Shown here one piece after another: positions 1 to 64,000 of a stretch of 64,000 bases of DNA (position 1 is the stretch's first letter; each line of letters begins with the position of its first letter). Source of the DNA: Neisseria bacilliformis. GTDB lineage: Bacteria > Pseudomonadota > Gammaproteobacteria > Burkholderiales > Neisseriaceae. The notes under the pieces are model-generated. The model ran no database searches. It saw only the letters and a list, made by a program, of their open reading frames with translations, and was not told the origin of the DNA. The translations under genes were made by a program, and so were the position numbers. The DNA lies in NCBI RefSeq assembly GCF_014055025.1, contig NZ_CP059571.1, positions 434,001 to 498,000 on the forward strand. The letters run 5' to 3'.

Positions 1-171
1 GGCGGTGATGCGGACTTTGTTGGTGGCGGCGATGTGCGCGCCCGCCAGACGCGCGGCGGTGTCTTCGGGGGCGGTTTGCGGGTGTTCGGCGAGGGTGTGC
101 GGGAAGGAAAAACGGAAGGCGTAGTCGGCGGGCAGGGTGGCGCGGTCGAGGAAGACGATGTTTTTGCTCAT
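1..171 (-). CDS. hprA: D-2-hydroxyacid dehydrogenase, N-terminal part (glycerate dehydrogenase-like)
   Basis: The first 57 codons of a gene that runs off the left edge. The peptide opens MSKNIVFLDRATLPADY and continues to a segment IAATNKVRIT, which fits the N-terminal substrate domain of D-isomer specific 2-hydroxyacid dehydrogenases of the glycerate/hydroxypyruvate reductase type. The NAD-binding and catalytic parts are outside the window. The start is supported by AAGGAG about seven bases upstream; the glycosyltransferase at 781-1872 has nearly the same leader. The exact substrate cannot be told from this fragment. Confidence 0.7.
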   Translation of the reverse strand, partial: MSKNIVFLDRATLPADYAFRFSFPHTLAEHPQTAPEDTAARLAGAHIAATNKVRITA

Positions 172-320
172 GTTTGACTCCTTGTTTATATCGTTTATAT
201 CAATATCGGGCGTGCAGGATAGCCGTGCTCCGATGCGGATGGCAAGCGTTGCGGCCGTGCCGGGCTGTCGGCATTCGACGTGTTGACGGCTTGTACGCCC
301 AAAACGGCATTTGCCGTTGA

Positions 321-429
321 GGTAGGGTGTGTGGCGCAGCCACGCACGCGGTTTAAGTTTTGGGGAAGGATACAGATTGGTTGGGCGGCAGGAAACGCGT
401 GCATCGCCTTGGGGCGACACACCCTACCT
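321..429. repeat. REP-like inverted hairpin pair, GGTAGGGTGTG family
   Basis: Two hairpins face each other. The left arm begins GTAGGGTGTGTGGCG and folds on itself; the right arm ends GGCGACACACCCTACC. The family recurs at 551-700, 5823-5940, 12218-12328, 36785-36894, 38750-38856, 38933-39044 and 43414-43523, with half copies elsewhere. The GTAG head plus stem, in inverted pairs, is the layout of REPIN elements. Confidence 0.8.
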
Positions 430-462
430 TAGGTTCGGCATGGATTGGACGGGAAAAGGCCG

Positions 463-515
463 TCTCCGCCAGTACTCCTGCCGAGCATAAACGCGGGAAT
501 GACGTTTCTGAAAAG
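463..515. repeat. dRS3-like repeat
   Basis: The segment links a DUS-like GGCCGTC end to AAACGCGGGAATGACGTTTC. Variants are at 1936-1968, 2038-2071, 7480-7533, 36648-36770, 37258-37296, 38654-38709 and 45211-45252. The CCCGC...GCGGG core resembles the small dRS3 repeats of Neisseria. Confidence 0.6.
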
Positions 516-550
516 CGGATTTTTACTTTTTCAGACGGCCTCTTGCCGTT

Positions 551-700
551 AGGTAGGGTGTGTGGCGCAAGCCACGCACGCGGTTTCGGGGTGCGGGAAT
601 ACCAAGAGGCCGTCTGAAAAATGTGGTTTGCGATTTTCAGACGGCCTTTTGTTTGGGCAGCAAAGAACGCGTGCGTCGCCTTGGGGCGACACACCCTACG
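551..700. repeat. REP-like inverted hairpin pair with a DUS pair inside
   Basis: Same family as 321-429, but the middle holds an inverted DUS pair (606-650) that forms a terminator-like hairpin followed by TTTT. This suggests modular assembly of repeats. Confidence 0.75.
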
Positions 701-780
701 TTAGGTTCGGTATGGGCGGGATGGGAACAGGCCGTCTGAAAGCGCAGCTTCGGCGCAGCCAAAACCCGTTTTATCGGTTT

Positions 781-1872
781 TCAGACGGCCTCATCCGTTT
801 TGCCCGCTAGCGCGTAGGCGGCCAGGGTGGTGCGGTAGATTTCGTCGTCGCCGCACAGGCGCAGCACGCGTTCGCGCAGGGCTTGGCCGCAGCGTTGGCG
901 CAGGGCGGGGTCGGCGGCGAGGGCGGCCAGTGCGTCGGCGAAGGCGGTTTGGTCGCGCAGGGGGGTGCAGAAGCCGGTAACGCCGTGTTCCACCATTTCG
1001 GCGATGCCGGCCACGTCGTAGCTGGCGACGGCGGTGGCGTAGAGGCCGGCTTCGAGGATGTTGTTGCCCACGCCCGCGCCGTGGTCGCCCGCCAAATCGG
1101 GGGTGTTGGCGAGGATGTCGGTGGCGGCGAAAAACGCGTCCAAATCGCGCACCGCGCCGAGGAAGGTTACGCGGTCGGCGATGCCGAGGGCGGCGGCCTG
1201 CGCTTGGAGGGTGGCGGCCTCGGCCCCCGTGCCGCCGATGTGCAGGCGCACGTTCAGGCCGCGTTTCAGCAGCAGGGCGAAGGCGTCCAGCGTGAGGTGG
1301 ACGGCGCGCACTTTGTCCAACCGCGAGAGTGTGCCCAGTGCGACGTAATCGCGCGGCGTTTTCTGCGGCGCGGCGGGGGCGGGCGGCAGGGCGTTGTAGG
1401 TGTAGGCAATCCGCGCGGCGGGGAAGCCGTGGCGGATGAGTTTTTCCTGCTCGTGGCGGCAGTTGGCGATGATGTACACGTACAAGTGTTTGAACAGGCG
1501 GGTGATTTTCGGGTAGGTGGCGGCGTCCAGCCCGCGTGCGTGGTAGAACACGGCACTGTGGCGGGAGGCGAGTTTGGCGGCGAGGGCGCAGGCGGGGACG
1601 AGCCGCGCCATCTGGCAGTGGACGATGTCGGGGCGTTCGCGGCGCAGCACGCGGGCGAAGGCGGCGGCGGCTTTGGCGTAGCCCGCCGCGCCGCCGTAGA
1701 AATCCAGCGGCTGCCAACGCATCCCCGCCGCCTGCGCCTGTGCCACTAGCGGGCCGTCGGACGAGGCCAGCAGCACGTCGTGCCCGCGTCCGGCCAGCAG
1801 TGCGCCCAGGCGCAGGCTGGCGGTTTCCGTGCCGCCCAGCCCGCCCATCGATGTGGCCAAGATGATTTTCAT
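781..1872 (-). CDS. GT4-type glycosyltransferase
   Basis: A 363-residue retaining glycosyltransferase of the GT-B fold, probably acting on a cell-surface glycan or lipooligosaccharide at the cytoplasmic face of the membrane. The N-terminal acceptor domain starts with the glycine-rich loop SMGGLGGTE (residues 8-16). The C-terminal nucleotide-sugar domain has HIGGTG (211-216) and the acidic donor-binding region NNILEAG (270-276), typical of GT4. The start has AAGGAG at a good distance. The last codons are GAG GCC GTC TGA, so the stop codon lies inside a DUS. The sugar and acceptor are unknown. The nearest genes are separated by repeats, so no operon is visible. Confidence 0.85.
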   Translation of the reverse strand: MKIILATSMGGLGGTETASLRLGALLAGRGHDVLLASSDGPLVAQAQAAGMRWQPLDFYGGAAGYAKAAAAFARVLRRERPDIVHCQMARLVPACALAAKLASRHSAVFYHARGLDAATYPKITRLFKHLYVYIIANCRHEQEKLIRHGFPAARIAYTYNALPPAPAAPQKTPRDYVALGTLSRLDKVRAVHLTLDAFALLLKRGLNVRLHIGGTGAEAATLQAQAAALGIADRVTFLGAVRDLDAFFAATDILANTPDLAGDHGAGVGNNILEAGLYATAVASYDVAGIAEMVEHGVTGFCTPLRDQTAFADALAALAADPALRQRCGQALRERVLRLCGDDEIYRTTLAAYALAGKTDEAV

Positions 1873-1935
1873 GGTTTGACTCCTTGTTGCGGCGGCCGGT
1901 TTTGCCCGCGCCGCAAGCGTGTTTTTTGTTTTTCA

Positions 1936-2071
1936 GAAACGCTATCCCCGCGCAGGCGGGGACGGCCTCCTGCCGTGTACAGGCGCAGGGGCGGGGCGCG
2001 ATTGTAAAACGCCCGCCGCGTCGTCGCATCCTTTGAGGCCGTCCCTGCCTGCGCGGGGATGACGTTTCTGA
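1936..2071. repeat. Inverted pair of dRS3/DUS-like repeats
   Basis: Two arms of about 33 bases, built on TTTCAGAAACG, CCCCGC and GCGGGGACGGCCT, face each other across about 70 bases, between the glycosyltransferase and the DUF3298-type gene that are transcribed divergently. Confidence 0.65.
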
Positions 2072-2160
2072 AAAATATTTCCCGCAGCGGCTTGCCCGTT
2101 TTCCCGCGCCGCTTTACGATTGCGCCGCATATTCCAACCGTATTTTGCAAAGGAAAACAT

Positions 2161-3009
2161 ATGTCTGCCAAACCGCTGTTTCTGCTTGTCCTGCCGCTCG
2201 CCGCCGCCGTACACGCCGCGCCGCTGTCGTACCGCACCGTTACGCTCGAAGCCCGCGCCAACTGTGCCAAAACGGAAAAAGAAGCCGGCAACGGGTCCAA
2301 GTGCCACGAGTTGAACGTTGCCTATCCGAAAACCGGCGACAAGGCACTGGACGCTTGGGCACTGCGCCGGATACAGAAAGCCGTCGGCACGAGCAACCTC
2401 ACACCCAAAGGGCTGCAAGCCTATTGGGCGCGCAACGAAGAAGTGAAGGCGGTCAACGAATCCAACGCCGAAGGGGGCGATACGCCCTGCCATCTGGACT
2501 ACAACCGCAGCATCGAATTGCAAGGCCAAACCCCGCATTATGCCGTGTTCGGCGGGGAATACTGGGACTACGCCTGCGGCCCGCACGGCAACGGCGTTTA
2601 CGATCTTGCCGTCGTCAGACGCGATGCGGCTAAGCCCCAAGCCCTCGCGCTCAAAGACATCCTGCTGCCCGGCGGCCGCGCTAGGCTGAACAGGCTGCAA
2701 AAAGAAGCGGCGGCCGAGCATCTGGCCAAGTACCGGAGCGACGATGTGTCGTCCGTGGCCGAAGCCCGTCGCGCCATCGACGAATACACCGGCAAAGATT
2801 TCAAGGGCACGGACAACTGGCGTTTGGCCAAAGGCGGGCTGCTGTTTGTCTTCCAAAGCTACGAAATCACCCCCTATGTGCTGGGCCGCCCCGAAGCCTA
2901 TATTCCGGCGGCAAAACTCAAAGGCATCGTCAAGCCCGAAATCCTGCGCGAGGCGGCGCACTACCAAATCGCGCCGAAGATTTTGAAAGAGGACAAGAAC
3001 GCGAAATAA
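2161..3009 (+). CDS. Secreted protein with DUF3298/RsiV-like C-terminal region
   Basis: A 282-residue exported protein. The start at 2161 is chosen because AAAGGAAAAC precedes the ATG and the protein then opens with a clean signal peptide (MSAKPLFLLVLPLAAAVHA). The mature part has four cysteines, including ANC and KCHE near the N-terminus and PCHLDY and YACGPHG in the middle, which could form disulphides in the periplasm. The second half (DIL..., AEHLAKYR, NWRLAKGGLLFVFQSYEITPY) resembles the DUF3298 domain found in anti-sigma factor RsiV and in many Gram-negative periplasmic proteins. The function is not known. It stands alone between repeats. Confidence 0.7.
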   Translation: MSAKPLFLLVLPLAAAVHAAPLSYRTVTLEARANCAKTEKEAGNGSKCHELNVAYPKTGDKALDAWALRRIQKAVGTSNLTPKGLQAYWARNEEVKAVNESNAEGGDTPCHLDYNRSIELQGQTPHYAVFGGEYWDYACGPHGNGVYDLAVVRRDAAKPQALALKDILLPGGRARLNRLQKEAAAEHLAKYRSDDVSSVAEARRAIDEYTGKDFKGTDNWRLAKGGLLFVFQSYEITPYVLGRPEAYIPAAKLKGIVKPEILREAAHYQIAPKILKEDKNAK

Positions 3010-3077
3010 GGCCGCGCGTCCGAAAGGCCGTCTGAAAAAGCGCAACCCCGTTTTTGGCTGCGCCGAAACTGTGTTTT

Positions 3078-3206
3078 TATAGTGGATACAGATAAAAAGT
3101 ATTCGGTGCAGGCTGGGCTTCAGCCCAGCAAAATATCGGATAAATAGCGAGTTAGCCGGGCTGAAGCCCGGCCTACGGTGGGTATCTTTCATTTTGTTCC
3201 ACTATA
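3078..3206. repeat. 129-bp composite repeat: Correia-like ends around a REP pair
   Basis: The outer ends read TATAGTGGATAC and TTCCACTATA, as in Correia elements. Inside (3108-3176) are two facing hairpins built on GGGCTTCAGCCC and GGGCTGAAGCCC, with heads GCAG and CTAC. A second copy of the same 129-bp length is at 16004-16132. Confidence 0.8.
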
Positions 3207-3279
3207 ACTTCGTTGAAGCTGCGCTTTCAGACGGCCTTTTTTGGTTTTCAGACGGCCTCTGCACAGCAGAAACCGCATA

Positions 3280-3385
3280 TATAGTGAAACAAAATAGGAA
3301 AGATACAAGGCAGCAAGCCGCAGACAGTACAAGTAGTACGGCAAGGCGCAGCAACGCCGTAGATTTTCTATTTTGTTTCACTATA
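3280..3385. repeat. Correia repeat element, short class (106 bp)
   Basis: Ends are near-perfect inverted repeats starting TATAGTGAAACAAAATAG. The interior contains the typical GCCGCAGACAGTACAAGTAG and GCAACGCCGTA segments. The 106-bp length fits the short class of Correia repeat enclosed elements in Neisseria. It lies about 140 bases upstream of the gene at 3525 and could affect its transcription or mRNA processing. Confidence 0.9.
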
Positions 3386-3524
3386 TCGCCTTGGGGTGCC
3401 GGCCACGGGCGTTCTTGGGAAGCGGTTTGCCGATAAGGTTTGAGGCCGTCTGAAAGCGTATTTATGCAATCCGCCCGCGTGCGGCACAGCCGGATTAAAG
3501 ACAAATCAGCAACAAGGAAAAACA

Positions 3525-4385
3525 ATGCGCGATACCGGAGACTACTACGGCTGCGGCCGCAACGGCGGCGATTACGGCGACGGCACGCCGTATCTGCTGG
3601 ATGTGCCTTCTTGGCGGCCGATGAGCGACAGTTTGGTATGGGTCAAACACACGCTGCTGCTGCTCGGCGGCCGGCTGCCCCAGTGGATTTTGGCGGTATT
3701 GCTGGCGGTTGTCTGCATTTCGGTCATATCGTGGCGCGCATTTTTTGCGGTGGTCGCGCTGGATATACAAACGGCAATGGCACAGCACAAATGGTGGGCT
3801 TTTGTCGTCTCGGCTGCGGTATTTTTATTTATGCAGACGCTGCCCCTGCTTTTTGCCGCCGGATTCGTATCGGTCGCGGCGGGCGTGTCGGAAGAACGCT
3901 CGTTTTCGTTCGGCCGCCTGTTCGACGGGTTTGGCGCACAGAAATGGGCATTGGTGAGGCTGTATCTGTTTTGGTTCTTGGCAACGACGGCCTGTTTTAT
4001 TGCCATGGCAAATCCGGAAAATCCCATCGAGGGTAAAATCTTCTGGGTACTTGGCGGCATCTACCTCCTGTTTTTCCTGTGCAACTGGATGTCGCTGCCC
4101 CTGATGATGCTGCAAGGCGTATCCCCCGCCAAAGCCATGTCGATGAGCCTGACAGGCAGCCTGAAAAATATTGTCCAGCTCGGCGGCTTCCTGCTGATCA
4201 TACTGGTGCTGGCATATTTTTTATTAGTCTTGTGGCTGGCCAAAACGGGCGAGATGCTGCAAGGCGGCATCAGCCTGGGATTCGTGGCAAGCCTGTTGGT
4301 GTTTTATGCAATCGCGTTTCCGATACTGCCGGTTATCAGCTACGTTTCCTACCGGAACATCTGGACAAGCAGCCCGCTGAAATAG
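3525..4385 (+). CDS. Polytopic inner-membrane protein of unknown function
   Basis: A 286-residue protein with about six membrane segments (roughly residues 45-75, 88-112, 142-160, 170-195, 215-240 and 248-272) after a polar N-terminus with glycine and tyrosine residues. The overall pattern is like the BPSS1780-type membrane proteins of beta-proteobacteria, but no diagnostic motif was recognised. AAGGAAAAAC before the ATG supports the start. An in-frame GGCAGCCTGAAA sequence near 4158 encodes GSLK and is a Kingella-type uptake-like site. An inverted DUS hairpin follows the gene. Confidence 0.65.
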   Translation: MRDTGDYYGCGRNGGDYGDGTPYLLDVPSWRPMSDSLVWVKHTLLLLGGRLPQWILAVLLAVVCISVISWRAFFAVVALDIQTAMAQHKWWAFVVSAAVFLFMQTLPLLFAAGFVSVAAGVSEERSFSFGRLFDGFGAQKWALVRLYLFWFLATTACFIAMANPENPIEGKIFWVLGGIYLLFFLCNWMSLPLMMLQGVSPAKAMSMSLTGSLKNIVQLGGFLLIILVLAYFLLVLWLAKTGEMLQGGISLGFVASLLVFYAIAFPILPVISYVSYRNIWTSSPLK

Positions 4386-4412
4386 CCAGCCGGATGCGGA
4401 TGCCGAATCAAA

Positions 4413-4446
4413 AAGGCCGTCTGAAAGCGATGCTTTCAGACGGCCT
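4413..4446 (+). terminator. Inverted DUS pair, terminator-like
   Basis: AGGCCGTCTGAAAG, a four-base loop, and the reverse complement ending CGGCCT form a stable stem just behind the membrane protein gene. Only a weak T run follows. Confidence 0.7.
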
Positions 4447-4460
4447 CTCACCGCCCTTGC

Positions 4461-4466
4461 TATAAT
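4461..4466 (+). promoter_or_regulatory. Possible -10 box of avtA
   Basis: TATAAT lies 36 bases before the avtA start, directly behind the upstream terminator. No strong -35 is seen. Confidence 0.4.
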
Positions 4467-4501
4467 CCCCACCACTACAACAACCCCACGAAAGCCACGC
4501 C

Positions 4502-5797
4502 ATGCAATTCTCCCGATTCGGCCAGAAATTCACCCGCCAAAGCGGCATCCTGCAACTGATGGACGACCTCGGCCGCGCCCTGTCCGAAGGCAGACCCGTC
4601 AACATGCTCGGCGGCGGCAACCCCGCGCACATCCCCGCCGTAGAGCAGGTATTCGCCGACACCCTGCGCCAAATCGCCGCCGACGGCGCGGCAGTGGAAA
4701 GCCTGTCCAACTACTCCACCCCCCAGGGCGACGCCCGCCTGATTGCCGCGCTGGCCGCCTACTTCCGCCGCCGCTACGGCTGGGACGTTACCGAACAAAA
4801 CATCGCCCTCACCAACGGCTCGCAAAACGCATTCTTCTACCTTTTCAACCTCTTCGGCGGCGAATTCGACGACGGCAGCGACAAATCCATACTCCTGCCC
4901 CTCTCCCCCGAATACATCGGCTACGCCGACGCCCACATCGGCGCACCCCGCTTCCTTTCCGTCCCCCCGCTGATCGAAAACGCCGAACACAACGGCCAAA
5001 GCGGCTTCTTCAAATACCGCATCGACTTTGCCGTCCTCGAAAACCTGCCCGCACTGCGCGAAGGAAAAATCGGCGCCATCTGCTGCTCCCGCCCCACCAA
5101 CCCCAGCGGCAACGTCCTCACCGACGGCGAAATGGCACGCCTCGACGCCCTCGCCCGCGCCCACCGCGTTCCCCTCATCATCGACAACGCCTACGGCATG
5201 CCCTTCCCCGACATCATCCACGTCCCCGCCCGCCTCGACTGGCACGACAACATCATCCTCTGTTTCAGCCTCTCCAAAACCGGCCTGCCCGGCGTGCGCA
5301 CCGGCATCGTCCTCGCCGCCCCCGAAGTCGTCCGCGCCATCGCCAGCCTCAACGCCATCACCAACCTCGCCCCCACCCGCTTCGGCGCCGCCGTTGCCGC
5401 CCCCCTGATCGAAAGCGGCACCCTGCAACAACTCTCCGAGCGCGAAATCCAGCCCTTCTACCAAAAACAGGCCGAACTGGCCGTCTCCCTGCTGAAAAAA
5501 CATTTTTCAGACGGCCTCGAAAGCAGCCTGAAAATCCACCTTCCCGAAGGCGCGATCTTCCTCTGGCTCTGGTTCCCCCGCCTGCCTGTCCCCGCGCAAA
5601 CCCTGTACCAACGCCTCAAAGCGCGCGGCACCCTCGTCATCCCCGGCGAACCCTTCTTCATCGGCTTCGACACCGCAAACTACCCCCACGCCCGCGAATG
5701 CATCCGCATCAGCATCGCCCAAAACGAAGCCACGCTCGACCAAGGTATCGCCGCCATCGCCGAAGAAGTGCGCAAAGCCTTCGCCGGGGCAGCCTGA
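4502..5797 (+). CDS. avtA: Valine--pyruvate aminotransferase
   Basis: A 431-residue fold-type I PLP aminotransferase that transfers the amino group between valine and pyruvate (alanine/valine exchange) in the cytosol. Visible landmarks are the N-terminal MLGGGNPAHIPAVE, the NPSGN segment (200-204), the cofactor-binding DNAY (228-231) and the PLP lysine K259 in SLSKTGLPGVRTG. Length and motifs fit AvtA. A perfect DUS is embedded in the reading frame at 5506-5517 and encodes FSDGLE (335-340). The stop TGA lies inside GCAGCCTGAA, a Kingella-type uptake-like sequence. The gene stands alone behind a terminator. Confidence 0.93.
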   Translation: MQFSRFGQKFTRQSGILQLMDDLGRALSEGRPVNMLGGGNPAHIPAVEQVFADTLRQIAADGAAVESLSNYSTPQGDARLIAALAAYFRRRYGWDVTEQNIALTNGSQNAFFYLFNLFGGEFDDGSDKSILLPLSPEYIGYADAHIGAPRFLSVPPLIENAEHNGQSGFFKYRIDFAVLENLPALREGKIGAICCSRPTNPSGNVLTDGEMARLDALARAHRVPLIIDNAYGMPFPDIIHVPARLDWHDNIILCFSLSKTGLPGVRTGIVLAAPEVVRAIASLNAITNLAPTRFGAAVAAPLIESGTLQQLSEREIQPFYQKQAELAVSLLKKHFSDGLESSLKIHLPEGAIFLWLWFPRLPVPAQTLYQRLKARGTLVIPGEPFFIGFDTANYPHARECIRISIAQNEATLDQGIAAIAEEVRKAFAGAA

Positions 5798-6146
5798 AAA
5801 CGCCAAAGGCCGTCCCCGCCTCTAAGGTAGGGTATGCAGCGCAAGCCACGCACGCGGTTTCGGGGTGCAGAGTTTGCGGAACACGCGCGGATTCCATGCA
5901 GAACAGAGACCGCGTGCGCGGCAGAGCCACACACCCTTCAAACAGGGCAATGGCGGTGCAAAAAAAGCAGCCTGAAAACGCAAAACCCGTTTTCAGGCTG
6001 CTTTTTGCGTTTTCAGACGGCCTCCAATGCCTAAGGCAGGATGTGTAGCGCAGCCACGCACGCGGTTTGCGGGCTTACCGAAAAAACGCGGATTCCGTGC
6101 ACGGCAAAGGCCGTCCGAATACAGTGTTCAGACGGCCTCGCACAAT
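5798..6146. other. Repeat spacer downstream of avtA
   Basis: Holds a diverged GGTAGGGTGTG-family REP pair (5823-5940), a hairpin made of AGCAGCCTGAAAACG and its reverse (about 5964-6004), DUS copies and a half REP near 6033-6110. No gene is seen. Confidence 0.65.
5964..6004. terminator. Hairpin of Kingella-type uptake-like sequences
   Basis: AAGCAGCCTGAAAACG and its reverse complement form a stem followed by TTTTTG on the plus strand. It could end avtA transcription and works structurally in both directions. Confidence 0.6.
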
Positions 6147-6719
6147 TCAACCCAAGCTCATGCCGCCGCAGAGCGTCAGCACCCCCAGCGACACAAACAG
6201 CAGGCAGGCGGCGGGGCGCACCGCGCGGGCGGGCACTTTGGCCGCCAGCTTCCCGCCCCAGTAGGCCACCGGCACATTGGCCGCCATCATCCCCAGCGTG
6301 CTGCCGGCCGTTACCCACAGCCAGTCGTGGTAACGCGCCGCCAGCAGCACCGTGGCGATTTGCGTTTTGTCGCCGATTTCCGCCAGAAAAAACAGCACCG
6401 CCGTGGCCGCGAACGCACCGTATTTCAGATAGCGCGCGTTGCCGCCGCCGTCGTCCTTGTCCGGCACCAGCAGCCACAGGCCGACGGCGATAAAGCTCAG
6501 CCCCACCGTCCATTTCACCGCTGCGGGCGGAACATGGGCAAACAGCCACACGCCGAACCAGGCGGAAACAAGATGGTTGAGCAGGGTGGCAGCGAGAATG
6601 CCGGCGGCAACGGCGTGGCGGTTGGCAAAGCGCGCGGCGAGAAAGAGGGTGAGCAACTGGGTTTTGTCGCCGATTTCGGCAACAAACACGCCCAGCGCGG
6701 AAGAAAGAAAGGCGTCCAT
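6147..6719 (-). CDS. UPF0016/GDT1-family manganese (or calcium) exporter
   Basis: A 190-residue inner-membrane transporter of the UPF0016 (GDT1/TMEM165) family, expected to export Mn2+ or exchange Ca2+/Mn2+ for protons. The protein is an internal repeat of two three-helix halves, each with the family signature: AEIGDKTQ at 14-21 and again at 113-120, whose acidic residues bind the cation. The start at 6719 is chosen because the longer open frame would begin within the upstream terminator hairpin and the family normally starts a few residues before the first motif. A yybP-ykoY riboswitch directly upstream strongly supports a manganese role. Confidence 0.9.
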   Translation of the reverse strand: MDAFLSSALGVFVAEIGDKTQLLTLFLAARFANRHAVAAGILAATLLNHLVSAWFGVWLFAHVPPAAVKWTVGLSFIAVGLWLLVPDKDDGGGNARYLKYGAFAATAVLFFLAEIGDKTQIATVLLAARYHDWLWVTAGSTLGMMAANVPVAYWGGKLAAKVPARAVRPAACLLFVSLGVLTLCGGMSLG

Positions 6720-6748
6720 CAGGCAAAATCCGAACCGTGCGGGCAAAC

Positions 6749-6793
6749 AAAAAAGACACACCGCCTGCCCCGCACGGAACAACCGGTGTGCCT
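6749..6793 (-). terminator. Riboswitch expression platform: intrinsic terminator
   Basis: On the minus strand GGCACACCGG, a GC-rich loop and CGGTGTGTC are followed by TTTTTT. It lies between the aptamer and the exporter start, so it likely ends transcription unless manganese-bound aptamer prevents hairpin formation. Confidence 0.8.
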
Positions 6794-6940
6794 TTAAGTC
6801 TTGCCAGTCCCCGCGCAGCGCAACGCTTGCGAAGATGTCTGCACCACGCGCGGCAGACCGCTGCGATTATGTTGGCACAGGCTCCGGCGGCTTGATTATG
6901 GCGAAATAAAAACGCCGCACGGACGGCTACTCCCCTAAGG
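6794..6940 (-). ncRNA. yybP-ykoY manganese riboswitch aptamer
   Basis: Read on the minus strand the leader shows the conserved elements of the yybP-ykoY aptamer: TTAGGGGAGTAGCCGTCCG at the 5' side, GGAGCC, GCCAACATAATCGC, GTCTGC, and CTGGCAAGACTTAAAGG closing the basal stem. This class binds Mn2+ and turns on exporters, often UPF0016 or MntP proteins. The next gene is a UPF0016 exporter, separated by a terminator platform. Confidence 0.9.
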
Positions 6941-6959
6941 GCGGGCGCGATTATAGCGG

Positions 6960-7575
6960 GCAGACGGCGCGGATGCAAAGGCAGCCTGAAAACGGGGACG
7001 GCGTTTTCAGGCTGCCTTTTGTGTTTTCAGACAGCCTCCGATGCCGCCGCAGGGTGTGGCGCAGCCACGCACGCGGTTTGCGGTGGGTGGGGCAACGCGC
7101 GGAGCCGAAACTGTGCTTTTAGACGGCCTTTGAGCGGCATAGAACGCGTGCGCCGCCTCGGGGAGACACGCCGTAGCGTAGGGTGTGGCGCAAACTGCGC
7201 ACGCGGTTTCGGATTGGCGGGGAAGTTGTAGGTCGGATACTTGTATCCGACGTTTTTCCGCAGGGGAAATTCCGTTGTGCGGAATGTCGGATACAAGTAT
7301 CCGACCTACGGCTTCTGCAAGGCGGCGGAGGCCGTCTGAAAACCGGCAAAACCCAATGCGAAAGCAGCCTGAAAACGTCGTCCCCGTTTGCAGGCTGCTT
7401 TGCGCTTACAATAGCGGCCGTCTGAAAACGCCGTTCCGGCCGCCGCAGCGGCGTTTCAGTTGTGCCGGAGCCGCGTTTTCAGAAACGCCATCCCCGCGTT
7501 TATGCTCCGAAGGCGTACGGGCGGGGACGGCCTTCCGTATCGGGCGGGCGTTTTTCCTTTATCAGACCAATACAT
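6960..7575. other. Repeat spacer upstream of the CLC channel gene
   Basis: Contains a GGCAGCCTGAAAAC hairpin (6980-7020), half copies of the GGTAGGGTGTG REP family (about 7048-7205), a GTCGGATAC REP pair (7228-7309), another AGCAGCCTGAAAACG hairpin (7363-7402) and a dRS3-like repeat (7480-7533). No gene is seen. Confidence 0.7.
7228..7309. repeat. GTAG-headed REP pair, GTCGGATAC stem variant
   Basis: GTAG followed by GTCGGATACTTGTATCCGAC, then the mirrored hairpin ending in CTAC. It is the same architecture as the GTCGGGCAT family at 43302, 51136, 56783 and 59904, with compensatory changes in both halves of the stem. Confidence 0.85.
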
Positions 7576-8805
7576 ATGAAACAGCAATTCAAACTGTGGC
7601 TCGCGCTGGCTGCCGTCGGCGCGGTTGGCGGGCTGGTCGGCATTGTGCTGACTGAAATCATGCACGCGGTGCAGCACTTTGCCTACGGCTATTCCAACGC
7701 CGGCGGCTACACGCCTTTCCGTGTCGGCGTGGAGGCCGCGCCGCCGCTGCGTCGTCTGCTCGCGCTTGCCGCCTGCGGCGTGCTGGCCGGCGGCGGATGG
7801 TGGCTGCTCAAACGCCGCGCCGCGCCGCTGGTGCCGCTCAAAACCGCCGTCGCCGCGCCGCTGGCGGGGCTGCCGTTTGCCGCCACCATCGCTCACGCGC
7901 TGTTGCAGATTGTTACCGTGGGCATGGGTTCGCCGCTGGGGCGCGAGGTTGCGCCGCGCGAGATGACCGCCGCTTTCGCCTCGGCGGGCGTGCGCTACTT
8001 CGGTTTCGACGAGCCGTCGGCGCGACTGCTGATTGCCTGCGCCTCGGGCGCGGGGCTGGCGGCGGTGTACAACGTGCCGCTGGCGGGTGCGCTGTTCGCG
8101 CTGGAAGTGATGCTGGCCTCTTGGTCGCCGCCCGCCGCCGCCGCCGCGCTCTTAACGTCTGCGCTGGCGGCGGCAGTGGCGCGGCTGGGACTGGGCGACG
8201 TGCAGCAGTATCCGCTGCCGGATTTGGCGGTCGGCACGCCGCTTGTCTGGTGGTCGGCCGCTGCCGCGCCGCTGCTGGGCATCGTGGCGGCGTGCTTCCG
8301 GCGCAGCGTCAAACCGCTGCCGTTTCTCGCACGCGGCGACGGGCGCATCGTTGCGCTGGCCGTGGCCGCTTTCGCCCTGATCGGCGCGGCGGCCATGTGG
8401 TTTCCCGATATTCTGGGCAACGGCAAGGCGGGCAACCAGTTGGTTTTTGCGGAATTAATCGACTGGAAACAGAGTGTTGTGCTTTTTGTTTTGAAATGGG
8501 CGGCGGTGCTGCTCGCGCTGGCGGCGGGCGCGTACGGCGGCCTGATTACGCCCTCGATGATGCTCGGCAGCACGCTCGCTTTCGCCGGCGCGGCACTGTG
8601 GAACGCCTTTCTGCCGCACACCTCGCCCGCAAGCGCGGCGGTGGTCGGCGCGGCGGTGTTTCTGGGCGTGGCGCAGCGGATGCCGCTGACCGCGCTGGTG
8701 TTCGCGCTGGAACTCACCCGCGCCCCCGCCTCGCTCCTGATGCCGCTGTGCCTGTGCATGGCGGGGGCGTTGGCGGCGGGGCAGTGGTTTGAGCGGCGGG
8801 CATGA
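7576..8805 (+). CDS. CLC-family chloride channel/transporter
   Basis: A 409-residue inner-membrane CLC protein with about ten hydrophobic segments. It moves chloride or a related anion, possibly coupled to protons. The start at 7576 follows a dRS3-like repeat and begins MKQQFKLWLALA. Key segments are GSPLGREVAPRE around residue 118-129, the counterpart of the GREGP gating-glutamate loop; GGLITP, the counterpart of GxFxP; and a final ALVFALELT segment. The gating glutamate can be matched to E124, but the loop reads GREVAP instead of GREGP, so the selectivity may differ from classical ClcA. No C-terminal CBS domains are present. A DUS hairpin follows the gene. Confidence 0.85.
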   Translation: MKQQFKLWLALAAVGAVGGLVGIVLTEIMHAVQHFAYGYSNAGGYTPFRVGVEAAPPLRRLLALAACGVLAGGGWWLLKRRAAPLVPLKTAVAAPLAGLPFAATIAHALLQIVTVGMGSPLGREVAPREMTAAFASAGVRYFGFDEPSARLLIACASGAGLAAVYNVPLAGALFALEVMLASWSPPAAAAALLTSALAAAVARLGLGDVQQYPLPDLAVGTPLVWWSAAAAPLLGIVAACFRRSVKPLPFLARGDGRIVALAVAAFALIGAAAMWFPDILGNGKAGNQLVFAELIDWKQSVVLFVLKWAAVLLALAAGAYGGLITPSMMLGSTLAFAGAALWNAFLPHTSPASAAVVGAAVFLGVAQRMPLTALVFALELTRAPASLLMPLCLCMAGALAAGQWFERRA

Positions 8806-8815
8806 AAGGTGTGGA

Positions 8816-8850
8816 GAGGCCGTCTGAAAACCGAATTTCAGACGGCCTTT
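8816..8850. terminator. Inverted DUS pair between convergent genes
   Basis: AGGCCGTCTGAAA and its reverse with a short loop, followed by TTTTG, lie between the CLC gene and the minus-strand acyltransferase. The stem could serve both. Confidence 0.75.
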
Positions 8851-8869
8851 TGCCGTATGCGCCCTGCCC

Positions 8870-9619
8870 TTATCCGGCGGATGCGTCTGCCGCCGCGCTT
8901 TGGGCGGCCATCGGGCCTTTGCCGTTGATGTGCTGCTGTTGCGTCTCTATCCAGTCTTCGCAGCGGCGCATCAGTTCGGCTTCGCTGCCGCTGTCGTAGG
9001 GGATGGGTTCGCCGATGACCACGTCTACCGTGCCGGGGTATTTGAGGAAGGAGTCTTTCGGCCAGAATTCGCCGCTGTTGAGGGCGACGGGGACGATGTC
9101 CATTTCAAACAGTTTGGCCATCCGTGCCGCGCCGTTTTTGTAGCGGCCTCTGCTGCCGGGGGCGACGCGGGTGCCTTCGGGGAAGATGGTGATCCAGTAG
9201 CCTTCGTCGCGCCGCGCCCGTCCTTGTTTGGCCAGCTGGGTGCTGGCCTGCGCGCTGCCGCGCTCGATGCCGATGGTTTTGACGATTTTCAGCCCCCAGC
9301 CGAAAAAGGGGATTTTGAAGAGTTCGCGTTTGGCGACAAACACCTGCGGCGGGAAGATTTCCTGCAAGGCCAGTGTTTCCCAGCCGCTTTGGTGTTTGGC
9401 GCAGATGATGGCGGGGCGGGCGGGGATGTTGTCCGCGCCGCCGAGGCGGTATTTGAGGCCGACGATGTGTTTGAGCGACCACATCAGCACGCCCACCCAT
9501 TTGCGGGCGACGAAATGCGCGCCGTTGGGGATGAGGGCGGTGATGAGGATGAAGGGGAACATGGTGATGAGGCTGACGACGAGTATCAGCCAATACAACA
9601 GGTTACGCGCAAGCAGCAT
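8870..9619 (-). CDS. nlaA: 1-acyl-sn-glycerol-3-phosphate acyltransferase
   Basis: A 249-residue membrane acyltransferase of the PlsC family that makes phosphatidic acid from lysophosphatidic acid. An N-terminal membrane segment (residues 7-30) precedes the catalytic block: KHQSGWET at 75-82, an HX4E form of the usual HX4D motif typical of the NlaA type, and the glycerol-phosphate-binding FPEGTR at 146-151. The gene overlaps the 3' end of gmhB by 17 bases, which points to one transcript and translational coupling, as in other Neisseria. A second PlsC-like gene is at 39815. Confidence 0.92.
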   Translation of the reverse strand: MLLARNLLYWLILVVSLITMFPFILITALIPNGAHFVARKWVGVLMWSLKHIVGLKYRLGGADNIPARPAIICAKHQSGWETLALQEIFPPQVFVAKRELFKIPFFGWGLKIVKTIGIERGSAQASTQLAKQGRARRDEGYWITIFPEGTRVAPGSRGRYKNGAARMAKLFEMDIVPVALNSGEFWPKDSFLKYPGTVDVVIGEPIPYDSGSEAELMRRCEDWIETQQQHINGKGPMAAQSAAADASAG

Positions 9620-10184
9620 GGCCGTCCTCCGCGTTCTGCCTTTCCTGCTTCATCAGGTATTGGGCGAAGGCGGCAAGGTTGTCGAACACCTGCGTGCCCG
9701 GCGGCAGTTCGCCCGACGATTCGGCCAGGGTTTTCCTGCCTTTGCCGCTCAACACCAAAACGGGGCGGCAGCCCGCGCCGGCGGCGGCCTGCACGTCGCG
9801 CAGGCTGTCGCCGGCCATGTAGGTGTCGGCGGCTTTGGCGTTGAAGCGGGCGAGGATGTCTTCCACCATGCCGCTTTTGGGTTTGCGGCAGTTGCACTCG
9901 GCGGCGGCGGTGTGCGGACAGAACCAGATACCGTCGATTTCGCCGCCGGCCTGGCGCACCAGTTTGTGCATTTTGGCGTGCATTTCGTTGAGCTGCTGCA
10001 TGGTGAAAAAGCCGCGCCCGATGCCGGACTGGTTGGTGGCGACGGCGATGGTGTAGCCGGCCTGGGTGAGGAAGGCGATGGCGTCCATGCTGCCTTCGAG
10101 CGGCACCCATTCGTCGGCGGATTTGACGAAGTCGTCGCGGTCTTGGTTGATGACGCCGTCGCGGTCGAGAATAATCAGTTTCAT
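9603..10184 (-). CDS. gmhB: D-glycero-D-manno-heptose 1,7-bisphosphate 7-phosphatase
   Basis: A 193-residue cytosolic HAD phosphatase in ADP-heptose synthesis for the lipooligosaccharide inner core. The start at 10184 is chosen since the protein then opens MKLIILDRDGVINQD with the HAD nucleophile D7 and acid D9. Motif II is TNQSG (50-54), and the zinc loop has C89, H91, C97 and C99 (CPHTAAAECNC), which distinguishes GmhB from histidinol phosphatases only in context. MAGDSLRD gives the metal-binding acidic motif. It is the first gene of the gmhB-nlaA pair. Confidence 0.92.
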   Translation of the reverse strand: MKLIILDRDGVINQDRDDFVKSADEWVPLEGSMDAIAFLTQAGYTIAVATNQSGIGRGFFTMQQLNEMHAKMHKLVRQAGGEIDGIWFCPHTAAAECNCRKPKSGMVEDILARFNAKAADTYMAGDSLRDVQAAAGAGCRPVLVLSGKGRKTLAESSGELPPGTQVFDNLAAFAQYLMKQERQNAEDGHAACA

Positions 10185-10242
10185 AGGGGCTTTCGGGGAA
10201 AAACGCTGCGGCATTGTAGGCTGCAAACGCGCCCTGTCAAGG

Positions 10243-10285
10243 CAGGCCGTCTGAAACGCGCCCGCCCCGCTTTCAGACGGCCTGC
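10243..10285. repeat. Inverted DUS pair between gmhB and the DUF4190-like gene
   Basis: AGGCCGTCTGAAA and the reverse CAGACGGCCT lie between two divergent genes, so here the stem is not positioned as a terminator but in the shared upstream region. Confidence 0.7.
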
Positions 10286-10305
10286 CGCAAAACGGGCAAC
10301 CGCCG

Positions 10306-10311
10306 TATAAT
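10306..10311 (+). promoter_or_regulatory. -10 box of the DUF4190-like gene
   Basis: TATAAT lies 37 bases upstream of the ATG at 10349. Confidence 0.45.
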
Positions 10312-10348
10312 ATGCCGCCCGAACCGTACGGAATGATAGGAAACCGCC

Positions 10349-11035
10349 ATGCGCCCCGAGAGGCCGTCTTCATTGCGCCGCAACAACATCCTCGCTCCCG
10401 TCAGCCTGGTCTGCGGCATACTGGCGTGGACGCTGCTCCCCGTCCTTGCCGCCCTGGCCGCCATGTTTTGCGGCCACGTCGCCTACGCCAAAAGCAAACG
10501 CCTCGATGTGGGCGGGCGCGGCATCGCGCTGGCGGGCATGATACTCGGCTACACCGGCCTCGCCGCCGCCGCCGTGCTCTTGGGCGCGTGGGCGGCCATG
10601 CCCGAGGGCAAAAGCCCCTTCGGCGGCGGTGATGCCGCAGTTGCGCAAACCGCCGCGCCGCCGCAGAGGCCGTCTGAAAAAACGTCCGCCCAACCCGCCG
10701 CCGCGCCCAAGCCCGCCGCGCCGGAAAAACCGCTGCCCGCCGTCATCCCGCCGCAGGCCGAGCCCATCCTCGCCGCGCAGCAGGCCGTGGCCGAACGCCT
10801 GAAAAACGGCGAGCCGCTCGACGAAATCAACGAAAGTTTCATCCTTGCCGAAGACGGCAACCGCTACTGGCAGAGCGTGGAAGCCAAACAGGGCAGCGTC
10901 ATCGTTACCCCCAAGCCCGACAAACGCGGCTTCTCCCGCCAAATCATTCTTTTGTCCGCGCAGGAAAACGGCCGGCTCACTTGGTCGTGCATCGGCGAAT
11001 TGGAAGCCAAAGTCGAACAAACCGTGTGCCGTTAA
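10349..11035 (+). CDS. DUF4190-type membrane protein with a pilin-like C-terminal segment
   Basis: A 228-residue protein. Residues about 12-85 form two membrane segments with the [19 protein letters not shown]...LGYTGL pattern of DUF4190 proteins. A low-complexity Ala/Pro linker follows and contains an in-frame perfect DUS (10667-10678, peptide QRPSEK). The C-terminal 70 residues are soluble, ending [18 protein letters not shown], where C214 and C227 flank a short loop much like the disulphide loop of type IV pilins and minor pilins. The role is unknown; the C-terminus should face the periplasm. A DUS hairpin follows. Confidence 0.65.
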
Positions 11036-11043
11036 GCATAATA

Positions 11044-11077
11044 AAGGCCGTCTGAAAAACACATTTCAGACGGCCTC
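11044..11077 (+). terminator. Inverted DUS pair behind the DUF4190-like gene
   Basis: AGGCCGTCTGAAA, short loop, reverse complement. No long T run. Confidence 0.65.
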
Positions 11078-11201
11078 CAAGCAGCGTTCCACTTGCAAAA
11101 CCGCCCGCAGCCGCCATAATGGCGGCCTTCGCGGGCAGGCCCGCAACCTTTTTTTATCAACCCGCCGTTTTCAGACGGCCAACTTTAAAGCGAGAGCAAA
11201 C

Positions 11202-11666
11202 ATGAGCGAGCAAGAAAACAAACAGGAAAACCAGGCCGAAGCGCAGCCCGTTTTCAGCGTTGAAAAAATCTACGTCAAAGACCTGTCCCTCGAAGTGCCG
11301 CACGCCCCGCGCATCTTCCTCGAACAGGGCGAGCCCAACGTCGAAATGCGCATCTCCACCCAGAGCGACAAGCTGGAAGAGGGCTACTACAACGTGGACG
11401 TAACCGTAACCGTAACCGCCCGCTTGGGCGACGAGCGCGTGATGTTCCTCAACGAAGTAACCCAAAGCGGCATCTTCCGCCTGGAAAACATCCCCGCCGA
11501 CGACGAAAAACTGCTGCTGGGCGTGGCCTGCCCGAACATCCTGTTCCCGTATGCCCGCGAAGCCGTTTCCACCACCATCACCCGCGCCGGCTTCCCGCCC
11601 GTCGTCCTCGCCCCGATCAACTTCGAGGCGATGTTCCAGCAGCAGCAGGAACAGGGCAACGCTTAA
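11202..11666 (+). CDS. secB: Protein-export chaperone SecB
   Basis: A 154-residue cytosolic chaperone that keeps preproteins unfolded and delivers them to SecA. The start at 11202 gives [11 protein letters not shown], an acidic N-terminus, followed by the SecB core: [19 protein letters not shown] (20-38 approx.), [12 protein letters not shown], and [11 protein letters not shown], with a glutamine-rich C-terminus. Length and sequence fit the tetrameric SecB family. A strong hairpin terminator with seven Ts follows, so secB is probably a single unit. The 5' leader contains a DUS-like end. Confidence 0.96.
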
Positions 11667-11696
11667 TTCTCACCGCGCATCCCGCGCGTACAGACA

Positions 11697-11747
11697 AAAA
11701 GGCCGTCTGAAAACTTTGAAAACGGGTTTTCAGACGGCCTTTTTTTA
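11697..11747 (+). terminator. Terminator of secB made of a DUS pair
   Basis: AGGCCGTCTGAAAAC and GTTTTCAGACGGCCT form the stem and are followed by TTTTTTT, so the DUS pair here is a full intrinsic terminator. Confidence 0.85.
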
Positions 11748-11783
11748 GCGGCGCGGCGTTTTGGCTGCGCCGAAGCTGCGCTT

Positions 11784-12107
11784 TCAGACGGCCAGTTCCG
11801 CTATCAGCTCGGGATGTTTGTCCAGCAGGTTGAGCAGGGCGAGGGCTGCGCCGCCGGGCTGGCGTTTGCCCTGTTCCCACGATTTGAGCGTGGCGGGGGA
11901 GATGTTGGGGGCGGCGGCGAATTTGTTTTGCGACAAACCCGTTTTATGGCGGGTTTGCGCGGTGCGGCTGGCGTAGCCGACGCTGTACCGCCCCGCCTGC
12001 ACTTGGCGCAGGGCTTCGGGCAGGCTTTCGGCGAGGACTGCCGCTGCGGGATCGTCGGCCACCACGGTGGCAACGATGTCGGGGATGTTCCAGTGTTTGG
12101 GGTTCAT
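11784..12107 (-). CDS. Small HTH (XRE-type) antitoxin-like regulator
   Basis: A 107-residue DNA-binding protein. A flexible N-terminal half is followed by an XRE helix-turn-helix at about residues 55-88 (GLSQNKFAAAPNISPATLKSWEQGKRQP), as in HigA/NadS-type antitoxins. AAAGGACAAAAG precedes the ATG, and TATACT about 50 bases upstream could be its -10. No toxin gene adjoins it on either side, so it looks orphaned or acts as a stand-alone regulator. The last codons are CTG GCC GTC TGA, with the stop in a DUS-like sequence. Confidence 0.75.
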   Translation of the reverse strand: MNPKHWNIPDIVATVVADDPAAAVLAESLPEALRQVQAGRYSVGYASRTAQTRHKTGLSQNKFAAAPNISPATLKSWEQGKRQPGGAALALLNLLDKHPELIAELAV

Positions 12108-12655
12108 GGCTTTTGTCCTTTCAGCTTGTCCGGTTTGCAGGGTGTCGGATTACGGTGTGAGTATAGTGGAACGCGCGGCAGCAGGCATTTTGCCGATAAC
12201 GCAAATGCGGCGTATGAGGTAGGGTGTGTGGCGCAAGCCACGCACGCGGTTTCGGTTGTATGTCATGTTCTGAAATCGGTGATGCGGCAGGGAACGCGTG
12301 CGTCGCCTTGGGGCCACACACCCTACCTGTTGCACGGCGGCCTGCATCGCGGATTTTGACTGCGCCGAAGCTGCGTTTTTCAGACGGCCTTTCCATATGC
12401 CTGAATGTGCGGCGGCTTGGAAGCAGCGGTTATTGGGCGTGTTGACAATCAGCCTTACAGCGGTGTTTTTGGCAAAAAATACCCGCCTGCCGCGTCAAAA
12501 ATGCCCGCAGGTGTCCAAGCTTGCTGCGCTTTTCCCCTTGCATTCGGGCATTTTTACGCAAAAAACCGCTCGCAAGCCGAATGTCAATACTCTCTGGCGG
12601 CGGGGTTTGTTATAGTTGCCGCCTTTTGAAATCCGGAAAGCGTTAGTATAAATCT
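12108..12655. other. Spacer with one REP pair, no gene seen
   Basis: A full GGTAGGGTGTG-family REP pair occupies 12218-12328, followed by a DUS linked to GCGCCGAAGCTGCG. The remaining 270 bases before the MFS gene are unique sequence with no convincing open frame; a palindromic stretch with GCCCGCAGG and runs of A/T is present. Confidence 0.55.
12218..12328. repeat. REP-like inverted hairpin pair, GGTAGGGTGTG family
   Basis: Complete copy: GGTAGGGTGTGTGGCGCAAG arm, about 45 bases of middle, then the mirrored arm ending ACACACCCTACC. Confidence 0.8.
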
Positions 12656-13873
12656 ATGGACACACAAGGGCAGGCGCGCGTCAATCCGTGGCCGCTGATG
12701 GCGGCGGCGGCTTTTGTTTTGTTGGTAACCATCGGCATGCGGATGTCGCTGGGGCTGTTTGTGCAGCCGGTGGTGAACACCACGGCTTTGTCGGTGGCGC
12801 AGTTCAGTCTGGTGATTGCGGTGTTCCAGCTGATGTGGGGCGTGGCGCAGCCGGTAACGGGCGTGCTGGCCGACCGCTTTGGCGCGCGCAGGATTTTGTG
12901 CGGCGGCGCGCTGCTGTTGGCGGCGGGCTGTTTCCTTGTGCCGCTGCTGCCGACGCTGTGGGGGATGCTGCTCACCATCGGCCTACTGCTGGCGTTCGGC
13001 ACGGGCGCGGGCGGGTTTTCCATCATTATGGGACAACTCGCGGCGAAGCTGCCGCCGCAGATGCGCGGTTTTGCCTCGGGGGCGGTGAACGCGGGCGGTT
13101 CGGCGGGGCAGTTTCTGTTCGCGCCGCTGGTGCAGGGGCTGCTGGTGCTGCCGTGGGCGGGCTGGCAGGGGGTGTTTTATGTGTGGGGCGGCATCGCGCT
13201 GCTGATTGTGCCGACGGCGTGGCTGCTGACGCGCGGCGGCGGTTTTCAGACGGCCTCCCATGCGGCGGAGCACGATGGACGGGGCTTGAAGGCGGTGCTC
13301 TCGGACGCGCTGCGCAACCGCAGCTATCTGCTGGTGCACGCGGGCTTTTTCACCTGCGGTTTCCACATCGCCTTTCTGGTTACCCATCTGCCGACGGAAA
13401 TCGCCATGTGCGGGCTGCCGCCGAAGGTGGCGTCGGCTTCGCTGGCGGTAATCGGCTTGGCCAATATTGCCGGCTGCCTGTTTTCGGGCTGGTGCGTGGG
13501 GCGGTTTCGGAGCAAATACGTTTTGTTCGGGCTGTATGCCTCGCGGGTGCTGATGGTGGCGGCCTATCTCGCCGCGCCGCGCACCGATATGAATTTCTAT
13601 ATTTTCGCCGCCGCGCTGGGCTTTACCTGGCTGGCGACGGTCGCTCCCACCGCCGCGCTGACGGGCAAGCTGTTCGGCACGCGCTATCTGGCGACGCTGT
13701 TCGGCCTCACCATGCTCAGCCACCAGGTCGGCGGTTTTCTCGGCGCGTATGTCGGCGGGCGGGTGGTAACGGCCTTCGGCAGCTACGGCTGGATGTGGTA
13801 CGCCGACATGCTGCTGGCGGGCACGGCCGCGCTGTTGAACCTGCCGATACGCGAGCCGCGTGTGAATAAGTAA
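12656..13873 (+). CDS. Major facilitator superfamily transporter
   Basis: A 405-residue inner-membrane MFS permease with twelve predicted helices. ADRFGARRIL (about 71-80) is the conserved loop between helices 2 and 3. The sequence is closest in feel to the MFS group annotated as monocarboxylate or oxalate/formate-like carriers, but the substrate cannot be named. An in-frame DUS at 13245-13256 encodes FQTAS within the long cytoplasmic loop between helices 6 and 7 (about residue 197), a place tolerant of insertion. A DUS hairpin follows the gene. Confidence 0.85.
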   Translation: MDTQGQARVNPWPLMAAAAFVLLVTIGMRMSLGLFVQPVVNTTALSVAQFSLVIAVFQLMWGVAQPVTGVLADRFGARRILCGGALLLAAGCFLVPLLPTLWGMLLTIGLLLAFGTGAGGFSIIMGQLAAKLPPQMRGFASGAVNAGGSAGQFLFAPLVQGLLVLPWAGWQGVFYVWGGIALLIVPTAWLLTRGGGFQTASHAAEHDGRGLKAVLSDALRNRSYLLVHAGFFTCGFHIAFLVTHLPTEIAMCGLPPKVASASLAVIGLANIAGCLFSGWCVGRFRSKYVLFGLYASRVLMVAAYLAAPRTDMNFYIFAAALGFTWLATVAPTAALTGKLFGTRYLATLFGLTMLSHQVGGFLGAYVGGRVVTAFGSYGWMWYADMLLAGTAALLNLPIREPRVNK

Positions 13874-13915
13874 AGCCGCAGGGTCTGTTGACATTCGGTT
13901 TGCGGCGTGCCGGAT

Positions 13916-13968
13916 AAGGCCGTCTGAAAACCCTGCCGAAGCGGGCAAACGGTTTTTCAGACGGCCTT
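13916..13968 (+). terminator. Inverted DUS pair behind the MFS gene
   Basis: AGGCCGTCTGAAAA and TTTTTCAGACGGCCT with a 20-base loop, followed by TTT. Confidence 0.65.
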
Positions 13969-14051
13969 TGGCGTTTCCCGCGCGGCAATGCAGTGTTTCC
14001 CGCCGCCGCTTTTGCCGCCCGGCCTTTTCCCGTAGAATGCCGCCTTTATTT

Positions 14052-14091
14052 TGTTTCAGACGGCCTCTGCCGCAGAGGCCGTCTGAAAACG
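14052..14091. repeat. Head-to-head DUS palindrome upstream of the ABC transporter
   Basis: TTTCAGACGGCCTCTGC runs directly into its reverse complement, forming a near-perfect palindrome about 20 bases before the ABC transporter start. This orientation is the opposite of the usual terminator pair. Confidence 0.75.
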
Positions 14092-14109
14092 TATCTGTAA
14101 AGCAATAAT

Positions 14110-15954
14110 ATGATTAAAAAAGTTTTTTCGTGGTTTGAAAGCCGGATTGAAACCTATCCCGAAGCAGTGTCGCTGTCGCCGAAAAAGGGGCTGTTTCCGT
14201 TTATGTGGTCGGCCACCGAGGGCGTGCGCAAGTGGATTGTGATCCTCGGCCTGATGACGGCGGGCATCGGCATTATGGAAGCCCTGCTGTTTCAGTTTAT
14301 GGGCAAGGTGGTGGACTGGCTGGGCAAGTACACGCCCGATACGCTGTTTGCCGAAAAGGGCTGGCAGCTTGCCGCGATGGCGGCGATGATGGTGTTCGGC
14401 GTGCTGTGGACGTTTCTCACGTCCAACGTGCGTTTGCAGACTTTGCAGGGCGTGTTCCCCATGCGATTGCGCTGGAATTTCCACCGCCTGATGCTGGGGC
14501 AGAGCCTTGGTTTTTATCAGGACGAATTTGCCGGGCGCGTGTCGGCCAAAGTGATGCAGACCGCGCTTGCGCTGCGCGATGTGGTGATGACCGTGGCTGA
14601 TATGGTGGTGTATGTGCTGGTGTATTTCATCACTTCGGGCGTGATTCTGATTGCGCTCGACAGCTGGCTGCTGCTGCCCTTTATCGGCTGGATCATCGGC
14701 TTTGTTTTGGTGATGAAGCTCTTGATTCCCAAGCTCGGCCGCACCGCCGCCGCGCAGGCCGACGCGCGTTCGCTGATGACCGGCCGCATTACCGACGCTT
14801 ATTCCAACATCACCACGGTAAAACTGTTTTCCCACGGCGCGCGCGAAGCGGCCTACGCCAAGCAGTCGATGGAAGAATTTATGGTAACGGTGCACGCGCA
14901 GATGCGGCTGGCCACGCTGCTGTACACGTGCAGTTTTATCGTGAACACTTCGCTCACGCTCTCCACCGCCGCGCTGGGTATCTGGCTCTGGCATCAGGGG
15001 CAGGTGGGCGTGGGCGCGGTGGCCACGGCCACGGCGATGGCTTTGCGCGTCAACGGTTTGTCGCAACACATCATGTGGGAATCCGCCCGCCTGTTTGAAA
15101 ACGTCGGCACGGTTTCAGACGGCATGGGCACGCTCTCCAAACCGCAGACGATTTTGGACAAACCCGCCGCGCTGCCGCTGAAAGTGAATCACGGCGAAAT
15201 CAAGTTTGACCATGTGGATTTCTCCTACGAAGCGGGCAAACCGCTGCTCAACGGCTTCAACCTCACCATCCGCCCCGGCGAGAAAGTCGGCCTGATCGGC
15301 CGCAGCGGCGCGGGCAAATCCACCATCGTGAACCTGCTTTTGCGCTTTTACGAACCGCAGAGCGGCACGATTACCATCGACGGCCAAAACGTCAACGACG
15401 TAACCCAAGAAAGCCTGCGCGCCCAAATCGGTTTGGTAACGCAAGACACCTCGCTGCTGCACCGCTCCGTGCGCGACAACATCGTTTACGGCCGCCCCGA
15501 CGCGAGCGACGAAGAAATGTTTTCCGCCGCCGAACGCGCCGAAGCCGCCGGTTTTATCCCCAACCTGTCCGACGCGAAAGGGCGGCGCGGCTACGACGCG
15601 CATGTGGGTGAGCGCGGCGTGAAACTTTCCGGCGGCCAACGCCAGCGCATCGCCATCGCCCGCGTCATGCTCAAAGACGCGCCGATTCTGCTTTTGGACG
15701 AAGCCACCAGCGCGCTGGACTCCGAAGTGGAAGCCGCCATTCAGGAAAGCCTCGACAAAATGATGGACGGCAAAACCGTGATCGCCATCGCCCACCGCCT
15801 CTCCACCATCGCCGCGATGGACAGGCTCATCGTGCTCGACAAAGGCCGCATCGTCGAAGAGGGCAGCCACGCCGAACTTTTGGCGCAAAACGGCCTCTAC
15901 GCGAAACTCTGGTCGCGCCAGAGCGGCGGTTTTTTGAGCGAACACCACGATTAG
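14110..15954 (+). CDS. ABC exporter, fused membrane and ATPase domains
   Basis: A 614-residue half-transporter that should work as a homodimer or with a partner. The membrane domain (about 40-330) has six helices; the nucleotide-binding domain follows with Walker A GRSGAGKS (about 397-404), Q-loop VTQDTS, signature LSGGQ (about 506-510), Walker B ILLLDEATS and the H-loop IAHRLS. It looks like the MsbA/multidrug-export type, substrate unknown. In-frame TTTCAGACGGCA near 15112 is one base off a DUS and encodes VSDGM between the two domains. Confidence 0.9.
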   Translation: MIKKVFSWFESRIETYPEAVSLSPKKGLFPFMWSATEGVRKWIVILGLMTAGIGIMEALLFQFMGKVVDWLGKYTPDTLFAEKGWQLAAMAAMMVFGVLWTFLTSNVRLQTLQGVFPMRLRWNFHRLMLGQSLGFYQDEFAGRVSAKVMQTALALRDVVMTVADMVVYVLVYFITSGVILIALDSWLLLPFIGWIIGFVLVMKLLIPKLGRTAAAQADARSLMTGRITDAYSNITTVKLFSHGAREAAYAKQSMEEFMVTVHAQMRLATLLYTCSFIVNTSLTLSTAALGIWLWHQGQVGVGAVATATAMALRVNGLSQHIMWESARLFENVGTVSDGMGTLSKPQTILDKPAALPLKVNHGEIKFDHVDFSYEAGKPLLNGFNLTIRPGEKVGLIGRSGAGKSTIVNLLLRFYEPQSGTITIDGQNVNDVTQESLRAQIGLVTQDTSLLHRSVRDNIVYGRPDASDEEMFSAAERAEAAGFIPNLSDAKGRRGYDAHVGERGVKLSGGQRQRIAIARVMLKDAPILLLDEATSALDSEVEAAIQESLDKMMDGKTVIAIAHRLSTIAAMDRLIVLDKGRIVEEGSHAELLAQNGLYAKLWSRQSGGFLSEHHD

Positions 15955-15958
15955 GACG

Positions 15959-16003
15959 TGAGGCCGTCTGAAAAAACGGAAACGGGTTTTTCAGACGGCC
16001 TTT
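15959..16003 (+). terminator. Inverted DUS pair behind the ABC transporter
   Basis: AGGCCGTCTGAAAAA and TTTTTCAGACGGCCT form the stem, followed by TTT. It directly abuts the composite repeat at 16004. Confidence 0.75.
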
Positions 16004-16132
16004 CATCGTGGATACAGATCAAGAGTATCTGTCGTAGGCTGGGCTTCAGCCCGGCTCACTCGCTATTTTCACAATATTTTGCTGGGCTGAAGCCCAGCCT
16101 GCAATGGATAATTTTTATTTTGTCCCGCTATA
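16004..16132. repeat. Second copy of the 129-bp composite repeat
   Basis: Ends CATCGTGGATAC and CCCGCTATA are diverged Correia-like termini. The core holds facing GTAG-GCTGGGCTTCAGCCC and GGGCTGAAGCCCAGC hairpins. It sits immediately upstream of dprA, and its right end TATACAT could serve as a -10 box. Confidence 0.75.
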
Positions 16133-16157
16133 CATGCAGTGGACAAGGGAAAACGCA

Positions 16158-17372
16158 ATGCCTCAGCCAAACGAACGCGAAGCCTGGCTCAAACTCGCCC
16201 TGATGCCCCACATCGGCGCGGAAACCTTTTTGCAGCTGGTCAAACACTTCGGCACCGCCGCCGACGCATGGCGGGCGGGTTTGGACGACGCGCGCCCCTT
16301 CCTCCCGCGCAAACAGGCGCAGCAGGCATGGGCGGCACGGCGCGGCGAGGCCGAACGCGCCGCCGAAGCCGCCCTGCGCTGGGAAGCGGGCGAGGGCTGC
16401 CGCCTGCTGCTGTTGTGCGACGACGACTTCCCCGCCCTGCTCGGCGAAGGCATGACCCCGCCGCCCCTGCTGTTTCTGCGCGGCAACGCCGAACTGCTGC
16501 GCCGCCCCGCCGCCGCCATCGTCGGCAGCCGCCACGCCACCCCGCAGGCCGAACGCATCGCGCACGACTTCGGCCGCGCCCTCGCGCAGCAGGGCATCGC
16601 CGTCGTCTCCGGCATGGCCGCCGGCATCGACACCGCCGCCCATCGCGGCGCATTGCAGGGCGCGGGCGGCACCATAGCCGTGTGGGGCACCGGCATCGAC
16701 CGCATCTACCCGCCGTCCAACAAAAACCTCGCCTATGAAATCGCCGAACACGGCCTGATTGTCAGCGAGTTCCCGCTCGGCACCCGCCCGCTGGCCGGCA
16801 ACTTCCCGCGCCGCAACCGCATCATCGCCGCCCTCGCGCAGGCCGTGCTGGTGGTGGAAGCCGCCCTCGAATCCGGCTCGCTCATCACCGCGCGTCTGGC
16901 GGCGGAAATGGGGCGCGAAGTGATGGCCCTGCCCGGCTCCATCGACAACCCGCACAGCAAAGGCTGCCACAAGCTCATCAAAGAAGGCGCGAAACTCACC
17001 GAATCGCTGGAAGACATTCTCAGCGAATGCCCGCAACTGTTGCCAAACGGCGCGGCTTCATCATATGCTATAAATAAAGACGCGCAGCGCGGTGTTCAGA
17101 CGGCCTCAAACGCCAAACAGAGGCCGTCTGAAAACATACCCGCCGCCGCGCCGACGGAGCGGCCGTCCGAACAAACGGCGGCGCAGGCGCAGACAGGCGG
17201 CGCGGACGCAAACCCGCTGCTCGCGGCCATGGGTTACAGCCCCGTCCACCCCGACGCGCTGGCCGAGAGCCTCGGCCGCCCCGCCGCCGACATCTTCGCC
17301 GAACTGCTCGAACTCGAACTCGAAGGCCGCGTCGCCGCAGCGGCCGGCGGCTGCTACCAGCGGGTCGGCTGA
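16158..17372 (+). CDS. dprA: DNA-processing protein DprA
   Basis: A 404-residue cytosolic protein that binds incoming single-stranded DNA and loads RecA during natural transformation. The start at 16158 follows AAGGGAAAACGCA. An N-terminal SAM/HhH-like part precedes the Rossmann-like core with VGSRHAT (about 120-126), SGMAAGID and SEFPLGTRPLAGNFPRRNRI. A C-terminal winged-helix segment (about 345-395) follows a linker. Two perfect DUS in inverted orientation (17096-17107 and 17122-17133) and a decayed third lie in the linker, encoding QTASN and RPSEN. Thus the transformation gene itself carries uptake sequences. Confidence 0.95.
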   Translation: MPQPNEREAWLKLALMPHIGAETFLQLVKHFGTAADAWRAGLDDARPFLPRKQAQQAWAARRGEAERAAEAALRWEAGEGCRLLLLCDDDFPALLGEGMTPPPLLFLRGNAELLRRPAAAIVGSRHATPQAERIAHDFGRALAQQGIAVVSGMAAGIDTAAHRGALQGAGGTIAVWGTGIDRIYPPSNKNLAYEIAEHGLIVSEFPLGTRPLAGNFPRRNRIIAALAQAVLVVEAALESGSLITARLAAEMGREVMALPGSIDNPHSKGCHKLIKEGAKLTESLEDILSECPQLLPNGAASSYAINKDAQRGVQTASNAKQRPSENIPAAAPTERPSEQTAAQAQTGGADANPLLAAMGYSPVHPDALAESLGRPAADIFAELLELELEGRVAAAAGGCYQRVG

Positions 17373-17380
17373 ACGCGCAA

Positions 17381-17423
17381 GAGGCCGTCTGAAAACCGGA
17401 AAACACGCTTTTCAGACGGCCGG
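17381..17423 (+). terminator. Inverted DUS pair behind dprA
   Basis: AGGCCGTCTGAAAA and TTTTCAGACGGCC stem between dprA and smg. No T run, so termination is uncertain. Confidence 0.55.
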
Positions 17424-17465
17424 ACATTTGAATGGAAAACAGAAAACAGAGAACAGAGAACGGAC

Positions 17466-17921
17466 ATGGCGGAACTGATAGCCTTTCTGATCGAAAACTT
17501 CCAAGACTTCGCCGACTGCCCCACCGGCGGCGACTTGGGCAACATCCTTGAAGAAGTCGGTTTCGGAGAAAGCGAAATCCGCAAAATCCTCACCCTGATC
17601 GACGTGCTGAACGAAGAAAAACACCTGCACACCGGCCGCCAGAGCGAAAACGGCCTGCGGGCATACTGGCCGCAGGAAACCGAACGCCTGCCCGCCGAAG
17701 TGCGCGGCCTGCTGCACTCGCTGGAACAGGCCGGCGCGCTGGACGCGGGGCAGCGCGAGTTCGTCATCAACGCCCTGATGTTCCTGCCCGCCGACGAAAT
17801 AACCGCCGACACCGCCAAAGTGATGACGCTGCTGGTGCTGTGGGCGCAAAACGCCGAACTGCCCGTGCTGGTCGGCGACGAGCTGATGGCCGCGCTGCAC
17901 GGCAAGGCTACCATGCATTAA
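17466..17921 (+). CDS. smg: Smg/DUF494 family protein
   Basis: A 151-residue cytosolic protein of the Smg (DUF494) family. It opens AELIAFLIENFQDF and contains FGESEIRKILTLIDVL and LRAYWPQETERLPAEVRGLL, then REFVINALMFLPADEI, all at the expected places for this family. The gene commonly lies between dprA and topA in beta- and gamma-proteobacteria, as it does here. The molecular function is not established. Confidence 0.9.
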   Translation: MAELIAFLIENFQDFADCPTGGDLGNILEEVGFGESEIRKILTLIDVLNEEKHLHTGRQSENGLRAYWPQETERLPAEVRGLLHSLEQAGALDAGQREFVINALMFLPADEITADTAKVMTLLVLWAQNAELPVLVGDELMAALHGKATMH

Positions 17922-17961
17922 AAACGCCGTCCGCCAACACATTAACCGCAAGCCCGTTTCT

Positions 17962-18001
17962 TTTCAGACGGCCTGACCCACAAGGACAGGCCGTCTGAAA
18001 G
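17962..18001. repeat. Head-to-head DUS pair between smg and topA
   Basis: TTTTCAGACGGCCTGA and AGGCCGTCTGAAAG face outwards about 40 bases before topA. Confidence 0.65.
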
Positions 18002-18041
18002 CACCGAAACGGCGTATTTACCCATACCGGAGAAAACGAAA

Positions 18042-20348
18042 ATGGCAAAAAACCTACTCATCGTCGAATCGCCCTCCAAAGCCAAAACCTTAAAAAAATA
18101 CTTGGGCGGCGATTTTGAAATTCTGGCCTCCTACGGCCATGTGCGCGACCTTGTGCCCAAAAACGGCGCGGTCGATCCCGACAACCAGTTCGCCATGAAA
18201 TACCAGCTTGTCGCCCGCAACGCCAAACACGTCGATGCCATCGTCGCCGAAGCCAAACAGGCCGAAAACATCTATCTCGCCACCGACCCGGATAGGGAAG
18301 GCGAAGCGATTTCGTGGCACTTGCTGGAAATCCTCAAATCCAAACGCGGTCTGAAAAACATCCGTCCGCAGCGCGTCGTGTTTCACGAAATCACCAAAAA
18401 CGCCGTGCTCGATGCCATCGCCCACCCGCGCGAGTTGGAAATCAACCTCGTCGATGCCCAGCAGGCTCGCCGCGCACTCGATTATCTGGTCGGCTTCAAC
18501 CTCTCGCCGCTGTTGTGGAAAAAAATCCGTCGCGGCCTCTCCGCAGGCCGCGTGCAAAGCCCCGCGCTGCGTCTGATTTGCGAGCGCGAAAACGAAATCC
18601 GCGCCTTTGAAGCGCAGGAATATTGGACGGTGCACCTCGACAGCCACAAAGGGCGCGGCAAATTCACCGCCAAGCTGATGCAGTTCGACGGTAAAAAACT
18701 CGAACAGTTCGACATGCCGTCTGAAACCGCGCAGGCCGAAGTGCTGGCCGCGCTCGAAGGCAGAGAAGCCGTCGTGTCTGCCGTGGAAAAGAAAAAGCGC
18801 AGCCGCAACCCCGCCGCGCCGTTCACCACCTCGACCATGCAGCAGGACGCAGTACGCAAGCTCGGCATGACCACCGACCGCACCATGCGCACCGCCCAAC
18901 AGCTTTACGAAGGCATCGACGTAGGGCAGGGTGCAATCGGTCTGATCACCTATATGCGTACCGACAGCGTGAATCTTGCCGACGAAGCACTCACCGAAAT
19001 CCGCCACTACATCGAAAACAAAATCGGCAAAGAATACCTGCCCGCCTCGGCCAAGCAGTACAAAACCAAATCGAAAAACGCGCAGGAAGCCCACGAAGCC
19101 ATCCGCCCGACTTCCGTTTACCGCACGCCCGAAAGTGTGAAACCGTTTCTCACCGCCGACCAGTTCAAGCTCTACCAAATGATTTGGCAGCGCACCGTCG
19201 CCTGCCAGATGACCCCCGCCAAATTCGACCAAACCACGGTGGACATCGCCGTGGGCAAAGGCGTGTTCCGCGTAACCGGCCAGGTGCAGACCTTTGCCGG
19301 CTTTTTGAGCGTGTATGAAGAAAGCAGCGAGGAAGAAGAGGGCGAAGAGGGCAAAAAACTGCCCGAAATGGCCGAGGGCGACACACTGCCGGTTGACAAA
19401 CTCTACGGCGAACAGCATTTCACCACCCCGCCGCCGCGCTACAACGAAGCCACGCTGGTCAAAGCCTTGGAAGAATACGGTATCGGCCGCCCTTCCACTT
19501 ACGCCAGCATTATTTCCACGCTCAAAGACCGCGAATACGTTACGCTGGAACAAAAACGCTTCATGCCCACCGACACCGGCGACATCGTCAACAAATTCCT
19601 GACCGACCACTTCGCCCAATACGTCGATTACCACTTCACCGCCAAACTCGAAGACCAGCTCGACGAAATCGCCAACGGCAAACGCGAGTGGATACCGGTG
19701 ATGGACAAATTCTGGAAGCCGTTCCAAAAACAGGTTGCCGAAAAAGAAGGCATCGAACGCGCCAAATTCACCACCGAAGAATTGGACGAAACCTGCCCCA
19801 AATGCGGCGAACACAAGCTGCAAATCAAGTTCGGCAAGATGGGGCGTTTCGTCGCCTGCGCGGGTTATCCTGAGTGCAGCTACACCCGCAACGTCAACGA
19901 AACCGCCGAAGAAGCCGCCGAGCGCATCGCCAAAGCCGAAGCCGAACAGGCCGAACTCGACGGGCGCGAGTGCCCCAAATGCGGCGGACGGCTGGTGTAC
20001 AAATACAGCCGCACCGGCAGCAAATTCATCGGCTGCGCCAACTATCCGAAGTGCAAACACATCGAACCCTTGGAAAAACCCAAAGACACCGGCGTGGAAT
20101 GCCCGCAGTGCAAAAAAGGGCATCTGGTCGAGCGCAAATCCCGCTACGGCAAACTGTTTTACAGCTGCAGCACTTATCCCGACTGCAACTACGCCACATG
20201 GAATCCGCCGCTGGCCGAAGAATGCCCCAACTGCCACTGGCCGGTGCTGACCGTCAAAACCACCAAACGCTGGGGTGTGGAAAAAGTCTGCCCGCAGAAA
20301 GAATGCGGCTGGAAAGAACAAATCGAACCGCCCGCACCGAAAGAATAA
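18042..20348 (+). CDS. topA: DNA topoisomerase I
   Basis: A 768-residue type IA topoisomerase that relaxes negative supercoils. The Toprim domain opens KNLLIVESPSKAKTLKKYLG with the acidic DPDREGE motif. The catalytic tyrosine is Y304 in GLITYMRTDS. The C-terminus holds four zinc ribbons, beginning at C585, C644, C687 and C728; the first three have four cysteines in CPxC...C...C form. The ribbon number is typical of beta-proteobacterial enzymes. An in-frame ATGCCGTCTGAA at 18714-18725 matches the meningococcal DUS dialect rather than the local AG form, and encodes MPSE. Confidence 0.97.
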   Translation: MAKNLLIVESPSKAKTLKKYLGGDFEILASYGHVRDLVPKNGAVDPDNQFAMKYQLVARNAKHVDAIVAEAKQAENIYLATDPDREGEAISWHLLEILKSKRGLKNIRPQRVVFHEITKNAVLDAIAHPRELEINLVDAQQARRALDYLVGFNLSPLLWKKIRRGLSAGRVQSPALRLICERENEIRAFEAQEYWTVHLDSHKGRGKFTAKLMQFDGKKLEQFDMPSETAQAEVLAALEGREAVVSAVEKKKRSRNPAAPFTTSTMQQDAVRKLGMTTDRTMRTAQQLYEGIDVGQGAIGLITYMRTDSVNLADEALTEIRHYIENKIGKEYLPASAKQYKTKSKNAQEAHEAIRPTSVYRTPESVKPFLTADQFKLYQMIWQRTVACQMTPAKFDQTTVDIAVGKGVFRVTGQVQTFAGFLSVYEESSEEEEGEEGKKLPEMAEGDTLPVDKLYGEQHFTTPPPRYNEATLVKALEEYGIGRPSTYASIISTLKDREYVTLEQKRFMPTDTGDIVNKFLTDHFAQYVDYHFTAKLEDQLDEIANGKREWIPVMDKFWKPFQKQVAEKEGIERAKFTTEELDETCPKCGEHKLQIKFGKMGRFVACAGYPECSYTRNVNETAEEAAERIAKAEAEQAELDGRECPKCGGRLVYKYSRTGSKFIGCANYPKCKHIEPLEKPKDTGVECPQCKKGHLVERKSRYGKLFYSCSTYPDCNYATWNPPLAEECPNCHWPVLTVKTTKRWGVEKVCPQKECGWKEQIEPPAPKE

Positions 20349-20369
20349 GGCATTCGGTTTGATGGATAA

Positions 20370-20412
20370 AAGGCCGTCTGAAAACGGAAAAATGGTTTTC
20401 AGACGGCCTTTC
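20370..20412 (+). terminator. Inverted DUS pair behind topA
   Basis: AGGCCGTCTGAAAAC and GTTTTCAGACGGCCT with a short loop and a following TTTC. Confidence 0.7.
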
Positions 20413-20522
20413 TGCGCCCGCAACACCGATTGGCTATCATGCGCGGCCTAATCTTTGGAGGCCTTCTGAAAGACTGTCGGCCGTTTTCAGACGGCCTCAG
20501 CCTGCCTTTGCCGCAGAATTGG

Positions 20523-20528
20523 CTATAA
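20523..20528 (+). promoter_or_regulatory. Possible -10 box of the DUF4349 lipoprotein gene
   Basis: TATAAT preceded by TTTGCC about 17 bases upstream. The leader between it and the ATG is filled with three DUS copies. Confidence 0.4.
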
Positions 20529-20650
20529 TGCGCCGCAGACAAAACGACAGAGGCCGTCTGAAAAACAGAAGGCGGCTTCCGTTTCACGCGATATTTTCAG
20601 ACGGCCTTCGGTATCCGATAAGGCCGTCTGAAAACCACAGGGAGAAAATC

Positions 20651-21595
20651 ATGCGTACAACCAAACCCATCCTGCTTTTACCCGTCGCACTCGCCCTGCT
20701 GGCGGCCTGCGGCCAAAACGCTGAAAACAGCGCCCCCGCCGCCTATGCCCCTGCCGCCGCAGCGGCGGAATACGGCGAAGCCGCGGCCAATCAGGAAACG
20801 GCCGTCCGCGCCGACAGCATGGTATTGGCGCAGAAAGCGGAAGGGCGGCAGCTCGTCGTGGAAGCCGATATTGCGTTCAAAACCGAAAACACGCGGCAGA
20901 CCGTGGCGGAGGTGGAAAAACTCACGCTGCAATACGGCGGTTTCATCGAAAAAAGCGGCATTTCCGCCTCGGTGTCCGACGAACAGACTTATCCGCAACA
21001 GGACGGACAGCTGCTGGTTATCCGCCGCTACGGGCAGACGGGTGATATGACCGTGCGCCTGCCGAAAGACAAAACGGCGGACTTTTTGCGCGATATGCAG
21101 AAACACATCGTGTTTTTGCAGGAACAGAATTTCAGCGCGGCCGATGTCGCCCTCGATTTGCGCCGCGCCGCTTTGGAAGCCGCACGGCAGCGCGAGTTGG
21201 CCGAACATTTGCAGAACACCGCCGATTCTGCGGAAAAAAGCGACAAAAGCGGTACGGCCGACGTGCAGGTCAGGCAGTCCGACGCCCGCGCGCAGCAGGA
21301 ATACGCCGAATTGCAGCGGGCATACTGGCAGGACAGAGTGGATTTCGCCACCGTACGCCTGCGCTTCGAGCAGCCCGAAGCCGTGTTCCGCTACACCCGT
21401 CCCGACAGCGACGCCGAAGCGCGGCAGTATGCGCCGTCGTTTTGGCAGTCGGCCGGCGTGATGCTGAAACAGGGCTGGGCGGGCTGCGTGCGCCTGATGC
21501 TGTTTGCCGTCGCGCTGTGGCCGCTGTGGCTGCTTGCCGCCGCCGGTTCGGCCATTTGGCGTGCATTGCGCAAACGCGGCAGGAGAAAAACATGA
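20651..21595 (+). CDS. DUF4349 lipoprotein
   Basis: A 314-residue envelope protein. The start at 20651 follows AGGGAGAAAATC. The signal peptide ends in the lipobox LLAAC (C20). A DUF4349 region (about 70-245) follows, with RQLVVEADIAFKTENTRQTV, GGFIEKS and MTVRLPKDKTADFL, and an Arg/Glu-rich coiled-coil stretch. A membrane helix near the C-terminus (about 278-303) precedes a basic tail, so the protein may be anchored at both ends. The function is unknown. It ends in ATGA overlapping the rsmD start by four bases, indicating coupled translation. Confidence 0.8.
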   Translation: MRTTKPILLLPVALALLAACGQNAENSAPAAYAPAAAAAEYGEAAANQETAVRADSMVLAQKAEGRQLVVEADIAFKTENTRQTVAEVEKLTLQYGGFIEKSGISASVSDEQTYPQQDGQLLVIRRYGQTGDMTVRLPKDKTADFLRDMQKHIVFLQEQNFSAADVALDLRRAALEAARQRELAEHLQNTADSAEKSDKSGTADVQVRQSDARAQQEYAELQRAYWQDRVDFATVRLRFEQPEAVFRYTRPDSDAEARQYAPSFWQSAGVMLKQGWAGCVRLMLFAVALWPLWLLAAAGSAIWRALRKRGRRKT

Positions 21596-22164
21596 GCCAT
21601 CCGAAACACCATAACCAAGTCCGTATCATCGGTGGCACGCACCGGGGGCGAAAAATCGCCTTCCCCGTTGCAGACGGCCTGCGCCCCACGCCCGACAGCG
21701 TGCGCGAAAAACTGTTCAACTGGCTCGGCCAGGATTTGACGGGGCAAACCGTGCTCGACCTGTTCGCCGGCAGCGGCGCGCTCGGCTTCGAGTCTGCCTC
21801 GCGCGGCGCGGCAAAAGTCGTCATGGTCGAAGCGGACAGGCAGACCGCGCAAAACCTGACGCGCCACGCGGCGCAGTTCGGCTGGAACGGCACGACGGTG
21901 TCCGTATTCTGTCGCAGTGCCGCCGCCTTTCTGCACGGTTGCGCCGAAACATTCGACACCGTTTTCCTCGATCCGCCGTTTGCATGGCGGCAGTGGCCGG
22001 ATTTGTTCGCCGCGCTGGAAGGCTGTCTGAAAACCGACGCGCGCGTCTATATCGAAGCGGCGCGTCTGCCCGAGTTGCCCGAATGGCTCGCCATACTGCG
22101 CGAAGGCAGGTCGGGGCAGGGCAGGCATCTTTTGGCCGCCCGCCGCACAGAACAGCCGAATTAA
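21592..22164 (+). CDS. rsmD: 16S rRNA (guanine966-N2)-methyltransferase
   Basis: A 190-residue SAM-dependent enzyme that methylates G966 of 16S rRNA. The start at 21592 (AGGAGAAAAAC ATG) gives RIIGGTHRGRKI, then PTPDSVREKLFNWL, the SAM motif DLFAGSG (56-62) and the catalytic DPPF (127-130), all hallmarks of RsmD. It overlaps the preceding lipoprotein gene by four bases. Confidence 0.95.
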   Translation: MSHPKHHNQVRIIGGTHRGRKIAFPVADGLRPTPDSVREKLFNWLGQDLTGQTVLDLFAGSGALGFESASRGAAKVVMVEADRQTAQNLTRHAAQFGWNGTTVSVFCRSAAAFLHGCAETFDTVFLDPPFAWRQWPDLFAALEGCLKTDARVYIEAARLPELPEWLAILREGRSGQGRHLLAARRTEQPN

Positions 22165-22204
22165 TGATAACTATTTATTAAACATATAAAAAACAATAAA
22201 CTAA

Positions 22205-22522
<318 letters not shown>

Positions 22523-22599
22523 AAAAACAATTAAACCAACGTAAAGATGTACTTAGTTTTGATTTGCGCGGTTTCTGCAAAATTATTCCGATTTCACGC

Positions 22600-22628
22600 T
22601 TGACGGTATCGCCGGCGGTTGGTATTAT
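22600..22628 (+). promoter_or_regulatory. Promoter of the tRNA-Tyr/Gly/Thr-tuf unit
   Basis: TTGACG, 17 bases, TATTAT, ending 14 bases before tRNA-Tyr. It is a near-consensus sigma70 promoter. Confidence 0.75.
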
Positions 22629-22642
22629 TGCGCTTCTCTTTT

Positions 22643-22726
22643 GGTGGGATTCCCGAGCGGTCAAAGGGGGCAGACTGTAAATCTGTTGCGAGAGCTTCGA
22701 AGGTTCGAATCCTTCTCCCACCACCA
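22643..22726 (+). tRNA. tRNA-Tyr (GTA)
   Basis: The 84-base sequence folds with acceptor GGTGGGA/TCCCACC, a long variable arm as in class II tRNAs, anticodon loop CTGTAAA and encoded CCA. Confidence 0.95.
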
Positions 22727-22765
22727 TATTCCGACTCGTTGGAGCAGAATTCCGGCAGTAAGTAT

Positions 22766-22839
22766 GCGGGTGTAGCTCAATGGTAGAGCAGAAGCCTTCC
22801 AAGCTTACGGTGAGGGTTCGATTCCCTTCACCCGCTCCA
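22766..22839 (+). tRNA. tRNA-Gly (TCC)
   Basis: 74 bases with acceptor GCGGGTG/CACCCGC, anticodon loop CTTCCAA and encoded CCA. Confidence 0.95.
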
Positions 22840-22850
22840 ATAATCTATCG

Positions 22851-22925
<75 letters not shown>

Positions 22926-22970
22926 AATAATCTTTTCGTTTTATTTTATTTCTCAGATAGGAAGTTTGCC

Positions 22971-24161
<1,191 letters not shown>

Positions 24162-24168
24162 ATTATAC

Positions 24169-24244
24169 AGGCCAGTAGCTCAATTGGTAGAGTATCGGTC
24201 TCCAAAACCGAGGGTTGGGGGTTCGAAACCCTCCTGGCCTGCCA
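24169..24244 (+). tRNA. tRNA-Trp (CCA)
   Basis: 76 bases with acceptor AGGCCAG/CTGGCCT, anticodon loop CTCCAAA and encoded CCA, eight bases behind tuf. A terminator follows. Confidence 0.95.
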
Positions 24245-24246
24245 GA

Positions 24247-24281
24247 CAAAAACTAACCGGCCTTGTGTCGGTTAGTTTTTT
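24247..24281 (+). terminator. Intrinsic terminator after tRNA-Trp
   Basis: AACTAACCG and CGGTTAGTT form the stem, followed by TTTTT. It separates the tuf unit from secE at least in part. Confidence 0.85.
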
Positions 24282-24300
24282 ATATTGATTGGTGTAAATT

Positions 24301-24732
24301 ATGTCCAAGCAAGAACCTGAAGGTAAAGTTGTTACAGGTATGATCGCTAACGATAGATTGCAGCAGCAGGTTAGACAAGTAAGAAAGTCAGCCGTATCAG
24401 TTGCAATTAGGATGATTTTTGTATTGCTTGTTATCGCAGGCGTGGTCTCGTTGTTTCAGTACAGGCCGGATATACCGTCTTATATGCAGAACATAATAAT
24501 TGCTGCATCTGTCATTTTGATTATGGTCATCTGTGTGTGGGGAAATTTTTATCGGCTTATCCGTTATATCCGAGAGTCAATAACTGAATTGAAAAAGGTG
24601 GTGTGGCCTGAAAAATCATATACCATTAGGATGACTGGATTTGTTTTGGTCTTTGTTGCCATCCTTGCTACCTTTATTTATGGTGTGGATACCATGGTTT
24701 CTTGGGTATTGTTTGATCTTCTGATGCGATAG
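24301..24732 (+). CDS. secE: Preprotein translocase subunit SecE
   Basis: A 143-residue inner-membrane subunit that holds the SecYEG channel together. It is of the longer, three-helix type (membrane segments about 35-55, 63-83 and 108-135) with the conserved cytoplasmic ELKKVVWPEKSYTIRMT segment before the last helix. It precedes nusG with a nine-base gap. From here base composition drops markedly and codons are A/T-ending. Confidence 0.93.
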   Translation: MSKQEPEGKVVTGMIANDRLQQQVRQVRKSAVSVAIRMIFVLLVIAGVVSLFQYRPDIPSYMQNIIIAASVILIMVICVWGNFYRLIRYIRESITELKKVVWPEKSYTIRMTGFVLVFVAILATFIYGVDTMVSWVLFDLLMR

Positions 24733-24741
24733 GGGGTATTT

Positions 24742-25275
24742 ATGGCTAAGCAGTGGTACGTTATCCAGGCTTATTCGGGATTTGAAAAAAACGTTCAGAA
24801 AACTCTGAAAGAACGTATTATTCGAGAGAATATGGAGCAGTATTTTGGGGAAATATTAGTTCCTGTTGAAGAAGTTGTTGATATAAAAAACGGTCGCCGT
24901 ACGGTTAGTGAGAGAAAGTTTTTTCCAGGATATGTCCTAGTAGAAATGGAAATGTCTGACGACTCTTGGCATCTTGTAAAGAGTACGCCTAGGGTGTCTG
25001 GTTTCGTCGGAGGGGTTGCTAACCGCCCTCTTCCTATTTCGCAAAAAGAAGTTGAGACAATCATGGCTCAAGTTCAAGTTGATGGGGAAAAACCCAAGCC
25101 TAGAGTATCGTTTGAAATCGGGCAACGGGTTCGTGTTAATGAAGGCCCTTTTGCCGATTTTAACGGCATTGTGGAGGAGGTTAATTACGAACGCAACAAA
25201 TTGCGTGTTTCGGTTCAGATTTTTGGAAGGGAAACACCAGTCGAACTGGAATTTGGGCAGGTCGAGAAAAATTAG
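24742..25275 (+). CDS. nusG: Transcription antitermination protein NusG
   Basis: A 177-residue elongation factor that binds the clamp helices of RNA polymerase and links it to Rho or ribosomes. The N-terminal NGN domain opens [20 protein letters not shown] and contains [12 protein letters not shown]; the C-terminal KOW domain is [20 protein letters not shown]. The start follows AGGGGGTATTT. It shares a unit with secE. Confidence 0.97.
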
Positions 25276-25304
25276 CATCTATCTTTATGAAATTTAAGAT
25301 CTGC

Positions 25305-25396
25305 TTGATTTTTAATTTTTCTAGTTGTAAAATACAAAATTCGTCAATTTGGGGAGCAGTATTTAAGATACTGCGTTTAACCCGTTTTAGGAGCTT
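25305..25396 (+). promoter_or_regulatory. Promoter and leader region of rplK
   Basis: TTGATT, about 18 bases and TAAAAT give a plausible sigma70 promoter in an AT-rich stretch; a hairpin GCAGTATTTAAGATACTGC then precedes the Shine-Dalgarno AGGAGC. It could be an L11 autoregulatory leader. Confidence 0.5.
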
Positions 25397-25401
25397 TTTA
25401 A

Positions 25402-25833
25402 GTGGCAAAAAAAATAATCGGCTATATTAAGCTGCAGATTCCTGCAGGCAAAGCAAACCCTTCTCCTCCTGTTGGCCCGGCTTTGGGTCAGCGAGGATTG
25501 AATATTATGGAGTTTTGTAAGGCATTTAACGCTGCAACTCAAGGTATGGAGCCAGGTCTTCCCATTCCGGTTGTTATTACTGCATTTGCGGATAAGTCTT
25601 TTACTTTTATCATGAAAACTCCGCCGGCTTCTATTTTACTGAAAAAGGCAGCCGGTTTGCAAAAAGGCAGTTCTAATCCGCTGACCAATAAAGTTGGTAA
25701 ATTAACTCGCACCCAGTTGGAAGAAATTGCTAAAACCAAAGAGCCCGATCTGACTGCTGCTGACTTGGATGCTGCGGTTCGTACTATTGCAGGTTCTGCC
25801 CGTTCTATGGGCTTGGATGTGGAGGGTGTGTAA
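25402..25833 (+). CDS. rplK: 50S ribosomal protein L11
   Basis: A 143-residue protein of the GTPase-associated region, binding 23S rRNA with L10 and L7/L12. The start codon is GTG, preceded by AGGAGC at a suitable distance. [40 protein letters not shown] is diagnostic. The TAA stop overlaps the ATG of rplA by one base. Confidence 0.97.
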
Positions 25834-26528
25834 TGGCTAAAGTATCTAAACGATTGAAGGCGTTACGCTCTTCTGTAGAAGCTAACAAATTGTACGCAAT
25901 TGATGAAGCAATCGCTTTGGTTAAAAAAGCGGCTACTGCTAAGTTTGATGAATCTGTAGATGTTTCTTTCAACTTGGGTGTGGATCCTCGTAAGTCTGAT
26001 CAGGTTATCCGTGGCTCTGTTGTTTTGCCCAAAGGTACAGGTAAAACTACTCGTGTAGCCGTGTTTGCTCAGGGTGCAAATGCTGAAGCAGCCAAAGCAG
26101 CTGGTGCAGATATTGTCGGTTTTGAAGATTTGGCTGCCGAAATCAAAGGTGGTAATCTAAATTTTGACGTAGTAATTGCCTCTCCTGATGCTATGCGCAT
26201 TGTTGGTCAGCTTGGTACTATTTTGGGTCCGCGTGGTTTGATGCCGAACCCTAAGGTGGGTACCGTTACCCCTAATGTTGCAGAAGCTGTTAAGAATGCT
26301 AAAGCCGGTCAGGTCCAATACCGTACTGATAAGGCAGGTATTGTTCATGCAACAATTGGCCGTGCTTCTTTTGAAGAGACCGCGTTGAAAGAGAATTTCA
26401 GCGCATTGTTGGATGCTATTGTCAAAGCCAAACCTGCTGCTGCAAAAGGGCAGTATTTGAAAAAGATTGCTGTGTCCAGCACTATGGGTTTGGGTGTGCG
26501 TGTTGACGTATCAAGCGTTAACAGCTAA
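25833..26528 (+). CDS. rplA: 50S ribosomal protein L1
   Basis: A 231-residue protein of the L1 stalk. [30 protein letters not shown] and [19 protein letters not shown] are diagnostic. It begins within the rplK stop. In other bacteria L1 represses its own mRNA at the rplK leader; whether that holds here is not shown. Confidence 0.97.
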
Positions 26529-26529
26529 G

Positions 26530-26570
26530 GAATTTCAGGCAGTCTGAATTTTCAGGCTGTTTGGATTTGG
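26530..26570 (+). repeat. Degenerate uptake-sequence hairpin behind rplA
   Basis: GGCAGTCTGAATTTTCAGGCTG forms a small stem that mixes DUS and Kingella-type spelling. It is one of very few such sites in the AT-richer ribosomal block. Confidence 0.5.
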
Positions 26571-26588
26571 GCTACTTATCAAGATTAA

Positions 26589-26753
26589 GTAGATGTCCAA
26601 GACCGTAGGGATCGCAAGATTTAATCGTAAAAGCCCTACGCAGACGGTAGTCCTGAAACGTATTACGAGATTGCTTGTAAGATGTCTTTTTAGGTTACCG
26701 CGCTGGTGGAATACTGTTTCGGTATTTCGTTGATAAACAGTGGGAGGTAGACC
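26589..26753 (+). ncRNA. L10 leader (autoregulatory mRNA leader of rplJL)
   Basis: The leader has ACCGTAGGG pairing with CCCTACG...CGGT, interrupted by the CAGA bulge that marks the L10-binding kink in bacterial L10 leaders. A second hairpin follows before the GGGAGG Shine-Dalgarno. L10-(L7/L12)4 binding here is expected to repress rplJ-rplL translation. Confidence 0.8.
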
Positions 26754-27254
26754 TTGAGTCTCAATATTGAAACCAAGAAAGCAGCCGTTGAAGAGATTAG
26801 TGCAGCGATTGCCAATGCACAGACTCTAGTGGTTGCAGAATATCGCGGTATCAGTGTTGCCAGTATGACAGAGCTTCGTGCGAATGCACGTAAAGAAGGC
26901 GTATATCTGCGCGTTCTGAAAAATACTTTGGCTCGTCGCGCAGTAGAAGGTACTTCATTTGTCGGATTGGCGGACAGTATGGTTGGTCCGCTTGTTTACG
27001 CTGCATCTGAAGATGCTGTTGCTGCTGCAAAAGTGCTGCATCAATTCGCGAAAAAAGATGAAAAAATCGTTATTAAGGCCGGTTCTTACAATGGCGAAGT
27101 AATGAGTGCCGCTCAAGTTGCTGAGTTGGCTTCCATTCCGAGTCGTGAGGAGTTGCTGTCCAAACTGCTATTTGTTATGCAGGCACCTTTGTCTGGTCTT
27201 GCGCGTGGTCTGGCTGCTCTGGCAGAGAAAAAAGCAGGCGAAGAGACTGCTTAA
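26754..27254 (+). CDS. rplJ: 50S ribosomal protein L10
   Basis: A 166-residue stalk base protein that binds L7/L12 dimers. It starts with TTG behind GGGAGG (eight bases), giving [31 protein letters not shown], a typical L10 opening. The C-terminal helix [19 protein letters not shown] is the L7/L12-binding part. The non-ATG start fits a translationally regulated gene. Confidence 0.96.
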
Positions 27255-27312
27255 TCAAGTCGATTTTTATTTGAGATTTTATTTTAAATACAATTATTGG
27301 AGTTTGAATAGC

Positions 27313-27684
27313 ATGGCTATCACTAAAGAAGACATTTTGGAAGCAGTTGGTTCTTTGACTGTAATGGAGCTGAACGATCTGGTTAAAGCATTTGAAGAAA
27401 AATTCGGTGTATCTGCCGCAGCTGTTGCTGTTGCTGCCGGTCCTGCCGCTGGTGCTGCCGCTGCAGAAGAGAAAACTGAATTTGATGTTGTTTTGGCTTC
27501 TGCCGGCGATCAGAAAGTTGGTGTGATTAAGGTTGTCCGTGCCGTTACCGGCTTAGGTTTGAAAGAAGCTAAAGATTTGGTTGATGGCGCGCCCAAAACC
27601 ATCAAGGAAGGCGTATCCAAAGCTGAAGCTGAAGACATTCAGAAACAACTGGAAGAAGCCGGCGCAAAAGTCGAAATCAAATAA
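27313..27684 (+). CDS. rplL: 50S ribosomal protein L7/L12
   Basis: A 123-residue stalk protein that recruits translational GTPases. The N-terminal dimerisation domain ([31 protein letters not shown]), an Ala-rich hinge and the C-terminal domain ([37 protein letters not shown]) are all present. The start at 27313 follows TTGGAGTTTGAATAGC. Confidence 0.97.
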
Positions 27685-27699
27685 GCTTTACGTATATAA

Positions 27700-27726
27700 A
27701 GGCTGGCAGCTCGTCTGCCAGCCTTA
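27700..27726 (+). terminator. Hairpin between rplL and rpoB
   Basis: AAGGCTGGCAG and CTGCCAGCCTT form a strong stem followed by a weak TTATTGTGT tract. It probably attenuates transcription into rpoBC, as the rplL-rpoB attenuator does elsewhere. Confidence 0.7.
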
Positions 27727-27899
27727 TTGTGTCTATTATTTTTTAATGTAAAAGTTTACTTAATTTTTCATTTTTAATTTAGTTAATTAAAATTTAAGTA
27801 AATTTTCTTGTGCTTTAACGGGGATATACCCCTTGATGTTTTTAGACGGCCTCAGTAATGGGACGGATTAATTAATCGTTATTTTTGGAGTAGTGCGCC

Positions 27900-30800
27900 A
27901 TGACTTATTCTTTTACCGAGAAAAAGCGTATCCGTAAAAGTTTTGCCAAGCGTGAAAACGTATTGGAAGTGCCTTTTTTGCTGGCCACCCAGCTTGATTC
28001 TTATGCCAAATTTCTGCAACAGGAAAAAGCCTACGACAAACGCGAAGACGAAGGTTTGCAGGCGGCATTCAATTCGATTTTTCCTATTGTGAGTCATAAC
28101 GGTTATGCGCGTTTAGAATTTGTCCACTACGTTTTGGGTGAGCCGCTGTTTGATATTCCCGAATGTCAGTTGCGCGGTATTACTTATGCTGCTCCTTTGC
28201 GTGCGCGTATCCGCTTGGTGATTTTAGATAAGGAATCCAGCAAGCAGGACGTGGTTAAGGAAGTGCGTGAAAACGAGGTCTATATGGGAGAAATCCCGTT
28301 GATGACGCCCAGCGGTTCTTTCATTATCAATGGCACCGAGCGCGTTATCGTTTCGCAGCTCCATCGCTCGCCGGGTGTTTTCTTCGAGCATGACAGGGGT
28401 AAAACGCACTCTTCGGGAAAACTGCTGTTCTCCGCCCGCATCATTCCTTACCGTGGTTCTTGGTTGGATTTTGAATTTGATCCGAAAGATTTGCTGTATT
28501 TCCGCATTGACCGCCGCCGAAAAATGCCGGTAACCATTCTGTTGAAGGCGCTGGGCTATACCAACGAACAAATCTTGGACACTTTTTACGATAAAGAAAC
28601 CTTTTATCTGTTGAAGGACGGTGTGCGTACCGATTTGGTGGCAGGCCGTCTGAAAGGCGAGACTGCCAAGTTGGACATTGTCGATAAAAACGGCAATGTT
28701 TTGGTGGCAGCAGGCAAGCGCATCAATGCCAAACATATCCGCGATATTGAAAAAGCCGGATTGAAGCACCTGCCTGTTGAGGCGGATGCTTTGGTCGGTA
28801 AAGTTCTTGCACGGGATGTGGTGGCGGAAGATACAGGGGAAGTATTGGCTCTTGCCAATGATGAGATTACCGAGGAATTGCTGGCTCAGTTTGATATCAA
28901 CGGAGTGAAAGAAATCCACACGTTGTACATCAATGATTTGGACCAAGGCGGCTATATTTCGGCTACTTTGCGCACCGATGAAACCAACGGGCAGCATGCT
29001 GCACGTATTGCCATCTACCGTATGATGCGCCCGGGCGAGCCGCCTACCGACGAGGCAGTTGAGTTGCTGTTTAACCGGCTGTTTTTCAACGAAGACAGCT
29101 ATGATTTGTCGCGCGTCGGACGTATGAAATTCAACACCCGTACCTACGAACAGAAGTTGAGTGAGGAACAGAAAAACTCGTGGTATGGCCGCTTGTTGAA
29201 TGAAACTTTCGCCGGTGCTGCCGAAAAGGGCGGTTTCGTGCTGAATGTGGAGGACATCGTGGCTTCCATCGCTACTTTGGTTGAATTGCGTAACGGACAC
29301 GGCGAAGTGGACGATATCGACCATTTGGGCAACCGCCGCGTGCGTTCGGTTGGCGAATTGGCGGAAAACCAGTTCCGAAGCGGCCTTTCCCGTGTCGAAC
29401 GCGCAGTGAAAGAACGTTTGAACCAAGCCGAATCGGAAAACCTGATGCCTACTGATCTGATTAACGCCAAACCGGTTTCTGCGGCCATTAAGGAATTTTT
29501 CGGTTCAAGCCAGCTCTCGCAGTTTATGGATCAGACCAATCCTTTGTCGGAAATCACCCACAAACGCCGTGTCTCCGCGCTCGGTCCGGGCGGTTTGACC
29601 CGCGAACGCGCCGGCTTTGAAGTACGCGACGTGCACCCGACCCACTATGGCCGCGTTTGCCCGATTGAAACACCGGAAGGCCCGAACATCGGCCTGATCA
29701 ACTCGCTCTCGGTTTACGCGCGCACCAACGAATACGGCTTTTTGGAAACGCCGTACCGCCGTGTGGTAAACGGCAAAGTAACCGACGAAATCGAATATCT
29801 CTCTGCGATTGAAGAAGGCCGTTTTGTGATTGCGCAGGCCAACGCCGCATTAGACAGCAAAGGCCGTCTGACCGACGATTTGGTAACCTGCCGCGAAAAA
29901 GGCGAAACCATCATGGCCACGGTTGACCGCGTGCAGTATATGGACGTGGCGACAGGTCAGGCGGTATCGGTTGCCGCCTCCCTGATTCCCTTCCTCGAAC
30001 ACGACGACGCCAACCGCGCGCTGATGGGTGCGAACATGCAGCGTCAGGCCGTGCCCTGTCTGCGTGCGGAAAAACCGATGGTGGGTACCGGCATCGAACG
30101 CGATGTAGCGGTAGACAGCGCGACAGCCATTGTTGCCCGTCGTGGCGGCGTGGTCGAATATGTCGATGCCAACCGCGTAGTGGTGCGTGTGCACGACGAC
30201 GAGGCTGTGGCCGGCGAAGTGGGCGTGGACATCTACAATCTGGTGAAATTCACCCGCTCCAACCAATCCACCAACATCAACCAGCGTCCGGCCGTGAAAG
30301 CGGGCGATGTGTTGCAACGCGGCGACTTGGTGGCTGACGGCGCATCCACCGATTTGGGCGAACTGGCTCTGGGTCAGAACATGACCATCGCCTTTATGCC
30401 TTGGAACGGTTACAACTACGAAGACTCGATTCTGATCTCCGAAAAAGTGGCCGCCGACGACCGCTACACCTCCATCCATATCGAAGAGCTGAACGTTGTC
30501 GCCCGCGACACCAAACTCGGTGCCGAAGACATTACCCGCGACATTCCCAACCTGTCCGAGCGCATGCAAAGCCGTTTGGACGAATCCGGCATCGTTTACA
30601 TCGGTGCGGAAGTGGAAGCAGGCGATGTGCTGGTGGGCAAGGTAACGCCCAAAGGCGAAACCCAGCTTACCCCCGAAGAAAAACTGCTGCGCGCTATCTT
30701 CGGCGAAAAAGCCTCCGATGTGAAAGACACTTCGCTGCGCATGCCCACCGGCATGAGCGGAACCGTGATCGACGTGCAGGTGTTCACCCGCGAAGGCATT

Positions 30801-32096
30801 CAGCGCGACAAACGCGCCCAGTCCATTATCGATGCTGAACTCAAACGTTACCGCCTTGATTTGAACGACCAACTGCGCATTTTCGACAACGACGCATTCG
30901 ACCGTATCGAACGCATGATTGTCGGCCAAAAAGCCAACGGCGGCCCGATGAAGCTGGCCAAAGGCAGCGAAATTACTGCCGAATACCTGGCCAGCCTGCC
31001 GAGCAAGCACGACTGGTTCGACGTGCGCGTGGCCGATGAAAACATCGCCAAGCAGATGGAACTGATCAAAAGCAGCCTGCAAGACAAGCGCGAAGAAGCC
31101 GAAAGCCTGTTTGAAATCAAGAAAAAGAAAATGACCCAGGGCGACGAGTTGCAGCCGGGCGTGCAGAAAATGGTCAAAGTCTTCATCGCCATCAAACGCC
31201 GTTTGCAGGCGGGCGACAAAATGGCCGGCCGCCACGGCAACAAAGGCGTGGTATCGCGCATCCTGCCGGTGGAAGACATGCCCTACATGGCGGACGGACG
31301 TCCCGTGGACATCGTGCTCAACCCGCTGGGCGTACCCTCGCGCATGAACATCGGCCAGATTCTCGAAGTACATTTGGGCTGGGCGGCCAAAGGCATAGGC
31401 GAGCGCATCGGGCGCATGCTCGATGAGAAACGCAAGGTCAGGGAAATCCGCAAATTCCTCGACACCATGTACAACGGTAACCTCGGCGGTCCCGACCGGC
31501 ACAAGGAAGACCTGTCGCAGCTTTCCGACGCGGAAATCCTCACTCTGGCGCAAAACCTGCGCAACGGCGCAACCTTTGCCTCGCCGGTGTTCGACGGCGC
31601 GCACGAGAGCGAAATCAAAGCCTTCCTCGAACTGGCCTACCCCAGCGACGACCCCGAAGTGCAGAAACTCGGTTTCAACGACACCAAAACCCAGATTACG
31701 CTCTACGACGGCCGCTCGGGCGAGCCTTTCGACCGCAAAGTAACCGTCGGCGTGATGCACTATCTGAAACTGCACCATTTGGTAGATGAAAAAATGCACG
31801 CCCGCTCCACCGGCCCCTACTCGCTCGTTACCCAGCAGCCCCTGGGCGGCAAAGCCCAATTCGGCGGCCAGCGTTTCGGCGAAATGGAGGTTTGGGCGTT
31901 GGAGGCTTACGGCGCGTCCTACACCTTGCAGGAAATGCTCACCGTGAAATCCGACGACGTGAACGGCCGCACCAAAATGTACGAAAACATCGTCAAAGGC
32001 GAACACAAAATCGATGCCGGTATGCCCGAATCCTTCAACGTACTGGTCAAAGAAATCCGTTCGCTGGGCTTGGACATCGACTTGGAACGTTACTGA
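27900..32096 (+). CDS. rpoB: RNA polymerase subunit beta
   Basis: A 1398-residue catalytic subunit of RNA polymerase. The start follows TTGGAG. The rifampicin pocket (about residues 538-600) has wild-type-looking [19 protein letters not shown] and [10 protein letters not shown], with the H of THKRR near residue 554, so no classical resistance change is seen. The C-terminal [13 protein letters not shown] is intact. An in-frame perfect DUS at 28643-28654 encodes GRLK in the lineage-variable region. GC content and C-ending codons rise along the gene: the 5' third resembles the AT-richer rpl genes, the rest resembles rpoC. Confidence 0.97.
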
Positions 32097-32278
32097 CAAA
32101 CGGGTTTCAGACGGCCTTAGGACACACTGAGGCCGTCTGAAAAAGCCGTCCGCGCAGGCGCGCGGCAACGTATACCCGTTTTCAGACGGCCTTTCCCCGC
32201 TTGCGCCGCAGAGGCCGTCTGAAAAAAACATTCCAATCCCGTCCTACGGAACAAACCCATCCTTACCGAGGAACAAAA
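32097..32278. repeat. Four DUS in the rpoB-rpoC spacer
   Basis: Two head-to-head DUS pairs (about 32104-32143 and 32181-32226) fill most of the 182-base gap. Their orientation puts GGCCT ends inwards, so they can form cruciform-like stems without T runs; read-through into rpoC is expected. Confidence 0.75.
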
Positions 32279-36493
<4,215 letters not shown>

Positions 36494-36537
36494 ACCGCAG
36501 GCACAGCAAACCGGCAGGCACCCGCCCGCTACGCCAA

Positions 36538-36566
36538 ACGCCGTCTGAAAAGACGGCGTTTTTTGT
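36538..36566 (+). terminator. Terminator of rpoC
   Basis: AACGCCGTCT, a GAAA loop and AGACGGCGTT are followed by TTTTT. The stem is one base away from a DUS (CGCCGTCTGAA). Confidence 0.9.
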
Positions 36567-36647
36567 GTCCGGCAGCGGATAGCGGCCTGATGAAAGACAA
36601 AGGCCGTCTGAAAGTGCAGCTTTGGCGCAGCCAAAACCCTTGTTCCG

Positions 36648-36770
36648 TCATTCCCGCGTTTATGCTCCGAAGGAGTACTGGCAGGAATCTTGGCGGGATT
36701 TGACAAGTGCTTGTTTCTACAAAAATTGCCGAGTGTCAGAAAAGATTCCCGCCTACGCGGGAATAACGGC
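36648..36770. repeat. dRS3-like pair
   Basis: ATTCCCGCG...AGGAATCT and GATTCCCGCCTACGCGGGAA, the latter a direct match to the dRS3 layout ATTCCC-N8-GGGAAT. Confidence 0.75.
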
Positions 36771-36784
36771 AGGGTGGGACTGAC

Positions 36785-36894
36785 GTAGGGTGTGTCGCCC
36801 CGAGGCGACGCACGCGGTCTCCGCCGCATAACCAATCCGCGCGTTTCCCAAAACCCCCAACCGCGTGCGTGGCTTGCGCCACACACTCTACCTT
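36785..36894. repeat. REP-like inverted hairpin pair, GGTAGGGTGTG family
   Basis: Complete copy in the opposite arm order: the GGCGACGCACGCG type arm comes first and the GGCTTGCGCCACAC type arm second. Confidence 0.8.
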
Positions 36895-36969
36895 AGCGGC
36901 AGAGGCCGTCTGAAAAAACAAAATCTGCTTTTCAGACGGTCTGTTTTTCATCAACCGTGCCGAACCGGA

Positions 36970-37122
36970 CGTAGTGTGTACCGCCCCAAGGCGACGCACG
37001 CGTTCCCTGCCACCCAACAGAGGCCGTCTGAAAACCCGCAACACAGTTTTCAGACGGCCTCTTCCGCTCCCGTCGCCTCCCAAAACCGCGTGCGTCGATT
37101 AGGCGACACCCCCTGCCTTAAC
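36970..37122. repeat. REP-like pair with DUS pair inserted
   Basis: A GTAGTGTGTACCGCCCC arm, a DUS hairpin (about 37020-37064), and a closing arm ending GGCGACACCCCCTGCC. It has the same nested layout as 551-700. Confidence 0.65.
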
Positions 37123-37345
37123 GGCAAAGGCCGTCTGAAAGCACGGTTCCGGCCAAGCCGCCCGCGACAGATGCGGCGTTTGCCCGTATCATCCGCCCGT
37201 GCCGCTTTTCACACGCCTCGCTCAATGTGCAGGCTGTCTGAAAAGCTCTGTTTCCGTTTTTCAGAAACGTCATCCCCGCACAGGCGGGGACGGCCTAAGT
37301 GCCAAACAGGCCGTCTGAAACCATCTGTTACAAGGAAAGCCAACC

Positions 37346-37786
37346 ATGAAACACATCCTGCTGCTCAACGGCCCCAATCTCAATCTGCTCGGCACGCGCG
37401 AGCCGCAGATTTACGGGCATACCACGCTGGCCGACATCGAGCGGCACATCGCCGCGCTCGGCGCAACCTTCGGCATCCGCGTCGAAAGTTTCCAGGGCAA
37501 CGGCGAGGGCGAGCTGGTCGGCCGCGTCCACCGCGCCCGCGAGGAGGGGGCGGCGGCGGCCATCGTCAACGCGGGCGCGTACACCCACACCAGCGTCGCG
37601 CTGCGCGACGCGCTCGCCGGCACCGCGCTGCCGTTTGTCGAGGTGCACATTTCCAATGTGTACAAGCGCGAAGCCTTCCGCCACCATTCCTATCTTTCCG
37701 ACATCGCCATCGGCGTGATTGCGGGGCTGGGCGTGTACGGCTATGAGGCGGCTTTGCGCTTTCTGGTGGAGACAGAGGCCGTCTGA
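37346..37786 (+). CDS. aroQ: 3-dehydroquinate dehydratase, type II
   Basis: A 146-residue enzyme of the shikimate pathway forming a dodecamer in the cytosol. [19 protein letters not shown] carries the catalytic tyrosine Y23; NAGAYTHTS and VEVHISN carry the conserved substrate loop and histidine. AAGGAAAGCC supports the start. The protein ends EAV with codons GAG GCC GTC TGA: the stop is inside a DUS. The second arm of that hairpin at 37799 has decayed (CAGATGGCCT). Confidence 0.95.
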
Positions 37787-37856
37787 AAAACGTGCAAACG
37801 CTTTTTCAGATGGCCTCTGCGTTTTTCTTTTTTCATTTTTTTCAAGGAGAAGCATA

Positions 37857-38642
37857 ATGCTTGGCTCAGCCATCGGCGATATTGCCGGCTCGCGGTTTGA
37901 GTTTGACAACTGCCGCAGCACCGATTTTGAATTCATCCACCCCGACTGCGATTTCACCGACGACACGGTCTGCACCGCCGCCGTGGCCGAATGGGTGGCG
38001 CAGGGCTGCGGCGGCGGTTTGGCTCGGATGCTGCAAGGCTGGTGCCGCCGCTATCCGCACCCCAAAGGCAGCTACGGCGGCCGGTTTGCACACTGGATCG
38101 GCATGGCCGAGCCGCAGCCCTACAACAGCTGGGGCAACGGCTCGGCGATGCGCGTGTCGGCCGTAGGCTGGGCGTTCGCCAGCCTGGACGAAGTGCTGCG
38201 CCACGCCGCCGAGTCCGCCGCCGTTACCCACAACCACCCCGAGGGCATCAAGGGCGCGCAGGCCGTGGCCGCCGCGATTTTCTGGGCGCGCAGCGGGCGG
38301 GACAAAGCGTTTGTCCGCAAGCAAATCCGCGAGCGTTTCGGCTACGCTTTGGACGCAGGCTGCGACGCAATCCGTGCGGCCAACACCTTCGACGAAAGCT
38401 GCATGAAAACCGTGCCCGATGCGCTGGCGGCGTTTTTCGAGAGCGAAAACTTCGAACACGCCGTGCGCCTGGCCGTATCGCTGGGCGGTGATTCCGACAC
38501 CATCGCCGCCATCACCGGCAGCATCGCCGAGGCCTACTACCGCGACATCCCCGCCGCCATCGTCCGCCAAACCCTGGCCATCCTGCCCGAGGACATCGCC
38601 CGCGCTTTGGCGTCGGTGAAGGAAGCCGCACCGTCGGTTTGA
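37857..38642 (+). CDS. ADP-ribosylglycohydrolase (DraG family)
   Basis: A 261-residue enzyme expected to remove ADP-ribose from a modified target using two metal ions. The start at 37857 follows AAGGAGAAGC. Metal-binding and active-site segments are SAIGDIAGSRFE (4-15), FTDDT (33-37), GNGSAMR and the C-terminal SLGGDSDTIAAITGSIAEAYY. The family includes DraG and MacroD-independent hydrolases; no ADP-ribosyltransferase or nitrogenase gene adjoins, so the substrate is open. It could act on a host- or phage-related modification or on free ADP-ribose derivatives. Confidence 0.85.
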   Translation: MLGSAIGDIAGSRFEFDNCRSTDFEFIHPDCDFTDDTVCTAAVAEWVAQGCGGGLARMLQGWCRRYPHPKGSYGGRFAHWIGMAEPQPYNSWGNGSAMRVSAVGWAFASLDEVLRHAAESAAVTHNHPEGIKGAQAVAAAIFWARSGRDKAFVRKQIRERFGYALDAGCDAIRAANTFDESCMKTVPDALAAFFESENFEHAVRLAVSLGGDSDTIAAITGSIAEAYYRDIPAAIVRQTLAILPEDIARALASVKEAAPSV

Positions 38643-38749
38643 AACGGCGGACAGAGGCCGTCTCCGCCAGTACTCCTCCGGAGTATAAACGCGGGGATGA
38701 CGTTTCTGAAAAAACGTTTTTCGGATTTTCAGACGGCCTCTGCCGTTGG

Positions 38750-38856
38750 GCAGGGTGTGTGGCGCAAGCCACGCACGCGGTTGGGGGTTTTGGGAAACGC
38801 GCGGATTGGTTATGCGGCGGAGACCGCGTGCGTCGCCTTGGGCGACACACCCTGCG
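38750..38856. repeat. REP-like inverted hairpin pair, GGTAGGGTGTG family
   Basis: Complete copy with CAGGGTGTGTGGCG head and GGGCGACACACCCTG end. Confidence 0.8.
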
Positions 38857-38932
38857 TCAGGTTCGGTATAGAAGGATGGGAACAGGCCGTCTGAAAAGCG
38901 GTTTACGGATTTTTCAGACGGCCTCTGCCCTT

Positions 38933-39044
38933 AGGTAGGGTGTGTGGCGCAAGCCACGCACGCGGTTTCGGTTTTTCAAGGAAACGCGCGGATGCGTTAT
39001 GCGGCAGGGAACGCGTGCGTCGCCTTGGGACGGCACACCCTGCG
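38933..39044. repeat. REP-like inverted hairpin pair, GGTAGGGTGTG family
   Basis: Complete copy only about 75 bases after the previous one, in the same orientation; the middle of the two shares the word AAACGCGCGGAT. Confidence 0.8.
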
Positions 39045-39134
39045 TAAGCCGCGCAAGGATGGAGGCCGTCTGAAAAACAGCTTGGCCGCAGCCAAAATGG
39101 TTTTTCAGGCGGCCTCCGCTGTTTCAAACCGTCC

Positions 39135-39629
39135 CTACCTGCCGTTTTCCGGCAAGCGTGCGGACAGGATGCGCGCCACGGCTTCCAGCCCGGCCGCGTC
39201 GTCGGCGTCGAAGGCGGACAGCGTGTCCGCGTCGGCGTCGAGTACGCCCCAAACGCCGCCCGCCGCGTCCAGCAGTGGCACGACGATTTCGGATTGGGAA
39301 TGCGACGAGCAGGCGATGTGGCCGGGAAACGCCGCCACGTCGGGCACGATGAGCGTCTGCGCCTGCCGCCATGCCTGCCCGCACACGCCGCGTCCGAACA
39401 GGATACGGGTGCAGGCGGCCGGGCCTTGGAAGGGAGCGAGCACGAGTTCGCGCCCGCGCACCAGATAAAAGCCGACCCACAGCCAGCCGAAGGCTTCTTT
39501 CAGCACGGCGGCGGTGTTGGCGAGGTTGGCGGTGAGGTCGGGCTCGTCCGCGGTGAGGGCGGCGATTTGCGGCAGCAGCTCGGCATAGCGGCCGGCTTTG
39601 TTTTGCGCGGTGAGGTTGAGGGTGTGCAT
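39135..39629 (-). CDS. msrC: Free methionine-(R)-sulfoxide reductase (GAF domain)
   Basis: A 164-residue GAF-domain enzyme that reduces free methionine-R-sulfoxide in the cytosol. The three family cysteines are C73 (ACTRI), C83 (GVCGQAW) and C107 (HIACSSHSQSEIVVP), at the spacing known for E. coli MsrC. AAGGAAAAACC before the ATG supports the start. A role in oxidative stress fits the prx-grx/lpd genes about 1 kb away, but no shared operon exists. Confidence 0.92.
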   Translation of the reverse strand: MHTLNLTAQNKAGRYAELLPQIAALTADEPDLTANLANTAAVLKEAFGWLWVGFYLVRGRELVLAPFQGPAACTRILFGRGVCGQAWRQAQTLIVPDVAAFPGHIACSSHSQSEIVVPLLDAAGGVWGVLDADADTLSAFDADDAAGLEAVARILSARLPENGR

Positions 39630-39814
39630 GGTTTTTCCTTGTTTCGCCGCCCGTGTCGGCAGCCGACGGCGATGATAACGCAGGGGAGGCCGTCTGAAAA
39701 ACCGTTTGGGACGGCCTCACGCCCCGCCGGCTGTGCAAAAAAGGGCAAAACCGCTGGCACGGCAGGCCGTCTGAAATTAGGATTGCGCCCGTTTTTTTGT
39801 CCGCACTCTCCGCC

Positions 39815-40585
39815 ATGCCCCTGCGCCCCACTCCGTTCGCCATCCGTTTTGCCCGTCTGTTCAAAATGTTGCGCTGGCTGTTTGCCACGGTGCGGCGCAT
39901 CAACCGTTTGGACAACGCGCCCGCCGAGGCGCGCAACGCCGAGTTTGCCGCCATCTGCCACGACGCGCTCAATATTCTCAATGCGCGGCTGGACGTCCGC
40001 AACAGGCCGTCTGAAAACCCGCGCGGGGTGCTGGTGGTGGCCAACCATGTGTCGCTGCTGGACATTTTCGCCATCACGGCGGTGTGCCCCAGCGGCTTTG
40101 TCGCCATGAAGGAGCTGCAACGCTGGCCGCTGGTGGGGCGGGCGGCGCGCAACGCGGGGGCGGTGTTTATCGACCGCAGCAACCGCAAGGATGTGGGCTT
40201 GATTAATGAGGCGGTCGTCCGCACGCTGCAAAGCGGGCAGAACGTGTGCTTTTTCCCCGAGGCGCGCACGTCCTCGGGCGACGGCATCCTGCCGTTCAAA
40301 GCCGCGCTGTTCCAATCGGCTCTGGACGCGCCCGCGCCGGTGCAGCCGCTCGCGCTGCGCTATTTCGACGGGCTGAACCGCCGCACGGCGCGGATTTCGT
40401 TCAGCGATGCGAATTTGTTGGTATCGATGTGGCGCATCGTGTCGCTGCGCGAGGTGCAGATACGCGTCGATTTCCTGCCCCCGCTCGCGCCCGAGGGCGA
40501 CCGTTTCGCGCTGAAAGACCGCGCCGAAGCGGCGGTGGGCGCGGCGGTGGGCGGCTTTGCCGACGCGGCGGACGCGGTTAGATAG
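39815..40585 (+). CDS. Second PlsC-like acyltransferase
   Basis: A 256-residue membrane-associated lysophospholipid acyltransferase. The ATG at 39815 is preferred; a TTG at 39797 is possible. The catalytic motif is NHVSLLD (about 77-83) and the acceptor loop is FPEARTSSGDGILPFK, a variant of FPEGTRS. Its similarity to the enzyme at 8870 is limited to the family motifs, so it may act on another lysolipid or add a secondary chain. A perfect in-frame DUS at 40004-40015 encodes RPSEN just ahead of the catalytic block. Confidence 0.85.
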   Translation: MPLRPTPFAIRFARLFKMLRWLFATVRRINRLDNAPAEARNAEFAAICHDALNILNARLDVRNRPSENPRGVLVVANHVSLLDIFAITAVCPSGFVAMKELQRWPLVGRAARNAGAVFIDRSNRKDVGLINEAVVRTLQSGQNVCFFPEARTSSGDGILPFKAALFQSALDAPAPVQPLALRYFDGLNRRTARISFSDANLLVSMWRIVSLREVQIRVDFLPPLAPEGDRFALKDRAEAAVGAAVGGFADAADAVR

Positions 40586-40617
40586 TCTTAGGCAATCGAA
40601 AAAAGTTTTTCAATAAA

Positions 40618-40647
40618 TTGTACAAATCACGGCGGTGCGGCTATAAT
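40618..40647 (+). promoter_or_regulatory. Promoter of the prx-grx gene
   Basis: TTGTAC, 18 bases, TATAAT. Just upstream GATAGTCTTAGGCAATCG could be a weak OxyR-like site. In pathogenic Neisseria the prx gene is under OxyR control, so this is plausible but not shown. Confidence 0.6.
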
Positions 40648-40723
40648 GCGCCCATCGCATGACAAACGGTCTGCACCCAAACAGCCCGTATTTTTACAAC
40701 CTTCGCAATCAAGGAGTTGCACC

Positions 40724-41476
40724 ATGAGCATCAACATTAAAACCGAAGCCGAACTGAACGGCAGCAAAGTTCCCTCCGTCGTATTCCACACCCGTCAGGG
40801 TGATGCCTGGGTGGACGTGTCCACCGACGATTTGTTCAAAGGCAAAACCGTGGTCGTGTTCTCCCTGCCCGGCGCGTTCACACCCACCTGTTCCTCCACC
40901 CACCTGCCGCGCTACAACGAGCTGGCCAAAGAGTTCTTCAAACGCGGCGTGGACAGCATCCTGTGCGTTTCCGTCAACGACACCTTCGTGATGAATGCCT
41001 GGCTGGCCGATCAGGAAGCGGAAAACATCACCGTCGTGCCCGACGGCAACGGCGAGTTCACACGCGGCATGGGCATGCTGGTGAGCAAAGAAGGCTTGGG
41101 CTTCGGCGACCGTTCGTGGCGTTATTCCATGCTGGTCAAAGACGGCGTGGTGGAAAAAGCCTTTGTCGAGCCGGTGAAAGACGGCGACCCGTTTGAAGTG
41201 TCCGACGCCGACACCATGCTCAAATACATCGACCCCACTTGGAAAGAGCAGGCTTCCGTGGCCATCTTCACCAAACCCGGCTGCCCCTTCTGCGCCAAAG
41301 CCAAAAAAGCCCTGCAAGACAAAGGTCTGGCCTACGAAGAAATCGTCCTCGGCCGCGACGCCACCACCACCGCCGTGCGCGCCATCACCGGCAAAGCCAC
41401 TGCACCGCAGGTCTTCATCGGCGGCCAATACATCGGCGGCAGCGAAGATTTGGAAGCCTATCTGGCCAAAAACTGA
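40724..41476 (+). CDS. Hybrid peroxiredoxin-glutaredoxin
   Basis: A 250-residue fusion that reduces peroxides with glutathione. Residues 1-165 are a Prx5-type peroxiredoxin with the peroxidatic C56 in [12 protein letters not shown]; residues about 178-250 are a glutaredoxin with the dithiol CPFC (C187, C190) and [35 protein letters not shown] precedes the start at 40724. Such hybrids occur in Haemophilus and Neisseria. The neighbouring flavoprotein at 41689 may share a redox role. Confidence 0.95.
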
Positions 41477-41539
41477 GGCCGTCTGAAAAAACGTTTTCCG
41501 TAAAAAACGCAAAAGAACGCAAACACACACACCAAAAAA

Positions 41540-41633
41540 GCGGGCTGCGCCATAACAGCCCGCCCCGATAACCCGAGGGTTATTCGGGTAACGCCGCCGC
41601 CCTCCGGCCGCGTTACCCGAATAACTCTTTTTT
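41540..41633 (+). terminator. Terminators behind the prx-grx gene
   Basis: A small hairpin (GCGGGCTG/CAGCCCGC, 41540-41563) is followed by a long stem GGGTTATTCGGGTAACG and CGTTACCCGAATAACTC (41577-41627) with TTTTTT. The second is a strong intrinsic terminator, so lpd is likely expressed from its own promoter. Confidence 0.85.
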
Positions 41634-41688
41634 CCACCACTTTGCGGCCTCAAAACCTGTTCGAAGAGGCCGTCTGAAAGGACAAAAC

Positions 41689-43143
41689 ATGAAACAACTC
41701 ACCGCAGACGTCGTCGTCATCGGCGGCGGCACCGCCGGCATGGGCGCGTTCCGCAACGCCCTTTTACACACCGACAACGCCTACCTTATCGAAAGCAACA
41801 CCTTCGGCACCACCTGCGCCCGCGTCGGCTGCATGCCCTCCAAACTGCTCATCGCCGCCGCCGAAGCCCGCTATCACGCCCTGCACACCGACCCCTTCGG
41901 CGTGCATCTGGACAAAAACAGCGTGCGCGTGGACGGGCGCGAAGTAATGGCGCGCGTCAAATCCGAACGCGACCGCTTTGTCGGCTTCGTGGTTGAAGAT
42001 GTGGAAGCCTGGCCGTCTGAAAAACGCATCATGGGACACGCCCGCTTTATCGACGAGCACACCGTGCAGGTTGGCGACCACACCCAAATCCGCGCCGACC
42101 GCATCGTCATCGCCACCGGCTCGCTCCCCTTCATCCTGCCGCAATGGCGCGAAGCGGCGGGCGACCGGCTCATCGTCAACGACGACGTATTCTCCTGGGA
42201 CACCCTGCCCGAGAGCGTCGCCGTATTCGGCCCCGGCGTCATCGGCCTAGAACTCGGCCAGGCACTCACCCGCCTGGGCGTAAAGGTTGAGATCTTCGGC
42301 CTGGGCGGCGCGCTCGGCGGCATCAGCGACCCCGCCGTCCTCGCCGACGCCAAAAACATCTTCGGCGCGGAGCTCAAACTCCACCTCGACGCCGAAACCG
42401 AAATCTCGCGCAACGAAGCGGGCGACATCGTCGTCAAATGGCACGACCGCGAAAAAGGCGACAGCGGCGTCTTCACCGCCCAATACCTGCTCGCCGCCGC
42501 CGGCCGCGTCCCCAACACCGACAACATCGGCCTCGAAAACCTCGCCATCGAACGCGACGCGCGCGGCGTGCCCCAAGCCCACCCGCTCACCATGCAGACC
42601 AGCATCCCGCACATCTTCATCGCCGGCGACGCCTCCAACCAGCTCCCCCTGCTGCACGAAGCCAGCGACCAGGGCAAAATCGCCGGCGACAACGCCGGCC
42701 GCTACCCGCACATCGAAAACGGCCTGCGCCGCAGCCTTATCGGCGTCGTGTTCACCGACCCGCAGATTGCCACCGTCGGCATGAAATACGCCCAAATGCG
42801 CGAACGCTACAAAAACCCCGAATGCGTCGTCGTCGGCGAAGTGTCCTTCCAAAACCAGGGGCGCAGCCGCGTCATGCTGGTCAACAAAGGCCGCCTGCGC
42901 GTCTATGCCGAACAAGGCAGCGGCCGCTTCATCGGCGCGGAAATGGCCGGCCCCGCCGCCGAACACCTCGCCCACCTGCTCGCCTGGGCGCACCAAATGC
43001 GCATGACCGTGCCGCAGATGCTCGACATGCCCTTCTACCACCCCGTTATCGAAGAAGGACTGCGCACCGCCCTGCGCGACGCCATGGCCAAACTCAAAAT
43101 CGGCGAAGTGCACAGCGAATGCAAAGAATGCGTCGGCGGCTGA
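41689..43143 (+). CDS. Dihydrolipoamide dehydrogenase-like flavoprotein
   Basis: A 484-residue class I pyridine nucleotide-disulphide oxidoreductase. The FAD motif is VVIGGGTAGMGA (9-20), the redox-active disulphide C43/C48 in TTCARVGCMPSKLL, the NAD motif VFGPGVIGLELGQAL, and the C-terminal catalytic pair H451/E456 in FYHPVIEEG. An extra ECKEC sits at the tail. The gene is not next to 2-oxoacid dehydrogenase genes but next to prx-grx, as in meningococcus, so the true substrate may be another disulphide. The leader GTCTGAAAGGACAAAAC joins a DUS to the Shine-Dalgarno. A near-DUS (42010-42021) encodes WPSEK. Confidence 0.85.
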   Translation: MKQLTADVVVIGGGTAGMGAFRNALLHTDNAYLIESNTFGTTCARVGCMPSKLLIAAAEARYHALHTDPFGVHLDKNSVRVDGREVMARVKSERDRFVGFVVEDVEAWPSEKRIMGHARFIDEHTVQVGDHTQIRADRIVIATGSLPFILPQWREAAGDRLIVNDDVFSWDTLPESVAVFGPGVIGLELGQALTRLGVKVEIFGLGGALGGISDPAVLADAKNIFGAELKLHLDAETEISRNEAGDIVVKWHDREKGDSGVFTAQYLLAAAGRVPNTDNIGLENLAIERDARGVPQAHPLTMQTSIPHIFIAGDASNQLPLLHEASDQGKIAGDNAGRYPHIENGLRRSLIGVVFTDPQIATVGMKYAQMRERYKNPECVVVGEVSFQNQGRSRVMLVNKGRLRVYAEQGSGRFIGAEMAGPAAEHLAHLLAWAHQMRMTVPQMLDMPFYHPVIEEGLRTALRDAMAKLKIGEVHSECKECVGG

Positions 43144-43167
43144 CAACGCGCCGCCGGTATTGAACGA

Positions 43168-43210
43168 GAGGCCGTCTGAAAACCTGTTTTACGGTTTTCA
43201 GACGGCCTCT
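43168..43210. terminator. Inverted DUS pair behind the lpd-like gene
   Basis: AGGCCGTCTGAAAACC and GGTTTTCAGACGGCCT form a strong stem with a short loop. Confidence 0.7.
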
Positions 43211-43301
43211 TGCCGTTGCAAACATTGCGGATGCCGGCCCAAACCGCAACCGCGTGCGTGGCTTGTGCCACACCCTACGCATGGTTTGCCATCGGCAGTT
43301 T

Positions 43302-43375
43302 GTAGGTCGGGCATTTATGCCCGACTGAACAATACCGGCCAATTCAAAAACGTCGGGCATAAATGCCCGATCTAC
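43302..43375. repeat. GTAG-headed REP pair, GTCGGGCAT family
   Basis: GTAG then GTCGGGCATTTATGCCCGAC, about 26 bases, then GTCGGGCATAAATGCCCGA and CTAC. Confidence 0.88.
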
Positions 43376-43413
43376 TTGGAATCCGGGGTTTTCAGACGGC
43401 CTCTGCCGCCGGT

Positions 43414-43523
43414 GCAGGGTGTGTCGCCCCGAGGCGGCGCACGCGTTCTCTGCCGTACAACGAATCCGCGTTTCCCCAAAAGCCCGAGACCGCGTGCGTG
43501 GCTTGCGCCACACACCCTACCTC
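43414..43523. repeat. REP-like inverted hairpin pair, GGTAGGGTGTG family
   Basis: Complete copy with the GGCGGCGCACGCG arm first and the GGCTTGCGCCACACACC arm last. Confidence 0.8.
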
Positions 43524-43637
43524 AACAACGAAACCGTGCTTTTCAGACGGCCTCTGCTGCTGGTGTAGGGTGTGCCGCCCCAGCGGCGCATGCGGTTTGT
43601 GTTGTTCGGAGGCCGTCTGAAAAACGCGGCCGAGCCT

Positions 43638-44615
43638 TTACAGGCTGTCCAGTGTGCTTTGGTATTGCGCGGCTTGGCGCACGCCGGGGTCGTCCGCGCC
43701 TTCGAGTTTGAGGCGCATGTTTTCGACGATGGCGAAGTCTTTTTTCAGAAACGCCAGATACAGGAAGCGGGCGAGGATGAGTTGCAGGCGGGGCAGGGGG
43801 GCGGACGGGGGGATGCCGATGGCGGCGAAAGCGCGGGTGCCGCGCTGTTCGGGCGGGGTGCTGGGGGGGTCTTGCGGCAGCAGGGCGAAGATGCCGCTGG
43901 CGGTGAAGCGGCCGACGCGGCTTTCGACCATGATGCTGCTGCCGGTGCAGGTGTGCGCCAGTTCGATGCGCCCGCCGGAGAGGCGTTGCATCAGCCAGCT
44001 GGAAAAGCCGCCTTTGGGCAGGACGCGGGTGGCAAAGCGCATGCGCAGGCCGCCTTCGGGCGTGGTATCGAACACGGGGTCGCCGTCGGGGGTGCGCTGG
44101 TGGACGATGGCCATGTGCGACAAATCGAAGCCGTTGCAGATCATGGCGCGCCAGTCGGCATGGATAACGCGCTCGGCGGTGAGGCGCAGATGGCCGTTGT
44201 CGGCGAAGGGCAGGGGCGGGGCGGTTTCGCCCTCGGCCGGCGGCGGGTGCAGCCAGACGAGGCCGAAGCGTTCGGCGCACGGCCATGCCTGCGTGGGAAT
44301 GCGGCAGCCTTTTTGGATGGCTTGGAGGCCGTCTGAAAACGCGGGCGCGGCCTGCGGCTCGATCAGGCAGCCGTGCAGGCCGCAGCAGAGGGCTTGTCCG
44401 GCGACGCGCGCGCTTTTGAGGTGCGCGCCCATGTGAGGGCAGAAGGCGTCGGTGGCGTGGAAGCCGCCGTCTGCGGCGCGGTAGAGCACCCATTCGCGGC
44501 CGGCGAGGCGGCCGCTGCGTACTTGGCCGGGCTTGAAGCCGCTGACGCGGGCGGCGGGATACCAGCAGCGCGGCCAGTGGTGCCATTGCGCTTCGGCGGG
44601 GTCGTGTTCGGTCAT
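43638..44615 (-). CDS. Rieske-type ring-hydroxylating oxygenase, large subunit-like
   Basis: A 325-residue iron-sulphur oxygenase. The Rieske centre is C59/H61 (CPHMGAHL) and C78/H81 (CGLHGCLIE). The mononuclear iron site is suggested by NGFDLSHMAIVH around 165-176. Overall it resembles stand-alone phenylpropionate dioxygenase-like or sterol/VanA-type proteins; the substrate is unknown and no reductase or small subunit gene adjoins. An in-frame DUS (44336-44347) encodes FSDGLQ at 93-98, directly behind the Rieske domain's second motif. Confidence 0.85.
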   Translation of the reverse strand: MTEHDPAEAQWHHWPRCWYPAARVSGFKPGQVRSGRLAGREWVLYRAADGGFHATDAFCPHMGAHLKSARVAGQALCCGLHGCLIEPQAAPAFSDGLQAIQKGCRIPTQAWPCAERFGLVWLHPPPAEGETAPPLPFADNGHLRLTAERVIHADWRAMICNGFDLSHMAIVHQRTPDGDPVFDTTPEGGLRMRFATRVLPKGGFSSWLMQRLSGGRIELAHTCTGSSIMVESRVGRFTASGIFALLPQDPPSTPPEQRGTRAFAAIGIPPSAPLPRLQLILARFLYLAFLKKDFAIVENMRLKLEGADDPGVRQAAQYQSTLDSL

Positions 44616-44663
44616 GGGTTTGGTTTTTTTGACTTTTTTGTTGGAACGGTGTTTCAGGCGGCC

Positions 44664-45176
44664 TCAGCCGTTTTCTTCGTCGAGCAGGCGGCAGATGTCG
44701 CGCGTTTGGCTGCGGCGGTTTTGCCGGTGGGTGGGCGGGGTGTCGCAGACGCAGAGGGCTTTCATGGATTTGTGGCGGCCCATGAATGTCCGGTCTTCGC
44801 CTTCCACCCGCCAAACGCTGAGGGTGTTCGCGCCGACGCGGCCGTTGCGGATTTTGCGTTTGGCAAATTCTTTTTCCTGTTCGCGGCGCAGGCCGGCGGT
44901 GTACCGGCGCATCTGCACCTCGCCCAGCGGCTTTTGGCCGAGGCGGGAGAGGGCGGCGTAGGTGTGCAGGTCTTTTAACAGATGTTCGTAAAAACGCGGG
45001 AAGGCGGCTTTGGACAGGGCGGGGACTTCGAGTTGCTCCGCTTCGTTCAGCCTGTCGTTTTCGAGGATGGAGCGGAAGAGGGCGAGCGGGTTGAAGTCGG
45101 CGTAACGTTCGTGGTTGGCGACGGCTTCGCGGTAGCGCGGCAGGGTGAAGGTGTTGAAGCGGGCATTGAGTTTCAT
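44664..45176 (-). CDS. Protein of unknown function
   Basis: A 170-residue soluble protein, not recognised. It is rich in Arg and Lys in the C-terminal half (RREQEKEFAKRKIRNGR, THRQNRRSQTRD), has no signal peptide or membrane segment, and has two neighbouring cysteines (LCVC). The start follows AAAGG and a DUS end (CCGTCTGAAAAC ATG), so the uptake sequence forms its leader. It lies downstream of nothing obvious and upstream of the Rieske gene by 48 bases on the same strand, so they may be cotranscribed. Confidence 0.6.
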   Translation of the reverse strand: MKLNARFNTFTLPRYREAVANHERYADFNPLALFRSILENDRLNEAEQLEVPALSKAAFPRFYEHLLKDLHTYAALSRLGQKPLGEVQMRRYTAGLRREQEKEFAKRKIRNGRVGANTLSVWRVEGEDRTFMGRHKSMKALCVCDTPPTHRQNRRSQTRDICRLLDEENG

Positions 45177-45295
45177 GTTTTCAGACGGCCTTTCGGGGTG
45201 TCAACTGCGTTTTCAGAAACGTCATCCCCGCGTGATTGAGGCGGGGACGGCCTCTGCGGGCGGGGAGGCCGTCTGAAAAGCGTTTAGCGCAATGT

Positions 45296-46036
45296 TCAGC
45301 CGAAGAAACGTGCCAGCAGGGCGGCGAATTCCTGCGGGTGGCTGAGGAAGGGGGTGTGGGCGGCTTTGTCGATAACCACGGTTTCGGCGTAGGGCAGGTG
45401 CTCTTGCAGGTATTGGCCGATGCGCGGCGGGGTGATGCCGTCTTTGCCGCCGTACACCAGCAGCGCGGGCTGGAACACGCGCGGCAGGAAGGGGCGGGCG
45501 TCCGCGCCGTTGAGGGCTTCGAGCGCGCTTTCGAGGGCGGCGGGCGTGCCGTGCGCGGTGAGGCCGGGCAGCACCGCGTCGATCACCGCGCCCGCGTCGG
45601 GCGTGTTCAAGAGTTGCAGTTCGAGAAACTGCCGCATATATTTCGGAAAGTCCGCCTCAAACAGCGCGGTCATTTTGTCCAGAGCCGAGCGGCTCACGCC
45701 CTGCGGGTAGGCGGGTGTGGCGAGGAATTTGGCAAACGAGGCGGTGAGGCAGAGATGGCGCACTTTGTCGGGATGGCGGTAGGCGATGAAGAGGGCGACC
45801 ACGCCGCCGAGCGACCAGCCCAGCACGTCGCTGTTGCAGGGCATCTGCGCGGCGATTTGGTCGGCGGCGGCGGCGATGTCGAACGCGCCTTCCAGCGGCG
45901 TTGTGCCGTGGCCGGGCAGATCGGGGGCGTGCACCTGCCAGTGCGCGGGCAGCAGCGGGCGCAGCGGGTCGAAGATGCGGCTGTTCGCCGCCCAGCCGTG
46001 TATCAGATAAACATTGTGGGAAGAATGGGTTGTCAT
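45296..46036 (-). CDS. bioH: Pimeloyl-ACP methyl ester esterase
   Basis: A 246-residue alpha/beta hydrolase that frees pimeloyl-ACP from its methyl ester in biotin synthesis. VYLIHGWAANSRIF is the oxyanion-hole region; the nucleophile is S75 in GWSLGG; the acid is in YGGKDGITPP and the base H in AAHTPFLSHP. TTGGAGAAC supports the start at 46036. The start codon overlaps the divergent comF start. The upstream biotin enzyme bioC lies at 48733, so the pathway is split. Confidence 0.9.
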   Translation of the reverse strand: MTTHSSHNVYLIHGWAANSRIFDPLRPLLPAHWQVHAPDLPGHGTTPLEGAFDIAAAADQIAAQMPCNSDVLGWSLGGVVALFIAYRHPDKVRHLCLTASFAKFLATPAYPQGVSRSALDKMTALFEADFPKYMRQFLELQLLNTPDAGAVIDAVLPGLTAHGTPAALESALEALNGADARPFLPRVFQPALLVYGGKDGITPPRIGQYLQEHLPYAETVVIDKAAHTPFLSHPQEFAALLARFFG

Positions 46037-46745
46037 GGGAATGTTCTCCAAATGGAAACGGCTTTTCGAGCCGGAACGCTGCGCATTATGCCATGCGCGG
46101 GCATCGGGCGGCATCTGCGGCGGCTGCATGGCCGATTTGCTGAAAACCGCCGTGCCGCCCGAGCGCGTGTGTCCGCAGTGCGGCGGCGCGGGCGACGGCC
46201 GCACGCCCTGCGGCGCGTGCCAGAAGAAGCCGCCGCCCTTCGATCTGCTGTGGTCGTCGTGCCGCTACGAGCCGCCGATCAGCGGCATCATCCACGAATT
46301 CAAACACCTGCGCCGCCTCGGCCTGCGCCGCCCGCTCTCCTGCCTGATGGCCGCGCTGCCGCCGCCGTGGCTGCAAACGGAACGCTTCGACGGCCTGCTG
46401 GCCGTGCCGTTGAGCCGCGAGAGGCTGCTGCATCGCGGCTTCAACCAGTGCGCCGAACTCGCCCGCCTGATTGCGCCGTATTACGGGCTGGACGTGCTGC
46501 CCGACAACACGGTTTTCAGACGGCCTTCCGTACCGCAAAGCACGCTGCCGTATGATCGGCGGCGCAAAAACGCCCGTGGCCTGTTTGAGGTGCGCGGCGG
46601 CGTTAAAAAACGCAATCTGCTGTTAATCGACGATGTTGCCACCACCAATGCGACATTGGCCGAACTTGCGCGCAGTTTAAAGCGGGCGGGGGCTGCGCGG
46701 GTGTGCTGCTGGACGCTCGCGCAGGCGAAAATGCAAAAATCTTGA
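46035..46745 (+). CDS. comF: ComF family phosphoribosyltransferase-like protein
   Basis: A 236-residue competence-associated protein. The N-terminus has two CxxC zinc-ribbon pairs (CALCH...CGGCM and CPQCGG...CGACQ); the C-terminal phosphoribosyltransferase domain ends with the PRPP loop LLLIDDVATTNATL. In Haemophilus and others ComF is needed for moving DNA into the cytoplasm. The start is at 46035 or 46041; both lie on top of the bioH start. A perfect in-frame DUS (46515-46526) encodes FRRPS near residue 160. Confidence 0.9.
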   Translation: MGMFSKWKRLFEPERCALCHARASGGICGGCMADLLKTAVPPERVCPQCGGAGDGRTPCGACQKKPPPFDLLWSSCRYEPPISGIIHEFKHLRRLGLRRPLSCLMAALPPPWLQTERFDGLLAVPLSRERLLHRGFNQCAELARLIAPYYGLDVLPDNTVFRRPSVPQSTLPYDRRRKNARGLFEVRGGVKKRNLLLIDDVATTNATLAELARSLKRAGAARVCCWTLAQAKMQKS

Positions 46746-46796
46746 CGCACCGGCCGCATGGCGGCATAGTGCGCCCCGTTTTAACTGGCTGATTTT

Positions 46797-47261
46797 ATGT
46801 TTACTGTCGTTTTATACCAGCCGGAAATCCCGCCGAACACCGGCAACATCATCCGGCTGTGCGCCAACACCGGCGCGGATCTGCACCTGGTCAAGCCGCT
46901 CGGCTTCCCGCTTGATTCGGCCAAAATGAAACGCGCCGGGCTCGATTATCACGAGTTCGCCCGCGTCAGCGTCCACGAAAGCTACGCCGAATGCCTGGCC
47001 GCGCTCGCCGGCCGCCGCATCTTCGCGCTCACCACCAAAGGCCGCACCCGCCCCGACCAAGTGTCCTTTCAGGCGGGCGACGTGTTTTTGTTCGGCCCCG
47101 AAACGCGCGGCCTGCCCGCCGAAATCCTCGACGGCCTGCCGCAAGAGCGCAAAATCCGCCTGCCGATGAAATCGGGCAGCAGAAGCATGAATTTATCGAA
47201 CACCGTTGCCGTCATCGTTTTTGAAGCATGGCGGCAGAACGGTTTTTCAGACGGCCTCTGA
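46797..47261 (+). CDS. trmL: tRNA (cytidine34/uridine34-2'-O)-methyltransferase
   Basis: A 154-residue SPOUT enzyme that methylates the wobble ribose of leucine tRNAs. VVLYQPEIPPNTGNIIRLCANTG, FGPETRGLP and IRLPMKSGSRSMNLSNTVAVIVFEAWRQ are diagnostic, the last two forming the SAM-binding knot. The C-terminal residues FSDGL are encoded by a DUS directly before the TGA stop, a short extension compared with the family. Confidence 0.95.
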   Translation: MFTVVLYQPEIPPNTGNIIRLCANTGADLHLVKPLGFPLDSAKMKRAGLDYHEFARVSVHESYAECLAALAGRRIFALTTKGRTRPDQVSFQAGDVFLFGPETRGLPAEILDGLPQERKIRLPMKSGSRSMNLSNTVAVIVFEAWRQNGFSDGL

Positions 47262-47365
47262 ATAATGAAAGAGGCCGTCTGAAAACCCCGCCGCAGTGCA
47301 AAAAGCCGTGCTAAAAACGGCGCGCGCGGCAAACAACCCTACCAACTCCGGAACAGGACCTTGTT

Positions 47366-47977
47366 TTGACACGAAGCACAAATGCAAAAAACGCATTATT
47401 TACCGGCCTTTTCGCCGCCCTCTCCCTCAGTGCCTGCGCCGCGCAGCAAAGCCCCGCGCCCGACACCGCGCCGCCGGACGAACCCGCGCCGCACGCATCC
47501 GCCGCCCCGGCCGCGCAACACGCCGCAGCCGCCCCCGCCGCCAAAAAGGCCGCCCGCCAAAGCGCGGCGAAAAAAGCGGACAAAACCGAACAAACCACCA
47601 AATTCAGCCAAACCGGCAAAGCCTCGTGGTACGGCCCCGGTTTCCACGGCAAAAAAACCGCCAACGGCGAACGGTTCGACATGAACACCCTCACCGCCGC
47701 CCACCGCACCCTGCCCATTTCCAGCCGCGTGCGCGTAACCAACCTCGCCAACGGCAAAAGCGTCGTCGTGCGCATCAACGACCGCGGCCCCTACCACGGC
47801 AACCGCGTGATGGACCTCTCCAAAGCCGCCGCGCAGGAACTCGGCTTCATCCGCACCGGCACGGCGCAGGTGAAAATCGAGCCGCTCGCACCCGCCGACG
47901 GCAAAACCATCAGCGAGCAGAATCGCCGCAGCGGTATCGTTACCGACGCCAAGAAAAAAGCGCAAACCCCTATTTGA
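47366..47977 (+). CDS. RlpA-like double-psi beta-barrel lipoprotein
   Basis: A 203-residue outer-membrane lipoprotein related to RlpA, a septal peptidoglycan lytic transglycosylase. It starts with TTG (AACAGGACC upstream). The lipobox is LSAC (C24), then an Ala/Pro/Lys-rich linker and the DPBB domain (about 82-170) with [19 protein letters not shown] and [18 protein letters not shown]. The SPOR domain seen in E. coli RlpA is absent. A strong alanine bias marks the linker. Confidence 0.88.
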
Positions 47978-48044
47978 TTGCCAACAGACCCTGCGGTCTG
48001 CCGCCCGAAGCCCGCGCATCCGCGCGGGCTTATGCTTTACCCGC

Positions 48045-48050
48045 TATAAT
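48045..48050 (+). promoter_or_regulatory. -10 box of ruvA
   Basis: TATAAT about 31 bases before the ruvA ATG. Confidence 0.5.
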
Positions 48051-48080
48051 CCGCCCCGCCGTTTTTACCGAAAGATTGCC

Positions 48081-48662
48081 ATGATCAGCCGCCTCACCGG
48101 CACCCTTGCCGAAAAACACCCGCCGCAAATCGTCATCGACGTCAACGGCATCGGCTACGAAGCCGAAGTGTCCATGCAGACCTTCTGCGCCCTGCCGCCC
48201 GTGGGCGAAACCGTGCGCCTCTACACCCAGCTCGTCGTGCGCGAAGACGCCCACCTGCTGTTCGGCTTTGCTGACGCAGAGGAGCGCGCCGCCTTCCGCC
48301 AGCTGGTCAAAGTGGGCGGCATCGGCGCGAAAACCGCGCTGGGCATCCTCTCGGCCATGAACACCGCCGAGCTGGCGCAGGCCGTGGCGCAGGAAGACGT
48401 CAAACGCCTCTCCGCCGCCCCCGGCATCGGCAAAAAAACCGCCGAACGCATGATTTTGGAGCTGCGCGGCAAACTCGCCCCTGCAAACGTTTCAGGCGGC
48501 CTCGCCGCCCCCGCACAGCAGGACGGCGGCGAAGACATCGTGCAAACCCTGCTCGCCCTCGGATACAGCGAACGCGAAGCCCGCGCCGCCGCCAAAGGTA
48601 TCCCGCCCGGCACCGAAGTGGGCGAAGGCGTGCGCCTCGCCCTGAAAAACCTGATGAAATAA
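48081..48662 (+). CDS. ruvA: Holliday junction helicase subunit RuvA
   Basis: A 193-residue protein that binds four-way junctions and loads Ruv[31 protein letters not shown] is the OB-fold domain, two HhH motifs follow ([16 protein letters not shown] and [20 protein letters not shown]), and the C-terminal RuvB-binding domain contains [14 protein letters not shown]. No ruvB adjoins. A DUS-type hairpin (48668-48712) follows. Confidence 0.97.
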
Positions 48663-48667
48663 ACACA

Positions 48668-48712
48668 AAAGGCCGTCTGAAAAACCGCAAAGCGTTTTCA
48701 GGCGGCCTCATC
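48668..48712 (+). terminator. Uptake-sequence hairpin behind ruvA
   Basis: AGGCCGTCTGAAAA pairs with TTTTCAGGCGGCCT; the second arm has one change (CAGGCGG), compatible with a G-T pair. Confidence 0.6.
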
Positions 48713-48732
48713 CGCCCGCACGGACACCCGCC

Positions 48733-49530
48733 ATGAACAACGACCGCTGGCAAATCCACCGCTACCTCGCCCAAACCGCCGACGAACGCCTCGCCGTCTT
48801 CAAAACCGCCCCGCAGCACATCCTGCTCGCCGGAGCCGACGGCGACACCGGCCGCAGCCTGCTCGCCGCCCGCTACCCCAAAGCCGCCTTTGCCGAATAC
48901 GACCCCCGCGCCGATTTCCTGCACACCGCCGCCGCCGCGCGCAAAAGCGGCCTTTTGGCCAAACTCGCCGGCAAAAGCGTGCCGCAGCACTGCCAAAGCC
49001 TCGCCGCCCCCCTGCCCGAAGCCTCGGCGGATATGCTGTGGTCGAATCTCGGCCTGATCACCGAAGCCGACCCCCTGCCCGTGTTCCGCGCCTGGGCGCA
49101 CGCCCTCAAAACCGACGGCCTGCTGTTTTTCACCCACTTCGGCCGCGATACCCTTGCCGAACTCACAGGCCGTCTGAAAACGCAGGGCATCAACGCCCGC
49201 AATCCCGCCCTTATCGACATGCACGATCTGGGCGACATGCTCGCCGACAGCGGCTTCTACGACCCCGTAACCGACACCGCCGCCCTGCGCCTCGACTACC
49301 GCAACGCCGATACCTTTTGGCAGGACATGGACACCCTCGGCCTGTGGCGCGCCCTCGATTTCGACAACGAAGCCGCCGCCCGCGCCGTCGTGGACGAAAT
49401 GTGGCGGCGCGGCGAACTTGCCCACATCACCCTCGAAACCGTTTACGGCCACGCCGTCAAGAAAAAATACCTGCCCGAGGGCGAAAACGAAGTGTTGTTT
49501 TTCCCGCGCAATCAAAAGGGCGGCGCATGA
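48733..49530 (+). CDS. bioC: BioC-like malonyl-ACP O-methyltransferase
   Basis: A 265-residue class I methyltransferase thought to methylate malonyl-ACP at the start of biotin synthesis. The SAM motif is a diverged LLAGADGDTGRSLL (about 31-44); DMLWSNLGL and LFFTHFGRDTLAEL followed by DMHDLGDMLADSGFYDPV are the parts that match BioC proteins. An in-frame DUS (49167-49178) encodes TGRLK. It ends in ATGA, overlapping the start of the next small gene. bioH is 2.7 kb upstream. Confidence 0.8.
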   Translation: MNNDRWQIHRYLAQTADERLAVFKTAPQHILLAGADGDTGRSLLAARYPKAAFAEYDPRADFLHTAAAARKSGLLAKLAGKSVPQHCQSLAAPLPEASADMLWSNLGLITEADPLPVFRAWAHALKTDGLLFFTHFGRDTLAELTGRLKTQGINARNPALIDMHDLGDMLADSGFYDPVTDTAALRLDYRNADTFWQDMDTLGLWRALDFDNEAAARAVVDEMWRRGELAHITLETVYGHAVKKKYLPEGENEVLFFPRNQKGGA

Positions 49531-49910
49531 AAAAGCCCCGCCGCAACGCCGCCCTGCCGCCGTTTCCCGCCGCCCGTTTCGACGACGCTCTGCTGCGCCG
49601 CATCGCCGCCACCGCCGACCACGGCGCGGAAGCCGAACGCCACCATGCCGCCCTGCGCCGCATCGTGCGCGAACAAAACGGCCTGATCGACGGCAACAGC
49701 CAAGCCTACTACCCCGCCGACGCGCTCGAACTGTGCGCCCTCGGCCAAGCCGACGGCAACGCCGCCGCCTTCGCCCTCAGCCACCTGCTCATCGTCCGCA
49801 GCGCATTGGCCGAAACCTGCCCGTTCACCCTGCCGCCCAGCCCGCAAGAAACGCTCGATGCCGTCTACCGCGCCGCGCACGAAAACGGGCTGATTGACGA
49901 CAACTGGTAA
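49527..49910 (+). CDS. Small protein of unknown function coupled to bioC
   Basis: A 127-residue soluble protein, not recognised. It overlaps bioC by four bases (ATGA), so translation is probably coupled. The composition is Ala- and Arg-rich; ADALELCALGQADGNAAAFALSHLLIVRSAL suggests a helical bundle. No signal peptide. Its position suggests a role with BioC or merely shared expression. Confidence 0.6.
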   Translation: MKKPRRNAALPPFPAARFDDALLRRIAATADHGAEAERHHAALRRIVREQNGLIDGNSQAYYPADALELCALGQADGNAAAFALSHLLIVRSALAETCPFTLPPSPQETLDAVYRAAHENGLIDDNW

Positions 49911-49913
49911 GCG

Positions 49914-49948
49914 CATTTTTCAGACGGCCTCTGAGGCCGTCTGAAACC
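49914..49948. repeat. Head-to-head DUS pair upstream of the patatin gene
   Basis: TTTCAGACGGCCTCTGAGGC CGTCTGAAA: two DUS share their central bases and form a near-perfect palindrome. Confidence 0.7.
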
Positions 49949-49980
49949 CCGATAAACAAACCCTACCGCAAAGGAAAACC

Positions 49981-50874
49981 ATGAAACCGCACACCCGCCG
50001 CGCCTTCCTCGCCGCCGCAGCCGCCCTCGCCCTTGCCGCCTGCCCGGGCGGCAACACGCCGCAGCCGCAGGTGAAAACCCCGCCACGGCAGAAGCCGCAG
50101 GCCGTGGTCGCCATCGCCCTCGGTGGCGGCGCGTCCAAAGGCTTCGCCCACATCGGCATCCTCAAAGTGCTGAAAGAAAACGGCATTCCCGTGAAAGTGG
50201 TAACCGGCACCAGCGCGGGCGCACTGGTCGGCAGCCTGTACGCCTCCGGCATGTCGCCCGACCGCATGGAGCTGGAAGCCGAAATCCTCGGCAAAACCGA
50301 TTTGGTCGACCTGACCCTCTCCACCAGCGGCTTCATCAAGGGCGACAAGCTGCAAGAGTATGTGAACCGCAAAGTCGGCGGCCGCCCGATCGAGCAGTTC
50401 CCGCTCAAATTCGCCGCCGTCGCCACCGACTTTTCCAGCGGCCGCGCCGTGGCCTTCAACCGGGGCAACGCCGGCCAGGCCGTGCGCGCCTCCGCCGCCA
50501 TCCCCAACGTGTTCCAGCCGGCGGTGATCGGCGGGCGCAGATACGTGGACGGCGGCCTCGTCCAGCCCGTGCCGGTAACCGCCGCGCGGCAGCAGGGCGC
50601 GAACTTCGTCATCGCCGTGGACATCTCCGCCAAGCCCGAAAACGCGCCCGACAAGAGCTTCTTCTCCTACCTCGACCAAACGCTCAACATCATGAACACC
50701 GCCGCGCTCAACAGCGAACTGGGCAAAGCCGACGTGGTGATCAAACCGCGCGTGCAGAACTTCGGCGCGGTGGGCGGCTTCGACCAGAAGGCGCAGGCTA
50801 TCAAAACCGGCGAAGCCGCCGCCCGCGCCGCCCTGCCCGAAATCAAACGCAAACTGGCGGCCTACCGCTATTGA
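49981..50874 (+). CDS. Patatin-like phospholipase lipoprotein (RssA type)
   Basis: A 297-residue envelope lipoprotein. The signal ends in LAAC (C21); its start MKPHTRRAFL is twin-arginine-like but lacks the full motif. The patatin domain has the oxyanion glycine loop GGGASKG (48-54), the nucleophile S78 in GTSAG and the acid D190 in VDGG, forming a Ser-Asp dyad that cleaves phospholipids or lysophospholipids. AAAGGAAAACC precedes the start. A related lipoprotein is common in Neisseria. Confidence 0.9.
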   Translation: MKPHTRRAFLAAAAALALAACPGGNTPQPQVKTPPRQKPQAVVAIALGGGASKGFAHIGILKVLKENGIPVKVVTGTSAGALVGSLYASGMSPDRMELEAEILGKTDLVDLTLSTSGFIKGDKLQEYVNRKVGGRPIEQFPLKFAAVATDFSSGRAVAFNRGNAGQAVRASAAIPNVFQPAVIGGRRYVDGGLVQPVPVTAARQQGANFVIAVDISAKPENAPDKSFFSYLDQTLNIMNTAALNSELGKADVVIKPRVQNFGAVGGFDQKAQAIKTGEAAARAALPEIKRKLAAYRY

Positions 50875-50967
50875 GGCCGTCTGAAAGCCACGAATCCCAA
50901 GCAGGTTGGGCATTGATGCCCGACCTGCAAACCGCAAAACCCGTTTTTCAGACGGCCTAAGGTTAAG

Positions 50968-51034
50968 GCAGGGTGGTATTGACCCACCGTTTGCGGGAAC
51001 GCGCATGATGGTGGTGGGTCAAGACCCACCCTGC
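50968..51034. repeat. REP pair with GGGTGG stem
   Basis: GCAG-GGTGGTATTGACCCACC, a short middle, GGTGGGTCAAGACCCACC-CTGC. Same layout with a different stem. Confidence 0.8.
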
Positions 51035-51135
51035 CGCATTGCGTAGGGTGTGTGGCGCAGCCACGCACGCGTTCCCTGCCGCGCCACGGATGCCGTCTGA
51101 ACGCCAAGAGGCTGTCTGAAAGCCACGAATCCCAA

Positions 51136-51209
51136 GTAGGTCGGGCATTTATGCCCGACTGAAAAACGCCGGCAAATGTAACAACGTCGGGCATAAATGC
51201 CCGACCTAC
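51136..51209. repeat. GTAG-headed REP pair, GTCGGGCAT family
   Basis: GTAG-GTCGGGCATTTATGCCCGAC ... GTCGGGCATAAATGCCCGAC-CTAC, perfectly symmetric. Confidence 0.9.
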
Positions 51210-51334
51210 GAACTCAGGCAGTGTGTGGCGCAAGCCGCGCACGCGGTCTGCCTGCCCAACGCAAGAGGCCGTCTGAAAAAAAACCGTCAAACGTGCCGCC
51301 GCAAAACCCGTCCGCCCAACCGACCGTCAAAACC

Positions 51335-52252
51335 ATGACCCCCGCCGCCCGCAACGTCCTCATCCTCGCCGCCGCCTCCTGCGCCAACCTGCTGCTGCTC
51401 ACCGCCGCCTCGCACGCGCCGTGGTGGGGCGTGCTGCCCACCGCGCTCCTGTTCGCGCTGGCCAACAACACCGTGTTCGCCCTGCTGCACGAATGCGTGC
51501 ACGGCGTGTTCGCGCCAAACCGTCAGGGCAGGGCGGGGCGGCTGAACGAATGGTGCGGGCGTCTGGCGGCGGCGTGGTTTCCCACCGGCCTTGCCGTGCA
51601 GCGCGTGTTCCACCTCACCCACCACCGCAACAACCGTTCGCCCTCCGAGCAGTTCGACATCATCCACGAAGGCGACGTCCTCTGGCTCAAATACGCCCAG
51701 TGGTACGCCATCTACACCGGCGTGTACTGGGCGGTATCCGTCTGCGGCGTGCTGCTCTACGCCCTCACCCCGCGCTTTGTGCGCCGCGCCCTGATCCGCG
51801 CCTTCGGCCGGCGCGGCGGCGTGCAGACCGGTGCGGACGACTACATCGGCGCGCTCGACCGCCTAGGCATGTCCGCCCGCCTCGAAGTGCTCGGCGCGGC
51901 ACTCTGGCAGCTCGCTTGGGCGTGGCTGCTGGGCTGGACATGGACGGGCTGGCTCGCCTGCTACGCCGCCTTCGCTCTGGCGTGGAGCTCGCTGCAATAC
52001 ACCGATCACGCCTTCTCGCCGCTCGACACCCGCAACGGCGCGTGGAACCTCGCCGCGCCGCGCTGGCTGCGGCTGGTGTTCCTCAACTACCACCTGCACC
52101 TCACCCACCACCGCCACCCCGAACTGCCCTGGTACGAACTGCCGCGCCGCGCCGCCCGCGGCCCGCGTTTCCTCGACGTGTGGCTCGCCTGCCTGCGCGG
52201 CCCCCGCCGCCCAGGAGACTTTCCCCGCTTCACCGAGCGCGACATCGTGTAA
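51335..52252 (+). CDS. Membrane fatty acid desaturase-like protein
   Basis: A 305-residue membrane di-iron enzyme. Three histidine boxes are visible: HECVH (52-56), HLTHH (93-97) and HLHLTHH near 253-260, with four to five membrane segments between them. It probably desaturates or hydroxylates a fatty acyl chain or other lipid. The ATG at 51335 lacks a clear Shine-Dalgarno, so an upstream start is possible. It converges with the LysR gene at a DUS hairpin. Confidence 0.85.
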   Translation: MTPAARNVLILAAASCANLLLLTAASHAPWWGVLPTALLFALANNTVFALLHECVHGVFAPNRQGRAGRLNEWCGRLAAAWFPTGLAVQRVFHLTHHRNNRSPSEQFDIIHEGDVLWLKYAQWYAIYTGVYWAVSVCGVLLYALTPRFVRRALIRAFGRRGGVQTGADDYIGALDRLGMSARLEVLGAALWQLAWAWLLGWTWTGWLACYAAFALAWSSLQYTDHAFSPLDTRNGAWNLAAPRWLRLVFLNYHLHLTHHRHPELPWYELPRRAARGPRFLDVWLACLRGPRRPGDFPRFTERDIV

Positions 52253-52304
52253 GGCCGTCTGAAAAACGCTGCCCCGCCGCCGAAAACCCGTTTTTCAGAC
52301 GGCC
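52253..52304. terminator. Bidirectional DUS-pair terminator
   Basis: AGGCCGTCTGAAAAAC and GTTTTTCAGACGGCCT lie exactly between the two convergent genes. T runs on both strands are short. Confidence 0.75.
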
Positions 52305-53195
52305 TTATTCCCCCAGCACCTCTGCCAACGCCCGAAACACCGCCGAATCCGCCCGCCGGCTCGGGTAGTACAGATAATAGCCCTCGTAGCGCATTGCCCA
52401 GTCGGGCAAGAGTTCCGTCCACTCGCCGCGTGCCAGTTCTGCCGCCGCCATGTCGCGCGGCAGCCATGCCAGCCCCAAGCCGGCGTTGACCGCCTGTTTG
52501 ACCAGCGCGTTCCGGTTGCAGACGAATTGTCCGTTGGGCTGGATTTTCAACGGTTTGCCGCTTTGCGGGTCGGCAAATTCCCACGCCAGCGTGTTGGCGA
52601 GCGAGGGCAGGCGCAGGGCGATGCAGGGCAGCGCGGCGAGGTCGGCGGGGGTTTGCGGCGCGGTGATGCCGGCGGCGAAATCGGCGCGCGCCACCACCGC
52701 CATCTGCATATCGGGCGACACGCGCAGGGCGATCATGTCTTTTTCCACAAACTGCCCGAGGCGGATGCCCGCGTCGAAGCGTTCGGCAACGATGTCGGCG
52801 AAGCGGTTGCTGCTGTCCAGTTCCAGCGCGATGTCGGGGTAGCGGCGCATAAATTCGGCGAATTTGTCCCACAGCGCGACGGCGAAGGCGTGTTCGTTGC
52901 CGGTGACTTTCAGGCTACCGCCGAGGGTGTCGCGGAATTGGTTGAGGTTTTCGATTTTCGCGTCCAACTCGGCCAGCAGCGGCGCGATTTGTTGGCGTAA
53001 CGCCTCGCCCGCCACTGTGGTGGACACGCTGCGCGTAGTGCGCTCCAACAGTTTGATTTTCAAGCGTTCTTCAAGTTGGCGCACGGTGTAGCTGAGCGCG
53101 GACTGCGACACGCCGAGCTGCGCGGCGGCGGCGGTGAAACTGCCCGTGTCGGCAATGCGCAGGAACACGCGCAGATCGTTGAGGTTTTGCGGCAT
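52305..53195 (-). CDS. LysR family transcriptional regulator
   Basis: A 296-residue regulator. The N-terminal winged HTH spans about 1-60 (LNDLRVFLRIADTGSFTAAAAQLGVSQSALSYTVRQLEERL), and the effector-binding domain follows. Similar proteins act near quinone reductase or dehydrogenase genes. The start at 53195 is chosen over 53207 because GGAGAGACGA then lies at the right distance. It faces the truncated oxidoreductase at 53309 divergently, whose promoter it may have regulated. Confidence 0.9.
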   Translation of the reverse strand: MPQNLNDLRVFLRIADTGSFTAAAAQLGVSQSALSYTVRQLEERLKIKLLERTTRSVSTTVAGEALRQQIAPLLAELDAKIENLNQFRDTLGGSLKVTGNEHAFAVALWDKFAEFMRRYPDIALELDSSNRFADIVAERFDAGIRLGQFVEKDMIALRVSPDMQMAVVARADFAAGITAPQTPADLAALPCIALRLPSLANTLAWEFADPQSGKPLKIQPNGQFVCNRNALVKQAVNAGLGLAWLPRDMAAAELARGEWTELLPDWAMRYEGYYLYYPSRRADSAVFRALAEVLGE

Positions 53196-53308
53196 TCGTC
53201 TCTCCATTAATCAAATTATTTTATAAAGTCTTGCGAATTTTACCCGCTAATTCTTTTTAATCAAACCGTTTATACTGCCTGCCATGTCATCAACGAGAGG
53301 AACGAAGC

Positions 53309-53572
53309 ATGAAAAACATCTTAATCATCGGCGCAAACGGCTCGCTGGCGCGGGAAGTGGTCGCCGCCGCCGAACGCAATCCCGCGCTGCGCCTGACCAT
53401 GTTCGCCCGCAAAAACGCCGCCCAAACCCACCGCACTTTTGATGGCGACGTGCTGAACGTAGCGGATTTAACGGCGGCGATGGCGGGGCAGGACGTGGTG
53501 TACGTCAACTTGGCGGGCGATTTGGGCGCAATGGGCGCGAACATCGTCGCCGCCATGAAGGGGCTGTACTAG
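53309..53572 (+). pseudogene. NAD(P)-binding oxidoreductase truncated by an IS1016-like element
   Basis: The first 83 codons encode the start of an atypical short-chain dehydrogenase/NmrA-type Rossmann fold (KNILIIGANGSLAREVV, then DGDVLNVADLTAAMAGQDVVYVNLAGDLGAMGANIVAAMK). The frame then enters the insertion element and ends GLY-stop, with the TAG inside the IS inverted repeat. The remaining two thirds are not found beyond the element, so the gene is lost rather than simply interrupted. GAGAGGAACGAAGC precedes the ATG. Confidence 0.85.
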
Positions 53573-54272
53573 ATAAGCCCTAAATTCCACACCACCGACG
53601 CAGCACTTTGAGCTGCTCGGAAGGTGTGCCAAAGTTAAAACGGAACTCGCATTCTTTCAAGAACAGCGGGAAAGATTTTCGGTCGATTCCGTTGTATTTG
53701 CGCAGTACGCGCTTTGCCTGATTCCAAAAATTTTCAATGCCGTTGATGTGGTTCTGCCTGTCGGCAAACAGCTTGCTGTGGTTGATGCGTTGGTGGGTAA
53801 AGCCACTCACATCCAATACGTCATAGCTGCCCAGGCAATCCGTATAGACAATGCTGTCCGGCATGATTTTCTTTGTTATAACAGGCAGTAAGGTTTCTCT
53901 TTTGGCGTTTTCAACCACTACGGTATAGACCTTGCCGCCGCGTTTGAGAATACCGAAAACCGCCGCCTTGCCTGCCGCACCGCGCCCGCGTTTGCCTTTG
54001 CGGTGTCCGCCGAAATAACTCTCGTCCAACTCGACCGAGCCGTTAAAAACCATATCGGCTTCCAACGAGAGATGATGGCTGATGACTACGCGAACCTTGC
54101 GGTAAAACAGCACTGCCGAATTGGGGTGGATGCCCAATAAATCAGCAGCCGAACTGGCGGTAACTTCGAGTACAAAAAACTGGAGCAGTTTCTTTTGAAT
54201 ACTCTTTTTTAGTTTACAACGGGTTATCTTCGTTTTTGCAGTCTAACATGACTGCTTATCTAGTACAGCCCC
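53560..54272. mobile_element. IS1016-like insertion sequence (IS1595 family)
   Basis: 713 bp bounded by 19-base inverted repeats GGGGCTGTACTAGATAAGC (53560-53578) and its complement (54254-54272). The transposase lies on the minus strand. Flanking eight bases differ, so no target duplication remains; a deletion or recombination next to the element is likely, in line with the missing 3' part of the oxidoreductase gene. Confidence 0.9.
53580..54242 (-). CDS. IS1016-like transposase (ISXO2/DDE type), start unclear
   Basis: The open frame carries the whole conserved domain: an N-terminal HTH-like part (KKSIQKKLLQFFVLEVTASSAADLLGIHPNSAV), then ELDESYFGGHRKGKRGRGAAGKAAVFGILKR with the first catalytic acid, VYTDCLGSYDVL and the final HINGIENFWNQAKRVLRKYNGI with E. 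No in-frame ATG exists between the upstream TAG (54243-54245) and the domain; a TTG at 54137 would cut the HTH. Either a rare start is used or the start was lost and the copy is inactive. Confidence 0.8.
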   Translation of the reverse strand, partial: TAKTKITRCKLKKSIQKKLLQFFVLEVTASSAADLLGIHPNSAVLFYRKVRVVISHHLSLEADMVFNGSVELDESYFGGHRKGKRGRGAAGKAAVFGILKRGGKVYTVVVENAKRETLLPVITKKIMPDSIVYTDCLGSYDVLDVSGFTHQRINHSKLFADRQNHINGIENFWNQAKRVLRKYNGIDRKSFPLFLKECEFRFNFGTPSEQLKVLRRWCGI

Positions 54273-54339
54273 TTGTTTTAAGCATTGGGGCAAAAACCGC
54301 CGCTGCGCGATACGGGCGGCAGAGGCCGTCTGAAAACAC

Positions 54340-54375
54340 AAAAAACCGCCCGAAGTGCTGTTTCGGGCGGTTTTC
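54340..54375 (-). terminator. Terminator of the small periplasmic protein gene
   Basis: Minus strand: AACCGCCCGAA, loop, TTCGGGCGGTT followed by TTTTG, fourteen bases after the stop codon. Confidence 0.85.
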
Positions 54376-54388
54376 CGGTTGGGCGGAA

Positions 54389-54757
54389 TCAGTTTTTGTC
54401 CAAGTCCAAATCTGCTTTGTACTCGATGCGGTCGCGGCTTTTGCGTTCGATGGAAATGTCCAGCTCCTGATCGCCGCGTTTGAATTTCAGGTCTGCATCG
54501 TCGTGTTTGATTTCCGACTCGACCACGCGGAAGCCCTTGCTGCGGGCGTGGGCGGTGGCTTTGCGCGCCAGCGCGGGCACGGACGTGCCGCGTGCGGACA
54601 GGCGGGCTTCGTATTCAAACTCGCCGTCGCCCTGGCGGTCGGCCTTCACCGTGTGTGCGCCGGCGGGGCGGTAGATTTCGGCGGGCAGCGGCGCGGCAGT
54701 GGCGGCGGCGGAAAGCAGCGCGAGCGCGGCGGCGAAGAGGGCAGGGGATTTGTTCAT
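54389..54757 (-). CDS. Small periplasmic protein of unknown function
   Basis: A 122-residue exported protein: signal peptide MNKSPALFAAALALLSAAATA, then a charged domain with EYEARLSARGTSVPALARKATAHARSKGF and DQELDISIERKSRDRIEYK. The alternating charged strands suggest a small alpha/beta fold. Not recognised as a named family. The start at 54757 follows GAAAGG. A strong terminator follows. Confidence 0.7.
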   Translation of the reverse strand: MNKSPALFAAALALLSAAATAAPLPAEIYRPAGAHTVKADRQGDGEFEYEARLSARGTSVPALARKATAHARSKGFRVVESEIKHDDADLKFKRGDQELDISIERKSRDRIEYKADLDLDKN

Positions 54758-55356
54758 GTGTCGGCCTTTCTCGGCGGGTGGGAAAGGCACGGATTCTAGG
54801 GGTGCTTATGCGGCAGCGGCAAGCGGGCTGGCGGGTTTTTACCTGTGGGCGCGGTTTGTAAAGACGGCGCGGGTGCGGCGGGCGGAAACGTTTTGAGGCT
54901 GTCTGAAAAACCTTTTCCAACCACACCGAAACCGTATTTTCAGACGGCCTCAAAGCAGCCTGAAAACGCCGCAGGCACGCGGGCAAACCTTGAAGCGGGG
55001 CAAAACTGCCGCCTGTGCGGATGCCGCTATGGGAGGCCGTCTGAAAACGAAGTTTTAATGAAGTTAAAACCCTGCGCAGGCCGGGCGGCAGCGGCGTGTT
55101 TCGTTCGGCAAGTGGTTTTCGCCGCCCTTTCAGACGGCCTGAAACCAAACCATTGCAGCGGGTAAAGATTCGAAAGCGGGTGCAAAGGTGGGTTAGCTTT
55201 CCTTTACGGAATTGAAAAAAATCATTGTTTTCAACGGATTAAGTTTTTCAGACGGCCTTGGCCGCCCGCGCCGCCGGTATCCGCCCCGCCGCCGCGCTCC
55301 TATAATCGGCCTGCCTGCCGCGTGGCGGGTGTTTCCCAACCCTTAGGAGAATTGCC
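54758..55356. other. Spacer with scattered uptake sequences
   Basis: About 600 bases with DUS at about 54936, 55034, 55126 and 55246, a degenerate one near 54897 and a Kingella-type AGCAGCCTGAA near 54956. No REP pair and no convincing gene. The last 150 bases hold a likely promoter for the next gene (TATAAT at 55301-55306). Confidence 0.6.
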
Positions 55357-56157
55357 ATGAACAAAATCATCGTAGCCGTATTCAACCAAGAAACCGAGGC
55401 CGCCAAGCTGCTGAACAGCCTGTCGGAGCTGCACCGCGACGGCCGCATCAGCGTGTACGGCACCACCGTGTTCGCCAAAGACGCCGACGGCAAAATCAGC
55501 GTGAAACAGCTCGACGGCGGCAGCGGCGCGGCCACCCTTACCGGCCTGCTGTTCGGCGGCCTGGTCGGCGCGCTGGCCGGCCCCGTCGGCCTCTTGGCGG
55601 GCATGGCTCTGGGCGGCCTCGGCGGCTCGCTGGTGGATTTGGAAGACGCGGGCATCGACGCGCGTTTCGCCGACGAAGTGGCCAAAGTGCTCACCCCGGG
55701 CAAAGTGGCGGTTTTGGCCGACATCCAAGAAGAATGGACCGCCCCGCTGGATGAGGCCGTTGCCGCCGCAGGCGGGCTGCTCTACCGCCGCAACAAGGCC
55801 GACATCGCCGACATCCAGTGGCAGCGCGACCTGGCCGCCTACAATGCCGAGCTGGACGCGCTGGAAGCCGAGTTGAAAACCGCCGCCGCCGAAGACAAAG
55901 CCAAGCTGCAACAGCACATTGCCGACGTCAAACAGAAAATCGCCGACACCCAGAGCGCGTGGCAGGGCAAATGGGAAAAAACCAAACAGGATGCCGAGGC
56001 CAAACTCAAAACCTTGCAGGCACAGCGCGAAGCCGCGTCTGCCGAACGCAAAGCCAAAATCGACGCGCGCATCGACGCGGTGAAAGCCGATTTGGCCGAA
56101 CGTGGCAGTAAGCTGGAAAAAGCGGGCGAGCTGGTGAAAGAAGCCTTGAAAAAATAA
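55357..56157 (+). CDS. DUF1269 protein with coiled-coil tail
   Basis: A 266-residue protein. The first 150 residues match the DUF1269 pattern: KIIVAVFNQETEAAKLLNSL, VKQLDGGSGAATLTGLLFGGLVGALAGPVGLLAGMALGG (a Gly/Ala-rich hydrophobic segment at about 60-92) and AVLADIQEEWTAPLDEA. Residues about 165-266 are Lys/Glu/Ala-rich heptads forming a long coiled coil. The function is unknown; such proteins may act as stress-related membrane-associated factors. AGGAGAATTGCC supports the start. Confidence 0.8.
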   Translation: MNKIIVAVFNQETEAAKLLNSLSELHRDGRISVYGTTVFAKDADGKISVKQLDGGSGAATLTGLLFGGLVGALAGPVGLLAGMALGGLGGSLVDLEDAGIDARFADEVAKVLTPGKVAVLADIQEEWTAPLDEAVAAAGGLLYRRNKADIADIQWQRDLAAYNAELDALEAELKTAAAEDKAKLQQHIADVKQKIADTQSAWQGKWEKTKQDAEAKLKTLQAQREAASAERKAKIDARIDAVKADLAERGSKLEKAGELVKEALKK

Positions 56158-56180
56158 ACGGTTGAATGCTTGCTTGGCAA

Positions 56181-56238
56181 AGAGGCCGTCTGAAAGTAGG
56201 TTTTAACTTCGTTGAAACTTCGCTTTCAGACGGCCTTT
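56181..56238. terminator. DUS pair with GTTGAAACTTCG filler between convergent genes
   Basis: AGGCCGTCTGAAAG...CTTTCAGACGGCCT with the inner words AACTTCGTTGAAACTTCG. The same module returns at 56611-56664 and partly at 3207-3238. Confidence 0.7.
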
Positions 56239-56468
56239 CAGCCCTCCACGCTCGCGGCCACCAGTTTTGCCACCAGCGGGCGCACGGCCAGCAGGCTGGC
56301 GAAGGCCACCGGCCAGGTAATCAGGTAGGACTTCGCCAGCCGCAGCGGATGGCCCGCGTCCAGCCCCGTGTTGAGCGCGACCAGCACGCCGCTGACAATC
56401 AGCACCATCACCGCCGAGGCGTAAAAGGAAAACATTACGCCTGCGTATTTTTTCGGCAGTTTTTTCAT
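56238..56468 (-). CDS. DUF2798 small membrane protein
   Basis: A 76-residue inner-membrane protein with two helices. KKLPKKYAGVMFSFYASAVMVLIVSGVLVALN and LRLAKSYLITWPVAFASLLAVRPLVAKLVA match the DUF2798 pattern of two-helix proteins. Function unknown. GGAAGGGACGCG precedes the ATG. Confidence 0.8.
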   Translation of the reverse strand: MKKLPKKYAGVMFSFYASAVMVLIVSGVLVALNTGLDAGHPLRLAKSYLITWPVAFASLLAVRPLVAKLVAASVEG

Positions 56469-56856
56469 CGCGTCCCTTCCAGACAAAACAAAACGGCAGT
56501 TTAACCCGTGCGCAAAACGGTTAAAATACGAAAAACCGTCCGCATCCGGCGACAAACGCACAATCAGGCCGCCTGAAAACGCCGCCCAAAGCAGCCTGAA
56601 AATACAGAAAAGGCCGTCTGAAAAACGGTTTTTAACTTCGTTGAAGCTTCGCTTTCAGACGGCCTGTCGCCGGGGAAAAGCAGCCTGAAACCTTTGTTTC
56701 CGGTTTTCAGGCTGCATCCTTCGCAAAATCTCGGGCATTTTCAAACCGCGTGCGTGGCAGAGCCGCACACCCTACCGAGTCCGTAGGTCGGGCATTGATG
56801 CCCGACAAAGACAGACACGGGCGGATTTTAAAAAACGTCGGGCATCAATGCCCGAC
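56469..56856. other. Repeat spacer upstream of DUF2798 and downstream of the Sel1 gene
   Basis: Contains Kingella-type AGCAGCCTGAA sites, a DUS pair (56611-56664), a hairpin of AGCAGCCTGAAACC (56681-56716), a half GTGCGTGG REP (about 56742-56775) and the start of the REP pair at 56783. Confidence 0.7.
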
Positions 56857-56860
56857 CTAC
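56783..56860. repeat. GTAG-headed REP pair, GTCGGGCAT family
   Basis: GTAG-GTCGGGCATTGATGCCCGAC ... GTCGGGCATCAATGCCCGAC-CTAC. On the minus strand the GTAG head supplies the TAG stop of the Sel1 gene. Confidence 0.9.
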
Positions 56861-57443
56861 TGCGCCGCGCCCAGCCGTGCCAGTGCGGCTTCGGCGGCGG
56901 TTTTCACGTCGGCATCGCCTGCGGCGGTGGCTTTGCGGTACCACGATACGGTGGTGTCGCGCGAGGCGGGCATGCCTTCGCCTTTTTCGTACATTGCGCC
57001 CAGTGCGTTCATGGCGGGGCGGCGATGTGGTCGCCGCGTTGGGCGGAGATCTGGTACCAGTGCAGGGCTTGGGCGTAGTTTTGCGCGGTACCGGCGCCGT
57101 GTTCGTAGCACCAGCCCAGCCAGTATTGCGAGGTGATGTCGCCTTTGGCGGCGGCGGTTTGGAATTGGGCGAAGGCGCGGGCGGGGTCTTTGGATAGGCC
57201 GCTGCCGTTGAGGTACATCAGGCCGATGTAGCGCGGGGCTTTGAGGTTGCCCATGGCGGCGGACTGTTTGAACAGCGGCAGGGCGGCGGCGTAGTCGCCT
57301 TGCTGGTAGAGGGCGACGCCTTGATTGAGGATGGTGCGCGACTGCTCGAAGGCGGGGCTGCCCGGGTCGGGGTCGGGGGCGGTGCAGGCGGCCAGCAGGG
57401 AGGATACGGCTGCGGCAGCTATGATGGCTGACGGTTTGTCCAT
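56857..57443 (-). pseudogene. Sel1-repeat lipoprotein, frameshifted
   Basis: The gene opens with a signal peptide and lipobox LLAAC (C20), then Sel1/TPR-like repeats (GVALYQQGDYAAALPLFKQSAAMG, APRYIGLMYLNGSGLSKDPARAFAQFQTAAAKG, SQYWLGWCYEHGAGTAQNYAQALHWYQISAQRG). At about 57010-57020 the frame runs to a premature stop (AAPP-stop), while another frame continues the expected MNALGAMYEKGEGMPASRDTTVSWYRKATAAG to 56857. The break lies in GCCGCCCCGCC, compatible with a five-base duplication. It may be a true pseudogene or a sequencing error. The outer stop lies in a REP head. Confidence 0.8.
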
Positions 57444-57517
57444 TGCGGTGTCCTGTCTGCGGTTGGCGGAAGCGGCATTGTACGGGCAAAACGGGGAGGC
57501 CGTCTGAAAAGCGGGTT

Positions 57518-58081
57518 TCAGGCTGCCTTGCCATCACCGCCGTCCAATTTATCCAACAGCGCAACCAGCCCTGCCGCGCAACTTTCGGCTTTGCTTTGCA
57601 CCTGTTCGGGCGTGTACAGCGCGGGCGATGTGCCGTGGAAATAGAAGGGGTCTAGATAGTTCATCTGCGCGTAATATGCGGTTTGCTCTATGTTTTTGCA
57701 CAACTCCAACACGCGGAAATGGGCGACGCCGTCGGCGCGGTAATCGGCTGCGGGCGAGCCGATGGTGATGCTGGCAACGAGGTTTTTGCCTTTGAGTTTG
57801 TCGCCCGTGCTGCCGTAGGCGAAGCCGTGGGTAAACACGCAGTCAAAATAGTGTTTCAAGATGGCGGGCATGTTGTACCAGAACATCGGGTATTGGCACA
57901 CGATGGTTTGGTGGCGCAGCAGGGCTTGTTGTTCGGCGGCGGCGTCAATGCGAAAATCGGGATAGAGTGCGGCGAGGTCGCGGATTTCGTAGTGCGGGCG
58001 GGCGGCTTGCAGGTGGGTGATAACGGCTTTGTTGGCAACGGATTGTTGGAAGTCGGGATGGGCGAGGAGGATGAGTGCCAT
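57518..58081 (-). CDS. NAD(P)H oxidoreductase of the KefF/MdaB flavodoxin-like type
   Basis: A 187-residue flavoprotein, probably a quinone reductase. LILLAHPDFQQSVANKAV is the FMN phosphate loop; VCQYPMFWYNMPAILKHYFDCVFTHGFAYG is the typical QFPLYWYSxPALLK-type segment of the family. The stop TGA lies in GGCAGCCTGAA, a Kingella-type uptake-like word. AAAGGACAAAC precedes the ATG. It is divergent from the HxlR regulator at 58251, a common pairing in which HxlR senses electrophiles and controls the reductase. Confidence 0.9.
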   Translation of the reverse strand: MALILLAHPDFQQSVANKAVITHLQAARPHYEIRDLAALYPDFRIDAAAEQQALLRHQTIVCQYPMFWYNMPAILKHYFDCVFTHGFAYGSTGDKLKGKNLVASITIGSPAADYRADGVAHFRVLELCKNIEQTAYYAQMNYLDPFYFHGTSPALYTPEQVQSKAESCAAGLVALLDKLDGGDGKAA

Positions 58082-58169
58082 GTTTGTCCTTTCGGGGCGT
58101 GGTGGGAAATGCGCCGATTGTAGGCAGCCTGAAAAGCTGAAACAAGAACTATCCTTTTGTATAGGTGTG

Positions 58170-58244
58170 AGAACCTGTATTCATTATTTTCATAGGCATC
58201 TTTCATGCCCTAAAATCTGCCTAAAAATAATGGATACAGGTTCT
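58170..58244. promoter_or_regulatory. Long inverted repeat in the reductase/HxlR divergent region
   Basis: AGAACCTGTATTCATTATTT (58170 on) is mirrored by AAATAATGGATACAGGTTCT (ending 58244), arms of about 27-29 bases with one mismatch and a two-base gap, spaced by about 20 bases. Its place between the two divergent genes suggests operators for the HxlR protein; the right arm overlaps an alternative ATG of hxlR. Confidence 0.65.
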
Positions 58245-58250
58245 GAAAAA

Positions 58251-58631
58251 ATGAAAACAGAATGCCGCAACGGCGCGTTTGGCTTGAACGGAAAAATTTA
58301 CCCTTGCACGCTCAGCGTGGCGATGGATTTGGTGGGCGGCAAATGGAAGGCGGTCATCCTTTACCATTTGCAGGACGGCGCAAAACGCTTCGGCGAGCTG
58401 CACACGCGCCTGCACAATGCTACCGAAGCGGTGTTGAGCCGCTGCCTGCAACAGTTGGAACGCGACGGCTTGGTGTCGCGGCAGGTGTTCGGCAGCAAGC
58501 CGCCACTGAAAAGCGAATACGCGCTCACGGATTTCGGGCGCAGCTTTCTGCCTGTGCTGGCTGCGCTGACCGAGTGGGGCAATCAGGTGATTGTGGCGCG
58601 GGGGAGTTTTGTGGATGAGGGGCGCGGATAA
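58251..58631 (+). CDS. HxlR family transcriptional regulator
   Basis: A 126-residue winged-helix regulator. CTLSVAMDLVGGKWKAVILYHLQDGAKRFGEL is the diagnostic HxlR opening and includes a conserved cysteine that senses quinones or aldehydes in YodB/HypR-type members; LSRCLQQLERDGLVSR is the recognition region. An ATG at 58230 is an alternative start. Its divergent neighbour is a quinone-reductase-like gene. Eight bases after the stop lies an IS1106-like element. Confidence 0.9.
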   Translation: MKTECRNGAFGLNGKIYPCTLSVAMDLVGGKWKAVILYHLQDGAKRFGELHTRLHNATEAVLSRCLQQLERDGLVSRQVFGSKPPLKSEYALTDFGRSFLPVLAALTEWGNQVIVARGSFVDEGRG

Positions 58632-58638
58632 TCAGGCA

Positions 58639-59857
58639 GAGACCTTTGCAAAATCCCCCCCAAATCCCCTAAATTCCCACCAAGACATTTAGGGGATTTC
58701 TCATGGGCACCTTCTTTCAGCAAACCGCACAAGCCATGATTGCCAAACACATCGATCGCTTCCCACTATTAAAGCTGGATCAAGTGATTGATTGGCAACC
58801 GATCGAACAGTACCTGAATCGTCAAAGAACCCGTTACCTCCGAGACCACCGCGGCCGTCCCGCCTATCCCCTGCTGTCCATGTTCAAAGCCGTCCTGCTC
58901 GGACAATGGCACAGCCTCTCCGATCCCGAACTCGAACACAGCCTCATCACCCGCATCGACTTCAACCTGTTTTGCCGTTTTGACGAACTGAGCATCCCCG
59001 ATTACAGCACCTTATGCCGCTACCGCAACTGGCTGGCGCAAGACGACACCCTGTCCGAACTGCTGGAACTGATCAACCGCCAACTGGCCGAGAAAAACCT
59101 AAAAGTAGAGAAGGCATCCGCCGCCGTCATTGACGCCACCATTATTCAGACCGCCGGCAGCAAACAGCGTCAGGCCATAGAAGTCGATGAAGAAGGACAA
59201 GTCAGCGGCCAAACCACACCGAGTAAAGATAAAGATGCCCGTTGGACAAAGAAAAACGGCCTCTACAAACTCGGTTACAAACAACATACCCGCACCGATG
59301 AGGAAGGCTATATCGAGAAACTGCACATTACCCCCGCCAATACCCATGAGTGCAACCATCTGTCGCCTTTGCTGGAAGGGATAGCCGAAGGCACGACCGT
59401 CTATGCCGATAAAGGCTACGACAGTGCGGAAAACCGGCAACATCTGGAAGAGCATCGGTTGCTGGACGGCATTATGCGCAAAGCCCACCGCAACCGTCCG
59501 CTGACGGAAGCGCAAACCAAACGTAACCGATATTTGTCGAAGACCCGTTATGTGGTCGAACAAAGCTTTGGTACGCTGCACCGTAAATTCCGCTACGCCC
59601 GGGCAGCCTATTTTGGGCTGATTAAAGTGAGTGCGCAAAGCCATCTGAAGGCGATGTGTTTAAACCTGTTGAAAGCGGCTAATAGGCTAAGTGTGCCTGT
59701 TGCTGCCTAAAAGGCGGCTCGGATGCCTGATTATCAGGTATCCGGGGAGGATTAAGGGGGTATTGGGGTAGAATCAGTGGATATTTGAAACAAAAACAGC
59801 CAAAAATCTTTATTTAGGTTTCGGCTGTCGGGGAAAAAGGAATTTTGCAAAGGTCTC
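58639..59857. mobile_element. IS1106-like insertion sequence (IS5 family)
   Basis: About 1219 bp with terminal inverted repeats GAGACCTTTGCAAAAT at the left and its complement at the right (59842-59857). Removing it together with one A at the left edge joins AATCAGGC to CGTCTGAAAATCGG and restores a perfect DUS, so the element landed inside an uptake sequence of the hairpin behind hxlR. No target duplication is evident. Confidence 0.9.
58703..59710 (+). CDS. IS1106-like transposase
   Basis: A 335-residue DDE transposase of the IS5 family. FPLLKLDQVIDWQPIEQYLNRQ and the DUF772-type N-terminal domain lead to VIDATIIQT with the first catalytic aspartate, VYADKGYDSAENR with the second and RYVVEQSFGTLHRKFRYARAAYFG with the glutamate. 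It is full length and intact, so the copy could be active. A palindrome AAATCCCCTAAATT.../TTTAGGGGATTT lies just before the ATG and may limit impinging transcription. Confidence 0.95.
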   Translation: MGTFFQQTAQAMIAKHIDRFPLLKLDQVIDWQPIEQYLNRQRTRYLRDHRGRPAYPLLSMFKAVLLGQWHSLSDPELEHSLITRIDFNLFCRFDELSIPDYSTLCRYRNWLAQDDTLSELLELINRQLAEKNLKVEKASAAVIDATIIQTAGSKQRQAIEVDEEGQVSGQTTPSKDKDARWTKKNGLYKLGYKQHTRTDEEGYIEKLHITPANTHECNHLSPLLEGIAEGTTVYADKGYDSAENRQHLEEHRLLDGIMRKAHRNRPLTEAQTKRNRYLSKTRYVVEQSFGTLHRKFRYARAAYFGLIKVSAQSHLKAMCLNLLKAANRLSVPVAA

Positions 59858-59903
59858 CGTCTGAAAATCGGTTTTTCAGACGGCCTGTTGTGTTGGAAAT
59901 AGC

Positions 59904-59974
59904 GTAGGTCGGGCATTCATGCCCGACAAATACTGGCGGACTGGGGAAATGTCGGGCATGAATGCCCGACCTAC
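59904..59974. repeat. GTAG-headed REP pair, GTCGGGCAT family
   Basis: GTAG-GTCGGGCATTCATGCCCGAC ... GTCGGGCATGAATGCCCGAC-CTAC. On the minus strand its GTAG supplies the stop of the gene at 59971. Confidence 0.9.
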
Positions 59975-60372
59975 CCGGCTTCCGCGGCGGGCAGGTAGCA
60001 GACTCTGACGCGGTTGCCGCCGCTGCATTCGGGGGCTTGGGGTACGGTAAAGTCGATGGCGGAAAGTTGGTCGCGCGGGATGCGGTAGGCGGCGGTGTAG
60101 TAATCGGCGTAGATCAGGATGTCCATGCCCTGCATCAGCCAGATCACGATGAGCAAACCGGTCAGGTAGCTGCCGATGCCGGCAGGCGCTGCGTCCTGCC
60201 CGCGTTTCAGCCGACGCGCCACGATAAAGCCGTGCAGGGCGCAAAAGGCGGTGAGGGCGCTCCATGCCGGCCAGGTAGCGGGAGGGTCGGGGAGGGCAAA
60301 CTGAAAGATGCAGGCGGAAACGGCGGCATAAAGCAGAAGCAGGACGTTGAGTTTGTTGAGTGTGACGGTCAT
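59971..60372 (-). CDS. Small membrane protein of unknown function
   Basis: A 133-residue inner-membrane protein with about three hydrophobic segments (about 8-27, 33-52 and 65-87) and a periplasmic tail with two cysteines (PECSGGNRVRVCYLP). Not recognised. The start is chosen at 60372, MTVTLNKLNVLLLLYAAVSA. The stop TAG lies in the GTAG head of a REP, so the REP insertion may have defined the C-terminus. Confidence 0.6.
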   Translation of the reverse strand: MTVTLNKLNVLLLLYAAVSACIFQFALPDPPATWPAWSALTAFCALHGFIVARRLKRGQDAAPAGIGSYLTGLLIVIWLMQGMDILIYADYYTAAYRIPRDQLSAIDFTVPQAPECSGGNRVRVCYLPAAEAG

Positions 60373-60396
60373 GGCGGGGCTTTCGGTTGGTGGGCG

Positions 60397-60428
60397 GAGG
60401 CCGTCTGAAAAAGGTTTCAGACGGCCTT
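60397..60428. terminator. Inverted DUS pair behind the GNAT gene
   Basis: AGGCCGTCTGAAA and TTTCAGACGGCCT with a very short loop lie between the GNAT stop and the membrane protein start, both on the minus strand. Confidence 0.65.
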
Positions 60429-60443
60429 TGCTTGATCTGTACG

Positions 60444-61013
60444 TCAGCCAAACGCCGCCAGTTTTGCTTCCAGCGCAGCTTTGGCCTGCGGCCATTCTTC
60501 ACGCAGCATGCTGTAAACCACGGTGTCGCGCACACTGCCGTCTTTACGCAGTTTGTGGCGGCGCAGGATGCCGTCTTTTTTGGCGCCCAGCCGTTCGATG
60601 GCGCTTTGCGAGGCGGTGTTGAGGATATCGGTCTGCCAGCCGACACAGGTGCAGCCGAGAGTGTCGAAGGCGTAATCCAGCAGCATGAGTTTGCAGCAGG
60701 TGTTGATGCGGGTGCGCTGCGCGGAGCGGGCGTACCAGGTGTAGCCGATGTCGGCACGGGGGACGGCGGGGTCGGTGTTGTAGAGCGAGGTGCTGCCGAC
60801 GATGCGGCCACTGTCTTCGTCGATAACGGCAAAGGCGGTGCGTGTTTGCAGGGCGGTTTGGATATAGGCTGCCACTTGATCGGGTGCGGGTGCGGTGGTG
60901 ACTAAAAGCTCCCAGATGTTGCCGTCACACACGGCTTCGCGCAGGGCGGTTTCGTGTTGCGGGGCGAGGGGTTCGAGGCGGACGCGGTTCAGGCGCAGGG
61001 TGGGGGTGTTCAT
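60444..61013 (-). CDS. GNAT family acetyltransferase
   Basis: A 189-residue acetyltransferase of the RimJ/RimL-like group. LRLNRVRLEPLAPQHETAL opens the fold; IGSTSLY-like IVGSTSLYNTDPAVPRADIGYTWYARSAQRTRINTCCKLMLLDYAFDTLGC covers the acetyl-CoA region, and TDILNTASQSAIERLGAKKDGILRRHKLRKDGSVRDTVVYSML is the typical RimJ-like end. The target, protein or small molecule, is not known. Confidence 0.88.
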   Translation of the reverse strand: MNTPTLRLNRVRLEPLAPQHETALREAVCDGNIWELLVTTAPAPDQVAAYIQTALQTRTAFAVIDEDSGRIVGSTSLYNTDPAVPRADIGYTWYARSAQRTRINTCCKLMLLDYAFDTLGCTCVGWQTDILNTASQSAIERLGAKKDGILRRHKLRKDGSVRDTVVYSMLREEWPQAKAALEAKLAAFG

Positions 61014-61089
61014 GGGTTTTCCTTGGTGTGCGTTTGTTTGTATAGGGGATGTGGAAACGATGTTTTCAGACGGCCTTTCATATTTGAAA

Positions 61090-61158
61090 AAGCAGCCTGA
61101 AAGCGAGCTTGCGAGCTTCTGCGAAGCTAAAACCGTTTCCCCGTTTCAGGCTGCCTTA
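61090..61158. terminator. Hairpin of Kingella-type uptake-like words behind argG
   Basis: AGCAGCCTGAAAG and TTTCAGGCTGCCT bracket a loop that itself holds GCGAGCTTGCGAGC. On the minus strand the hairpin lies just behind argG. Confidence 0.6.
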
Positions 61159-61166
61159 TGGGCGTT

Positions 61167-62585
<1,419 letters not shown>

Positions 62586-62658
62586 TTATACGTTTTCAAA
62601 CGGCCTCAAATATAGGGCGGGCAGGCGGGCGGCGCGGTTGCCCATCTGCCTGCGGGCA

Positions 62659-62693
62659 TAAAAAAAGGCTTGGTTTTGCAACCAAGCCTTTGT
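62659..62693 (-). terminator. Terminator of the tRNA-Met/tRNA-Ala unit
   Basis: Minus strand: AAGGCTTGGTT, loop GCAA, AACCAAGCCTT followed by TTTTT. Confidence 0.9.
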
Positions 62694-62699
62694 GTTGTC

Positions 62700-62775
<76 letters not shown>

Positions 62776-62783
62776 GATGAGTT

Positions 62784-62860
62784 TGGTGGCGAATCAGGGA
62801 CTCGAACCCCGGACACAAGGATTATGATTCCTCTGCTCTAACCGACTGAGCTAATTCGCC
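62784..62860 (-). tRNA. tRNA with CAT anticodon, probably elongator tRNA-Met
   Basis: 77 bases on the minus strand; acceptor GGCGAAT/ATTCGCC, anticodon loop ATCATAA, encoded CCA. The closed first acceptor pair excludes initiator tRNA. A lysidine-modified tRNA-Ile2 cannot be excluded by eye. Confidence 0.85.
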
Positions 62861-62876
62861 GTGAAGTGAAGCCGTG

Positions 62877-62904
62877 ATTATACGGGTTTTGCCGCAGTGG
62901 GCAA
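62877..62904 (-). promoter_or_regulatory. Promoter of the tRNA-Met/tRNA-Ala unit
   Basis: Minus strand: TTGCCC, 16 bases, TATAAT, about 16 bases before the first tRNA. Confidence 0.6.
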
Positions 62905-62971
62905 ACGGTTTTTCGGCCGTTTTGTTTTTCCGTTTGATTTTAATCGTGAAAAAGTTTTGGCAGGGCGGCGG

Positions 62972-64000
62972 TTACAGCTTGTGGCAGATGTCGCCGTGCG
63001 CGAAGCCCTGCCAGTCGGCGTCGATGTTGCGGCCGAAGGTGATGACTTTGAACAGCTCGCCCATTTCGTGCGGCATCAGCAGTTTGTGCAGGGCGGAGGC
63101 CGTCTGAATATAGGCGGGGGAGTCGTGCGGCAGGCCGTTGCCGGCCAGTTCGGTGATGCCGAGGTTGAGCAGGAAATCGGCCTGCGTGGTGTAGCCGATA
63201 AGGTCGAGGCCGCCGTCGGTGCCGGCTTGGGCGGTGTCGGTGAAGTTGACGTGGGCGGTGAGGTCGGTGAGGCCGACGCGGAAAAACGGGTCGTGGACGG
63301 TGTGGTGGCGGTAGTGGCCGATAAGCGTACCCATATGCCGCTGCGGGTGGTAGTACTGCGCCGCGTCGAATCCGTAGTCGATGAGGATGATTGCGCCGCG
63401 TTGCAGGTGGTCGGCCAGGGTGCGGACGAAGGCGTATTGGACGGGGTGCAGTTCGGCGGTGTAAGGCTCGGTGTCGGGGAAATACTGTTGCGCGAGGCGC
63501 AGCAGCTGCGGGTCGGCCAGAGAGCGGGGGATTTGGACGAACGCTCCGTTTTCCGTGCCGACGCAGATGCGCCAGAAGCGTCCGCCTTCGCGCCGGACGA
63601 GTTCGCAGGGCATGGCGTCTAGCACTTCGTTGCCGATAATGATGCCGTCGAACGCGGCGGGCAGGGCGGCGAGGTGGCGGACTTTGTGCGCCATGTCGGG
63701 AACGCGTGCGGCGATATGGGCGCGCTGGCGTTCGGCCAGTTCGGGGGAAACTTCGATGATGAAGTAGGCATCCAGTGCCGTGCCGCGCAGGCTGTCGAGC
63801 AGGGTGGCGGCCAATTCGCCCGTGCCCGCGCCGAATTCGCAGATGCCGCCGGCGGTTTGCGGCAGCAGTTCGCCGATTTGGCGGGCAAGGGTTTGGCCGA
63901 ACAGGGGGGTGAGGGCAGGGGCGGTAACGAAGTCGCCCGCCGCGCCGATTTTGTGCGCGCCGCCGGTGTAGTAGCCGTATTGCGGCGCGTAGAGGGCGAG
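62972..64000 (-). CDS. MidA/NDUFAF7-type SAM-dependent methyltransferase (5' end outside)
   Basis: The last 342 codons of a gene that enters from the right edge. YAPQYGYYTGGAHKIGAAGDFVTAP, ICEFGAGTGELAATLLDSL (SAM motif), IIIGNEVLDAMPCEL and ILIDYGFDAAQYYHPQRHMGTL are hallmarks of the DUF185/MidA family, whose mitochondrial member methylates an arginine of a complex I subunit. An in-frame DUS (63098-63109) encodes IQTAS near the C-terminus. Confidence 0.92.
   Translation of the reverse strand, partial: LALYAPQYGYYTGGAHKIGAAGDFVTAPALTPLFGQTLARQIGELLPQTAGGICEFGAGTGELAATLLDSLRGTALDAYFIIEVSPELAERQRAHIAARVPDMAHKVRHLAALPAAFDGIIIGNEVLDAMPCELVRREGGRFWRICVGTENGAFVQIPRSLADPQLLRLAQQYFPDTEPYTAELHPVQYAFVRTLADHLQRGAIILIDYGFDAAQYYHPQRHMGTLIGHYRHHTVHDPFFRVGLTDLTAHVNFTDTAQAGTDGGLDLIGYTTQADFLLNLGITELAGNGLPHDSPAYIQTASALHKLLMPHEMGELFKVITFGRNIDADWQGFAHGDICHKL

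Follow-up and report, generated by a model that had tools for sequence, protein, structure and literature searches.

REPs and REPINs of the REPIN/RAYT (TnpA-REP) system are hairpins with a GTAG foot that occur as inverted pairs, and the Y1 transposase of the system is flanked by its own REP (Nunvar 2010, PMC2817692; Bertels and Rainey 2011, PMC3116915). REPINs have been described as non-autonomous elements that are duplicated by single-copy RAYTs (PMC8049555), and E. coli RAYTs were reported to cleave single-stranded REPs at GTAG (PMC3733652). In P. fluorescens SBW25, several REPIN families share one genome, and compensatory changes have already been described there. GTAG repeats have also been published for the Neisseriae (PMC3733652); their likeness to the repeats reported here lies in the GTAG head. 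Promoter activity and RNase III processing have been reported for Correia elements. These elements include a length class of 104–108 bp and have TA targets (PMC2649163). In Anabaena variabilis, GTAG-15 dimers lie inside TATAGGA...TCCTATA palindromes, none of which was found without REPs according to the passage describing them (PMC3733652).

Here we analysed a stretch of 64,000 nucleotides from Neisseria bacilliformis (the window). At least six of the genome's REP/REPIN families are represented in it, and SBW25 likewise holds several. The REPIN/RAYT part of this repertoire is of a well-known kind; the chimera of REPIN and MITE is a fresh variation on known elements.

REP and REPIN families in the window and the genome

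The families are named after their stems: F1 (GTGTGTGGC), F2 (GTCGGGCAT), F2b (GTCGGATAC), F3 (GCTGGGC), F4 (GTTGGGT) and F4b (GGTGGG). A first-pass annotation of the window had described hairpins headed by GTAG or GCAG, often in facing pairs. This build is real: all 11 of the annotated positions contain the described palindromes, with an accuracy of one base or better (Table 1), and the build is far in excess over chance in both the window and the genome. Scanned blind for G[TC]AG followed by a 7–9 bp stem, the window gave 43 sites versus 2–12 per dinucleotide shuffle (10 shuffles); such a scan also picks up DUS terminators and chance hairpins. Ten alternative heads gave 1–23 matches each in the real window sequence, the highest of which, TAGG (23) and AGGT (13), are shifted readings of GTAGG. 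The pattern GTAGGNNGGGCATNNATGCCC matched 10 times, with one site counted on both strands, and never in shuffles; GYAGGGTGTGTNGC matched 21 times versus a shuffle mean of 0.17.

Table 1. Repeat elements located in the window
Element	Position	Strand	Basis or fold
F1 REPIN, GTGTGTGGC arm / GTGTGTCGC arm	322..427	+	named site + F1 pattern
F1 REP pair	553..699	+	blind scan + F1 pattern
129-bp chimeric MITE, TIRs TATAGTGG..CCACTATA around F3 REPIN	3078..3206	+	fold z -5.1
F3 REPs inside this MITE	3108-3129, 3155-3176		
106-bp element, TIR kind as chimera's, putative Correia core	3280..3385	.	fold z -7.6
F2b REPIN (GTCGGATAC)	7228..7309	+	named site + blind scan
F1 REPIN	12219..12326	+	F1 pattern
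129-bp chimeric MITE with F3 REPIN, just upstream of dprA	16004..16132	+	
F3 REPs inside this MITE	16034-16055, 16081-16102		
F1 REPIN	36785..36891	+	F1 pattern
F1 REPIN, GCAG/CTGC ends	38750..38855	+	named site + F1 pattern
F2 REPIN (GTCGGGCAT)	43302..43375	+	named site + F2 pattern; fold z -10.7
F1 REPIN	43414..43520	+	F1 pattern
F2 single REP	50901..50924	+	blind scan + F2 pattern
F4b REPIN (GGTGGGTC)	50968..51034	+	named site + blind scan
F2 REPIN	51136..51209	+	named site + F2 pattern
F2 REPIN	56783..56860	+	named site + F2 pattern
F2 REPIN	59904..59974	+	named site + F2 pattern

To sample the genome, 20 stretches of 20 kb each were taken at even spacing (400 kb in all), with reversed sequence as the control. 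Counts were 91 for GTGTGTNGC, 43 for GTCGGGCAT, 24 for GTCGGATAC, 14 for GCTGGGC, 18 for GTTGGGT and 25 for GGTGGGT (the last two patterns overlap), and zero in every control; F1 is the most abundant family in the sample, and many further copies of GTCGGATAC and GGTGG occur elsewhere in the genome. Across the whole genome, GTCGGGCAT has 249 raw matches, its inner palindromes being partly counted on both strands, and GCTGGGC has 70 matches at 43 sites (control 0 for both). Close neighbours in the 400-kb sample were frequently facing pairs: 17/26 for F1, 5/8 for F2b, 6/6 for F3, 5/5 for F4 and 7/9 for F4b. For F2 the figure was 5/13, the remainder being mostly inner-palindrome matches on one strand. 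A GTAG or GCAG foot with a short palindrome, inverted facing pairs and many genome copies, all hallmarks of REPs and REPINs, are thus present. The F1 REPIN at 38750 contains a 94-nt stretch that is 97% complementary to 36799–36892.

The view that the stems are all unrelated did not hold, as four of the five named stems have G[TC]AGGNNGG in common. Two features were absent from the first list: the stem GTTGGGT, which flanks one RAYT, and inverted repeats outside the GTAG/CTAC ends of the GCTGGGC copies.

Compensatory stem changes, from which ongoing selection on the fold had been suggested, are present but modest. They affect one variable stem pair of GCTGGGC (n = 73: C-G 37, T-A 16, T.G 14, C.A 3, other 3). 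Because the GCTGGGC copies are related and the change is modest, these figures speak only weakly for ongoing selection and do not establish it; much of the stem pattern is explained by shared descent and by REPINs whose two arms differ while each pairs with itself.

RAYT genes and their flanking stems

Several RAYT genes had been expected outside the window. The genome has three Y1_Tnp matches above the cut-off. All of them are RAYTs, and each has REPs of a single, matching stem type to its left and right: R1 is intact and flanked by GTCGGGCAT (F2), R2 is intact and flanked by GTTGGGT (F4), and R3 has a broken frame and is flanked by GTGTGTGGC (F1). R1, R2, an unbroken relative of R3 and R4, a RAYT of another Neisseria, score 178–197 bits against the NCBIfam REP_Tyr_transpos cut-off of 80, and the RAYT profile matches E. 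coli TnpA-REP 4er8 at 1.6e-62. In profile searches of this one assembly, none of the stems GTCGGATAC, GGTGGG and GCTGGGC was found to flank a RAYT. There is thus not one RAYT per family: a flanked RAYT was found intact for two of the six stem types and broken for one, and for three none was found in the genome, unlike the described REPIN/RAYT system. In other Neisseria, the F3 and F2b stems do flank RAYTs; R4, flanked by the F3 stem GCTGGGC, is intact in one of them (G021), and a RAYT remnant in another (G024) is nearest to R4, by best match only (107 bits versus 93 to R2).

A genus-wide RAYT tree of 37 genes with clear flanking stems, some of them broken, agrees with the flanking stem. The 11 labels, five of them on one gene only, require 10 changes, the minimum, versus a shuffled mean of 23.4, and none of 200 shuffles was as low. 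Labels were assigned by hand, with four GTCGGGCA variants treated as one; GTGTGTG and GTCGGGCA are not single clades, each enclosing another label. Genes that lacked a clear flanking stem or were partial or divergent were omitted (L035, L049, L058, L143, L146, L386–L389, L391, L392 and L397–L399), as were repeats of the same gene among L363–L385.

With their GTAG foot, facing pairs and RAYTs flanked by the same stems, the palindromes proved to be REPs and REPINs, as first annotated. By analogy with E. coli, the RAYTs would cleave single-stranded REPs at GTAG, and R1 and R2, the intact RAYTs flanked by F2 and F4, most likely copy the free REPINs of these two families.

Many palindromes lie in spacers near DUS inverted repeats. 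Five of the six units folded beat all 200 shuffles, the exception being a single-REP unit of F4b (L401), which folded no better than shuffles (z -1.6; 13/200 equally good). Both the setting and the folding would suit transcription terminators or DUS-type terminators that are not mobile elements, but this is very improbable given pairs with GTAG/CTAC polarity in six sequence families, a RAYT tree that tracks the flanking stem, and the TA boundaries of F3 described below. REPIN palindromes may act secondarily as terminators.

Visibly greater decay in families without an intact RAYT was not borne out by copy-identity ratios. The ratio of exact matches to matches with at most one mismatch was 0.61 for F1, 0.69 for F2, 0.81 for F2b, 0.76 for F3, 0.18 for F4 (control 18/22, uninformative) and 0.09 for F4b (control 9/101).

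The GCTGGGC REPIN as the core of a TIR-bounded element

In most GCTGGGC copies, the REP pair forms the core of an element of about 129 bp with TATAGTG...CACTATA inverted ends at TA target sites. Unlike REPINs of the described system, most F3 copies are thus locked in a TA-type MITE. Two chimera TIR patterns gave 12 and 23 matches at 24 sites in the genome, and none in 45 other Neisseria genomes at up to 3 mismatches. All 35 matches adjoin F3 REP sequence, one unit being truncated (L258) and one rearranged (L260).

Starting from the REP alone, conservation outside GTAG in the genome's 73 F3 REPs sets in precisely with TATAGTG, at a distance of 30 nt, where columns are conserved at 64–71% versus 45% or less past the adjoining T; it is absent at this place in 47 F3 REPs of G024. 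A TIR of the TATAGTGG type, read as TATAGTG with at most one mismatch at the expected place, occurs in 47/73 of the genome's own REPs versus 2/47 in G024 (shuffles 2.8 and 0.7). The other 26 have no clear TATAGTG there, and several resemble decayed TIRs; L017, L192, L193, L199 and L201 show no TIR and could be free REPINs.

Twenty-four units are delimited on both sides, 13 of them exactly 129 nt long. TA is found at both ends, 23/24 starting with TA and 24/24 ending with TATA; this result is in part built into the selection, which chose units for their ends at up to 2 mismatches. Six of the 24 adjoin one common repeat, TTT-TA-ACTTCGTTGAAG. Fifteen similar copies of this target repeat were found in 464 kb, 12 of them preceded by TTTT; 14 are unoccupied and read TTT-TA-ACTTCG. 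One unit (L014) lies at a TA with an apparent F4b-type REPIN arm to either side. A fully clean empty site was not among the findings: at 16004–16132 the left homology of two other genomes (G007 and G011) ends at the TIR, but their right side has diverged too far for placement. Among the matches listed, with few candidates scored per genome, only this genome matches the bases of that element.

The loops between the F3 REPs have a mean identity of 0.74 in this genome (28 pairs, 21 of them with exactly 25 nt) versus 0.36 in G024 (14 pairs, 15–33 nt). What the sequences offer is TIRs, TA boundaries, a common loop, no such TIRs detected in 45 relatives and no R4 detected here. The loop between the REPs, being common to the copies, points to spread of the F3 chimera from one founder as a unit. 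A single TATAGTG-ended F3 element, different in its inner sequence, is present in G024, so a single capture would cover only the F3 family of this genome.

All families, F3 included, might instead be ordinary RAYT-mobilised REPINs, with the F3 flanks as a preferred landing site where a RAYT repeatedly inserts into Correia-type MITE hairpins already in place. Such targeting would fit the symmetric, central place of the REPIN in the element, the one F4b copy found in a TATAGTG-ended unit of this genome and the Correia-type element with similar ends in the window. We consider it unlikely, since no unit lacking F3 REP sequence was found within the two TIR patterns, the loop is common to the copies but not to the free F3 REPINs of G024, and no F3-flanked RAYT was found in this genome. 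The initial picture of several REPIN populations does not fit F3, most copies of which form the centre of a Correia-type MITE that inserts at TA and are not a free REPIN population.

The 106-bp element lies 73 bp from the first chimera in Table 1 and starts with TATAGTGAAACAAAATAG, as the right TIRs of the chimera do. In place of the REPIN it has what we take to be the Correia core, and it is likely a sibling of the chimera with a classical Correia core. The chimera resembles the CREE/NEMIS elements of Neisseria in its TATAGTGG ends, TA target, size of about 100–150 bp and lack of a gene, and differs in its REPIN core and in an inner TIR unlike the published 26-bp repeats (PMC2649163, PMC2911385). 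No conserved Correia core was found in the F3 element; its core is the F3 REPIN, and we therefore call it a Correia-type MITE and not a Correia element. Only the first 8–10 bases fit published Correia repeat patterns (PMC2911385) and the inner TIR bases differ, as they would if the REPIN had entered an independent TA-inserting element, another IS or MITE. The start shared with the 106-bp element, and TA targets consistent with Correia elements (PMC2649163), make that origin rather doubtful.

Origin and meaning of the chimera

It is probable that free REPINs with RAYTs (F2 and F4) exist here alongside F3, which has mostly spread as a REPIN-cored Correia-type MITE. The unit multiplied would be the MITE of about 129 bp at TA and not the bare F3 REPIN, the mover presumably being an IS630-type transposase that acts in trans on the TATAGTG ends. 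More probably a Correia-type MITE took up the REPIN than TIRs arose around it, so that the MITE seems to have captured a REPIN that had no RAYT of its own.

Like the chimera, the Anabaena arrangement has a REP dimer in a long TATAG-ended palindrome, in another phylum and with other sequences; the passage on GTAG-15 (PMC3733652) contains no RAYT comparison, bare-REPIN relative or TA-target argument. This precedent and the single-REP units found here (F4b) and in G024 suggest that REPs enter TA-MITE centres repeatedly. We tentatively propose, as a scenario that is plausible but falls short of probable, that the F3 REPIN survived without a RAYT by switching its mobiliser to that of a DDE-type (Correia/IS630) TA-MITE, and that REPs enter the hairpin centres of TA-MITEs repeatedly.

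A conserved GTAG palindrome pair alone is no proof of RAYT-driven spread. REPIN families with an intact RAYT, with a broken RAYT, with none found and carried mostly by a MITE stand side by side in one genome, and its relative G024 holds the same F3 REPs mostly free, so that the persistence of REPIN populations is now testable by strain comparison. If the mobiliser switch is true, the F3 hairpin is now spread by an enzyme unrelated to RAYTs, and REPIN populations would have a general route by which to outlive their RAYTs.

REP families and RAYT genes of the genome

The first-pass annotation had placed headed palindromes at eleven sites of the window. GTAG- or GCAG-headed palindromes were present at 11 of 11, well above chance. 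Across 20 stretches of 20 kb each from the same genome (400 kb in all), six stem types were counted, and the reversed sequence used as control contained none; the numbers for F1, F2b, F4 and F4b come from this sample only. In the whole genome, F2 had 249 matches, some of them inner palindromes counted double. Close neighbours in the sample formed facing pairs (REPINs) in 17/26 cases for F1, 5/8 for F2b, 6/6 for F3, 5/5 for F4 and 7/9 for F4b. For F2 the value was 5/13, the remainder being mostly inner-palindrome matches. The window is also rich in DUS repeats (GCCGTCTGAA; 109 in 64 kb), often as inverted pairs.

REP stem types, RAYT genes and REP-bearing or related elements
Feature	Position	Stem or flanking REPs	Matches, 400-kb sample	Reversed control	Remark
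F1		GTGTGTNGC	91	0
F2		GTCGGGCAT	43	0
F2b		GTCGGATAC	24	0
F3		GCTGGGC	14	0
F4		GTTGGGT	18	0	pattern overlaps F4b
F4b		GGTGGGT	25	0	pattern overlaps F4
R1	genome 2.20 Mb	F2
R2	genome 1.58 Mb	GTTGGGT
R3	genome 1.95 Mb (1,953,061-1,953,574; L003)	F1			broken
Chimera, first copy	window 3078-3206	F3
Chimera, second copy	window 16004-16132	F3			upstream of dprA
106-bp element	window 3280-3385				73 bp from first chimera copy
104-bp unit	genome 2,384,461 (L401 962-1065)	F4b			single REP, GTAGGGTGGGTCTTGACCCACC

The genome, a single contig of 2.49 Mb on which the window spans 434,001-498,000, contains three Y1_Tnp genes, each between REPs of one stem type, in agreement with the earlier proposal of several RAYT genes outside the window. 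A 12-row Neisseria RAYT profile, which matches E. coli TnpA-REP 4er8 (E 1.6e-62), revealed no RAYT gene beyond R1-R3 in this genome, with R3 found as two pieces. The NCBIfam REP_Tyr_transpos cut-off was exceeded by R1, R2, R4 (the F3-flanked RAYT of another Neisseria genome, G021) and an unbroken relative of R3. R3 itself consists of two frames with an in-frame stop near the end. The genome thus holds an intact flanked RAYT for two stem types, a broken one for another and none that we found for three, and the data do not support one RAYT per REPIN family.

The R3 frame is split at the same position in 7 of 14 aligned R3-type loci (L003 and those of G003, G008, G009, G012, G019 and G055); unbroken copies are present in other genomes. 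Differences in the downstream frame of three loci of equal length were mostly synonymous (13:5, 12:3 and 11:4 of 92 codons). Either the common break is bypassed, by frameshifting or an internal start, or the frame is kept fresh by recombination. R3 and its nearby REPs (L003 ~1106-2003) are 88-93% identical across species (L056, L057, L058, L141, L386, L369), and the sequence beyond shows little match among the fetched loci. This block seems to occupy different places and to have been moved or exchanged as a unit.

RAYT phylogeny and flanking stems across Neisseria

At least one RAYT profile match was found in 35 of 46 Neisseria genomes, some being fragments only. A protein tree was made of the 37 RAYT genes, broken ones included, whose flanking REPs are clear. 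On it the stem label, which has 11 states, changes 10 times, the minimum possible; label-shuffled trees required 23.4 changes on average, and 0 of 200 were as low as 10. Because five labels occur on single genes and near-copies help clustering, it is the multi-gene labels that carry the weight of this match. GTCGGATAC (10 genes), GTTGGGT (3), GGCGGGCAT (3) and GTGCATG (2) each make up one side of a branch; GTGTGTG (10) and GTCGGGCA (4) each have a different label nested within them. Repeat-specific RAYT elements in species with several GTAG families, and GTAG repeats of Neisseriae, are described in passages of PMC3733652; a table in PMC2817692 also bears on such specificity, and three REP groups are reported for SBW25 (PMC3116915).

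The RAYT clade with the F2b stem is present in other species and was not found in this genome. R4, flanked by the F3 stem, is intact in G021 (L043). With just 3 F3 REPs in that genome, two or more of which lie next to R4, this RAYT has hardly any REPIN population. G024, with 65 F3 REPs, retains a RAYT remnant with three stops, nearest to R4 (107 bits versus 93 to R2), and an F3-like REP lies 129 bp from it.

An F3 REPIN between Correia-type ends

The genome has 70 F3 REPs at 43 sites. Inspection of sites and flanks showed that inverted ends, TATAGTGG...CCACTATA, bound a unit which encloses most F3 pairs, and the family is mostly a chimera of ~129 bp, an F3 REPIN between Correia-type TIRs. Two TIR patterns gave 12 and 23 matches here, at 24 sites; with up to 3 mismatches allowed, none of the 45 further Neisseria genomes matched. 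F3 REP sequence adjoins all 35 matches, truncated at locus L258 and rearranged at L260.

When the REPs alone are taken as anchor, ~30 bases outside the GTAG, starting at TATAGTG, are conserved in the genome's own REPs (n = 73), a conservation absent from 47 REPs of G024; in each other relative, the context covered was that of one F3-like locus or two. TATAGTG (up to 1 mismatch) stood at the expected place in 47/73 own REPs versus 2/47 in G024 (shuffles, 2.8 and 0.7), the latter two belonging to one element with a different inner sequence. Some of the 26/73 own REPs without a clear TATAGTG may be free REPINs. A looser pattern (TATAGTG, 19-27 bases, GTAGGNNGG) matched 23 times in this genome (22 F3, 1 F4b), twice in G024, once in each of four other genomes and twice in the control. 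Thirteen of 24 two-sided units measure 129 nt; 23 start with TA and all end with TATA, counts that are partly by construction, as the unit ends (within 2 mismatches) served to find them.

The first-pass annotation had read compensatory stem changes as a sign of ongoing selection. A single F3 stem pair does vary (C-G 37, T-A 16, T.G 14, C.A 3, other 3; n = 73), but since the copies are related, this is weak evidence of selection. Part of the apparent compensation is explained by two F1 arm types, each self-pairing, with a ..GTGGC and a ..GTCGC arm combined in 22/27 pairs.

Spread, target sites and origin of the chimera

The loop between REPs has a mean identity of 0.74 in 28 own F3 pairs (exactly 25 nt in 21) and of 0.36 in 14 pairs of G024 (15-33 nt). 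Because the loops are alike here and dissimilar in G024, the own copies most likely derive from one founder and spread from TIR to TIR, not from GTAG to CTAC.

One and the same genomic repeat, TTT-TA-ACTTCGTTGAAG, adjoins 6 of the 24 units, in five cases exactly and in the sixth as a variant. Similar copies number 15 in 464 kb; TTTT precedes 12 of them, and 14 carry no unit and thus show the TA target. At locus L014, one chimera lies at a TA between the apparent arms of an F4b-type REPIN. Among the matches listed for the second window copy, G007 and G011 match both flanks without the element; on the left their homology ends at the TIR, and on the right the divergence is too great for an end to be placed. 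Within 16104-16158, this copy gives dprA an in-frame upstream ATG, and the dprA starts of relatives align ~54 nt further in. Another dispersed repeat, which runs from TTTTAACTTCGTTGAAG into a DUS-like tail and occurs at window 56201, 56630 and other places, repeatedly serves the chimera as a TA target.

The 106-bp window element has similar TIRs and what we take to be a Correia core. In size it agrees with the 104-108 bp class of Correia elements (PMC2649163), which are regarded as IS630-derived MITEs (PMC2817692). In the 104-bp unit, the F4b REP lies between TATAGTG-type TIRs; the fold of this unit is not better than that of shuffled sequences (z -1.6), and PMC2817692 lists its REP for Haemophilus parasuis.

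In the open-licence literature searched, we recognised no description of REPINs inside Correia-type elements. A precedent exists in Anabaena variabilis, where, according to passages of PMC3733652, TATAGGA...TCCTATA palindromes enclose many of the GTAG-15 dimers, and no such palindrome was found that lacked REPs. We therefore grade the chimera as a variant: a new form with a known precedent, the remaining families belonging to the known REPIN/RAYT kind. The likely history is one in which an F3 REPIN, its own RAYT missing here, sits in a Correia-type MITE and is carried along by the mobiliser of that MITE; both this enzyme and the sequence of events are inferred.
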